A stretch of DNA of 33,696 bases from a virus. Positions within the stretch are counted from its first letter, which is position 1, and each line of letters starts with the position of its first letter. This document shows, piece after piece, positions 1 through 33,696 of this stretch. The translations under genes were made by a program, and so were the position numbers. The stretch spans positions 1 through 33,696 of the IMG/VR virus record IMGVR_UViG_3300042542_003017. One strand, 5' to 3'. The notes under the pieces are model-generated. The model saw only the letters and a list, made by a program, of their open reading frames with translations. It was not told the origin of the DNA and did not search any database.

Positions 1-127
1 TTGGATCAAGGGCGTCCATGTCTCCGAGGCGGCGATCAATTTTTACAAGAATCTCAAATGACAACACAACTCGACCTTTTTGGAACCCTCCCGAACGAAC
101 GCCTGCATCGCTATTGGCGCCGGCGTC
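1..127. repeat. Terminal direct repeat, left copy (circular overlap)
   Basis: These 127 bases are identical to the last 127 bases of the window. The repeat begins inside the helicase reading frame and ends inside the following small gene, and both frames continue correctly across the join. This is what a circular or circularly permuted molecule looks like after de Bruijn assembly (127 is a common k-mer size). It is therefore probably an assembly overlap rather than a biological terminal repeat, and the real circle would be 33,569 bp. Confidence 0.95.
2..61 (+). CDS. 3' end of the PIF1-type helicase gene (second copy of the overlap)
   Basis: The frame that opens the window encodes the last 19 residues of the helicase whose full gene lies at the right end of the window (ending FYKNLK and a TGA). 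It is present twice only because of the 127-base overlap. Its TGA overlaps the ATG of the next gene by ATGA, so the two genes are translationally coupled on the circular molecule. Confidence 0.9.
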   Translation, partial: WIKGVHVSEAAINFYKNLK

Positions 128-321
128 TCCGTGATTGGCCGAGGGAGGTTTTCGAATCCCGCCATCACATCCACACAACCGGATGGAGCATGGCTTTCCA
201 AGGCGGATGGTTTGCTGACCTCCTGCACCGCGATGGGGCGATGGGAGAAATGGAATATCTGCGGTGGCAGGATTTTGAGCGTCGGATCAAACGCTGGGAA
301 CTCAAGAAACTTAATCAATGA
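58..321 (+). CDS. Small basic protein of unknown function, replication operon
   Basis: This 87-residue protein starts MTTQLDLFG and is rich in Trp, Arg and Glu. I do not recognise the family. The start is the ATG that overlaps the helicase stop; the longer frame reaching the window edge has no support because that upstream stretch is helicase coding sequence. It sits between the helicase and the primase with ATGA overlaps on both sides, so it is co-translated with replication proteins and may be an accessory factor. The QLDLFG start resembles the short clamp-binding-like peptides of some replication proteins, but that is only a resemblance. Confidence 0.8.
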   Translation: MTTQLDLFGTLPNERLHRYWRRRLRDWPREVFESRHHIHTTGWSMAFQGGWFADLLHRDGAMGEMEYLRWQDFERRIKRWELKKLNQ

Positions 322-2753
322 AATCATTCAAAACCAACATCTCCCTTTTCTCCAACGCCTTCGCCGATGAACCGGACGAGGCGATCACGCTGGAGGCATT
401 CTTCCAAGGAGTGAAGGCTGGCCGCTGGGGGCGCCAAGTGGACATCTTGCGCGAACACCTCAAGCGGGGGGACGAGCCGCGCTACACGGCGAAGAAGCGC
501 GACCTGCCAGCGGTGACGATTTCCTGCCATTGCCTCTCCCGTGAGCGCGACCTCTCGCCCGAAGCGAAGGCGATCACGCACAGCGGGTGGCTCCAGGCGG
601 ATTTCGATCTGAAGGACAACCCGATCCTCGCCGATGATTCCGTGGTGCGGGCCAAGCGGGCGGAACTTCTCGCCGATCCCTATGTCGGCGCGGTCTTTGT
701 CGGTCCCTCGGGCCAAGGGCTGAAGGCGGTGGTATCAATTGATCCCGAGAGTCACAAGGATTCATGGTTCGCGGCGGAACTCCATTTTTCCGAGAAGCAT
801 AAGCTCAAGCTCGACAAATCGACCAAGGACCCGATGCGCCTGTGCTTTGTGTCGAGCGATCCGGACATGGAGACCTCGGACACTTTCCAACCGATCCCCG
901 TGCCGGACAAAATGCCGGAGCGTCAAGAGACATGGCGCCCACCCGTGGAGACGACAGCGGCAGACATCGCCGAGATGCTCCGATTCATCCCGCCGCGCCC
1001 GGATTACGATACCTGGCTGAAGATCGCCTCGGCAGTGTGGAGCGTCCTGCCCATGGTGGATGGCGCCCGGCTCCTGCATCAATGGTCACCGGAGGAGAAG
1101 CAGGGCGAATACGCCGGCAAACACAAGGCACGCCTCAAGCAGGTGGGAGTCGGCACCTTGGCGCACCTTGCCAGCCAGCATGGATTCGATGCCCGTGCGG
1201 CATGGAAACGCAAACGCTGGGCAGGCCAGATCCGGTTTGCGGATTCCACCAGCGGACCAGGGCAAGGGGAAGACCCGCTCGCCGGGGGGGATGTAGCAGC
1301 TATTGCAACAGAGATTTCCCGTGAGCGCGTGATGGTGGCCTTTGGTCAGGCACACAAGGGCGATGCCCGCCTTTGGGCAGAAATCCGCCGTGGCCTGCGC
1401 GTCTGGAACATCCACGCCAAGACTTGGATGGTTTACGAAGATGGCCTCTGGCGCCGTGACACGGGAAACTCCACGATCCTCGATATTTCCGACACGCTTA
1501 CCGATGTCTACCAACGCGTGGCCGATTCGATCCGCGCCGAGATGGCGGCCAATCCCGCCGACGAGGACAAAAAGGATCCGCGCATCAAGGAGATCAAGGG
1601 CCTCGAGGAGCGCTGCCATAAACTCTGCCACTCCGAATACCTCGGATCGGTGGAGCGCATCGCCAAGTCGGAAATGAACCTCCCCGCCACGGCTTTCGAT
1701 GCGAACCCGGAAATCCTCGTGGTGCTCAATGGCACACTGGATTTCAGCGAGGGGATTTTCCGTGGTCATCGGGCCTCGGATTACGCCACGACGCGCTCGC
1801 CGATCAACTTCGACCTCTCCGAGCAATGCCCGAAGTGGGATGCCTTTCTCAAGCGGTTCATCCCGGATGTCGAGACGCGGGTCTATCTGGCGCGGGCTTT
1901 CGGCTATTCGCTGACCGGCCGCGTCCATCACGACGCCCTCTTCTTTGCCTACGGCAAGGGAGCGAATGGAAAATCTACTCTCTTCGGCGTTCTCAAAATC
2001 CTCCTCGGTGACCTCATGACCACGGTCCCGATCGCAGCCCTCCTCGCTGCCAAGTCGGACAACAATTTCGACTATTACAAGGCGAGCATGGAGGGGAAGC
2101 GGGTCGTTCTTACGGACGAAATCCCCGAGGGCCGGAAGCTGGCCGATAGCCAGGTCAAGGCGATCACCGGCGGCGATGCCATCAATGCCCGCCGGCCGTT
2201 TGAGCAACCCTACGCCTTTTTCCCCACCCACAAGCTCTGGCTCATGGGCAACCACAAACCGGATGTCCAAGGCACCGACGAGGGAATCTGGCGCCGTGTT
2301 CACATGATCCCCTTCACCGTCACGATCCCAGAGAACGAACGGCGCGAACGCCACGAAATCCTCGGGGAATTTGAAGCGGAGGCGGCCGGCATTCTGAACT
2401 GGGCGATCCGTGGTCTCCTCGAGAGCCGCGACATCGGCCTGCGCCCGCCGCCCCAAGTCGTAGAGGCGACACGGAACTACCGGGAGGAGAGCGATCAATT
2501 TGGATCCTTCCTCATCGAATGCACCGAGAAGGACATCACGGGCCGCTGCGGGATCGGAACGCTGGCCAAGACTTATGCCATCTGGTGCGACCAGAACAGC
2601 GAGGCGCCACGCTATCGGGGGACACGCCAACTCCGAAAAGTGATGTCCGAGCGGGGCTACCACATCGAGCCGGATCGGAACGACCACCCGACCATTCACG
2701 GGATCAAACTCAAATTGGAGGAGAAGAAAGATGCCTTTGGATTATCCGCTTAA
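318..2753 (+). CDS. Primase-helicase, BT4734-like N-terminus, PriCT-2, and D5/P4-type SF3 helicase
   Basis: This 811-residue protein probably primes and unwinds phage DNA at the origin. Roughly residues 1-200 look like the BT4734-like (VirE_N) domain, seen in composite primases of mobile elements. Residues about 215-290 (from TAADIAEMLRFIPP, with YDTWLKIASAVW) match PriCT-2. The C-terminal half is a D5_N plus superfamily 3 helicase: Walker A GKGANGKST at 546-554, Walker B VVLTDE with D600 and E601, then a W-x-M-G-N-H segment typical of the family's motif C. The ATG overlaps the previous stop. The length is normal for P4-family primases. The domain assignment of the C-terminal half is firm; the N-terminal domain name is a judgement by eye. 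Confidence 0.88.
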   Translation: MKSFKTNISLFSNAFADEPDEAITLEAFFQGVKAGRWGRQVDILREHLKRGDEPRYTAKKRDLPAVTISCHCLSRERDLSPEAKAITHSGWLQADFDLKDNPILADDSVVRAKRAELLADPYVGAVFVGPSGQGLKAVVSIDPESHKDSWFAAELHFSEKHKLKLDKSTKDPMRLCFVSSDPDMETSDTFQPIPVPDKMPERQETWRPPVETTAADIAEMLRFIPPRPDYDTWLKIASAVWSVLPMVDGARLLHQWSPEEKQGEYAGKHKARLKQVGVGTLAHLASQHGFDARAAWKRKRWAGQIRFADSTSGPGQGEDPLAGGDVAAIATEISRERVMVAFGQAHKGDARLWAEIRRGLRVWNIHAKTWMVYEDGLWRRDTGNSTILDISDTLTDVYQRVADSIRAEMAANPADEDKKDPRIKEIKGLEERCHKLCHSEYLGSVERIAKSEMNLPATAFDANPEILVVLNGTLDFSEGIFRGHRASDYATTRSPINFDLSEQCPKWDAFLKRFIPDVETRVYLARAFGYSLTGRVHHDALFFAYGKGANGKSTLFGVLKILLGDLMTTVPIAALLAAKSDNNFDYYKASMEGKRVVLTDEIPEGRKLADSQVKAITGGDAINARRPFEQPYAFFPTHKLWLMGNHKPDVQGTDEGIWRRVHMIPFTVTIPENERRERHEILGEFEAEAAGILNWAIRGLLESRDIGLRPPPQVVEATRNYREESDQFGSFLIECTEKDITGRCGIGTLAKTYAIWCDQNSEAPRYRGTRQLRKVMSERGYHIEPDRNDHPTIHGIKLKLEEKKDAFGLSA

Positions 2754-2862
2754 ATCAAAAGGATGCCTCCGAATCCCCGCGAATCCCGCGCGGGGTTTGC
2801 GGGGTTTCCAGACCATCCTATTTCTTGAGATGCCCAAAAAGTCACTTTTGAGGGGTATTTCT

Positions 2863-2876
2863 GCGGGAAATGCGGG
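2863..2876 (+). repeat. Left arm of 14-bp perfect inverted repeat
   Basis: GCGGGAAATGCGGG here is the exact reverse complement of positions 2964-2977. Part of the motif (GGCGGGA) recurs just downstream at about 2880-2886, so the arm may hold more than one binding unit. Confidence 0.85.
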
Positions 2877-2963
2877 ATTGGCGGGATGGTTCATATTAAA
2901 TGTTAGGAACCTATTTTTGTCTTCTGTGTTTCCCACGGAGCTAGGTTGCACCCCCCCTCTTTT

Positions 2964-2977
2964 CCCGCATTTCCCGC
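2964..2977 (-). repeat. Right arm of 14-bp perfect inverted repeat
   Basis: CCCGCATTTCCCGC here is the exact reverse complement of positions 2863-2876. It lies 24 bases before the start codon of the RusA-like gene, so a protein bound here could also affect that gene. Confidence 0.85.
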
Positions 2978-3001
2978 ACCCCCGTTTTTTCCCGTTTTCC
3001 T

Positions 3002-3385
3002 ATGCCACCCTTCACCCAACACGACCTTGAATCCCTTGGATACACCCTGCAACCCGACGGCTCCTTCTCCAGAGCCGGTCATCACCCTTCACCTGCCCGG
3101 CTACCTGACCCCAAGCCTCAACCGGCTCTTCGGCAAACACTGGACTGCCAGCCACCGCGAAAAACAACTCGCCCGGGCCGCGTTACTCTCCGCATTACGC
3201 GCCACGCCTGCCGACTCCTCGACGCCGACAATTTCGCAGGCGGCTGCAAACCTCTCATCGATCAGCTTCGATACGCCGCCCTCATCCCGGACGACGACCC
3301 GGCGAGCGTCGAACTCCAATTCCGCCAGGAGAAAGTCACCAAGAAAACCCTCGAAATGACCACCATCGAAATCACCCAGCCATGA
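3002..3385 (+). CDS. RusA-like Holliday-junction resolvase, middle segment in a different frame
   Basis: The 127-residue product ends like RusA-type endodeoxyribonucleases. LLDADNFAGGCKPLIDQL (about residues 71-88) followed by IPDDDP supplies the acidic residues and lysine that RusA uses to bind metal and cut junctions. The first 24 residues (MPPFTQHDLESLGYTLQPDG...) also look native. The stretch between, about residues 25-60, is Pro/Arg-rich and unconvincing. In the +1 frame the same DNA (about 3072-3205) reads VITLHLPGYLTPSLNRLFGK then HWTASHREKQLARAALLSAL, which looks like the RusA N-terminal half. Two compensating frame changes, near 3072 and near 3175-3205, would explain this. The enzyme may be inactive, or the sequence may carry two indels. 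The family call rests on the two partial segments. Confidence 0.65.
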   Translation: MPPFTQHDLESLGYTLQPDGSFSRAGHHPSPARLPDPKPQPALRQTLDCQPPRKTTRPGRVTLRITRHACRLLDADNFAGGCKPLIDQLRYAALIPDDDPASVELQFRQEKVTKKTLEMTTIEITQP

Positions 3386-3594
3386 GCAAACGCAAAAAAC
3401 CACGATTCGGCAAACACGGCAAGATCGTCCAAGAGGTGGCGGGCTTCCGGGAATTCCGAGAAGCCTGGCTCGCCAACATGCTCGATGAAATGTCCGCCGC
3501 CTGCGACCGATTTTGGGCCAAGACGCCCGAACGCCGGAAGATCGAGGCCGCACGCCAACGCTCGGGATTTAACTACGGGAACTCACATGATTAA
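3382..3594 (+). CDS. Small basic protein of unknown function
   Basis: This 70-residue product starts MSKRKKPRFGKHGK and is rich in Lys and Arg at the N-terminus, with a likely helical centre (FREFREAWLANMLDEMSAAC). I do not recognise the family. It is coupled to the RusA-like gene by an ATGA overlap, and its stop overlaps the start region of the next gene. A nucleic-acid-associated role is possible from charge and context only. Confidence 0.75.
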   Translation: MSKRKKPRFGKHGKIVQEVAGFREFREAWLANMLDEMSAACDRFWAKTPERRKIEAARQRSGFNYGNSHD

Positions 3595-4219
3595 CCACTA
3601 CCCAACATTCCCAGCCGAGGCCGCCCGGCTGCACAACCTACATCACGCGGATCCGCATTACTGGCCGGATGTCGCCAGCGAGATCGACACCCCAGAAGAA
3701 ATCCTCGCCGACGAACTCGGCACGACCCCCAAGATCGTGCGCTCCATGCTGGCATGGCTCCGAGAGCATCAGAGCGCCGGGAAGACGCAGGAGCAGGCAG
3801 ACACGCTGGCCAAGGCGTTTGCCATTGCCGTGCCGCGTAAGGGGAAGATCGACCTCTCGCTCGTCGGCCTGCGGTTCCTTGGCCTTTTCTGGCTGCTCAA
3901 CTCCTCGGGCGAGAGCCTGACCGACCTCGCCAAGCGGGCGCAGGTCTCCAAGCAGTTGCTCGACTGGCATGCCAATAAGCTCGGGCGCGAACTCAATTTC
4001 CACGGCTGGCAGCAGAAGGCCTCAACCACGCGAGCGGCCTACTCCGAAGGCACGCGCCAGCGGTGGGCAGAACTCACCCCAGAAGAACGGCGCCAACGCC
4101 GGGCAGGCAAGGGGAAGACCCCAGAACCCAAGCCGATCACCAACAAGCAGGACGCCCTGCGGGTGGCAATGCTTCAACTCCAACAACAAAAAAAACAACA
4201 AAAACATGCAATCGCTTAA
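3587..4219 (+). CDS. Helix-turn-helix protein of unknown function
   Basis: The 210-residue product has a helix-turn-helix-like segment about residues 106-132 (ESLTDLAKRAQVSKQLLDWH), a type common in sigma-like and terminase-like DNA-binding proteins. The C-terminus is basic and Gln/Lys-rich (LQLQQQKKQQKHAIA). I chose the internal ATG that overlaps the previous stop; a start about 100 bases earlier would overlap the previous gene heavily in another frame. Its position after replication genes and before packaging suggests a late-gene regulator or a DNA-binding packaging accessory. Neither is shown. Confidence 0.7.
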   Translation: MINHYPTFPAEAARLHNLHHADPHYWPDVASEIDTPEEILADELGTTPKIVRSMLAWLREHQSAGKTQEQADTLAKAFAIAVPRKGKIDLSLVGLRFLGLFWLLNSSGESLTDLAKRAQVSKQLLDWHANKLGRELNFHGWQQKASTTRAAYSEGTRQRWAELTPEERRQRRAGKGKTPEPKPITNKQDALRVAMLQLQQQKKQQKHAIA

Positions 4220-4643
4220 CCTCATCCTCGCCAACGAGGCATTCACTAAACTCGACCAACTCGAACTTTGGGAGATTCCCAAGGACACAACCAAGGAGCA
4301 ATGGCAGGAAGGCCATCGCCAACTTCTCCTCCTCGGCCAAGTGGTCAAACAACTTCTGCCCAAGTCCGAACGATTCGGCCAGAAGCATTTCGGCGACGAT
4401 GCGGTCATCGAGGTCGAGGCGCAGTTCATGCTGGACTTCGGCCTTCCGATCCCTGAGGCGTCGAACACCCCACGCCTAGAGGGCGACGAGGCCGTGATCG
4501 ATATGCTCGAGCGTGGCTTCCAACGGTGGGTCGAACGCTCCGGATCGATGGAACTATGGACCCGCGACCGGCTTGAGCGCGCCCTGCGCATGATCGAACC
4601 CCTCGCCGAGCAAGCCGCACGGATCCGCCAACTCCTCGCGTGA
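4206..4643 (+). CDS. Hypothetical protein, acidic and helical
   Basis: This 145-residue product (MQSLNLILANEAFTKLDQLE...) is predominantly helical and has no cysteine cluster or membrane segment. I do not recognise the family. Its ATG lies inside the end of the HTH gene (14-base overlap), and its own stop overlaps the GTG start of the zinc-ribbon gene, so the three are translated as a unit. Confidence 0.75.
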   Translation: MQSLNLILANEAFTKLDQLELWEIPKDTTKEQWQEGHRQLLLLGQVVKQLLPKSERFGQKHFGDDAVIEVEAQFMLDFGLPIPEASNTPRLEGDEAVIDMLERGFQRWVERSGSMELWTRDRLERALRMIEPLAEQAARIRQLLA

Positions 4644-4870
4644 CCTGCCCGACCTGTGGAGCTGCCACCCGAGTCATTGCAACCCGCGACGGATACAGGC
4701 GCAGGGTATGCAAAGCCGGGCATCGGTTCGTAACCCTTGAACAGGCGCACGAAACAAAATTCCCATGGCTATCCAAACCAAATCGCAAACCATTGAAGAA
4801 GAAAAAGAAACCAAAGCAGGACGACAAATGGATCGAACGCATCAACGCGAAGCTGGCCGACTCCGAATGA
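4640..4870 (+). CDS. Small zinc-ribbon protein, NrdR-like N-terminus
   Basis: The 76-residue product starts (GTG) MTCPTCGAATRVIATRDGYR and continues RRVCKAGHRFVTLE. This is close in pattern to the zinc ribbon of the NrdR repressor, with C3, C6, C24 and H28 as the likely metal ligands. It lacks the ATP-cone domain of NrdR. The C-terminal half is strongly basic (a KKKKK run). It may bind DNA or RNA and act as a small regulator at the end of the replication operon. The GTG overlaps the previous stop (GTGA), which decides the start. Confidence 0.75.
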   Translation: MTCPTCGAATRVIATRDGYRRRVCKAGHRFVTLEQAHETKFPWLSKPNRKPLKKKKKPKQDDKWIERINAKLADSE

Positions 4871-4969
4871 GGGGGGCGGCATGGGAACCCTACCGAAACC
4901 ATTCAACCATCGCAGTTTGCCAGTCGCTCGTTAGTTTTATGTGAGTAATAAAATCCCCATTTCCCTATA

Positions 4970-5374
4970 ATGAAACCAAAGAAGACCCCAAAGAGAGGCA
5001 AGGGCCGCCCGCGAAATCCTGTGACGGATCGGATTGCCAGTGAGCTTGCTGTAACGAAACGGCAGGCGCGCAATCTTGCCGCCGAGTCCGAGACCACCGG
5101 CCTGCCCGTGGAGGACATGAAGGCCGCGAGGCTCAGGAAGCTGAAGCTCGAGGGCGACCGGATCGAGTATTTGCTGGAGGTCACAAAAGGAAAGCACATT
5201 GCAAAAGAGAAGGTGGAGGAAGAAATGATCGGCCTCGGCATGGCCGTGAAGGCTCAACTCTTCTCATGGGTGGGCGCATTGCCTGGGCGACTCGAAGGAC
5301 TATCGGCGGCTCAGATGGTGCCGATCCTCGAAGATGAAATAAACCGGATTCTCAAAACGCTTTCCGACGAATGA
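4970..5374 (+). CDS. Terminase small subunit, Nu1-like
   Basis: The 134-residue protein begins with a basic KRGKGRPRNPVTDRIASELA segment followed by a short HTH-like stretch (VTKRQARNLAAE), as in Nu1-type small terminases that recognise the packaging site. The C-terminal half is helical, as expected for oligomerisation and contact with the large subunit. It lies directly before, and overlaps (ATGA), the large terminase gene. About 100 bases of apparent noncoding DNA precede it. The assignment rests on position plus the N-terminal HTH. Confidence 0.75.
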   Translation: MKPKKTPKRGKGRPRNPVTDRIASELAVTKRQARNLAAESETTGLPVEDMKAARLRKLKLEGDRIEYLLEVTKGKHIAKEKVEEEMIGLGMAVKAQLFSWVGALPGRLEGLSAAQMVPILEDEINRILKTLSDE

Positions 5375-7050
5375 TCGCAGAATTCTTCAAGCTCGGGGTG
5401 AACCCCGGCGAGCGGCTCAGTCCGGTGCAGTGGATGTCTCGGCATGTCGTCGTTCCGCACTCGGCGCGAAATACGCAATTCGATTCCACGACAGCGCAGT
5501 GGATGAACGAGCCAATCGAAGAGATCGCCAAAGACACGAACGACGAGATCCTTATCTGCGCACCTGTCGGCAGTGGGAAGACCACGCTTTTCGAGTCTCT
5601 GCTGGCATGGATCATCTCGGAGAACCCCGGCCCGACATTGGTGACCGGGCAGACTGACAAGACGGCCAAGCAGTGGGCCGAGTCGCGCCTCGGGCCGATG
5701 CTCGAAGCGATACCCTCGGTCGCCAAGCTCTTTCCAAAAGACCGGCACCAGAAGCGCAAAACCGAAATCCTCTTCCCCCACATGCCGCTCTTCATCGGAG
5801 GCGCAAACCTCACGAGCCTTCAGGAGAAATCCATTCGGTGGGCGATAGCCGATGAGGTCTGGCGTTGGAAACGCGGCATGCTCGAGGAATTCCGCCGGCG
5901 AACTCACGACCGATGGAACGCCCGCCGCATCCTAGTCTCGCAAGGAGGCGAGGAGGGCGACGATTTCCATGACGCAGAAGACCTGTGCGAAAAGCGCGAA
6001 TTCTCCTGGCAGTGCTTATGCGGCGAAGTGCATCCGTGGGATTTCAAGAACATCGCCTTCGACCGCGAGACCGACGCCAATGGGGCCATGCTCTGGGACC
6101 GCGTGGCCAAGAGCGCCCGGCTCGTCTGCCCCACATGCTCGCACGAATTCATGGACGATCCCCGCATCCGCCGCGCCTTGTCATCCGGCTCGCGCTACAT
6201 CGTGAAGTCGCACGGCGCGCCAGGGCGGATCGCATTTCACTACGATGCCGCTGCCGTCTGGTGGATTCCGTGGGGATCGCTGGCGGTGGAGTGGGTCAAA
6301 GCCGATCTCGACCGTAAGGCCGGAGACACCGAGGCCATGAAACAATTCGTGCAAAAGCGCAACGCCCGCCGCTGGACCGTGCAAGGCACCGGAGCCACCA
6401 GCGCCGAGGTGCTCGCCTGTCGCAAAGACTACCTTCGCGGAGCCTGCCCCATCGAGCCGGTGGCTATCACGCTCTCGGCGGATGTTGGCCAAGACACATC
6501 GCACTGGACCACGATGGCCTTTGCAGAAAATGGCGACGCCTATGTCATCGACTACGGCACCGTCACCGGCATCGACGACATGCTCGAGGTCGCGCAGTCG
6601 CAGAAATACAAGACCGCCGAAGGCCGGGAGGTCACGCCTATCGGCGGCCTGCTCGACTCAGGCTTCAACGCCAACGCCGTCTACCGCGCTTGCTATCTCT
6701 CGGCGAATTTCTTTTTCCCCGCCAAAGGATCAGGCGCAAACTTCGGCAGCATCTCCGAGAGCGTGCTGAAGGAATATCCCACCATGCCGCTCTACACGGT
6801 CAACGAATTCGCGTCGAAGGTCTCGCTCTTCATCGACCGCATCGCCAAGCGGAAATCCCCATTTCTATTTTTCCCGAAAGACGCAGGCGAAGAATTCCTG
6901 TCCGCCTTCATGGGTCAAAAAATCATCGTCAGCAAAAAAGGCCGCAAAGAATGGCGATCGGTGGCAGGTGACCACTTCGCCGACTCGGTTCGCCTTAACT
7001 ACGCCTGCGCTCAACAACTGCGCAAAGCCGGAGCCATCGAATTCAAATGA
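5371..7050 (+). CDS. terL: Terminase large subunit, GpA family
   Basis: The 559-residue protein is the packaging motor and nuclease. The N-terminal ATPase has Walker A APVGSGKTT (residues 64-72; K70) and Walker B IADE (D161, E162). Two CxC/CxxC pairs (CLCGEVHPWDF and CPTCSHEF, about residues 212-260) form a probable zinc ribbon, a trait of lambda gpA-like terminases. The C-terminal nuclease has the expected acidic residues: LSADVGQD (D371), LLDSGFN (D429) and AGDHFADS (D534, D538). Its length is slightly short of lambda gpA (about 640 residues). GpA-type motors often act with cos packaging, which would fit the circular form, but no cos site was identified. Confidence 0.95.
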   Translation: MIAEFFKLGVNPGERLSPVQWMSRHVVVPHSARNTQFDSTTAQWMNEPIEEIAKDTNDEILICAPVGSGKTTLFESLLAWIISENPGPTLVTGQTDKTAKQWAESRLGPMLEAIPSVAKLFPKDRHQKRKTEILFPHMPLFIGGANLTSLQEKSIRWAIADEVWRWKRGMLEEFRRRTHDRWNARRILVSQGGEEGDDFHDAEDLCEKREFSWQCLCGEVHPWDFKNIAFDRETDANGAMLWDRVAKSARLVCPTCSHEFMDDPRIRRALSSGSRYIVKSHGAPGRIAFHYDAAAVWWIPWGSLAVEWVKADLDRKAGDTEAMKQFVQKRNARRWTVQGTGATSAEVLACRKDYLRGACPIEPVAITLSADVGQDTSHWTTMAFAENGDAYVIDYGTVTGIDDMLEVAQSQKYKTAEGREVTPIGGLLDSGFNANAVYRACYLSANFFFPAKGSGANFGSISESVLKEYPTMPLYTVNEFASKVSLFIDRIAKRKSPFLFFPKDAGEEFLSAFMGQKIIVSKKGRKEWRSVAGDHFADSVRLNYACAQQLRKAGAIEFK

Positions 7051-7259
7051 AAAAATCCCAACTCTGGAAAATCTATGTGGCAAAAAATCCCAGCTTCGCG
7101 GGAGACGGCAATGTCACGATGAGCGCGCGCGGCCTGCGAAAGCTCTTCGACCAAACATGGGACTTCGCCTTTCACGAAGGCGAAGAGGAGAACGAATACG
7201 CGCCGGTCACCGACTCAAAAGGCGTGGACGACCTGATGAAAATTTTCGGCATGTCCTGA
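7047..7259 (+). CDS. Small acidic hypothetical protein
   Basis: This 70-residue product (MKKSQLWKIYVAKNPSFAGD...) is coupled to the large terminase by an ATGA overlap. I do not recognise it. It has no membrane segment or cysteine motif, and the second half is acidic (HEGEEENEYAP). It is the last gene of the terminase unit before a promoter-containing gap. Confidence 0.75.
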   Translation: MKKSQLWKIYVAKNPSFAGDGNVTMSARGLRKLFDQTWDFAFHEGEEENEYAPVTDSKGVDDLMKIFGMS

Positions 7260-7286
7260 TCATTTCGGTGCGTTCACCGATATGAT

Positions 7287-7323
7287 CCCCGAACTTTTCC
7301 CCGAACTTTTCTCCGAACCTTTT
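7287..7323 (+). repeat. Tandem 12-bp repeat, three units
   Basis: CCCCGAACTTTT occurs at 7287-7298 and again, unchanged, at 7299-7310, followed by a diverged third unit CTCCGAACCTTTT at 7311-7323. It lies about 80 bases upstream of a promoter, where it could serve as an array of protein-binding sites. Confidence 0.85.
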
Positions 7324-7403
7324 ACCTGAACCGCCCGCCGAGATAGGTTTTAAGCGGCTCCGCAAGCCTCCAAAATTATTTTCATTTTCTTGAAAAAAAG
7401 TTG

Positions 7404-7431
7404 TTGACGAGAAATCAAGAGGGTGTATTTT
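7404..7431 (+). promoter_or_regulatory. Sigma70-like promoter for the accessory island
   Basis: A TTGACG -35 box at 7404-7409 and a TATTTT -10 box at 7426-7431 are separated by 16 bases, with an A/T-rich stretch (GAAAAAAAG) just upstream. Transcription would start near 7438, giving a leader of about 50 bases that is rich in A and C and lacks a Shine-Dalgarno sequence. This is the clearest canonical promoter in the window. Confidence 0.65.
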
Positions 7432-7487
7432 GTCCATAGATCGAAGCCACCACGGCAGAGACGAAAACCAAAAACCAAAACGAAAAA

Positions 7488-7667
7488 ATGAAACTTACAG
7501 CCTACAAATTCACCGCACTCCAAACACCAACTTGGAGGACTAACTTGACGGTTGCCCTCATCGCAAAAGGTTTTGCCGCATGGGAAGAATCCGATGCCCT
7601 CTACACGGATGCGACTCTTGACGAAATCAACTGGATCACTGGCGCAAAAAACCACTTCGCCGCCTAA
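7488..7667 (+). CDS. Small hypothetical protein, accessory island gene 1
   Basis: The 59-residue product starts MKLTAYKFTALQTPTW and ends WITGAKNHFAA. It is the first gene after the island promoter, and its ATG follows an A-rich, SD-less leader (AACGAAAAAATG). I do not recognise it. It lies between packaging genes and head genes, where phages often carry extra genes acquired separately, so an anti-defence or host-modifying role is possible but unsupported. Confidence 0.65.
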   Translation: MKLTAYKFTALQTPTWRTNLTVALIAKGFAAWEESDALYTDATLDEINWITGAKNHFAA

Positions 7668-7675
7668 CCCCACCC

Positions 7676-7698
7676 GGCGCGGGTTCGATCCCCGCGCC
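7676..7698 (+). other. tRNA T-arm-like hairpin
   Basis: A perfect 8-bp stem (GGCGCGGG / CCCGCGCC) closes a 7-base loop TTCGATC, which is the consensus T-loop of tRNAs, and ACCA follows immediately. No anticodon or D arm and no matching 5' acceptor strand is present upstream, so it is not a tRNA gene. It may be a leftover tRNA 3' end, a tRNA mimic, or a hairpin resembling one by chance. Confidence 0.5.
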
Positions 7699-7716
7699 AC
7701 CAACCAATCCAACAAA

Positions 7717-7923
7717 ATGAAAATCCAAAAACCCACCCGCTACAAACTCCGCCAGCAAGACATCGACCCGGACCCCGATGGTTACATTCTAAACCTGCCA
7801 GCAGGGTATCAGTTTAGATACGACCCAGGATGCCATGTTCGCGGCTTCGATACGATGAAGGAACTCCGCGATGAAGCTCGCACCGCCGTGATCACTTGCT
7901 CTTGCAAAAACTGCCTCGCCTAA
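7717..7923 (+). CDS. Small hypothetical protein, accessory island gene 2
   Basis: The 68-residue product (MKIQKPTRYKLRQQDIDPDP...) ends with a cysteine pair, TCSCKNCLA (Cys at about 61, 63 and 66), that could bind metal. Three consecutive island genes begin MK after an A-rich leader (CAACAAAATG here). I do not recognise the family. Confidence 0.65.
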   Translation: MKIQKPTRYKLRQQDIDPDPDGYILNLPAGYQFRYDPGCHVRGFDTMKELRDEARTAVITCSCKNCLA

Positions 7924-7942
7924 CAACCCAACCAAAACAAAA

Positions 7943-8101
7943 ATGAAAACCAACGACCGAAGCCTCTACAATTCGCTGGCCTGCCTTGTGATCCTCGGCA
8001 AAGAACTGAAAAGCACGCTTGAAGACTTAGCCCTTGCCCTCCAAAAATCCGAACAAATCCTCATCGCCCACAACCTCAAATCCACCCGCTTAAAAAAATG
8101 A
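7943..8101 (+). CDS. Very small helical protein, accessory island gene 3
   Basis: This 52-residue frame starts MKTNDRSLYNSLACLVILGK and is predicted to be mostly helical. It has an A-rich SD-less leader like its neighbours, and its TGA overlaps the next ATG (ATGA). That coupling and the shared leader style are the main support. No function is recognised. Confidence 0.6.
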   Translation: MKTNDRSLYNSLACLVILGKELKSTLEDLALALQKSEQILIAHNLKSTRLKK

Positions 8102-8385
8102 AAATCCAACTCGACCAATTAACTAATGCACTCGCAGCCGCTATCCGCGACATTGCCGAAAACGGCGTTGCCAAACCCCACAACCCCGCGATCCTCATGG
8201 ATGGCGACAGCGGTCGCATCACCTACGGATCAGCACTCACTAACATCTATCCAGAGGATCGAATCCTTCTCGACCTCGAGGAGGGGGTCGGAGGCTATGA
8301 ATGCACAGACGCCAATGACATCGACGCCGTGGCCGCTCAATGGGCCGCCGAAATAATCAACGATCTCCAGAGGGACATAGAATGA
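8098..8385 (+). CDS. Hypothetical acidic protein, accessory island gene 4
   Basis: This 95-residue acidic product (MKIQLDQLTNALAAAIRDIA...) has a helical start, a central segment with several Gly and Asp residues, and an acidic C-terminal helix. It is coupled to both neighbours by ATGA overlaps. I do not recognise it. Small acidic proteins in such islands are sometimes DNA mimics or inhibitors of host enzymes; nothing here proves that. Confidence 0.65.
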   Translation: MKIQLDQLTNALAAAIRDIAENGVAKPHNPAILMDGDSGRITYGSALTNIYPEDRILLDLEEGVGGYECTDANDIDAVAAQWAAEIINDLQRDIE

Positions 8386-8570
8386 AAAAACCCACCACCC
8401 ACGGCGGCCCGCGCAAAGGATCGGGCCGCCCCAAAGGAGCGAAATCAAAAAACGCCAAAGGCCGGACAGCCGTCACGCGCAGCGTCTCCATGCAGCCCGA
8501 ATCATGGGCAAAGCTCGACCGCGCCCGAGGCGATCAGTCGCGCGGGAAATATATCGAGTCCCGCCTTTGA
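8382..8570 (+). CDS. Small basic protein, ribbon-helix-helix-like
   Basis: The 62-residue product has an AT-hook-like basic start (GGPRKGSGRPKGAKSK) followed by TAVTRSVSMQPESWAKLDRA and a final SRGKYIESRL. This matches the strand-helix-helix plan of ribbon-helix-helix DNA-binding proteins. It may regulate the island or the downstream head genes. The stop lies in a TTTGACTC string similar to the TTTGACAC elements downstream. Confidence 0.65.
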   Translation: MKKPTTHGGPRKGSGRPKGAKSKNAKGRTAVTRSVSMQPESWAKLDRARGDQSRGKYIESRL

Positions 8571-8826
8571 CTCCTCCGCCTCCACGCAGGCAGGCGGACA
8601 CACGACCGGAGCGACATGCACGGTGGGATGGGCGGTCATTCATGGCCCGAGACTCCCGAAAGCCCACGCTTGAAAAGGAAGCGCGCACCGTCCCTGCGAT
8701 CTCCCCCTCCGTGCTCTCCGTGTCCTTTGACTCGCTCGCTCCCGCGAGTCTCGCCCTTCGGGCCAACCTTCGGTTGCTCTACCTCCCGCCTGCCACGGCG
8801 CTCGGTTGTGGTTAAACCGCTGAATC
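8571..8826. other. Noncoding region with array of three hairpins
   Basis: About 256 bases lack a convincing gene; several short frames (for example 8616-8831 and 8642-8815) have the composition of noncoding DNA. The region includes TCCGTGCTCTCCGTGTCC, which from memory resembles an intergenic repeat of some Verrucomicrobia and Planctomycetes genomes, and then three adjacent hairpins: GACTCGC/GCGAGTC (8729-8750), GCCC-TTC-GGGC (8753-8763) and CAACC-TTC-GGTTG (8764-8776). It separates the accessory island from the head operon. Confidence 0.5.
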
Positions 8827-8849
8827 TTTGACACGCCCGCCGAGGCGTG
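8827..8849 (+). promoter_or_regulatory. TTTGACAC element with start-codon hairpin
   Basis: TTTGACAC (8827-8834) is followed 12 bases later by the GTG start of the connector gene. CACGCC (8832-8837) pairs with GGCGTG (8844-8849), so the GTG lies in the 3' arm of a hairpin. No Shine-Dalgarno sequence is present. It is almost identical to the element at 9118. Confidence 0.6.
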
Positions 8850-9122
8850 ACCGACCTCGACAAAATCAGCGGCGTAAAATCCTACCTCCGCCGCACCAAG
8901 ACCACCGCTGAACTTCAGGCACTCGCCGACGCGGCTTTTCTCTCCGCGTCCGAGGAAGTCACGATTACATCCATCTCTGGCGACGGCACCGCATCTAGCG
9001 GACAGGTCTCGTTTCCAAAATGGCTTCTCCTCCAAGCCCTCGAAGAAATCCTCTCCGAAGGCCCGAACGGACGCCAACTTTTCAACATCGCCGACCGCTC
9101 CCGCTACGGGACCGCCGTTTGA
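8847..9122 (+). CDS. Head-tail connector, gpW-like
   Basis: The 91-residue protein (MTDLDKISGVKSYLRRTKTT...) starts at a GTG inside a hairpin. Its size, helical N-terminal half and place between terminase and portal match lambda gpW, the connector that joins head and tail. The middle (EEVTITSISGDGTASSGQVS) looks like a beta hairpin, as in gpW. The call rests on order and plan, as sequence similarity in this family is weak. Confidence 0.55.
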   Translation: MTDLDKISGVKSYLRRTKTTAELQALADAAFLSASEEVTITSISGDGTASSGQVSFPKWLLLQALEEILSEGPNGRQLFNIADRSRYGTAV

Positions 9123-9142
9123 CACGCCCGCCTCGGCGTGTC
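9118..9142 (+). promoter_or_regulatory. TTTGACAC element with stop/start hairpin before the portal gene
   Basis: TTTGACAC (9118-9125) contains the TGA stop of the connector gene. GACACGCC (9121-9128) pairs perfectly with GGCGTGTC (9135-9142) around a 6-base loop, and the portal GTG (9138-9140) lies in the 3' arm. A ribosome finishing the connector would disrupt the stem, so the hairpin could couple portal translation to connector translation. Confidence 0.65.
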
Positions 9143-10865
9143 CGCGAAAATCAAAAAATCAAGTTGGGGTGGAACCCGCCCCGGAGCAGGCCGCCCCCGC
9201 AAGCTCGACGCCAAAGCCGCCGCGTTCGAGGCCGCCCAGCCCTCTTTAAATCGCGGCCTCATATGGGTTCCGACGACCGACCCGAAGCGCGAACTCACCG
9301 CGCACAGCCGACTTGAAATCCTCAAGGTCTCGCGCTGGCTCTACAACAACGCACCGCAGGCCACCTACATTGTCGAACACCTCGCCCAGCGCGCCATCGG
9401 CACCGGCATCGTTGTTCAGCCAAAGACCAGCAACACCGAATGGAACAAAAAGGTTGATCAGTATTTCGAAGACAGAAATTGCGCCGAGGCGTGGGCATTC
9501 GACGCCGGCGCACAGGTAAATTTTTATACCGCGCAATCGCTCATCCTCCGCCAGGTCGCCATCGACGGCGATTTCTTCGCGCAATTTTTGAAAACCAAAG
9601 AAGGCGCGGCCCGCGTCCGTTTCCTCGGCGGCGAGTCCATCGGCGGTGCCGGATCCTTCGCGAGCGACTCGCACGACGGCGTCATCCTCGACCGCTACGG
9701 CGCGCCCGTAGCCTACACGCTGAACAGCGAGAACGGCCTCCGCGTCCCTGCCGAAGACATCCTCCACTTCCGCCACATCCGCCGCCAAGGCCAACCCCGT
9801 GGCGTCTCGTGGTTTCACTCCGCCGCCGCCAACCTCCGCGACATCTCCGAAATCAACGGATTCGTTAAGGGCGCGTATAAGGCCGGCGCTCAGATCGGCT
9901 ACATGGTCACGAGCACCGAAGTCGCCAAAATCGGCTTGGGCGCTGGAATGAAAACCACCAGCAACGAAGTCGGCGACCTCACCACCAGCGACCTCCCGAA
10001 CGGCATCCTCCTCCCACGCCTCAAGCCCGGCGAAAAGCTCGAAGCCTTCAAAAACGACATTCCCGGCCAGACCTATGAAGCCGTAATGCGCGCCCTTCGA
10101 TCCGATGTTGCCTTCGCCATCGGCCTCCCGCCCGAAGCCATGATGGTCAATGTCGGCCTCGCAGGCACCGAGCAACGCGCCGTTTTGGAAGTCACGCAGA
10201 ATTTCCTCGAGCGCCTGCAACAGCAGGTCATCGATCAGTTTTGCAGGCCGTTTTACAAATACTGGTTGTGGCACGAGATGCAGGCCGGTCGCCTCGAATA
10301 CCCCGGCGATGATTGGTGGCGCCACGAATGGCTCGCCCCGCGCAAGATCACGGTTGATTCCGGCCGCGACGCCCGCGCTTACAGCGAGCAACTGGACAAA
10401 GGCCACCTCTCCCCGACCCGCTACTACAACATGCTCGGCCTCCGCGCCACCGAGGAAGAGGACGATGTCATCGACACCTACCTCCGCCGCAAAGCCAAGT
10501 GCGACGCCCTCGGCCTCGATGTTTCGCAGGTCTTCCCGAACTCCCTCCGCAACGGCATCGCCGCCCAACAACCCGCCGAGCCAGATGGGGACGAGGACGC
10601 GGAAGCCGCGCCTTCCATCGTTGACCTCCAAGCCAAAGAAAAACTCGACGCCATTGGCGTTGCCGTCCGCGCTGGCGTTTTGACGCCCGAGCAATCTCTT
10701 GAGCAGTCAGTTCGCCAATCTTTGGCTCTGCCCGAAATGGGATCGGATGTCCTGTCTGAATGGCGCGACAACCCGATCCGCTCACCGATCACTCTCAGCA
10801 GCGAACTCGCGGGCGGAGACCCCGTCACTAAACCCACTCCCGAAGACAACCCAACCGAACCATGA
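9138..10865 (+). CDS. Portal protein, lambda gpB family
   Basis: The 575-residue protein forms the dodecameric DNA channel at the head vertex. It matches the lambda-type portal family: NNAPQATYIVEHLAQRAIG near residue 75, the QSLILRQVAIDGDFFAQFL segment, the DILHFRHIRRQGQPRGVSWF motif near residue 210, and the ISEINGFVKGAYKAGAQIGY helix. Residues 1-25 hold GGTRPGAGRPRK, an AT-hook-like basic patch that also appears in the small RHH protein upstream and is unusual for a portal. The C-terminal 100 residues are acidic and probably disordered. The GTG start lies in the hairpin described at 9118. Confidence 0.93.
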   Translation: MSAKIKKSSWGGTRPGAGRPRKLDAKAAAFEAAQPSLNRGLIWVPTTDPKRELTAHSRLEILKVSRWLYNNAPQATYIVEHLAQRAIGTGIVVQPKTSNTEWNKKVDQYFEDRNCAEAWAFDAGAQVNFYTAQSLILRQVAIDGDFFAQFLKTKEGAARVRFLGGESIGGAGSFASDSHDGVILDRYGAPVAYTLNSENGLRVPAEDILHFRHIRRQGQPRGVSWFHSAAANLRDISEINGFVKGAYKAGAQIGYMVTSTEVAKIGLGAGMKTTSNEVGDLTTSDLPNGILLPRLKPGEKLEAFKNDIPGQTYEAVMRALRSDVAFAIGLPPEAMMVNVGLAGTEQRAVLEVTQNFLERLQQQVIDQFCRPFYKYWLWHEMQAGRLEYPGDDWWRHEWLAPRKITVDSGRDARAYSEQLDKGHLSPTRYYNMLGLRATEEEDDVIDTYLRRKAKCDALGLDVSQVFPNSLRNGIAAQQPAEPDGDEDAEAAPSIVDLQAKEKLDAIGVAVRAGVLTPEQSLEQSVRQSLALPEMGSDVLSEWRDNPIRSPITLSSELAGGDPVTKPTPEDNPTEP

Positions 10866-11971
10866 CCACACCCACCCCAAAATTCTATGCACTGGAAAAA
10901 TCCGACAACGGCGAGGCAACGATCCATCTCTATGATGAGGTCGGTGCTTTCGGCTCAGGCTCTAAAGAATTCCTCGCCGACCTCGGCAAGCTCGAAGGCC
11001 AACACATCCACCTCCGGATTAACTCCCCTGGCGGAAGTGTTGTCGAAGGCACGGCAATCTACAACGCCCTCCGTCGTCACAAAGGCGGCCTGACCGTTCA
11101 CATCGACGCGCTCGCCGCTTCGATGGCCTCGGTCATCGCCATGGCCGGCGCTCCCGTCTACATCGCCGACAACGCCCTGCTCATGATCCACAATCCGTGG
11201 ACCGTCAGCATGGGAGACAGCGACCAGCTCCGCCGCGAAGCCGCTCTCCTCGACAAACTCAAAGACTCCCTCCGCAACGCTTATGTCCGCAAGACCGGCA
11301 TGGAGGCTGACCGTATCGCCCAAATGATGGACGAAGAAACCTGGCTGGACGCTGTCGAAGCCGTGGCCCTCGGATTCGCCGACGCCATCGAGGAAGGCGT
11401 CGCCGCCGCAGCCACCGCGACACCCGCCCAACTCCGCGCCCGATTTGACAAGTTCGCGCAGGGCATGACCCAGCAGCCTGAAACCCAAGAGCCCACCGCT
11501 CCCGAAGTCCTCGACACCGTCGTCAGCGAATCCGCTGATTCGTCCACTCCGTCTGATTCGTCCGATTCCACGGAGCCAGCCGCCGTTCCGTCCGATTCCG
11601 TCGAGCCAACACCCGAGCCAGAGCAACCCGCTCCCGCCGAACCACAAGCTCGCGCCACCGCCGTTGACTCCATCCTTGAGAAATTCAATGCAGCGATCGC
11701 CGAGCGCGACGCAATGCGCGCTGAACTCTCCAGCGTTCGCGTCCAATTCGACCTCGTAAAAAGCGAGCTCGCCACCAAGTGCGAAGACCTCGACCGCCTC
11801 GAGCGCAGCCTCGGTCTCTCACCCGCCCGCGTCGTTCCCGCCGTCGACCAAGTGCAAGACTCCGGATCCATTTACGACCAGTGGAAAAACTCCACCGGAG
11901 CCGACAAGACCCGGATTTTCCGCGCCAACCGCAAAGCCCTCGAAGCCCACTCGAGACTCCATGGCGTTTGA
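10862..11971 (+). CDS. ClpP-type prohead protease with scaffold-like C-terminal domain
   Basis: The 369-residue protein has an N-terminal ClpP/S49-like protease (about residues 20-185) that would process the prohead. Visible markers are INSPGGSV, the nucleophile S87 in AASMAS and H110 in MIHNPW. A low-complexity linker rich in Ser, Asp, Pro and Glu (about 200-265) leads to a coiled coil (about 268-325, from VDSILEKFNAAIAERDA), which is the plan of a fused scaffold. Lambda's protease gene C contains the scaffold Nu3 as an internal start, so a similar nested product is possible. The ATG overlaps the portal stop. Confidence 0.9.
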   Translation: MTTPTPKFYALEKSDNGEATIHLYDEVGAFGSGSKEFLADLGKLEGQHIHLRINSPGGSVVEGTAIYNALRRHKGGLTVHIDALAASMASVIAMAGAPVYIADNALLMIHNPWTVSMGDSDQLRREAALLDKLKDSLRNAYVRKTGMEADRIAQMMDEETWLDAVEAVALGFADAIEEGVAAAATATPAQLRARFDKFAQGMTQQPETQEPTAPEVLDTVVSESADSSTPSDSSDSTEPAAVPSDSVEPTPEPEQPAPAEPQARATAVDSILEKFNAAIAERDAMRAELSSVRVQFDLVKSELATKCEDLDRLERSLGLSPARVVPAVDQVQDSGSIYDQWKNSTGADKTRIFRANRKALEAHSRLHGV

Positions 11972-12024
11972 CACCCAACTAATCACCGAACCCAACCACC
12001 ACCTAATCCAAACCACCCACTAAT
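11967..12024 (+). promoter_or_regulatory. TTTGACAC element and 50-nt C/A-rich leader of the capsid gene
   Basis: TTTGACAC (11967-11974) includes the protease stop codon and is followed by 50 bases made almost entirely of A and C with a few T and a single G (in CACCGAACCC), with no Shine-Dalgarno sequence and no self-complementarity. It ends at the capsid ATG. A CGAA tetramer lies 12 bases after the octamer, as in the other two long leaders. An open leader of this kind should favour loading of ribosomes. Confidence 0.6.
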
Positions 12025-12930
12025 ATGGCCACCACCATCAGCTCCGAACTCAAACTGAATGTCGTCCTCGACAGCGCCCTCATCGCGCTCCGCGAGGCAC
12101 TTCTCCCGATCAACTCCTTCTCGACCGTGTTCAACTCGGTCCCACTGCAAGGCACCGACAAAATCAGTGTTCCGTTTTTCCCTCTCGCTACTGACGCGAC
12201 GAGCGACTTCAACGGCACTTACGCATTCGGCGACACGAACGCGATCAACTCCCGCGAGATCACGGTCAACAAGCGCAAGTATCAAGCCTTGAGCTTCACC
12301 AGCTCGGAACTCGCCCGCCAGCCTTATTTCAACCCCGAGCAACTCGGATTCTTGAAGGGCCGCAAACTCGCCGAGGACATCCTCCGCGACATCCTCTCGA
12401 TCGTCACCCTCGCCAACTACGGCGCGGCGATCCACACCGGCGCGGCCTCCGCGTTCGACAGCGAGGACATGGTCAACATCAAGACCGCGCTCGACCAAGC
12501 CAAATGGAGCAAGTCCAGCCGCGTGATGATCCTCGATAACTCCTACGAAGGCGCGCTCCTCAAGGACGCTGGCATCAAGAACGCCGCCGCAGTCGGCAGC
12601 GCCACCGCGATCCAAAACGGACGCCTGCCACAGATCGCTGGCTTCGATGTTATCGGAACCAACTTGATCCCCGGCAACAGCCAGAACCTCGTCGGCATGG
12701 TCGCACTCCCCGAGTCGATCTTGGTCGCCTTCTCGCCGATCCAGCCATCACCTGGCGTGTTGAACCACCTCACCAGCTACGAGACAGCCGTTGATCCCGA
12801 GACCGGCCTCACCATCGAATACCGCGCATGGGCTGACCCTGACACGGACACCGAAAAACAAGTCCTCGAGGTCAACTACGGCTACGCCCTCGGCCACGCC
12901 GCCGCCCTCAAGCGCATCGTCAGCGCCTAA
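12025..12930 (+). CDS. Major capsid protein (HK97-like fold inferred)
   Basis: The 301-residue protein follows the protease and has the expected size for a capsid subunit. Segments typical of phage coat proteins include the TDKISVPFFPLATDATSDFN loop near the E-loop position, REITVNKRKYQALSFTSSEL, and the AEDILRDILSIVTLANYGAA helix. The DNYGY-like end (EVNYGYALGHAAALKRIVSA) resembles P22-type and related coats. The long open leader and the strong terminator after the next gene agree with very high expression. The fold is inferred from position and plan. Confidence 0.85.
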   Translation: MATTISSELKLNVVLDSALIALREALLPINSFSTVFNSVPLQGTDKISVPFFPLATDATSDFNGTYAFGDTNAINSREITVNKRKYQALSFTSSELARQPYFNPEQLGFLKGRKLAEDILRDILSIVTLANYGAAIHTGAASAFDSEDMVNIKTALDQAKWSKSSRVMILDNSYEGALLKDAGIKNAAAVGSATAIQNGRLPQIAGFDVIGTNLIPGNSQNLVGMVALPESILVAFSPIQPSPGVLNHLTSYETAVDPETGLTIEYRAWADPDTDTEKQVLEVNYGYALGHAAALKRIVSA

Positions 12931-12935
12931 GCCTG

Positions 12936-13178
12936 ATGCGCCTCGCAATCACGCTCACCCGCACCGGCAGCACTTGGAAGGTCGAAAGCCTTCCGAGTGT
13001 CCCGCTCGGCGAGCAGCTCGCAGCCTTCAAAGTCAAGCAAGTGGCCGGCGAGTTGACCGCAGACGAGACGCTCGTCGTCTCCCTCGGCGACACGCTCAAG
13101 CGCCACATCAGCAAAGCCAAACCAGCCGCTCCCGCCGTTGAGGTGGAAGTCGAAGAGTCACCAAAGAAAAAGAAGTAA
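12936..13178 (+). CDS. Small protein after the capsid gene, possible head decoration or fibre
   Basis: The 80-residue product (MRLAITLTRTGSTWKVESLP...) has a small beta-rich front and a tail EVEVEESPKKKK of mixed charge. It lies 5 bases after the capsid stop and before the terminator, so it is co-transcribed with the capsid. Genes in this place are often head fibres or neck proteins; I do not recognise the family. Confidence 0.65.
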   Translation: MRLAITLTRTGSTWKVESLPSVPLGEQLAAFKVKQVAGELTADETLVVSLGDTLKRHISKAKPAAPAVEVEVEESPKKKK

Positions 13179-13214
13179 TTCCCGCAAAGCGCCCGCACCG
13201 CGCTCCTCGCCCGC

Positions 13215-13257
13215 AAAAGCCCTCGCCGTTCTCACTCACGGCGGGGGCTTTTCTTTT
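13215..13257 (+). terminator. Rho-independent terminator after the capsid cassette
   Basis: AAAAGCCCTCGCCG (13215-13228) pairs with CGGCGGGGGCTTTT (13239-13252), a 14-bp stem with a single G-U pair and a 10-base loop, followed by CTTTT. This is the strongest terminator seen in the window. It ends the highly expressed capsid unit; read-through must still feed the neck and tail genes downstream. Confidence 0.85.
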
Positions 13258-13279
13258 GACACGCCGCAAGGTTCGTGTC
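13255..13279 (+). promoter_or_regulatory. TTTGACAC element with start-codon hairpin
   Basis: TTTGACAC (13255-13262) overlaps the T-tract of the terminator. GACACG (13258-13263) pairs with CGTGTC (13274-13279) around 10 bases, and the GTG start of the next gene (13275-13277) is in the 3' arm. The octamer-to-start spacing is 12 bases, the same as at 8827 and 9118. Confidence 0.55.
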
Positions 13280-13595
13280 GCCCACCGCTCGCAATGCCCT
13301 CGCTCTCCGCTCCGCGCAACTGCGCCAAAGCGCCCACGGCACGCCCGTAAAATTCCGCCAGGCTGAGATCCGCGTCTGCCTCGCCCCCGTCTCCATCGGC
13401 CTCGACCTCGAGACCGGCGGCCTCCGCCAAGGCGGTGAGTTTTCGATCCGTTTCCTTGCCGCCGACCTGCAAAGCCCACCGCGCCGAGGCGAAGCCGTCA
13501 CCTTCAGCGCCAAGACTTACTTCATCAGTCAGGTCTCCGAAACAAACAGCCCCGGCGAATACCTCGCCACCATGTCGCCAGGAGGTGCCGCGTGA
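13275..13595 (+). CDS. Neck protein, probable head-closure or head-tail joining protein
   Basis: The 106-residue product begins at GTG (MSPTARNALALRSAQLRQSA...) and is beta-rich in its second half (GEAVTFSAKTYFISQVSETN), with an AGxxW-like plan seen in small head-closure proteins. Its position between capsid and tail tube and its size support a neck role. The GTG start is set by the hairpin and by the lack of an alternative ATG. The next gene overlaps its stop. Confidence 0.55.
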   Translation: MSPTARNALALRSAQLRQSAHGTPVKFRQAEIRVCLAPVSIGLDLETGGLRQGGEFSIRFLAADLQSPPRRGEAVTFSAKTYFISQVSETNSPGEYLATMSPGGAA

Positions 13596-13999
13596 ACATA
13601 CCCGTCGAGTCCTCCCTCGCCGCATGGCTCCGCAGCCAGCCAGCCTTTGACGGCATCCCCGTCCACACCGGCCAGAGCGCCGACACGATCCCGCAGGATC
13701 AGAGCGTCCTTCTCGCCGGGTGCGAATCCACCGAAGCCGTGGCCCGTGGATTCTACAAGGCGACCGCGAGCATCGTGCTGGTCACTCCCTCCGTCATCGA
13801 AGGATCCCTCGAAGCGCACGCCGCCCTCGCCGAATCCCTCCGCGCCTCCCTGCTTTCCGCCACCGATCTCGCCGACGCCTTCGCGCCCGACCTGACCCTC
13901 GCCGGCGCCGACCTCCGCTCGGTCGATGACACGCAATCCGACGGCCGGTGGGTCACCACCGCCGCGCTGACCATCGCCTTCACGACCTCCGGCATTTGA
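13592..13999 (+). CDS. Probable tail terminator / neck protein
   Basis: The 135-residue product (GTG start, MNIPVESSLAAWLRSQPAFD...) has the N-terminal helix, central strand with hydrophobic run (ATASIVLVTPS) and C-terminal strand (WVTTAALTIAFTTSG) of small tail-terminator proteins. It lies just before the tail tube gene, the usual place for a tail terminator. The assignment is positional. Its TGA stop is part of a TTTGACAC element. Confidence 0.55.
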   Translation: MNIPVESSLAAWLRSQPAFDGIPVHTGQSADTIPQDQSVLLAGCESTEAVARGFYKATASIVLVTPSVIEGSLEAHAALAESLRASLLSATDLADAFAPDLTLAGADLRSVDDTQSDGRWVTTAALTIAFTTSGI

Positions 14000-14053
14000 C
14001 ACGCGCCTCCCTTCCGAAACCCGCAACCAAACCAACCCAACTCCACCACCACC
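13995..14053 (+). promoter_or_regulatory. TTTGACAC element and 51-nt C/A-rich leader of the tail tube gene
   Basis: TTTGACAC (13995-14002) holds the stop of the previous gene. The following 51 bases are C/A-rich, unstructured and SD-less, ending CCACCACCACC before ATGGCC. As in the capsid leader, CGAA follows the octamer by 12 bases. Confidence 0.6.
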
Positions 14054-14422
14054 ATGGCCGCAACTCTCTATCGCTCATCCGCAGTATCCACAGCCGAATA
14101 TGGCACGCCAACCGTGTCAGGCATCATATGCACCAGCTTCAGTGTCAACGAAACCGCATCGCTCTCAGAGGTCAAGGATGATCAGGGAGGGGTGGTTGCG
14201 GTGGCCATGTCGGAAGTGATCAAAGAAATTTCGATCGAGGGCATGCGCACCGGCTCATTCACCGCAACCGTCGGCAGCGCGCTCAGCGTCACGATGCCCG
14301 CCTCCGTGGATCTCGGAGCGACGACCATCGTCACCGGCCTCACCAGCAACTTCGCCGCCGAGCAGTTCGAGACCGTTTCTCTGACCGCCCGCTCCTACGA
14401 GACCGCGATGACCGCTTCCTAA
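14054..14422 (+). CDS. Major tail tube protein
   Basis: The 122-residue protein (MAATLYRSSAVSTAEYGTPT...) is nearly all beta strand with Thr/Ser/Val alternation, the plan of a single-domain tail tube subunit. It lies between the neck genes and the tail chaperones and carries the same type of leader as the capsid gene, consistent with a many-copy structural protein. A strong hairpin follows it. There is no sheath gene nearby, which argues for a siphovirus tail. Confidence 0.7.
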   Translation: MAATLYRSSAVSTAEYGTPTVSGIICTSFSVNETASLSEVKDDQGGVVAVAMSEVIKEISIEGMRTGSFTATVGSALSVTMPASVDLGATTIVTGLTSNFAAEQFETVSLTARSYETAMTAS

Positions 14423-14441
14423 GCCCGCACCCGCACCCAGC

Positions 14442-14471
14442 GCCCGGCGCGTGTGATTCACCGCGCCGGGC
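14442..14471 (+). terminator. Strong hairpin after the tail tube gene
   Basis: GCCCGGCGCG (14442-14451) pairs perfectly with CGCGCCGGGC (14462-14471), and the loop itself contains GTG-ATT-CAC. No T-tract follows, so it may stabilise or process the mRNA or lower expression of the downstream tail genes rather than end transcription fully. Confidence 0.6.
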
Positions 14472-14486
14472 TCCCTACGAAAAATC

Positions 14487-14888
14487 ATGACAAAACCTCT
14501 CGCTGTTTTCAGCACCCGCGACCTCAAGCTCGCCACCATCCTCCTCACGCTCGGCTTCGAACCCGAAAACCCCGCCGCCCCCGCCACGCGCATCCGCCGC
14601 GATTCCGGCGACGAGACGACCGTTTTTCATTTCCTCGCCAACCATCCCACCAGCGGACAGCAGGCCAATCAGGTCATGGAGTGGTTCCGCGATGCCGACA
14701 TTTTCTTGGAGAAAAACCCCGAGCACCCGGTCGCCTACCTCATCGCCGCCCTCCGCAACCGCGACGCCCTCGTTTCGGTCGTCAAAGCCACCCCCCGCCA
14801 ACTCGTTTTCCAGCGCAACGGCAAGATCGTGAGCATCTCCGAGAACGCCACCGAAGCCGACAAGAAGCGGTTCGCCAAATTTCTATGA
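14487..14888 (+). CDS. Tail-region hypothetical protein, DUF5659-like N-terminus
   Basis: The 133-residue product begins MTKPLAVFSTRDLKLATILL. The sequence FSTRDLxLA-hydrophobic-LGF is typical of a small family I associate with DUF5659, proposed from memory. The rest mentions no known motif. It is coupled by ATGA to the tail chaperone gene. Confidence 0.6.
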   Translation: MTKPLAVFSTRDLKLATILLTLGFEPENPAAPATRIRRDSGDETTVFHFLANHPTSGQQANQVMEWFRDADIFLEKNPEHPVAYLIAALRNRDALVSVVKATPRQLVFQRNGKIVSISENATEADKKRFAKFL

Positions 14889-15301
14889 AAAAACAAAACG
14901 ACAAATCCACCACCAACGAAACCCTCGAAACCGACGACGAAGTCCTCCGCGAGCAGGCCATGCGCGACGGCACCAAGCGCGTCGGCAAGTTCAAGCTCCG
15001 CCCATGCGTCCCCGGCACGATCTCCATCATCCGATCGAACCTCCTCGAGAAGCGCGATGAGTTCTGGTTCGTCGCCGCCTTCGCATTCGTCCACACCGCG
15101 CCGATCGAGGACATACTCGCCGTGGACAGCGACCCCGAGGAATTCAACCGCGCCGTCCGCCGCTGGCAGCTCGAGAACATCGCCGACCTAGACGACCAAA
15201 ACGAACTCTCCAAGCTCGTCTCCGCCGCCTGGGATCGCGTGAACGCCGCCGAGACCAAGGCCAAGAACCCCTCCACCGGAAGCCCCACCTCGGGGGAGTA
15301 G
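14885..15301 (+). CDS. Tail assembly chaperone (lambda G analogue)
   Basis: The 138-residue product (MKKQNDKSTTNETLETDDEV...) is acidic and helical, lies between tail tube and tape measure, and ends in a flexible STGSPTSGE tail. It should coat the tape measure protein during tail assembly. A GGGGG run directly before its TAG stop and an open -1 frame beyond it suggest that part of the ribosomes make a longer product (see the next entry). The ATG overlaps the previous stop. Confidence 0.75.
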   Translation: MKKQNDKSTTNETLETDDEVLREQAMRDGTKRVGKFKLRPCVPGTISIIRSNLLEKRDEFWFVAAFAFVHTAPIEDILAVDSDPEEFNRAVRRWQLENIADLDDQNELSKLVSAAWDRVNAAETKAKNPSTGSPTSGE

Positions 15302-15522
15302 CATCCCCCAACTGGCTTGCATCCTATGTCTACCGCCTCGCAAGCATCACCGGTTGGGGGTTTCACGAGTGCATGTGGCAAATCCCCTTTGCTGCCGGGC
15401 TCCAAATACTGGACGCCGATTCATTCCAGCATGGCGTTCCTCGCCTATATCTACGCCGCAATCCGAACGCGGATTTTGACTCCCTCGCGGCAATAGAAAG
15501 CGCCTTCGAGAAAATCAAATGA
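15295..15522 (+). CDS. -1 frameshift extension of the tail assembly chaperone (lambda T analogue)
   Basis: The -1 frame past the chaperone stop is open for 75 codons and reads like real protein: ASPNWLASYVYRLASITGWG followed by FHECMWQIPFAAGLQILDA, with the aromatic and Pro pattern of tail chaperone T domains. It has no start codon of its own near the junction and ends in a TGA overlapping the next ATG. A slip on GGG at 15293-15295 would fuse it to the upstream product and give about 212 residues. This is the classic arrangement of lambda G/GT. The exact slippery site is inferred, since the G run is not a perfect X-XXY-YYZ heptamer. Confidence 0.75.
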   Translation, partial: GVASPNWLASYVYRLASITGWGFHECMWQIPFAAGLQILDADSFQHGVPRLYLRRNPNADFDSLAAIESAFEKIK

Positions 15523-16373
15523 GCAACGCCACCATACAAATCGAATCGACCGGCCTCGAGGAGATGTTTCGCTTTTATGGCGCGGTGAAGCAAAAGACTT
15601 TGCCGGATACGCTTCGCATCCACGCTCGTCTGCTCTGTGTCGAACTCGCTCGCCGCACGCAGCCATTTGGCGACAAATCCGGCGGCAAAAAGATCGGCGA
15701 GAAAGCCATTGCAAAAGACATCTATGGCGGTCGTCGAAGCAGCACTAAAGGCAAAGGCCGCGCCGGTCTTTTTGCTCATGTCACGCCTCTTCAACTTGTT
15801 TACATGGACACTGTGAGCGATACTGCGGATATCTTTGTCCATGCCACAAAAGACGGCAAAGTCTATGGCGTTGATCGGGCGCACTTCGTTCCAGATGCGA
15901 CGCCTTCTTGGATTAGAGGCATTCATAAAAACCATTTTGTGAATGGTCGAATGAGTGCCGCCGGGGGTGACACTCACAATATTGGCCGCTGGAAATTCAT
16001 AAATAAATACTTCGTGCCAAAGTCAGCTTTGGAAGAATTTGTCGCAGCACAATACGCCAAGGTCGGCATTGCAAAATCCGGTTGGGCATGGTGCGCGAAG
16101 CAGTTGAAAAATCCAGTGAAAGGCAGTGCCACGCGAGGGATTCCCAAATGGGTCACGCGGCACCTTGGCGATTACGGACTCGGGCGTGTCGAAGACAATG
16201 CGGATGATCAGGTAAATCCCAGAATCACGCTCACAAATACCACCAAATACGCCGACAAGGTTTGCCGTGAGTCCGAGCGCGATGTCGCCGTGGTGATCGT
16301 CGTTCAAAAGATGGTCAAACAACTCGCCAATATTCTGCGCTACGAGCGCAAACAACTCCAGAAAGCCGCCTGA
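15519..16373 (+). CDS. Tail-region protein of unknown function
   Basis: The 284-residue product (MSNATIQIESTGLEEMFRFY...) lies between the chaperones and the tape measure. An early HARLLCVELARRTQPFGDKS segment recalls HK97 gp10-type minor proteins, but the length is about double. It is basic and has scattered aromatic residues. Base use is clearly more AT-rich than its neighbours, with A- and T-ending codons, which suggests separate acquisition. The start overlaps the frameshift product's stop. Confidence 0.7.
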   Translation: MSNATIQIESTGLEEMFRFYGAVKQKTLPDTLRIHARLLCVELARRTQPFGDKSGGKKIGEKAIAKDIYGGRRSSTKGKGRAGLFAHVTPLQLVYMDTVSDTADIFVHATKDGKVYGVDRAHFVPDATPSWIRGIHKNHFVNGRMSAAGGDTHNIGRWKFINKYFVPKSALEEFVAAQYAKVGIAKSGWAWCAKQLKNPVKGSATRGIPKWVTRHLGDYGLGRVEDNADDQVNPRITLTNTTKYADKVCRESERDVAVVIVVQKMVKQLANILRYERKQLQKAA

Positions 16374-16376
16374 CCT

Positions 16377-18719
16377 ATGGCCGACGCAACCGTCACATTC
16401 GCAGCCAAAGACCTGAACCTCGGGTCCACTATCGACAAGCTCAAAAAGGAACTCGGTGCCACGCAGGCTGCATCTAAAAATGCGGCAAAGGAATTTCAAA
16501 TGTCCTTTGCCAAAATGGCCGGAGCCGTCGCCGTAGGCACCGCCGCTTTTGAGGCATTCAAGGCCGCTGGCACGCTAGGCCTCTCCGCTGTCACCTCCGC
16601 GCTCTCAGGCATCGGCTCCGCATTTACAAAATCCATCGATGCCGCCGCGCAGATGGAAACCCTCGAGACAGCCTTTATCCCGCTCCTCGGGTCCGCCGAT
16701 GCCGCCCAGAAGCGCATCGAGGAACTCGCTAAATTCGCTGCCTCCACACCCTTTGAGCTTCCCGAAATCGCCAAAGCCTCCCGCACTCTCGAGACTCTCA
16801 CACGCGGCGCGCTCGCCACTGGCGACGGACTGCGGCTCGTCGGCGACATTGCCGCCGGGACGAACCAGCCTTTTGAAGAAGTCGCCACCACGATCGGTCG
16901 CCTTTACGATGGTCTGCAATCCGGCCGCCCAGTCGGCGAGGCCATGCAGCGACTTCAAGAACTCGGAGCCGTCTCTGGCGAGACGCGCACACAGATCGAA
17001 GAACTTTCCAAAGCAGGCAAAAACACGGAAGCCTGGCTCGTCGCCGAGGAAGCGCTGAACCGATTCAACGGCTCCATGCAACTTCAATCCGGCACATGGA
17101 CCGGCCTACTCTCTACGCTCAGCGACAACATCACCAATGCCTACGCGAAATTCGGCGAGCCAATCATCGACAAGCTCAAGCCCTACCTCCAAGGCATCAT
17201 CGCCTCCGTCGAATTCCTTACCGAAAAAGCCGCCGACCTCGGAAAATCTTTTGCCGAAAACTTCATCGCCAGCGAGAAGTCGGTAAACTCCTTCCAGACC
17301 GCGCTGAATGCTATCAGCACCGGGCAACTCGGCGCAGGGTTTTCGCTCTTTTGGGAAAGCTTAAAGCTGCAAACAATGCAGACTGGAAATTTCATTATCA
17401 ATGCTTTTACAGCGGCATTTCAAACGGTTTCGGAAATTATTTCTAATATATTTCGATCAGACGGCCCCACTTTTATGCTGATCAAGTCGGCTTTTGATTT
17501 TGTCGCTGGATATGTAAAAGAAAAAGTCGCTGGGTCTCTGGCGGACACTTTTTCAAGCATGGGGCCAGCCTTTGCAAATATAGCGAAAGGCTTGAAACAA
17601 AATGCAGAAGCAGGAGCCCTATCCGCCGAAGCCGCTCTGTATCGCATCCCAGTGGCCGCAGAGCTTGCCGCTGAAGATATTGGAACAAATCTCGCAGAAA
17701 GTGTTGGCAAATTTAAGCAAAACCTAGCTGAAGCAAACACCGAGTTTTTTAACACTAGTGAGCAAGCTAAAAAAGTTTCAGAACTTGAAGACGGCATCGC
17801 CGCCAAGATCAAAGAAGGAACCCAAAACCGCGCCGAGGCCAATGAGGAGATAAAGCTCACCGGCACATTTGCAGAAAAGATGGCGACCCTCGAGGCGGCC
17901 TACAAAGACGCTGTTGATTCTGGGAATACCTCGATAGCCGACCGCATTCTCAAAATGCGCGACACAATTAGCGCCACCGAAGAAGGAAGAAAATTAGCCG
18001 AGAAAGAAGCTGAAAAAAAAGAAGAGGCGCGAAGAAAAGAAGAGGAATCGAAGGAATTAAAACGGGAATCCCTCGCCCTCGACCTCAAGATCGCCGAAGC
18101 CCTCGCCGGAGGCAACGAAGAGCAAGCCAAGGCGCTCCAATACCAGAAAGATTTCAACGGCTACCTCAAGCAAGCCCAAGACGCCGGCATGGGCGATGCC
18201 GCCGAGAGCTTCGCCACCGCCATGGCCAGAGCCGCAGGCAGCGCCAAGAACATCAAAGAAGAACTCTCCGAATCCGCCAAGCTCTTCAAATCCATAGAAG
18301 AAGCCCGCGCCAAAGACGCCGTAGACCGTGGCGGCCGCGACACCAAGCGATTCCAGGATGCACTTGGCAAAGGCAACTTCTCCGCCGCCGAGCGTGCTGC
18401 TGGCCGCATCGCCCGCCGCGAAGAGCGTCAAGGCCGCCAAGCCGAAGAAAAGCAAGCAGCCGCAGAGGAGGCCGCCAAGCCGATCAGTCAGCGCATGGCC
18501 GAAGGCAAGCAATCCTTGCGCGACCGATTCGCCAAAAAATCCGAAGATACAAAAACAGCAGTCGCTTCCGTGGACAAACCCGGTCAATCCGGCAAGACCG
18601 ACAAAGACGCCAAAGGAGGCGACAAAGCCAAGTCCTCCCTCGACTCCATGGTTGAAACGATCAAAACGCTCCTCGAAAAAATCGAACCGCGCCTCCCCGT
18701 CGCCGCGCTCACCGCCTAG
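16377..18719 (+). CDS. Tape measure protein
   Basis: The 780-residue protein sets tail length. Residues about 50-270 match the tape measure domain, with hydrophobic Ala/Gly-rich helices, MxTLETAFIPLLGSADAAQ, and the STPFELPEIAKASRTLETL signature. The middle contains hydrophobic stretches that could insert into the host membrane, and residues about 540-780 form long charged coiled coils (AEKKEEARRKEEESKELKRE). At about 0.15 nm per residue the tail would be near 117 nm. A patch around 17340-17770 is more AT-rich than the rest and may be a recombined segment. Confidence 0.92.
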   Translation: MADATVTFAAKDLNLGSTIDKLKKELGATQAASKNAAKEFQMSFAKMAGAVAVGTAAFEAFKAAGTLGLSAVTSALSGIGSAFTKSIDAAAQMETLETAFIPLLGSADAAQKRIEELAKFAASTPFELPEIAKASRTLETLTRGALATGDGLRLVGDIAAGTNQPFEEVATTIGRLYDGLQSGRPVGEAMQRLQELGAVSGETRTQIEELSKAGKNTEAWLVAEEALNRFNGSMQLQSGTWTGLLSTLSDNITNAYAKFGEPIIDKLKPYLQGIIASVEFLTEKAADLGKSFAENFIASEKSVNSFQTALNAISTGQLGAGFSLFWESLKLQTMQTGNFIINAFTAAFQTVSEIISNIFRSDGPTFMLIKSAFDFVAGYVKEKVAGSLADTFSSMGPAFANIAKGLKQNAEAGALSAEAALYRIPVAAELAAEDIGTNLAESVGKFKQNLAEANTEFFNTSEQAKKVSELEDGIAAKIKEGTQNRAEANEEIKLTGTFAEKMATLEAAYKDAVDSGNTSIADRILKMRDTISATEEGRKLAEKEAEKKEEARRKEEESKELKRESLALDLKIAEALAGGNEEQAKALQYQKDFNGYLKQAQDAGMGDAAESFATAMARAAGSAKNIKEELSESAKLFKSIEEARAKDAVDRGGRDTKRFQDALGKGNFSAAERAAGRIARREERQGRQAEEKQAAAEEAAKPISQRMAEGKQSLRDRFAKKSEDTKTAVASVDKPGQSGKTDKDAKGGDKAKSSLDSMVETIKTLLEKIEPRLPVAALTA

Positions 18720-18721
18720 CC

Positions 18722-19432
18722 ATGAGTTACACCATCTATAAATCCACCTCCGGCCTCATCGCCCAGCCCGGCCGCGCCGTGAATACCTTCCCCTCCGGTC
18801 TAGTGCGCGTAGACCAGAGCTTCCTCGGATTAACCGCCAACGCAGCGACCCACCGCGCCATCCTCGCCGTCGGCAACGACATGCCCGACGGCGACACATC
18901 GCCTTGCATTGACGGTCTTAAAATCTTCCCCGAGGTGCAAGAGCGCCGCCGCGAGGATGGCTTCACGGAATACCTTGTGAGTGCTTATGGGCGAACGAAC
19001 TCGACCGGCAAACTTTCAAAATCGTTGGATGTTTCGACCGTGCAGGTGCCGACCTACCTCAACATCACCAATTTGCCAGCAGGCACGAACAACTCGACGA
19101 CCCCAGTGCAAATGACGGTAATCGTTACCACGACGGCTGTGACGCGAAGCGCCGTCGTGCCCGCCTCGGCTTCAAATAGCGCGATTCCGCTACCATCTGG
19201 AGACGCCTCTTTTACGATCATCTCTACGACTTTCGACGCGATCAAAGCCTCGCTCAAGGGGCTTTACCCAAACGGACAGTTCACGCTGGGAAGCCTCACG
19301 GGAACAATCTCTGTTACGGCCGAGCTTAAAGCGATAACCCGGTCTGGATTTGGCTCGTTTGATGAGACCTCGGCGACATTAGTCGGAACTCCGAAGGTCA
19401 TCAACTTTGCGACTATCACCGGCACCATATGA
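18722..19432 (+). CDS. Tail-tip protein of unknown function
   Basis: The 236-residue product (MSYTIYKSTSGLIAQPGRAV...) follows the tape measure directly and is rich in Thr, Ser and Val strands, as in distal tail or baseplate proteins. A segment near residue 65-85 (PEVQERRREDGFTEYLVSAY) resembles a loop in tube-like proteins. I do not recognise the family. Its stop overlaps the next ATG. Confidence 0.65.
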   Translation: MSYTIYKSTSGLIAQPGRAVNTFPSGLVRVDQSFLGLTANAATHRAILAVGNDMPDGDTSPCIDGLKIFPEVQERRREDGFTEYLVSAYGRTNSTGKLSKSLDVSTVQVPTYLNITNLPAGTNNSTTPVQMTVIVTTTAVTRSAVVPASASNSAIPLPSGDASFTIISTTFDAIKASLKGLYPNGQFTLGSLTGTISVTAELKAITRSGFGSFDETSATLVGTPKVINFATITGTI

Positions 19433-19698
19433 CGCTCCCCGTCGATTTCGAGGCGCTCGCCCGCGCTGCAAAAAATGCCAGCGGCGGCGGCTATCCAGTG
19501 CAAATTTCCGCCGCAGACCTCATGCGGAATTTCAATTTTGCCGCACTGGATGCCGACCCCTCGCTCATCGAGACCACCACCGGCGCAGGAGGCCATACAG
19601 CTCGCCGCTTGGCGATACCTGCACCGCCAGGCGGCGGCACCCATGTCCTCGGCGCGGTGGATGGCGCGCTGGCGTGGATCGCCACAGAGGAATGCTGA
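19429..19698 (+). CDS. Small tail-tip protein of unknown function
   Basis: This 89-residue product (MTLPVDFEALARAAKNASGG...) ends LAWIATEEC with a terminal cysteine. It has Gly-rich stretches and no clear motif. It is coupled by overlap to the upstream tail gene and lies one base before the next ATG. A tail-tip role is inferred from position. Confidence 0.65.
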   Translation: MTLPVDFEALARAAKNASGGGYPVQISAADLMRNFNFAALDADPSLIETTTGAGGHTARRLAIPAPPGGGTHVLGAVDGALAWIATEEC

Positions 19699-19699
19699 C

Positions 19700-20140
19700 A
19701 TGGTTCTTGGCCGCTCGACCTCCGGTGCCATCAAAATCAAAACCGACGAAGAAGGCGGCGGCCTTCGCGCCGTGGGTTGCGCGTGTTGTGTGACGCTGGT
19801 CTGTGGATGCTCTCCCATGTCTGCCGCCGTGAAAACTGCCATCGCTTCGGCCACGCAAGTCACCGTTAACGGAAATTCACAAGCATGGAATGGATCAAAT
19901 GCGTCATCTATTCAACTGCCTCCAACATTAAGCTGGTATATTACATACAACGCCGGAATTCTCTGCTTTCTTGGCGACAACGGCGACAACACCGTCAAAC
20001 TTTTACCCGAGCCGTTGACGATGCCGGAATGCGGGGGATTACCGTTTTCATCAACTGAAACCATCACGATCCAAGGCGAAGCCTACCGCTCTTTGAATAT
20101 CTTTAGCTTCCCTCTGCCCGTGACGATTTCATTTTCCTAA
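19700..20140 (+). CDS. Cysteine-rich tail-tip protein of unknown function
   Basis: The 146-residue product has a dense cysteine cluster early on (VGCACCVTLVCGCSPM, about residues 25-40) that could bind a metal or an Fe-S cluster, and then a beta-rich body. Lambda gpL, in the same genome position, also carries an Fe-S site, so a similar tail-tip role is conceivable. I chose the ATG one base after the previous stop; longer versions would overlap the previous gene. Confidence 0.6.
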   Translation: MVLGRSTSGAIKIKTDEEGGGLRAVGCACCVTLVCGCSPMSAAVKTAIASATQVTVNGNSQAWNGSNASSIQLPPTLSWYITYNAGILCFLGDNGDNTVKLLPEPLTMPECGGLPFSSTETITIQGEAYRSLNIFSFPLPVTISFS

Positions 20141-20424
20141 TGTTCCCCTCTGCCGCCACTCTCGCCCACCACGCCGAGCTTTTAGCGCGATTCGGTCTCT
20201 CTGCTGCAAATTTCGCGGCCTCCGGATTCTTGACCACCCCACCCGAAGCCCTCGCCGCCCGCGAAGCCACCTGCCGCGCCTGCCCGGAGTGGGACGACGC
20301 CGCACTGAACGCCACCGGCCGCTGCCGCAAGTGCGGCTGTAGCACTTGGGCGAAATTGCGAATGGCCACCGAGCGCTGTCCGCTTGGCAAGTGGGAAACC
20401 GTCTCCGAGCCGCTCCAGAAATAG
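20140..20424 (+). CDS. Zinc-ribbon protein
   Basis: The 94-residue product has a helical N-terminal half and then ATCRACPEWDDAALNATGRC-RKCGC...RCPLGKW, with C45, C48, C62, C65, C67 and C80 available as metal ligands. The C-x2-C ... C-x2-C-x-C ... K ... CP-x-GKW plan matches small zinc-ribbon proteins found in many phages (DUF6171-like, from memory). It overlaps the previous stop (TAATG). Its place in the tail block suggests a tail role. Confidence 0.75.
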   Translation: MFPSAATLAHHAELLARFGLSAANFAASGFLTTPPEALAAREATCRACPEWDDAALNATGRCRKCGCSTWAKLRMATERCPLGKWETVSEPLQK

Positions 20425-20441
20425 CTCGGAGAGTCGCCTGA

Positions 20442-20471
20442 TTTGACACCCATGCCGCAAGCAGCGGCATG
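20442..20471 (+). promoter_or_regulatory. TTTGACAC element with ATG-containing hairpin before the fibre gene
   Basis: TTTGACAC (20442-20449) is followed by CATGCCGC (20451-20458), AAGCA, and GCGGCATG (20464-20471), a perfect 8-bp stem. The fibre gene's ATG (20469-20471) is the last codon of the 3' arm. This repeats the start-codon hairpin design seen at 8827, 9118 and 13255 with different stem sequence. Confidence 0.65.
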
Positions 20472-22100
20472 AAACTCTTCCTCGACTCCAAAGCCCGGCG
20501 ATTCATCAAATCGGCCGCGAGCAATGTCGCATTGCAGACGCTCGTCCTCAAACGCCGCGACCAAGTCCCCATCGAGGTCGTGTTTGTCGAGAACGGCGTG
20601 GCCGTCTCGCCCGTCACAGGCACCCAGACCACCGTCGCCCTCAAGACCTCTTTTTCCGACGCCAATTTTCTAGCTCTGGCGGCCCCCGGTCAAACAATTC
20701 TCGATCTGAATACATTGCCGGTCGAGGGCGCATTCTCCTCCGATCCTGCCAGCATCGCCGCCTTCCTCGAGATCCGCTGGACCGCACCGAGCCAGGCATT
20801 GCGCACCGCCACGCTCCAAGTCGAAGTTCAAAACTCCGTCATCCTCGGAGACGAGCAGACCCCCGCCGCCCTCCCAGACGGCAAAGCCACCCAAGCCGAA
20901 GCCGAAGCCGGAACGGACAACGCAAAATGGATGACGCCGCTCCGAACGGCGCAGGCCATCGCCGAACTCGCCCCACCGCCCACCTGGGAGAGCGTCACCG
21001 GAAAGCCAACCGAGTTCCCGCCATCGACTCACACGCACACCGCCAGCCAGATCACCGATTTCGCCAGCGCCGTCGTCGCCGTCTCCCCGCCCGTTGATTG
21101 GTCATCCCTGACCGGCAAGCCAACGACCTTCGCACCTTCCGCCCACACGCACCTCAAGAGCGAGATCACCGGCCTCGATGCCGACCTCGCCGCCCTTGCC
21201 ACCGAAGACACCGCCCTCGGCCAGAGGATCGACTACCTCGCCGCGAATCTGGACCCTGCCGCGCTGGATTCGATTGCCGAAGCAGCCGCCGCGATCGGCA
21301 CCCTCCAGTCCGAAATCGACGGCAAAGCCACCGCCGCCCAAGGCGCTCTCGCCGACACCGCCCTCCAGCCCGAGCCCGTCGATTACCAAGGCGCCTACAA
21401 CAACGGCGCGGACTATTTCCCCGGCCAAGTCGTCAGCTACAACGGCGAACTCTACATCCGCATCGGCGAACCGAATCCCGGCTACCCACCGCCTGGCAGT
21501 TACTGGGCTGTCTTCGATCCATCGGCCTCGCCCGCATTCAAGCTCTGGGTCGAGCTTTCCAAGGCCGACACGATCCACACCCACGCCGCAACCGAGATCA
21601 CCGGCCTTTCGTCCTACATCATCGCTGCCGCCCCCGGCCTGCAAATCAACACAACGGTCCGCATCGGCGACGGCATCTCGACCACCTTCCCAATCGACGG
21701 CCTCGTCAGCTCTGACCCCGAGCATGTCCTCGTCGCCCTCAACGGCGTCGCGCAAACCCCCACCACCGACTACCTCGTTTCGGAAGCCACCGGCACGATC
21801 ACCTTCGACTCCGCGCCCGCCGCCGGAATGCAAATCTCCTGCACCGCCCTCGGCCTCCGCACCGTCCAGCCCCCGATCGACCCGACCCTCTACCTCTACG
21901 CCTTCGACCAATCCAGCGACGGCCTCACCACCTACAGCGGCCGACTCCTAAACGCCGACCGCCCCGCCGCGCCAGCCCTGCCCGAGACCGCCACCACCTG
22001 GACCATCCGCCGCAGCACCCTCAACGCCGCAGGCCAAATCCTCGCCACCGCCTCAGCCGTCGGCTCGTGGGCTAACCGGGAGACTCTCGTCTACGCATGA
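20469..22100 (+). CDS. Tail fibre with GKPT...HTH repeats
   Basis: The 543-residue product is a probable receptor-binding fibre. Residues about 175-240 hold two copies of W-x-S-[VL]-TGKPT-x-F-x-PS-x-HTH, and a shorter HTHAATEITG element follows near 375; such His-rich repeats bind metal inside trimeric fibre shafts. The last 65 residues (LYLYAFDQSSDGLTTYSGRL ... SWANRETLVYA) are repeated, with changes, in the protein encoded at 23359. The N-terminal 150 residues are beta-rich and may attach to the tail. Its ATG lies in a hairpin. Confidence 0.8.
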   Translation: MKLFLDSKARRFIKSAASNVALQTLVLKRRDQVPIEVVFVENGVAVSPVTGTQTTVALKTSFSDANFLALAAPGQTILDLNTLPVEGAFSSDPASIAAFLEIRWTAPSQALRTATLQVEVQNSVILGDEQTPAALPDGKATQAEAEAGTDNAKWMTPLRTAQAIAELAPPPTWESVTGKPTEFPPSTHTHTASQITDFASAVVAVSPPVDWSSLTGKPTTFAPSAHTHLKSEITGLDADLAALATEDTALGQRIDYLAANLDPAALDSIAEAAAAIGTLQSEIDGKATAAQGALADTALQPEPVDYQGAYNNGADYFPGQVVSYNGELYIRIGEPNPGYPPPGSYWAVFDPSASPAFKLWVELSKADTIHTHAATEITGLSSYIIAAAPGLQINTTVRIGDGISTTFPIDGLVSSDPEHVLVALNGVAQTPTTDYLVSEATGTITFDSAPAAGMQISCTALGLRTVQPPIDPTLYLYAFDQSSDGLTTYSGRLLNADRPAAPALPETATTWTIRRSTLNAAGQILATASAVGSWANRETLVYA

Positions 22101-22324
22101 CAACGATCACCGAATCCAACATCACGCAGACGCTCGATCTCTCCTCGTTCGACCTCACCCTGCCAGGCATCGTCGTCGAGTATCCCACCCGCTCCAATTT
22201 CCCGAGCGTCGGAAAATCCGACCGCCTCTACATGGCCCTCGACGAAGGCATGCCCTACCGATGGAGCCCCACCGCATTGGCCTACGCCCTCATGATTCCC
22301 ATCATCGATGCGGGTAATTTTTGA
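22097..22324 (+). CDS. Small tail-region protein of unknown function
   Basis: The 75-residue product (MTTITESNITQTLDLSSFDL...) overlaps the fibre stop by ATGA and ends with a TGA lying inside a TTTGACAC element. It may be a fibre chaperone or adaptor by position. No family is recognised. Confidence 0.65.
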   Translation: MTTITESNITQTLDLSSFDLTLPGIVVEYPTRSNFPSVGKSDRLYMALDEGMPYRWSPTALAYALMIPIIDAGNF

Positions 22325-22379
22325 CACTCACCCCACCACGAACAGCCAAAACCAAAACCACCAACACACCTAATTAGTC
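22320..22379 (+). promoter_or_regulatory. TTTGACAC element and 52-nt C/A-rich leader of a fibre gene
   Basis: TTTGACAC (22320-22327) contains the stop of the previous gene; 52 bases rich in C and A follow (AGCCAAAACCAAAACCACC within it), SD-less and unstructured, to the ATG. CGAA lies 11 bases after the octamer, matching the capsid and tail tube leaders. Confidence 0.6.
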
Positions 22380-23273
22380 ATGCCTAATCCTATCATTCGC
22401 ATCAAACGCGGTTCCGGCACGCCGGTCTCGCTTCAAGTCGGGGAAGTAGCCTTCGACTCCACAAACAAGTCATTTTTCATCGGCACAGCCGAAGGCGTCC
22501 TGCCAATCGGCGGCGAGCACATCTTCGCAAAGAAGACCTTTGTTTCTGACGCAGTCGCAGCCGAGGCTTCGCTTCGCTCCGCAGCGGATTCGACCCTCAC
22601 CAGCAACCTCAATTCCGAGATCAGCCGCGCCACCGCAGCTGAAGGCGTCATCGCCGCAAACCTCGCAACTGAGATCAGCGACCGTGCCGCAGCGATCAGC
22701 TCAGAAGCCTCCGCTCGCTCCAGCGCAGACACGACCCTCGACGGCAAGATCACCGTCGAGAAAGGCCGAATTGATGCGATCCTCAGCGCCGCTGATGCCG
22801 ACAAAGACAGCTTCGCCGAGATCGTCAGCTTGATCAATTCGGTCGACACGACCAACGATTCCGCATTCGCAGGTTATGTAACCTCGAACAACGCAGCCCT
22901 CGCATCCGAAGTCTCGAGCCGCACCAGCGCCGACACAGCCCTCGGTGGCCGCATCGACACAGCCGAGTCCGCCGCGACAGCCCTCGCCACCCGCGTCACC
23001 GCAGCAGAGGCCGACATCAACACCGAAGAGTCCGCACGCGCAGCCGCCGACACGACTCTGCAGTCGAACATCACCGCCGAAGCAAGCACACGCTCCAGCG
23101 CTGACACGACTCTGCAAAGCAACATCACAGCCGAAGCCACCACCCGCGCTTCTGCCGACACCAGCTTGCAGACGAATATCACTAGCGAGGCAACCGCCCG
23201 CGCCAGTGCAGACGACGCGCTCGACGCTCGCCTGGACAGCCTCGAGGCCAGCATCGACGGCGGAACTTACTAA
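22380..23273 (+). CDS. Tail fibre with repetitive coiled-coil shaft
   Basis: The 297-residue product starts MPNPIIRIKRGSGTPVSLQV then GEVAFDSTNKSFFIGT, an N-terminal module shared in outline with the protein at 23359 and seen in phage receptor-binding proteins. From about residue 55 it becomes a long repetitive shaft of 15-residue units such as RSSADTTLQSNITAEA, giving a likely trimeric coiled coil. The DNA repeats as well as the protein, so it could change length by recombination. Strong expression is suggested by its C/A-rich leader. Confidence 0.8.
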   Translation: MPNPIIRIKRGSGTPVSLQVGEVAFDSTNKSFFIGTAEGVLPIGGEHIFAKKTFVSDAVAAEASLRSAADSTLTSNLNSEISRATAAEGVIAANLATEISDRAAAISSEASARSSADTTLDGKITVEKGRIDAILSAADADKDSFAEIVSLINSVDTTNDSAFAGYVTSNNAALASEVSSRTSADTALGGRIDTAESAATALATRVTAAEADINTEESARAAADTTLQSNITAEASTRSSADTTLQSNITAEATTRASADTSLQTNITSEATARASADDALDARLDSLEASIDGGTY

Positions 23274-23283
23274 GACCGCAACC

Positions 23284-23328
23284 ACTCCCCGGCGGGGCGG
23301 CCAATGCCGCCTCGCCAAGCGGGGGAGT
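23284..23328 (+). terminator. Long hairpin after the fibre gene
   Basis: ACTCCCC (23284-23290) pairs with GGGGAGT (23322-23328), and inside it GGCGGGGCGGC (23291-23301) pairs with GCCGCCTCGCC (23306-23316) with one G-U pair and a CAAT loop. It is very stable but is followed by TAAAAATC rather than a T-tract, so its role may be mRNA stabilisation or partial termination. Confidence 0.65.
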
Positions 23329-23358
23329 TAAAAATCTCCGCTGAATAAAAAAAGGCCC

Positions 23359-23739
23359 ATGCCAAACCCAACCATCATTCCGAAAAAGTCGGTCCAAGCC
23401 TCAGCCATACCGACGACCTCGCAGCTCGCCCTCGGCGAGATTTGCGTGAACCACGCCGACCGACGCATCTACTCGCGCAACCCCTCCACCGGCGAAGTCT
23501 ACAAGCTGGCCGGCACCAAAGACGCACCAGACCGAGTATGGTCTTTTGATATTTCGAGCGACGGCACCACCACCTTCCTCGGCTTCCTCCTTTACGCCGA
23601 CTTTCCCAACAACGGCAGCGTCTACGACTCCGAGTCCTGGGAAATCTCGAGGACAATTTTCAACGCCGCAGGCACCTCCAGCACCGAATCCAGCGCCACC
23701 GGCGCGTGGTCGAACAAAACCTCCCTCCAATTTTCTTAA
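23359..23739 (+). CDS. Short fibre-like protein, composite of two other fibres
   Basis: This 126-residue protein looks like a mini-fibre. Its first 50 residues (MPNPTIIPKKSVQASAIPTT ... LGEICVNHADRRIY) correspond to the start of the fibre at 22380. Its last 65 (WSFDISSDGTTTFLGFLLYA ... GAWSNKTSLQFS) correspond to the end of the fibre at 20469, with FD-x-SSDG-x-TT, LL-x-AD, NAAG and G-x-W-x-N shared. It contains the attachment and tip modules with no shaft between them. Confidence 0.75.
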   Translation: MPNPTIIPKKSVQASAIPTTSQLALGEICVNHADRRIYSRNPSTGEVYKLAGTKDAPDRVWSFDISSDGTTTFLGFLLYADFPNNGSVYDSESWEISRTIFNAAGTSSTESSATGAWSNKTSLQFS

Positions 23740-23757
23740 ACCCAAAAACCAAAAACC

Positions 23758-24042
23758 ATGAACGCTACCAACCCCATCGAAATCGCAGGAGTCCAATACC
23801 CGAAATTCTCGCTCAACTTGGCCATATCGGGCCGGTATCTAGGCGATGGTTCTTCAGACGCTTGCATTAACCTGCTCCTCACCCCCACACGCATTGAGGC
23901 GGGGGAGGTCATCACCGCGCCAGAAGCGTCAATCAGTCTCCTTCGCGGGAGTTTGAACGAGGTCACTGACCCCGCAGAGCAAGCCGCCATCGGTGCGATC
24001 CAAGCCGCGCTTCAAAACCTCCTCGCCGCGAAAGGACTCTAA
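23758..24042 (+). CDS. Tail-region hypothetical protein
   Basis: This 94-residue product (MNATNPIEIAGVQYPKFSLN...) has a beta-rich first half and a helical end (AAIGAIQAALQNLLAAKG). It follows an A/C-rich SD-less leader (AACCAAAAACCATG). I do not recognise the family. It sits 3 bases before the large spike gene and may be its partner. Confidence 0.65.
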   Translation: MNATNPIEIAGVQYPKFSLNLAISGRYLGDGSSDACINLLLTPTRIEAGEVITAPEASISLLRGSLNEVTDPAEQAAIGAIQAALQNLLAAKGL

Positions 24043-24045
24043 GCC

Positions 24046-26145
24046 ATGGCACTCATCGTATCTGCCGCAACAGGCAATTTTAACGCAGGAGCAACTTGGG
24101 TCGGCGGGGTCGTGCCGACCATTGGTGATGAAGCCCGCGCCTCGACGGGTCACACAATCACCATCACCGCAAATGCAACTTGCGATGAAGTCAGTAACGC
24201 AGGCACCGGTATTTTTACGCTGAACGATGGCATCACACTTACCGCCAATGTCACCAATAAAACGGCAACCGCTTCACGCGCCTGTATGCAATTTACGGCG
24301 TTATCCCCTGCGGTTGGAACAATCGTTGGGAATGTAACGAGCGGGCCAGCGGCCAGCACGATTGGTATTAACAATGTTAACACTGGCACTGTCAATATTA
24401 CTGGGAATGTAACCGGCGGAAGTGCGTCCACTGCATATGGAGCTTACAATTCAGCCACAGGCACAATTACCATAACGGGGAATGCAACCGGCGGAAGTGG
24501 CGCATCGTCCCACGCTGTGCAGGGTCAAGGAAACGGCACAATTACCATAACGGGAAATGCCACAGGCACAGTTGGATTTGGCGCAAACAATGTCGGCACC
24601 GGAACGATTACAATTTATGGAATCGCCACAGGCGGAAGTTCCGCCGTCGGCATCAACAATGCCTCGACTGGAACGGTCAATCTCGGTCGCGCAAAAGGTA
24701 ACACATATGGTCCCGGCAACACCAGCGGCCTTGTCGCAACAGTCGGCGCGGCAAACGCTGGCGTCGGGGTTATCGAAATCGAGCAACTCGAATACGGCAC
24801 ATTCGGCCAATCGCCAACAAGCGGCACAGGCATCCGGCTCAAGAAAGCTGGAAGCAATCTCGCTGTCTTTAATTTCTGCGACACCGCAGGCGCAAAGACT
24901 CTCATCGACGCAACGCAAAACGCAGCGATGCCAGCCGCCACCGATGTGCGCAGCGGCGTGAGCTACGCGAGCGGGGCGCTAACAGGCACATGCGCAGTCC
25001 CAGCCGCAGGGTCAGTGGCGCTGGGAGTCCCAGTAGGCGCAGGCTTTGGAACTGCTGTCCTCACGCCAGAAGCCGTTTGGGGCGCATCCACACGCACTCT
25101 GACAGCAGGCGCAGGCATCAGCGCCTCGGATGTGTGGGACTACGCAACTCGGTCGCTCACGACATCGAGCGGGCCGACTGCCGTCCAAATCCGGCAGGAA
25201 ATGGACAGCAACTCAACCAAGCTCGCCAACCTCGACGCCAGCATCTCGAGCCGTCTCGCCACCTCGGGATACACCGCCCCGACATCCGCCCCGAGCGTCT
25301 CCGACATCCGCACTGAGCTGTCCGTGGAACTCGGTCGCCTGGATGCCTCGGTGTCATCGCGTTTGGCAAGTGCGTCCTACACAGCGCCGACAACACCACC
25401 CACAGCAGCACAGATCGCAACGGCGGTTGAAGGATCGCTCCTCAACGAGGCAGACGGCCAAGCAGTCCTCAACGCCATCGTCGGCGCCATCGGGAACACC
25501 AACCTCAGCGAAGTCTCGCTCGTCGCCGCAGTCCGCGCCGACCTCGAGCGCAACGGCGGAAAGCTCGACAGCATCCCCACCGATGCCGCTCCGAGCGCGG
25601 CCTCTGTGGCAACAGCCGTCTGGTCCGCAAGCACCAAGGAAATCACCGGCGGCACGGTCACGACATTGACCAACTCGCCCGATGTGCCGACCGAATCCGA
25701 AATCGCCGCCCAAGTCCGCACCGAGCTCTCGGTCGAACTCGGCCGCATCGATGCCGCCGTCTCCAGCCGCCTCGCGCCATCCGGCACCTTGGCGACCGTC
25801 ACGACATTGACCAACGCACCCACCGTCCCAACCGCAGCCGCCATCGCCGACGAGGTGCGCGTGGAACTCGCCACCGAACTGGCTCGCCTCGACGCCCCGG
25901 TCAGCGGCGCAACAGCCCCAAGCGCCGCCACCGTGGCCACGGCAGTCCGCTCCGAGCTTTCGGTCGAGTTGGCCCGAGTCGACCAAGCCGTGAGCACCCG
26001 CCTCGCCGGTTCGGCCTACACGGCGCCAGCAAACAGCGATGTCGCCGCGATAAAAACGAAGACCGACGCAATCAATGTGGATCGCATCAACAACACCGCG
26101 ACCACGGCCATTGTCGGGAATCTTTTAGCTCAGGCGAATAGCTAA
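24046..26145 (+). CDS. Large tail fibre/spike with beta-helix-like repeats
   Basis: The 699-residue product is a probable receptor-binding spike. Residues about 90-220 contain at least five rungs of the form GT-[IV]-x-I-TGN-[AV]-TGG-S spaced by about 22-27 residues, typical of a right-handed beta-solenoid. Then come WGASTRTLTAG and VWDYATRSLT near residue 350, a motif pair found in several phage tail proteins. From about 380 to the end there are repeated IR-x-ELSVELGRLDASVSSRL units giving a helical shaft. The rung DNA is more AT-rich than the shaft DNA. Confidence 0.8.
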   Translation: MALIVSAATGNFNAGATWVGGVVPTIGDEARASTGHTITITANATCDEVSNAGTGIFTLNDGITLTANVTNKTATASRACMQFTALSPAVGTIVGNVTSGPAASTIGINNVNTGTVNITGNVTGGSASTAYGAYNSATGTITITGNATGGSGASSHAVQGQGNGTITITGNATGTVGFGANNVGTGTITIYGIATGGSSAVGINNASTGTVNLGRAKGNTYGPGNTSGLVATVGAANAGVGVIEIEQLEYGTFGQSPTSGTGIRLKKAGSNLAVFNFCDTAGAKTLIDATQNAAMPAATDVRSGVSYASGALTGTCAVPAAGSVALGVPVGAGFGTAVLTPEAVWGASTRTLTAGAGISASDVWDYATRSLTTSSGPTAVQIRQEMDSNSTKLANLDASISSRLATSGYTAPTSAPSVSDIRTELSVELGRLDASVSSRLASASYTAPTTPPTAAQIATAVEGSLLNEADGQAVLNAIVGAIGNTNLSEVSLVAAVRADLERNGGKLDSIPTDAAPSAASVATAVWSASTKEITGGTVTTLTNSPDVPTESEIAAQVRTELSVELGRIDAAVSSRLAPSGTLATVTTLTNAPTVPTAAAIADEVRVELATELARLDAPVSGATAPSAATVATAVRSELSVELARVDQAVSTRLAGSAYTAPANSDVAAIKTKTDAINVDRINNTATTAIVGNLLAQANS

Positions 26146-26414
26146 TGAGCACAGAAGTTGTCCGAAACAGACCAGGTGTAAAAATGAGCGTCGGCGAGTT
26201 CATCGCCGCGCTCGCCCTGGTGGCAACCGTCTTCTCGGCCTCCCAAGCGTGGTGGATTCTTCCCGAAAAAGTGAATCGCGTTGAAATCGAAAACGAAAAG
26301 CAGGAGCAGCGACTGCAAAAGATCGAATCCACCGCCGCCGACCGCGCCGAGACTTTGGCCCGCATCGATGAGCGCACAAAGCGCATCGAGCAAATCCTCG
26401 CCAACCGTCCGTGA
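26145..26414 (+). CDS. Membrane-anchored coiled-coil protein, i-spanin-like
   Basis: The 89-residue protein has one membrane segment at about residues 17-38 (FIAALALVATVFSASQAWWI) and then a continuous charged coiled coil to the end, the plan of an inner-membrane spanin with the coil in the periplasm. It opens the lysis cassette, and a lipoprotein gene lies 185 bases downstream. A holin accessory is the alternative. The start overlaps the spike stop (TAATG). Confidence 0.65.
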   Translation: MSTEVVRNRPGVKMSVGEFIAALALVATVFSASQAWWILPEKVNRVEIENEKQEQRLQKIESTAADRAETLARIDERTKRIEQILANRP

Positions 26415-26417
26415 GGC

Positions 26418-26438
26418 TTTGACACCACCGCCCATTCG
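26418..26438 (+). promoter_or_regulatory. TTTGACAC element before the holin gene
   Basis: TTTGACAC (26418-26425) is followed after 13 bases by the ATG of the holin-like gene. The spacing matches the GTG genes at 8847, 9138 and 13275, but no start-codon hairpin is evident here. Confidence 0.5.
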
Positions 26439-26603
26439 ATGAAAACCCTTCTCTCCCGGCTAAAGGAGCCCTCTACCATTCGCGGCCTCTGCATCCTCCT
26501 CGGGCTGGCAGGCATCAACCTCGAACCCGAGGCGGTCAACGCCATCACGAGCTTGACCATCGCCGCCCTCGGCGCGATCGAGCTTTTCCGAAAGGAAAAA
26601 TGA
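26439..26603 (+). CDS. Small holin-like protein
   Basis: The 54-residue product starts MKTLLSRLKEPSTIRGLCIL and has two short hydrophobic stretches (LCILLGLAGI and AITSLTIAALGAIELF) separated by a polar turn, ending FRKEK. The LKEPSTxRGL opening is typical of a family of small phage holins that permeabilise the inner membrane. It lies between the spanin-like gene and the lipoprotein gene and overlaps the latter by ATGA. Confidence 0.7.
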   Translation: MKTLLSRLKEPSTIRGLCILLGLAGINLEPEAVNAITSLTIAALGAIELFRKEK

Positions 26604-26779
26604 TCAACCCCGCCAAGTTCGCGGCGGCCATGATCCTCGCCGCTTTTCTTTTCCTAGCTTTGGCTCTCCTCACCGGGTGCTCGAGCTTCGGCCCGCTCAC
26701 TTTCTCGCTCGAGAGCGACTATGGCCGCTTTAGCTACCAACTCCCCAAGCTTCCAGATCGCACCCTCCGCGACAAATGA
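26600..26779 (+). CDS. Lipoprotein, o-spanin-like
   Basis: The 59-residue product has a signal peptide (MINPAKFAAAMILAAFLFLA then LALLTGC) with lipobox LTGC, so C27 would be lipidated and held in the outer membrane. The mature 33-residue part contains Pro and Tyr. This fits an outer-membrane spanin, which joins the i-spanin-like protein to fuse the membranes after peptidoglycan loss. It implies a Gram-negative host. Both ends overlap neighbours by ATGA. Confidence 0.75.
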   Translation: MINPAKFAAAMILAAFLFLALALLTGCSSFGPLTFSLESDYGRFSYQLPKLPDRTLRDK

Positions 26780-27381
26780 TCTCCCTCCTCGCCCGCTTCT
26801 TCATGCTGCCACACCCGGCGCAATCCCCCGCGCCCGCGCCTGAGCCGAAGCCCGCGAAGCCAGCATCAAAGCCAGCCAAAACCTCCGGCCTCCTCAAGCC
26901 CGAGCCGAAATACTACCAGCAAACCAACAAGCGCACGCCCAACATTTCAGCGGGCCGCGTCATCAAGCCGACGCATGTGATTTTACACCACACCTCCGGA
27001 GCCTACGCCGGATCCGTCTCCTGGTGCAGCGACCCCGTAAGCAAAGTCTCCTACCACTGCATAATCGCCAGAAACGGCAAACGAACCGCCCTCGCCCTCC
27101 CCACCCAGCGAACCTGGCACGCCGGAGTCTCCTCGTGGCAAGGCAGAAAAGATGTCAACAGCTTCTCCATCGGCCTCGCCTGGGAAGGTGATACCTACAC
27201 GACGCCCCTCTCCGAAGACGCCCTCCTCTCCACCGTGGAATACCTCCTGCCCATCCTGCGCGAGCACCACATTCCACTCGCCAACATCCTCCGCCACGCC
27301 GATGTCTCCCCCGGCCGCAAAGACGACTGCTCCCCAGCAGCCCACGCCGCCCTCCTAGCGGCTCTCAATAAAGTCCTTTAG
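26776..27381 (+). CDS. N-acetylmuramoyl-L-alanine amidase (endolysin)
   Basis: The 201-residue endolysin belongs to the Amidase_2/PGRP fold and cuts the bond between muramic acid and the peptide. Residues 1-12 are weakly hydrophobic and 14-45 form a Pro/Ala/Lys-rich linker, followed by the catalytic domain. H71 (in VILHHT) and H174 (in ILRHADVSPGRKDD) are the likely zinc ligands, with C185 as the third as in T7 lysozyme; Y93 and K182 are candidate catalytic residues. It ends the lysis cassette, and its stop touches the first integrase arm repeat. Confidence 0.9.
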   Translation: MISLLARFFMLPHPAQSPAPAPEPKPAKPASKPAKTSGLLKPEPKYYQQTNKRTPNISAGRVIKPTHVILHHTSGAYAGSVSWCSDPVSKVSYHCIIARNGKRTALALPTQRTWHAGVSSWQGRKDVNSFSIGLAWEGDTYTTPLSEDALLSTVEYLLPILREHHIPLANILRHADVSPGRKDDCSPAAHAALLAALNKVL

Positions 27382-27398
27382 GGCAACAACGGGCAACA
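27381..27398 (+). repeat. Left arm-type integrase sites, GGGCAACA x2
   Basis: GGGCAACA at 27381-27388 and 27391-27398, a spacing of one helical turn, lies left of the attachment core. The same octamer occurs three times to the right of the core. This arrangement is typical of arm sites for a tyrosine integrase. Confidence 0.65.
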
Positions 27399-27434
27399 CT
27401 CCCGTAAGTCATTGAAAAACAAACCCAAGAAATC

Positions 27435-27490
27435 GACTTAAAATCCGTTTTCGCGAAAGCGGAGTGCGGGTTCGAGTCCCGCCGCCGGCA
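27435..27490 (+). other. Phage attachment site core (attP), 3' half of tRNA-Leu(UAA)
   Basis: The core begins at the anticodon loop CTTAAAA (27437-27443; anticodon TAA), continues through a long variable arm, and has a perfect T-arm (GCGGG, TTCGAGT, CCCGC at 27466-27482) and acceptor strand CGCCGGC plus discriminator A (27490). The 5' half of a tRNA is missing, and the left half of the anticodon stem pairs poorly, which marks the point where phage sequence leaves the host gene. Integration here would restore the host tRNA 3' end. No CCA is encoded. Confidence 0.85.
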
Positions 27491-27600
27491 GAGCGACTTG
27501 TGACGATTTGAGCTAGGTTTTATGCGGGTTGGCGGGTGGTTGGCTTTCAGAAACTACAGGCGGCTATTGGCGGCTACTGGAAGAAAATAGTTGCGATTTC

Positions 27601-27628
27601 GGGCAACACGGGCAACAAGTGGGCAACA
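27601..27628 (+). repeat. Right arm-type integrase sites, GGGCAACA x3
   Basis: GGGCAACA occurs at 27601-27608, 27610-27617 and 27621-27628, just before the integrase ATG. Together with the two copies left of the core, they make five sites flanking attP, where the integrase's N-terminal domain would bind and could also repress its own gene. A separate tandem unit, GGCGGCTA-T/C-T, lies at about 27559-27580. Confidence 0.65.
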
Positions 27629-27632
27629 GACC

Positions 27633-28652
27633 ATGAGCGCCTTTATTGTCAGTCCCTATCCGCAGCGGCCCGGCACGCCTTGGAAGCTCACGATTCCGCA
27701 GAAAATTTTTGGGAAAAGGATTCGCCGGTTTTACCGCACCGAGGCGGAGGCTTGGGCGGCGGGGCCGGGGCTTTTGGAGAAACTTCAGAAGGGGGGGACG
27801 GATTCGCTCGCGGAGGAGCAGGTGAGCGGCATGTCTATGAAATCCGCGGTGCGGGATTACATCGCCTCCAAGGCGGGGGCTTCGGAGCGGCACAGGGAGA
27901 AACTGGAAAAAATATGTGGCGAGCTTTTGGACGCGTTCCCTGGCGCGGTGGCGGCGGTGTCGCCGATGCAGGCGGCGAGGGTCTTTGCGAAGATCAAGGG
28001 CGCGCCGACCACGCGGGCGGGGTGGCATCGTTACGCTTCGGGATTTTTTCGGTGGTGCGTCGATATGGAACTCCTCGACCGGAATCCATTTCGCCGCGTC
28101 GTGGCGCCGGAGGCTGAGAGTAAACGGTCACTGATTTCGGCGAAGGAACTGCGGGCGATTTTGGACGCGACAATGAGCGATGCGCTTCGCGCTTGGTTTT
28201 TGCTGGGTGCGTTTGCGGGCCTGCGGTCCATCGAGGTCCATCGCATGAGGTGGGAGGATGTCGATCCCAAGACCGGCCAGATCGAGGTGCGGCGGGAGGT
28301 TTCGAAACAATCAAGCGGCCTGCCGGAACGCATCGTGGATTTCACGGAGCCGATGAAAAAACGGAAGGAATTTTTCAAAGGAAAATCGGGGCTGATCGTG
28401 GTTGCGAAATCTCTCCGGTTGTATCGGGAGAGGGAGGCTTTGATTGAGCGGCTCAACAACGAGGGCGTGGTGCCGTGGGCCATGCTGCCGGAAAATGCCC
28501 TCCGGCACTCTTTCGCTACCTACCACCTCGGCCGCTGCCAGGATGCAGGCAAGACCGCGCACCAGCTCGGGCATTCCTCGACGGCGCTGGTTCTGAAAAC
28601 CTACGCGGTGCCTTCGCGCAAGGCGGACTGGCGGGCGTGGTGGAGGGTCTAG
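27633..28652 (+). CDS. int: Tyrosine recombinase, phage integrase
   Basis: The 339-residue enzyme integrates the phage at the tRNA-Leu core just upstream. Active-site residues visible are R198 with E201 (GLRSIEV), K225, R291 in NALRHSF, H314 in LGHSS and the nucleophile Y324. The usual first His of box II is Asn (N288), a change I recall from integrases of Verrucomicrobia and relatives. A core-binding SAM-like domain spans about 65-155. I chose the ATG after the arm repeats; a TTG 14 codons upstream would make the protein include the repeats. Confidence 0.92.
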   Translation: MSAFIVSPYPQRPGTPWKLTIPQKIFGKRIRRFYRTEAEAWAAGPGLLEKLQKGGTDSLAEEQVSGMSMKSAVRDYIASKAGASERHREKLEKICGELLDAFPGAVAAVSPMQAARVFAKIKGAPTTRAGWHRYASGFFRWCVDMELLDRNPFRRVVAPEAESKRSLISAKELRAILDATMSDALRAWFLLGAFAGLRSIEVHRMRWEDVDPKTGQIEVRREVSKQSSGLPERIVDFTEPMKKRKEFFKGKSGLIVVAKSLRLYREREALIERLNNEGVVPWAMLPENALRHSFATYHLGRCQDAGKTAHQLGHSSTALVLKTYAVPSRKADWRAWWRV

Positions 28653-28665
28653 GCGGTCAGGTCGA

Positions 28666-28995
28666 TTATTTCGCCTTGCCAGCCTGGAGGGAGTTCGCAG
28701 TTTCGGGAGTTGATAATCCACCATCGAAGGTCACGGATGGTGTGCGCACAATATTCGTGGACGCGCCCTGGGGGAGGGGGTGTCCCTTGGATTCGCGCCT
28801 TTCATAATCTGCCTTGTAGTGATAATCCCACGCGAGCCTCATGCACTTGCGTATGGCTTGGGATGGAACCATGTCGGTCTGGTTCACCTCGAACTCGTAT
28901 CGGATGATTTTGGCTAAAATATCCTGACATTCCGGGGTCAAAGAGACGCCCGGTTTTTTTACTTTTTCGCTGTCTGGTTTCTTGTGCCGACCCAC
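28666..28995 (-). CDS. Putative repressor, ribbon-helix-helix-like
   Basis: The only minus-strand gene encodes 109 residues starting (GTG) at GRHKKPDSEKVKKPGVSLTP. The start VSLTPECQDILAKIIRYEFE with PSQAIRKCMRLAWDYH after it suggests a strand-helix-helix DNA-binding fold. It is divergent from a small RHH gene and convergent with the integrase, the standard place of a lysogeny repressor. The longer frame upstream covers the operator region and the opposite gene, so the GTG is preferred. The C-terminal third is likely disordered. Confidence 0.65.
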   Translation of the reverse strand: MGRHKKPDSEKVKKPGVSLTPECQDILAKIIRYEFEVNQTDMVPSQAIRKCMRLAWDYHYKADYERRESKGHPLPQGASTNIVRTPSVTFDGGLSTPETANSLQAGKAK

Positions 28996-29182
28996 AACAA
29001 AAAAGAATGTCAGCGAATAGGTGCACCCTTGCAACCAATTATTTTTTTTCGGTGCACAAAAAAATATTTTCGCCCGCAAACCTTGTCCCCATGCGGATGT
29101 CAATAGAAATCTTCGTATGGGGTAAACACCCCATTGACTTTTTTTATTGATAAAAGTGCACCGAAATAAAAAAGTGCACCGC
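28996..29182. promoter_or_regulatory. Divergent control region of the lysogeny switch
   Basis: Four copies of a GTGCAC-centred site lie here: GGTGCACC at 29020-29027, CGGTGCAC at 29050-29057, GTGCACCG at 29156-29163 and GTGCACCG at 29174-29181. The pair next to each divergent gene could let one regulator control both. Between them is ATGGGGT-AAAC-ACCCCAT (29117-29134), a perfect 7-bp inverted repeat. TTGACT (29134-29139, + strand) and TTGACA (29103-29098, - strand) could be -35 boxes, but neither has a good -10 at the right distance. Confidence 0.65.
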
Positions 29183-29344
29183 ATGACAGCGAGCAACAAA
29201 AAACAGGGAGCGTGTTTCCCCATTGACCTCTGGCAGGAGATCAAGCGGGAAGCTGAAGCAAACGACACGACACTGAGCAAAGTGATCGTTCAAGCGGTCC
29301 GCGAAATGGTGGATCGGAAAAACAAACGGAGGGCGAAGAAATGA
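29183..29344 (+). CDS. Small ribbon-helix-helix regulator (Cro-like position)
   Basis: The 53-residue product (MTASNKKQGACFPIDLWQEI...) has a short strand (GACFPID), a helix (LWQEIKREAEAND) and a second helix (LSKVIVQAVREMVD), the ribbon-helix-helix plan. It is the first rightward gene, and one GTGCACC site lies directly before its ATG. By position it would act as an early repressor or antagonist of the leftward regulator. The ATG at the end of the operator is chosen over a TTG 36 bases upstream. Confidence 0.75.
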   Translation: MTASNKKQGACFPIDLWQEIKREAEANDTTLSKVIVQAVREMVDRKNKRRAKK

Positions 29345-29574
29345 ACCTCTCCGATGTCTACATCAACATGGACGAGGCTCGGCGCCTCTCGGGTTTTTCC
29401 AGCCGCTCGATCCGCGACTACATCAAGCGCGGTGAATTTGCGGCAAGCCTCCCACGCGGCCGGTGCGGTGGTTGGCACATCGTCCGTCAGTCGTTTTTGG
29501 ATTGGTGGGGTTATCGGAACGCCTCCACCGCGAATCGCACGACAGTCCCAACACGGAAACGGAGGGCCGCGTAA
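29341..29574 (+). CDS. Excisionase-like MerR/HTH_17 protein
   Basis: The 77-residue product begins MNLSDVYINMDEARRLSGFS and continues SRSIRDYIKRGEFAASLPRG, with a winged-helix pattern typical of the excisionase/HTH_17 family (helix-turn-helix at 10-30 and a wing ending at GGWHIVRQSFLDWW). It may direct excision or early gene control. It overlaps the upstream gene by ATGA and ends in TAATG with the next. Confidence 0.75.
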   Translation: MNLSDVYINMDEARRLSGFSSRSIRDYIKRGEFAASLPRGRCGGWHIVRQSFLDWWGYRNASTANRTTVPTRKRRAA

Positions 29575-29681
29575 TGGACTACGACACGACGCTCCGCTGT
29601 ATCGGTTACGCAATCGACTTTCTCCAAGTCATCACCCTGCCGCTCCTGTTGGCGGCGCTTACATGGAGGCTCGCCCGATGA
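29574..29681 (+). CDS. Very small single-membrane-span protein
   Basis: This 35-residue frame (MDYDTTLRCIGYAIDFLQVI then TLPLLLAALTWRLAR) is mostly one hydrophobic helix. It overlaps the preceding stop and the following ATG, which is the main support. The role is unknown; small membrane proteins in early operons sometimes affect superinfection. Confidence 0.55.
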   Translation: MDYDTTLRCIGYAIDFLQVITLPLLLAALTWRLAR

Positions 29682-29827
29682 AAAAGCGACTCTGGCACTG
29701 CGAGGGCTTGAATTTCCTCAGGCACAGGGTGGGGGAGTATTTCTGGGCGTTCTCGGCCTTCGAGGCTCGGGAGCGTTTCGCTCAACAATTCGGCGGCGTC
29801 CCGAGCCGCGTGGAGGTGGTGCGATGA
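29678..29827 (+). CDS. Small basic protein of unknown function
   Basis: The 49-residue product (MKKRLWHCEGLNFLRHRVGE...) is basic and aromatic, with the pattern W-H-C near the start and REVF-like helices. Its ends overlap both neighbours by ATGA. I do not recognise the family. Confidence 0.6.
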   Translation: MKKRLWHCEGLNFLRHRVGEYFWAFSAFEARERFAQQFGGVPSRVEVVR

Positions 29828-30018
29828 GCGGCTGGAACCCCGCAGCGGTTGAGATGCCAGACGAGGACATCGAGGTCATCATCCACACGGCAGACGACGA
29901 AGTGGCGACCGGCTTTTTAGATGCAGGCGTCTGGCGGTTCACGAATGCGGCCCGCGTTTTGGTGCCGGTCTTGAATTGGCAACACCTCCCAGAACCTCCC
30001 GAGGAGGGCGCGAAATGA
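29824..30018 (+). CDS. DUF551-like protein
   Basis: The 64-residue product follows the DUF551 plan: an N-terminal W with a PDED loop, IEVIIHTADDEVATGFLDAG, then W-R-F, and the end VPVLNWQHLPEPPEEGAK, in which the W-x-x-LPEPP tail is the family's hallmark. The function is not known. It is embedded in the early operon with ATGA overlaps. Confidence 0.75.
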   Translation: MSGWNPAAVEMPDEDIEVIIHTADDEVATGFLDAGVWRFTNAARVLVPVLNWQHLPEPPEEGAK

Positions 30019-30185
30019 GCGCGTGGGAAGCCGTTCTTCTCTCCTCGATCGCCTTCGGGTCCATGTGGGCCTGCTACGCGATTGGCTGGCGTGACGGGCG
30101 CATGACGGAGCGCCGCCGCCAGGAGCGCTACTACCGGCGCGAGGAGTTCAACCGCGATTGGGACAACCACGACGACTTCGACTGA
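30015..30185 (+). CDS. Small membrane protein with basic tail
   Basis: The 56-residue product has one membrane segment near the N-terminus (AVLLSSIAFGSMWACYAIGW) followed by a strongly charged tail with many Arg (MTERRRQERYYRREEFNRDW) and an acidic end. It could be an early membrane protein. The start overlaps the previous stop by ATGA. Confidence 0.6.
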   Translation: MSAWEAVLLSSIAFGSMWACYAIGWRDGRMTERRRQERYYRREEFNRDWDNHDDFD

Positions 30186-30278
30186 TTTTGCCTCGCTAGG
30201 TCTCAAGGAGACCGCAGGGGCCAAGGGGGGCTGCGCATCCCAAAAAACGCGGATTAACAAACAACAAACCAGAGTGAT

Positions 30279-31016
30279 ATGAAACTAACAAAAAAAGGCG
30301 GCGGGGCCTTCAACCCGCATGAAGAGGGAACCTTTCGCGCTGTGTGCGTCGATGTGACCCCATTAGTCAAGCAGACCAGCAAATTCGGCGAGAGCGAAGT
30401 TTTTCGCCTTGTCTATGAGACCGACGCTCCGGCGCGGGAGGATGGCAGCCGCCAGTGCGTGTGGAGCCGGGGGTTTACACCGAGCCTTAACGAGAAAGCG
30501 AACTTCCGCAAATTCATCCGCCAATGGTTTGGGCGTGACCTGACCGCAGCGGAGGAAGCCGAGTTCGACACCGAGGCGCTCCTCGGGAAGCCTGCGCAGG
30601 TCGTCATCACCCATGACCACGCCGACAACGGCAACACCTACGCAAACATTATTGCCTGCACTCCCTACAAAGGGAACGAACCACTCAAGCCCTCAGGCAA
30701 GTTTACCCGCAAGAAGGACAAGGAGACGAATGGCGAGGAGGCCAGCTACCGTGGGGCGGCCAAACCAACCGAGCCGGTGCGTGAAGCCGAGGCGGTTGAT
30801 ACTACCCAAGCCGGTGATGATTGGGCGACCGTGAAGGTGCATGTCGGCAAACACTCCGGGCTGGAAGTCCGCGACCTCGATCCCGAGGCGATCGAGAAGT
30901 TGAACAAGAACTGGGTGCCGAATGCTGGCAACACAGCGGCAGATCAACGCCTTGCCAAGGCTCTTAAGCGGGCGCAAGAGGAACTTGTCGCCGCTGGGGC
31001 AGGGGAGGAATTCTAA
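30279..31016 (+). CDS. Phage ssDNA-binding-like protein
   Basis: The 245-residue protein matches a common phage family in replication/recombination modules: GTFRAVCVDVTPLVKQTSKF, a beta-rich core, FTPSLNEKANFRKFIRQWFG, the GRDLTAAEEAEFDTEALLGK segment and YANIIACTPYKG. The C-terminal 100 residues are low-complexity and acidic at the end, as in single-stranded DNA-binding proteins. It probably coats DNA for the helicase and primase encoded next. The 93-base gap before it carries a GGTCTC-AAG-GAGACC hairpin (about 30199-30213) and an A-rich SD-less leader. Confidence 0.75.
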   Translation: MKLTKKGGGAFNPHEEGTFRAVCVDVTPLVKQTSKFGESEVFRLVYETDAPAREDGSRQCVWSRGFTPSLNEKANFRKFIRQWFGRDLTAAEEAEFDTEALLGKPAQVVITHDHADNGNTYANIIACTPYKGNEPLKPSGKFTRKKDKETNGEEASYRGAAKPTEPVREAEAVDTTQAGDDWATVKVHVGKHSGLEVRDLDPEAIEKLNKNWVPNAGNTAADQRLAKALKRAQEELVAAGAGEEF

Positions 31017-31018
31017 CC

Positions 31019-31762
31019 ATGAGCGACACGCTCGAAATTGTTGTCTCGGGCAGTCTTCCCTGCCCGCAGATCGAGCTGTCGCCTGCGGCCTTCAACGCCA
31101 GAACGATGGCGTTGGAGGCGAGCGGGCGCATCAAGGCGATTGCTTCGGTGGCGGATCTCGACGCGGCGGCCGGCGCGCTGACGAAACTCAAATCCCTCAC
31201 CCGCTCGGTGGAGGACAGCCGAAAGGAGGTGAAAGCCCCGGTCCTCGAGGTCGGCAAACGCATCGATGCCACGGCGAAGGATTACCTCGCCCCGCTCGAG
31301 GTGGAGGCCAAGCGGCTCTCGGTGATTGTGGGGGCTTTTCAAGAAGCCGCCCGCCGAAAAGCCGAGAAGGACCGCGAGGAAGCCGCTCGGGTGCAGGCCG
31401 AGGCTTTGGCGGAGTTAAACGCCAAGCAGGCGGAAGCTCTTGCGAATGGTGACGAGGCGGCAGCCGATGCCGCCCGTGCCGAGGCGGCGGACAAGATCGC
31501 GGCGAGCCAGTTGGCCGTGATCGATGCCGAGGGGCCGAAGCCCCAGGGAATCGTGACCCGCACCTCGTGGAAATTCGAGGTGGTGGACATCACCGCCCTC
31601 CATGCCGCACGCCCCGAACTCTGCATCATCGAGCCGAACAACGCCGCCATTCGCGCCGTGGTGAAAACAGGCGCACAAATCCCCGGCCTGCGCGTCTGGC
31701 AAGAAGCCGGAGCCATCGTGCGCGGGACAACCCAAATCAAGCCGGAGGAATACGATTACTGA
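31019..31762 (+). CDS. Coiled-coil protein of replication/recombination modules
   Basis: The 247-residue product has a long charged coiled coil (about residues 55-165, with EAARRKAEKDREEAARVQAE) and a C-terminal domain with TRTSWKFEVVDITALHAARP and IPGLRVWQEAGAIVRG. I recognise this two-part plan from unnamed phage proteins beside ssDNA-binding and recombinase genes, but know no defined activity. It lies between the ssDNA-binding-like protein and the helicase. Confidence 0.7.
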   Translation: MSDTLEIVVSGSLPCPQIELSPAAFNARTMALEASGRIKAIASVADLDAAAGALTKLKSLTRSVEDSRKEVKAPVLEVGKRIDATAKDYLAPLEVEAKRLSVIVGAFQEAARRKAEKDREEAARVQAEALAELNAKQAEALANGDEAAADAARAEAADKIAASQLAVIDAEGPKPQGIVTRTSWKFEVVDITALHAARPELCIIEPNNAAIRAVVKTGAQIPGLRVWQEAGAIVRGTTQIKPEEYDY

Positions 31763-32178
31763 TGCCATCCCTCGCTGAAATCATGGCGGCCAAGGCCGCA
31801 AAGAAGGCTTATGCGTCTGCCGCCGAAATAACCGGCCTCAAGATTACCCCTGAGAGTGAGCGGGCCGCATTGGCGGCGAGCATCAAGCAATCCATGGATG
31901 CCTGCGCCCCAAAAGCCCAACCCCCGGCTCCGAGAGAGTTGGGGGCGATCACCCCAGGCGAACGGATTCCCATGTCACATCCAGACCAGGGGGCGCCGGA
32001 TGCGGAGTGGGAGTGGTTCGACTCGATGCACTCCTTCGAGAGCGACCTCGGGATCGTGATCGATCCGAACGGGGAGCAGGCGTGGATCGCAGTGAAAGCC
32101 TTCAAGACCAAGCCGCCGATCCTTCTCCACCGCCTCCCACTCTTCAACCGCAAACGCATCGAGTTGGATCCGTTTTAA
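31762..32178 (+). CDS. Hypothetical protein before the helicase
   Basis: The 138-residue product (MPSLAEIMAAKAAKKAYASA...) has an Ala/Lys-rich helical start and a Trp-rich acidic middle (EWEWFDSMHSFESDLG). The second half is beta-like (WIAVKAFKTKPPILLHRLPL). I do not recognise the family. It overlaps the previous stop (TGATG). Confidence 0.65.
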   Translation: MPSLAEIMAAKAAKKAYASAAEITGLKITPESERAALAASIKQSMDACAPKAQPPAPRELGAITPGERIPMSHPDQGAPDAEWEWFDSMHSFESDLGIVIDPNGEQAWIAVKAFKTKPPILLHRLPLFNRKRIELDPF

Positions 32179-32181
32179 GTG

Positions 32182-32324
32182 ATGATGCCCCTGAACCCTA
32201 CCGCATCGCGGGCGAACTCTGCGCAGCCTACCGAATGGGCTATCTCACCGGCGGCGACGACCCCGAGGCGCGTTTCCTCGCCAAGGCCATCCAGCTTTTC
32301 CGTGGGCGGGTCGCCGAATACTGA
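32182..32324 (+). pseudogene. Possible small gene with frame break at its start
   Basis: From about 32187 the frame encodes PEPYRIAGELCAAYRMGYLT then GGDDPEARFLAKAIQLFRGR, which looks like a genuine small protein. No start codon lies in that frame close upstream, but GTGATGATG in the next frame precedes a CCCC run. A single missing base in that run would join ATGATG to the good frame. It may be a damaged gene, an indel in the sequence, or a protein starting at the internal ATG (32235). The overlapping reading in the helicase frame is low-quality Ser/Pro/Thr-rich sequence. Confidence 0.4.
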
Positions 32325-33630
32325 CCCGATCCGGCTTTCGCCAGGGCAATCCGCTGCCGTGGACCTCATCCAATCGGGGGCGAATGTCTTTCTCTCCGGT
32401 ATGGCAGGGACGGGGAAATCCACCGCACTCTTGCAATACATCGGGCAGGCATTTTGCCGGGTGGATGTCTGTGCCACCACGGGGATCGCGGCCCTCAACC
32501 TCCAAGATCAATTTCGCAAGAATGCCGGCGTGGGGATCGCAGCGCATACGATCTACCGCTGGGCAGGCATGGCGCTGGGGCCTGCGCCAGGCCAACGGTT
32601 CGAGGACTATCTGGCTTTCCTCCAAAAGAAGCCGGTGCCATTTTCCCGCCATTCGGCGTTTGCCCGAGTGAAGGCAGCCGAGTGCCTTGTCATTGATGAG
32701 ATTTCCATGCTGCCGGGGCGGATTATCGACTACCTCGATTTCCACTGCCGCACGATCCGCAAGAGCGATCGGCCCTTTGGCGGCATCCAACTCGTGGCCG
32801 TGGGGGATTTCCTCCAACTCCCGCCCGTGGCGAAGGATGGGCGATACGATTGGGCTTTTGCCTCCGAGGCGTGGCGCGTGGCGGGATTCCGCAATGCCTA
32901 CCTCACAACGATTCACCGTCAGAAGGAACCCCTCTTCACCGAGGCGCTGAACAACTTCCGCGAGGGGCGCATCTCCAAAGCCGTGGCGGACACTCTCACT
33001 CAGCGGGTCAAGATGTTCGTGGATCGCCGCGTCGTCCGGCTCATGACGCACAACGCCCAAGTGGACAAGTGGAACACCTACCAAATCGGCGAGATCGAAT
33101 CTCCCGAGGTGAGCTACGAGGCGGAATTTACCGGAGCCGAGCACGAGGCGGATTTTCTCGCCAAGAACTCGATCACCCCGAGCCGACTCACGATCAAACG
33201 GGGGGCGCGTGTGATGGCGACCTGCAACATGGAAGTGCCGGACGAGGAAGACAAAGACAAGAAACACACGGTGGTCAACGGCCTCTGCGGCACCGTGCAG
33301 GACATGGAGCCGGACTCGGTTTGGGTGGCCTTTGACAATGGCGAGACGGTCAACATCCCCAAGCGGTCATCTCAATTCGACCCGCAACGCGAGGACTCGG
33401 CGACCATGACACAAATCCCGCTCCGCCCGGCCTACGCCCTCACGATCCACAAATCCCAAGGTCTCACGCTCGACCGCGCCCACATCGACATCCGGGCCGC
33501 CCGTGAGCCGGGGCAGGCGTATGTGGCCCTCTCCCGCCTGCGGTCTCTCTCTGGCCTTTACCTCAAAGATTGGATCAAGGGCGTCCATGTCTCCGAGGCG
33601 GCGATCAATTTTTACAAGAATCTCAAATGA
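32302..33630 (+). CDS. PIF1-type DNA helicase
   Basis: The superfamily 1B helicase probably unwinds DNA 5' to 3' for replication or recombination. With the GTG start used here it has 442 residues: Walker A GMAGTGKST (33-41), the PIF1-type motif VIDEISM (D132, E133), GDFLQLPPV, a THNAQVD segment, ALTIHKSQGLTL and a final AYVALSRLRSLSGLYL. The open frame extends upstream to 32179, but those 41 codons overlap a better small frame and read poorly, so the GTG is preferred. It is coupled to the next gene across the circular join. Confidence 0.9.
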   Translation: MGGSPNTDPIRLSPGQSAAVDLIQSGANVFLSGMAGTGKSTALLQYIGQAFCRVDVCATTGIAALNLQDQFRKNAGVGIAAHTIYRWAGMALGPAPGQRFEDYLAFLQKKPVPFSRHSAFARVKAAECLVIDEISMLPGRIIDYLDFHCRTIRKSDRPFGGIQLVAVGDFLQLPPVAKDGRYDWAFASEAWRVAGFRNAYLTTIHRQKEPLFTEALNNFREGRISKAVADTLTQRVKMFVDRRVVRLMTHNAQVDKWNTYQIGEIESPEVSYEAEFTGAEHEADFLAKNSITPSRLTIKRGARVMATCNMEVPDEEDKDKKHTVVNGLCGTVQDMEPDSVWVAFDNGETVNIPKRSSQFDPQREDSATMTQIPLRPAYALTIHKSQGLTLDRAHIDIRAAREPGQAYVALSRLRSLSGLYLKDWIKGVHVSEAAINFYKNLK

Positions 33631-33696
33631 CAACACAACTCGACCTTTTTGGAACCCTCCCGAACGAACGCCTGCATCGCTATTGGCGCCGGCGTC
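33570..33696. repeat. Terminal direct repeat, right copy (circular overlap)
   Basis: Identical to bases 1-127. Removing one copy gives the 33,569-bp circle. Confidence 0.95.
33627..33696 (+). CDS. 5' fragment of the small gene at 58-321 (second copy of the overlap)
   Basis: The first 23 codons of the small gene that is complete near the left end. It is cut by the window edge only because of the circular overlap and is not a separate gene. Confidence 0.9.
   Translation, partial: MTTQLDLFGTLPNERLHRYWRRR

Follow-up and report, generated by a model that had tools for sequence, protein, structure and literature searches.

Our comparative analysis points to the short sequence TTTGACA(C) as the recognition element of a phage-specific late promoter, with a copy where nearly every late transcription unit begins, and on the sequence evidence we regard this as the likely explanation of its distribution. 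In a large group of uncultured phages TTTGACA probably marks the position at which late messages begin, which would often coincide exactly with the start codon.

The window analysed here, i.e. the whole stretch of 33,696 nucleotides from the IMG/VR virus record IMGVR_UViG_3300042542_003017, carries identical ends (1-127 and 33570-33696) and is therefore probably a complete genome of about 33.6 kb, with genes for primase, integrase, terminase, portal, Clp-type protease, major capsid, tail and endolysin. Neither an Rfam family nor a tRNA gene turned up when the window was scanned. The region 4640-4870, just upstream of the terminase genes, encodes a protein of 76 aa in which an NrdR-type zinc ribbon was recognised (E=2e-6).

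The octamer TTTGACAC was recounted exactly at the eight positions listed in the initial annotation (8827, 9118, 11967, 13255, 13995, 20442, 22320 and 26418), all of them on the + strand and none on the - strand, compared with 0.62 copies expected and a maximum of 2 in 100 dinucleotide shuffles. The spacings of 12, 12, 12, 13, 19 and 50, 51, 52 bases to the start codon were likewise exact, and the TGA of the octamer forms the stop codon of the preceding ORF at five of the eight sites (8831, 9122, 11971, 13999 and 22324). The element marks gene junctions that have a gap and is missing where starts overlap and are translationally coupled, and the early genes of the window lack it. Some of the first claims had to be refined: the absence of copies inside gene bodies holds for the exact octamer but not for its one-base variant TTTGACAA at 11444, which lies inside the protease gene; the octamer is real, but the fully conserved core in relatives is TTGACA with a preferred T at its 5' side and C at its 3' side; and the two spacing groups belong to one distribution with a sharp minimum at 12. 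Two readings of the TGA-containing sequence were rejected, translational coupling by the UGA stop because three of the eight sites end no ORF and some sites follow a terminator or a tRNA, and a prfB-like +1 frameshift at TTTGAC because three of the eight end no ORF and the TTT GAC of the nested site is read as sense codons.

The distance d from TTGACA plus one base to the start codon, determined for 291 non-redundant TTGACA sites, was 11 at no site, 12 at 62, 13 at 32, 14 at 19 and 15 at 12 sites, followed by a tail and by a second group at d=43-52, and such a sharp left edge at d=12 is the pattern expected from a fixed message start. In ten genomes or contigs, 55 TTGACA sites had a distance of 12-15, against 1.7 for permuted hexamers. 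Alignment on TTGACA revealed the preference for T 5' and C 3' of the core in all classes, with C at offset 6 in 59-73% of sites in all five spacing classes, six or seven nucleotides before a pyrimidine-purine step, the position of which tracks TTGACA and not the start codon. This step occupied offsets 12/13 in 67% of the d=14-18 sites versus 26% of the background (P=3e-9) and offsets 13/14 in the long class (P=2e-7), P values that overstate certainty and independence, since the longest ORF determined the assigned start codon and the sites share ancestry. Weighted by family, a step at 12/13 or 13/14 was present in 24.5 of 28 downstream families, and shifted controls gave 28-65%. Sites of the long class carry CGAA(A)CC at the position of the step, followed by a G-poor leader. 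The choice of start codon was also linked to the spacing: GTG was used at 47 of 60 sites with d=12 versus 4 of 121 with d>=14, and was almost confined to sites where the start codon begins with the purine of the step. C-G was the commonest predicted -1/+1 pair, hence the start codon seems to be chosen by initiation preference.

The same observations bear on an unlikely alternative, in which UUUGACAC serves translation initiation on late mRNAs in a host that does not use Shine-Dalgarno sequences, with the 30S subunit or a phage factor binding it and setting the distance to the start. Such a role would agree with the absence of Shine-Dalgarno enrichment before both host genes and these phage starts, with the occurrence at gapped and not at coupled junctions, with the minimum spacing of 12 and with the presence of the element at the nested start. 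However, long-leader starts lie 40-52 nt away and yet have CGAA at a fixed offset, the position of the purine is set by TTGACA rather than by the start codon, GTG, a weaker start, is favoured precisely at d=12, and neither host genes nor the early genes of the window use the element.

In the compact late promoter that we propose, the element would span roughly positions -20 to -13 relative to the RNA 5' end, and transcription would start at the purine, usually G after C, 13-14 nt past TTGACA. Late genes would be switched on through this element, with a phage-encoded factor and the host RNA polymerase as its putative reader. A start codon that begins with this purine would yield a leaderless mRNA. 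This is predicted for gene 8847-9122, the GTG of which coincides with the predicted 5' end 8847 of the octamer at 8827..8834 (+), its TGA being the stop of 8616-8831; for the portal gene with its GTG at the predicted 5' end 9138 (octamer 9118..9125, +, TGA as the stop of 8847-9122); and for gene 13275-13595 with its GTG at the predicted 5' end 13275 (octamer 13255..13262, +). Short leaders of 1-8 nt would arise at the tail fibre gene (octamer 20442..20449, +; predicted 5' end 20463; 6-nt leader AGCGGC to ATG 20469) and at the first gene of the lysis block (octamer 26418..26425, +; predicted 5' end 26438; 1-nt leader to ATG 26439). Long leaders of about 37-40 nt, G-poor, unstructured and beginning with CGAA(A)CC, would precede three further genes: major capsid, where the octamer at 11967..11974 (+) contains the protease stop and the G-poor leader would extend over 37 nt from 11988 (CCGAACCC) to ATG 12025; the gene at 14054, where the octamer at 13995..14002 (+) contains the stop of 13592-13999 and a 38-nt leader would run from 14016 (CCGAAACCC) to ATG 14054; and the gene at 22380, where the octamer at 22320..22327 (+) contains the stop of 22097-22324 and a 40-nt leader would run from 22340 (CGAACAGCC) to ATG 22380.

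A TTTGACT variant at 15475..15481 (+), near the end of the frameshifted ORF and conserved in relatives, is a candidate only; it has C at offset 6 and TA at its predicted 5' end 15495, which would leave a 24-nt leader to ATG 15519. TTTGACT is possibly a weaker form of the element. Most one-base variants of TTTGACA in the ten genomes or contigs were more strand-balanced and lacked the downstream bases, and TTTGACA itself occurred there 86 times forward versus 5 times reverse. The frameshifted region (14480-15522) comprises two overlapping frames, an ORF ending at 15301 and a frame that ends at 15522 and has no good start; they meet at CTCGGGGGAGTAG near 15285-15300, probably through a -1 frameshift of the tail assembly chaperone.

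As already pointed out in the initial annotation, no sigma70-type -10 box follows TTGACA. It is thus very improbable that the sites are ordinary sigma70 promoters with TTGACA, a perfect -35 hexamer, as the -35 box: a -10 was missing at the usual distance (16-18 nt) at every site, the base profile of 165 sites showed no second upstream element, and the start would fall within the coding region, which in gene 8847 is indicated by a synonymous AGC/TCC serine change at codon 8 and by the GTG 12 nt past the octamer being the only usable start. The stretch from -12 to -7 is GC-rich and thus unfavourable for melting, which counts against the late promoter proposed here.

Terminator-like hairpins abut 15 of the 62 d=12 sites versus 0.9% of random windows, and one hairpin resembling an intrinsic terminator (about 13216-13257) lies directly before the octamer at 13255 of the window. 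In two related phages a tRNA-Met gene is located between capsid and gene 13275 (L107, 11293-11365; L096, 5440-5512); it is flanked by terminator-like hairpins and copies of TTTGACAC, and in L107 the tRNA end lies directly before the element. Inverted repeats before the start, such as CATGCCGC/GCGGCATG between the octamer at 20442 and ATG 20469, were strong in the d=12 and d=19-20 classes and absent in the d=13-18 and long classes. An RNA hairpin was rejected as the common element, since the repeats are missing from these other spacing classes; if the predicted 5' ends are right, the repeats are located for the most part ahead of the transcribed region and would function at the DNA level. Processing of long transcripts by an endonuclease that cuts 13-14 nt downstream of UUUGACAC and frees leaderless late messages would explain the fixed 5' point, the leaderless starts and the tRNA neighbour equally well, and at many sites an inverted repeat directly precedes the cut point. 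We nevertheless consider this quite unlikely, as terminators directly upstream would leave little precursor and inverted repeats are missing in the d=13-18 and long classes; we know of no nuclease with such a cleavage specificity 13-14 nt past UUUGACAC. The abutting terminator-like hairpins, the tRNA end before a site and the absence of the element from the early genes of the window support a promoter beyond its geometry.

The nested site in the head maturation protease gene (TTTGACA followed by A, 11444..11450, +) lies 13 nt upstream of an in-frame ATG at its predicted 5' end 11465, which opens an ORF of 168 aa (11465-11971, +) covering the C-terminal part of the Clp-type protease gene. In relatives this site has the codons TTT GAC Axx and behaves like the other sites. 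The Phe of the RFD motif was encoded by TTT in every distinct RFD sequence, whereas the next Phe was mostly TTC, and the residue after Phe-Asp varied between K, T, S and N, yet the first base of its codon was always A. This codon pattern indicates nucleotide-level selection inside the coding region. In phage lambda, an in-frame internal start in the protease gene C gives rise to the C-terminal scaffold Nu3. The nested in-frame start and the C-terminal, scaffold-type product are alike here, and by this analogy the product of 11465-11971 is a probable scaffold protein; unlike in C/Nu3, the internal start carries the late-gene TTTGACA element, which would drive the scaffold-like product.

Conservation at equivalent junctions was evident among loci whose terminase or capsid is related to that of the window: about 110 contigs carry 429 forward and 10 reverse copies of TTTGACAC, a count in which some loci overlap within one contig. 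The octamer recurs at equivalent places in relatives ahead of gene 8847, portal, capsid, 13275, 14054 and the fibre gene. The core (T)TTGACA is kept even in phages with a portal only 24-29% identical, and in phages with 24-30% portal and terminase identity TTGACA is found 12-20 nt before starts. Genes common to almost all motif-bearing phages are structural or packaging genes. A relative with 87% capsid identity sits in a MAG named Verrucomicrobia bacterium REEB449, and a second genome related to it has two hairpin-type copies, one identical to that at 8827 and one to that at 9118. The 2.6 Mb REEB449 MAG contains 29 copies of the octamer, 8 of them on the phage contig, and 21 of the reversed control, i.e. 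background elsewhere; the octamer was near background in 39 related genomes, and TTGACA was not enriched upstream of 170 host ORFs. The enrichment before host genes expected of a Verrucomicrobia promoter or ribosome signal was therefore not found. The octamer being at background in the MAG outside the phage contig and unenriched before host starts, the signal is a property of the phages.

The initial annotation had offered three interpretations and is partly supported. Best supported among them is control by a phage-specific transcription factor, given the fixed C and pyrimidine-purine step, the GTG link, terminators or a tRNA upstream of some sites, the restriction to late genes and the lack of host use; an RNA-processing or translation signal has weaker support. 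A mobile-sequence boundary was not borne out: homology breaks upstream of the site of gene 8847, but most other sites lie within continuous homology. In the window (8570-8830) and before gene 8847 in relatives, the octamer marks the end of non-homologous cassettes that contain repeated words of the CTCCGTG type (CCTCTGTGTCCTCCGTGGTTAAA).

The search for a reader of the element yielded one weak candidate. Single-subunit (T7-like) RNA polymerase (PF00940) had no match in ten genomes including the window, although the positive control set was likewise matchless; sigma region 4 had no match in the window phage, and the large ORFs of the window have other assigned functions or resemble tail genes. 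A helix-turn-helix protein (3587..4219, +) has homologues in most motif-bearing phages, is the only widely shared regulator-like gene in them and might be the trans-acting late regulator, but its HTH is generic, and phages that share the octamer differ in the recognition helix of this protein. Its structure model was of modest confidence (pLDDT 71, pTM 0.36) and had no significant match in the PDB, the top hits being sigma factors at E about 0.1, which is not evidence. As to the repressors of the L5 gp71/TipsytheTRex family, the profile of the 3587-4219 family gave a weak, generic HTH match to the Cluster A immunity repressor 7r6r (E=0.008). This match would suit stoperators, i.e. asymmetric one-directional sites at which an immunity repressor blocks prophage transcription, as in mycobacteriophage L5, and the short asymmetric sites in one orientation within short intergenic gaps resemble those described for Cluster A phages (PMC9283540, PMC6550527). 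This explanation also appears improbable to us: a KorA-domain protein scores better than the repressor, and stoperators need no fixed start distance, no fixed purine or C and no GTG link. Cluster A sites are genome-wide rather than late-only as here, and the available parts of these papers describe neither a link to start codons nor one to a purine at a set position (PMC9283540, PMC6550527).

None of the compared systems matches the element fully; it is SAS/stoperator-like in layout and AR9-like in logic. The SAS/ESAS of Cluster K mycobacteriophages, whose function is unresolved, are 13 bp long, lie 3-9 bp from the start and mostly outside structural genes, some copies with inverted repeats (PMC3203893, PMC11373665). 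Like our sites, they are short, asymmetric and phage-specific repeats that immediately precede many gene starts and share one orientation; however, the site described here is at least 12 nt from the start, belongs to late genes and has a fixed downstream purine, and the SAS consensus GGGATAGGAGCCC within 3-9 bp of the start was not found, the sequence being another and the minimum spacing 12. Late promoters of phage AR9 follow AACA-N6-T(A/G), the last base being the start, and are used by the phage's own multisubunit RNA polymerases, with leaders of at least 26 nt and with some copies inside ORFs that possibly yield truncated proteins (PMC5312081). Short element, fixed spacer, pyrimidine-purine start, late genes and intra-ORF copies are common to both, and the fixed pyrimidine-purine downstream of a short element typical of phiKZ/AR9 was found here as a sequence signature; in contrast to AR9, the spacer here has double the length, many messages would lack a leader and no polymerase was found.

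The element might, tentatively, assign a new class of late promoters to a broad group of uncultured phages, some of them in Verrucomicrobia genomes: a single element at about -20 to -13, neither -10 nor -35, with fixed C-G initiation and mostly leaderless or short-leader late mRNAs, read by the host RNA polymerase with a phage factor and also used for a nested scaffold gene. Against such a promoter, no bacterial holoenzyme is known to rely on a principal contact at -20 to -13 in place of a -10 or -35. A literature search found no earlier papers on this motif. If true, the model would make the late genes of a large group of uncultured phages easy to map, would allow exact message ends and nested genes to be predicted from nothing but the sequence, and would suggest leaderless translation in a phylum with little-studied gene expression. 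The old puzzle of one-directional, start-associated phage repeats becomes testable, as the model gives 5' ends to the base.

Other repeats were observed among the relatives. The motif is missing from Akkermansia phage Moulinsart (L275), a distant relative whose host has been isolated; another recurrent sequence, about AGAGACGG.GGGGA.ATA, precedes several gene starts of this phage (2770-2808, 4640-4684, 10590-10632 and 15300-15339). In L119 one strand carries the word GGATCCAC 23 times and the other only once, a separate repeat.

Follow-up and report, generated by a model that had tools for sequence, protein, structure and literature searches.

Heptamer sites and genes of the window

The window, by which is meant the whole stretch of 33,696 nt analysed here (IMG/VR record IMGVR_UViG_3300042542_003017, positions 1 to 33,696), belongs to a freshwater family of uncultured phages linked to Verrucomicrobia. 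An octamer, TTTGACA followed by C, occurs in it eight times, all on the + strand, where 0.62 copies are expected, and is clearly above chance. The features discussed below are as follows, with z scores from the folding of each junction against 200 dinucleotide shuffles.

8827-8834 (+): heptamer TTTGACA and C, candidate late promoter element; GTG 8847 at +20, the predicted transcription start
8832-8849 (+): inverted repeat CACGCC/GGCGTG, arms 8832-8837 and 8844-8849, holding GTG 8847; z -1.06
9118-9125 (+): heptamer and C, within which the 8847 gene stops (TGA 9120-9122); portal start codon GTG 9138 at +20
9121-9142 (+): inverted repeat GACACGCC/GGCGTGTC, arms 9121-9128 and 9135-9142, holding GTG 9138; z -1.23
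9138-10865 (+): portal protein (phrog_21, 1.6e-47), predicted to be leaderless
10862-11971 (+): protease (phrog_133, 2e-76)
11444-11451 (+): heptamer, as TTTGACAA, within the protease gene; followed at +21 by ATG 11465, internal and in frame
11465-11971 (+): putative nested scaffold protein in frame with the protease, its role suggested by position
11967-11974 (+): heptamer and C upstream of the major head protein; predicted start G 11988, ATG 12025 at +58, C/A-rich leader
13218-13257 (+): intrinsic terminator with a 12-bp stem, its T-run continuing into the heptamer
13255-13262 (+): heptamer and C; GTG 13275 at +20
13258-13279 (+): inverted repeat GACAC/GTGTC, arms 13258-13262 and 13275-13279, holding GTG 13275; z -1.63
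13995-14002 (+): heptamer and C; predicted start G 14016, ATG 14054 at +59
20442-20449 (+): heptamer and C upstream of the tail-fibre-like gene; predicted start A 20463, within the loop of the hairpin
20451-20471 (+): 8-bp hairpin CATGCCGC/GCGGCATG, arms 20451-20458 and 20464-20471, ending in ATG 20469; z -3.17
20469-22100 (+): tail protein gene (phrog_14, 1.1e-15)
22320-22327 (+): heptamer and C; predicted start G 22340, ATG 22380 at +60
26418-26425 (+): heptamer and C; G 26438 at +20, ATG 26439 at +21

A sequence-only reading of this DNA had described four inverted repeats with the start codon in the 3' arm, and all four are present. The start codons at these junctions look real; between GTG 9138, which opens the portal protein, and an in-frame TGA upstream there is no earlier candidate start. 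Five more heptamer sites of the window (11444, 11967, 13995, 22320 and 26418), which were absent from that reading, have a start codon 21 or 58-60 nt downstream and no comparable hairpin.

The conserved feature is the core of the octamer, TTTGACA. In 929,780 nt of the family's own records, from which the host-MAG pieces L082-L111 were excluded, 467 copies lie on the structural (+) strand and 10 on the other, whereas the reversed pattern gave 9 and 6 in the same set. The heptamer precedes nearly every virion gene in the family and was found unchanged at the recognised junctions of the 8847 gene (61/61), of the portal gene (n=68, after 24 of 92 rows retrieved by regular expression had been removed by eye as not being the portal start), of the head protein (70/70) and of the 13275 gene (n=47, two wrong rows among 49 having been removed in the same way). 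The 11444 junction is represented by 45 distinct contexts in the family set. Among 53 contexts in the 13275-gene cluster, a few of them fibre sites, 26 have a terminator adjoining the heptamer, as against 16 of 3000 positions drawn at random. A tRNA gene follows the heptamer in four records, the order terminator, heptamer, tRNA being seen in L077, L238 and L319 and, from positions, in L078; the tRNA may be an insertion with a duplicated junction.

Spacing and the predicted transcription start

The family set contains 334 distinct heptamer contexts. Two without an open reading frame and 19 with a coding score of 8 or less, including low-score assignments at 18 nt, were dropped, leaving 313. The distance from heptamer to start codon is at least 20 nt in 312 of these, and exactly 20 nt is the commonest value (144 sites); the single shorter site, L033:9985, was assigned a distance of 10 and has an in-frame ATG at 22. 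GTG is nearly confined to distances of 20-21 nt, being found at 126 of the 144 sites at 20 nt, at 12 of 33 at 21 nt and at only 1 of 135 at 22 nt or more. At the sites with long leaders, such as that of the major head protein, a lone G is found where other sites have GTG: among 65 distinct contexts G stands at index 21 in 91%, as against 0-8% at 11-20 and 0-3% at 22-27. Of 173 distinct contexts, 165 have a pyrimidine-purine step at 19|20 or 20|21, more than at any other offset scanned, and eight lack it.

The spacing bound, the restriction of GTG and the purine step all point to a predicted mRNA 5' end at the start codon. TTTGACA is probably the core of a late promoter with its start site 20 or 21 nt away, so that mRNAs with a start codon there would be leaderless, and with repeats at the fibre and endonuclease-like genes that would silence read-through RNA. 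RNA synthesis would begin 20 or 21 nt beyond the heptamer's first T, at a purine that follows a pyrimidine. A start codon at 20-21 would then give a leaderless mRNA, and GTG would be used at these positions because transcription starts best with G; a start codon 22-66 nt away would leave a leader that is short or rich in C and A, the major head protein being an example. At the 20-nt sites the DNA from heptamer to start codon is G+C-rich, which is odd for promoter melting and counts against a promoter.

Two explanations at the RNA level share much of this evidence. A phage RNA-binding protein might bind the heptamer in RNA as a standby or ribosome-recruiting element, and the ribosome would then load downstream, at a start codon at least about 20 nt away. 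This also gives a lower bound near 20 nt and tolerates C/A-rich leaders, but it leaves unexplained why GTG is restricted to 20-21, why long leaders have a lone G at index 21, the terminators that adjoin heptamers, and the tRNA, and we consider it unlikely. The same 5' ends could be made by a sequence-specific endonuclease that cuts a long late RNA 20 or 21 nt from the first U of UUUGACA. Such processing is equally compatible with the spacing rule, the tRNA and the pyrimidine-purine step; the strong terminators just before the heptamer would, however, require read-through and there is no candidate nuclease, which makes it quite unlikely. An origin as ordinary host sigma-70 promoters is suggested by the hexamer itself, since TTGACA is the textbook sigma-70 -35 box, and by the mild excess of the octamer in related genomes. 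However, no TATAAT-like conservation is seen about 17 nt downstream in the profiles of either class of sites, and the RNA 5' end would fall some 36 nt beyond the octamer, past the start codon of the 20-nt class, so that host sigma-70 promoters are very improbable indeed.

Inverted repeats at start codons

The four inverted repeats had been proposed to be under selection for structure. This holds for the tail-fibre junction at 20442 and fails at the three GTG junctions. As many as 26 (8827), 19 (9118) and 12 (13255) of the 200 shuffles fold as well as the native sequence, as against none at 20442, and by z score the fourth hairpin alone stands out. The GTG sites show no covariation, the two halves pairing only as often as independent columns predict. 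Exchanging halves between sites makes little difference to folding, the native energy being reached by 35 of 200 swaps, and ATG starts occur without a matching change in the last base of the octamer (17 C vs 1 T). Moreover the stem is missing from the 8847 junction of L013, L049 and L057 and from the portal junction of L330, although gene, heptamer and spacing are retained there, an outcome that the sequence-only reading had named as refuting its proposal. The GTG-start repeats at most sites appear to be mainly a by-product, which could come from the CAC of the octamer lying opposite the start-site GTG together with C-rich and G-rich flanks. Because the 5' arm precedes the predicted start site, the repeat would form only in RNA read through from upstream. 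Truncation to the predicted start freed start codons at the 20-22 sites (0.29 to 0.59), but also in control genes (0.53 to 0.79), so that the rise is weak support. Rfam gave no match on the window at gathering scores.

It had also been suggested that octamer and hairpin form a Shine-Dalgarno-independent device for coupling translation, in which the hairpin would be unfolded by a ribosome that terminates at the upstream stop. The stop of the upstream gene does lie within the 5' arm at 9118 and is conserved there in 59 of 61 relatives, and none of 200 spacer shuffles folds as well as the native sequence. The stop, however, is conserved because the invariant heptamer contains TGA. An upstream stop in reach with no terminator between the genes is found at 9118 but neither at 13255, where a terminator separates them, nor at the tRNA junctions; heptamers also lie within the protease gene, start codons occur up to 60 nt away without a hairpin, and the GTG sites lack covariation. 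Translational coupling is therefore not supported and appears more doubtful than either RNA-level explanation, though it may still operate at the 9118 junction alone.

The tail-fibre hairpin, by contrast with the GTG repeats, appears to be under real structural selection. Of 19 distinct family junctions, 16 keep at least 5 bp of stem against the ATG (shuffles: mean 2.0, maximum 6), and in one relative both arms have changed. The predicted start positions fall in or beside the loop. AUG pairing varies among the predicted folds of these junctions, and for fibre sites as a class (10) start-codon pairing is little changed by truncation, from 0.50 to 0.58. In some relatives an endonuclease-like gene has a read-through hairpin of -24.5 and -26.7 kcal/mol, and RNA from the predicted start folds at -2.4 and -2.7 kcal/mol. 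Its product is endonuclease VII/HNH-like (PHROGs endonuclease VII, 5.6e-08), with no Pfam family above cut-off. At both kinds of junction the predicted folds sequester the start region in the read-through RNA, and the maintained repeat probably blocks translation of that RNA as a T4-like silencing feature.

Known systems and the reading of the heptamer

In T4 e, soc, 49 and I-TevI, and also in T4 segB and Aeh1 mobE, a hairpin in read-through RNA is described as hiding the start region, with the late promoter placed so that late RNA is without the 5' part of the hairpin (passages in PMC3014915, PMC2988022). The fibre and endonuclease-like junctions are predicted to share this layout. T4, however, combines a TATAAATA late promoter and gp55 with a ribosome binding site, whereas here the motif is TTTGACA, starts are predicted to be leaderless or nearly so, and no sigma factor was seen among 31 proteins. 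The hairpin system would thus work like T4 silencing without being a member of it. Jumbo phages likewise use, in the account of PMC5312081, one short motif and a purine start for many late genes (AACA-N6-T[A/G] in AR9, TATG in phiKZ), with some of the promoters intragenic. The predicted distance here, about 13 nt from motif to start, is unlike that of their late promoters, and AR9 and phiKZ encode multisubunit polymerases, none of which was found here among the 31 proteins.

Neither a sigma factor nor an RNA polymerase was found in these 31 early or accessory proteins (PHROGs, best 25 of 62 families). The octamer is not enriched in the MAG holding L081 (32 matches as against 30 for the control, nine of the 32 lying in the phage contig) and is only mildly enriched in 26 genomes of the MAG's family group, so that host machinery for reading it is not apparent. 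It is possible, though somewhat less likely than not, that an invariant heptamer with no -10 or -35 partner, followed after about 13 nt by a strict purine start, is read by a phage-encoded or phage-modified polymerase, that most virion mRNAs are leaderless, and that T4-like hairpins hide start codons where premature expression would be harmful. If so, the sequence itself would show where virion-gene transcription starts in this uncultured, Verrucomicrobia-linked phage family, and its late genes would provide leaderless GTG mRNAs, as a natural set, for studying how such messages are initiated. It would also suggest an independent origin of the T4 device of concealing start codons in read-through RNA, among others for an endonuclease-like gene, and would point to a novel late transcription factor.

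Literature matches listed for the octamer were all unrelated by title, and none was found on late or leaderless promoters of phages or on leaderless transcription starts in Verrucomicrobia. Scanning viral contigs with open patterns gave, among the matches listed, mostly chance hits in unrelated and often A+T-richer phages. The first-ranked terminase relative among annotated phages is that of Akkermansia phage Moulinsart (25.6% identity), which has a Verrucomicrobia host and the same terminase-portal-protease order and shows no heptamer excess (2 + and 1 - in 22,720 nt).

The C and Nu3 genes of lambda are a nested protease-scaffold pair. The 11465 ATG lies in frame inside the head protease gene, and initiation there would likewise give a separate protein, putatively the scaffold, for which Pfam and PHROGs gave no informative family match. 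Unlike the start in lambda, the one at 11465 carries a promoter-like heptamer.

The octamer and its distance from start codons

The 33.7 kb virus record is that of a tailed phage encoding a D5-type primase/helicase, gpA-type large terminase, portal, head protease, major head protein, tape measure, tail proteins, amidase and PIF1-like helicase. A Verrucomicrobia MAG from Lac Pavin carries a terminase 97% identical to that of the window; one portal scan yielded 80 viral loci, the top-ranked of 100 matches. The octamer (the heptamer TTTGACA followed by C) is a stronger feature than the hairpins at the start codons. It occurs eight times in the window, always on the same strand, against 0.62 expected, and five to nine times, almost always same-strand, in each of 18 phage records of 24-44 kb. 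The excess is only mild in 26 genomes from the family of the MAG and absent from the MAG itself, phage contig aside. Across the phage family (related records L001-L081 and the window) the structural strand has 467 heptamers and the opposite strand 10, compared with 9 and 6 for the reversed word, all counts taking in near-identical relatives. The heptamer is unaltered in every recognised copy ahead of the 8847 gene (61), the portal gene (68), the head protein gene (70) and the 13275 gene (47), with slight variation in the eighth base of the octamer.

In each context the start was taken as the earliest ATG or GTG, 9-79 nt downstream of the first T of the heptamer, in the frame that scored best; 313 of 334 distinct contexts passed a coding-score filter. 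The distance was 20 nt in 144, 21 in 33, 22-75 in 135 and 10 in one, in whose frame another ATG follows at 22. This sharp lower limit and open upper side are what a fixed transcription start would produce. GTG is the start in 126/144 contexts at 20, 12/33 at 21 and 1/135 further out, and in one of 20 window genes without a heptamer. Where the start codon lies 46-66 nt away (65 distinct contexts), index 21 is G in 91%; the share of G is 0-8% across indices 11-20 and 0-3% across 22-27, and the typical sequence reads C|GAA(A)CCC. At 20-nt sites the start codon begins at the same position as this long-leader inferred start. A pyrimidine-purine step at 19|20 or 20|21, top among the offsets scanned, was present in 165 of 173 distinct contexts and missing in eight. 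Judged from sequence, the heptamer is probably a promoter with transcription starting at 20/21.

A possible degenerate promoter is the near-heptamer TTTGACTC at 15475-15482, 44 nt upstream of ATG 15519; T|A stands where transcription would be expected to start. In many relatives (L007, L009, L018, L036 and others) CTCCGTGTCCTCCGTGGTTAA-type repeats precede the first heptamer, lying approximately 10-50 nt ahead of the 8827-type junction.

Terminators, a tRNA gene and an internal start

Of 53 contexts in the 13275-gene cluster, a strict scan found 26 with a strong stem-loop and T-run directly adjoining the heptamer, compared with 16 of 3000 random positions. This cluster also holds a number of fibre sites, as well as looser terminators missed by the scan. 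The remaining clusters gave just three more, all from the 8847-gene cluster. In four related records a terminator is followed by a heptamer, a tRNA-Met gene approximately 80 nt downstream and, directly behind it, a second heptamer; being close relatives, these represent few events.

tRNA-Met (CAT) flanked by two heptamers, downstream of a terminator
L077: 5356-5520
L238: 10196-10360
L319: 4880-5075 (minus strand)

The layout in the fourth, L078, was taken from positions. C|G stands at 19|20 of the heptamer before the tRNA in L077, L238 and L319. L077 has a third heptamer copy. A heptamer before a tRNA gene is expected of a promoter and not of a translation signal. The proposal that the start-codon hairpins couple translation of adjacent genes now seems very improbable.

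The head protease gene contains a heptamer 21 nt before an in-frame ATG (22-30 nt in other records).

11444-11971: internal in-frame ATG 11465 with its own heptamer, head protease gene

Its product is a probable nested scaffold protein resembling lambda Nu3.

Hairpins at the GTG starts

All four inverted repeats described in the sequence-only reading are present.

8827-8849: GTG start of the 8847 gene
9118-9142: GTG 9138, portal
13255-13279: GTG start of the 13275 gene
20442-20471: ATG 20469, tail-fibre gene

When folded against 200 dinucleotide shuffles they gave z-scores of -1.06, -1.23, -1.63 and -3.17, so that the fourth alone is unusual on its own. Selection on structure at the GTG sites was examined in 39 distinct 12-nt spacers. 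Paired fractions lay near those expected under independence, for instance 0.64 against 0.64 (8-19), 0.79 against 0.73 (9-18) and 0.64 against 0.63 (10-17). Native spacers had a mean energy of -8.52 kcal/mol, half-swapped spacers -8.26 (35/200 as low as native) and shuffled spacers -6.57 (0/200). This indicates that the C-rich and G-rich halves are real, but no partner-specific compensation was found among these spacers. The last base of the octamer is C in 17 of 18 ATG-start contexts, so its pair is broken there, and the stem is lost though the gene is kept at the 8847 gene in L013, L049 and L057 and at the portal in L330. The idea that structure is selected at the GTG sites is unlikely to hold.

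Hairpins at the fibre and endonuclease-like genes

Of 19 distinct fibre junctions, 16 have a stem flush with the ATG and 5 bp or longer (shuffles: mean 2.0, maximum 6), and three lack it. Because the arms are mainly GCCGC/GCGGC, this retention is mostly conservation. At one fibre junction (L112, near 3315) both arms are altered, to AGCGG/CCGCT; another fibre junction (near 5261) has an alternative stem. The predicted transcription start of the fibre gene would lie within or next to the hairpin loop. For fibre sites as a class start-codon pairing changed little (0.50 to 0.58, 10 sites), since the AUG is just outside the stem in many relatives.

Relatives have an endonuclease VII/HNH-like gene (phrog_1035, 5.6e-08) adjoining the terminase genes, with a GTG start exactly 20 nt from the heptamer.

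Endonuclease VII/HNH-like gene by the terminase genes
L003: 4858-5807
L063: 2728
L065: 3590
L066: 367
L081: 5493-6451

Two facing heptamers form a near-perfect 51-nt palindrome around this GTG. RNA reading through from upstream has a predicted fold of -24.5 or -26.7 kcal/mol, in which the heptamer itself pairs with the downstream copy, and RNA begun at the inferred start one of -2.4 or -2.7 kcal/mol. Passages in reviews of T4 describe for e, soc, 49, I-TevI, segB and mobE a hairpin layout like that of this read-through RNA (PMC3014915, PMC2988022). By this analogy the endonuclease-like junction is a stronger parallel to T4 than the fibre hairpin, and we consider the chances evenly balanced that T4-like silencing would operate at the fibre and endonuclease-like genes. 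L112 and L116 each have several tail-fibre-like genes with the same heptamer-spacer-ATG start, often with a hairpin, which suggests duplicated or shuffled fibre modules.
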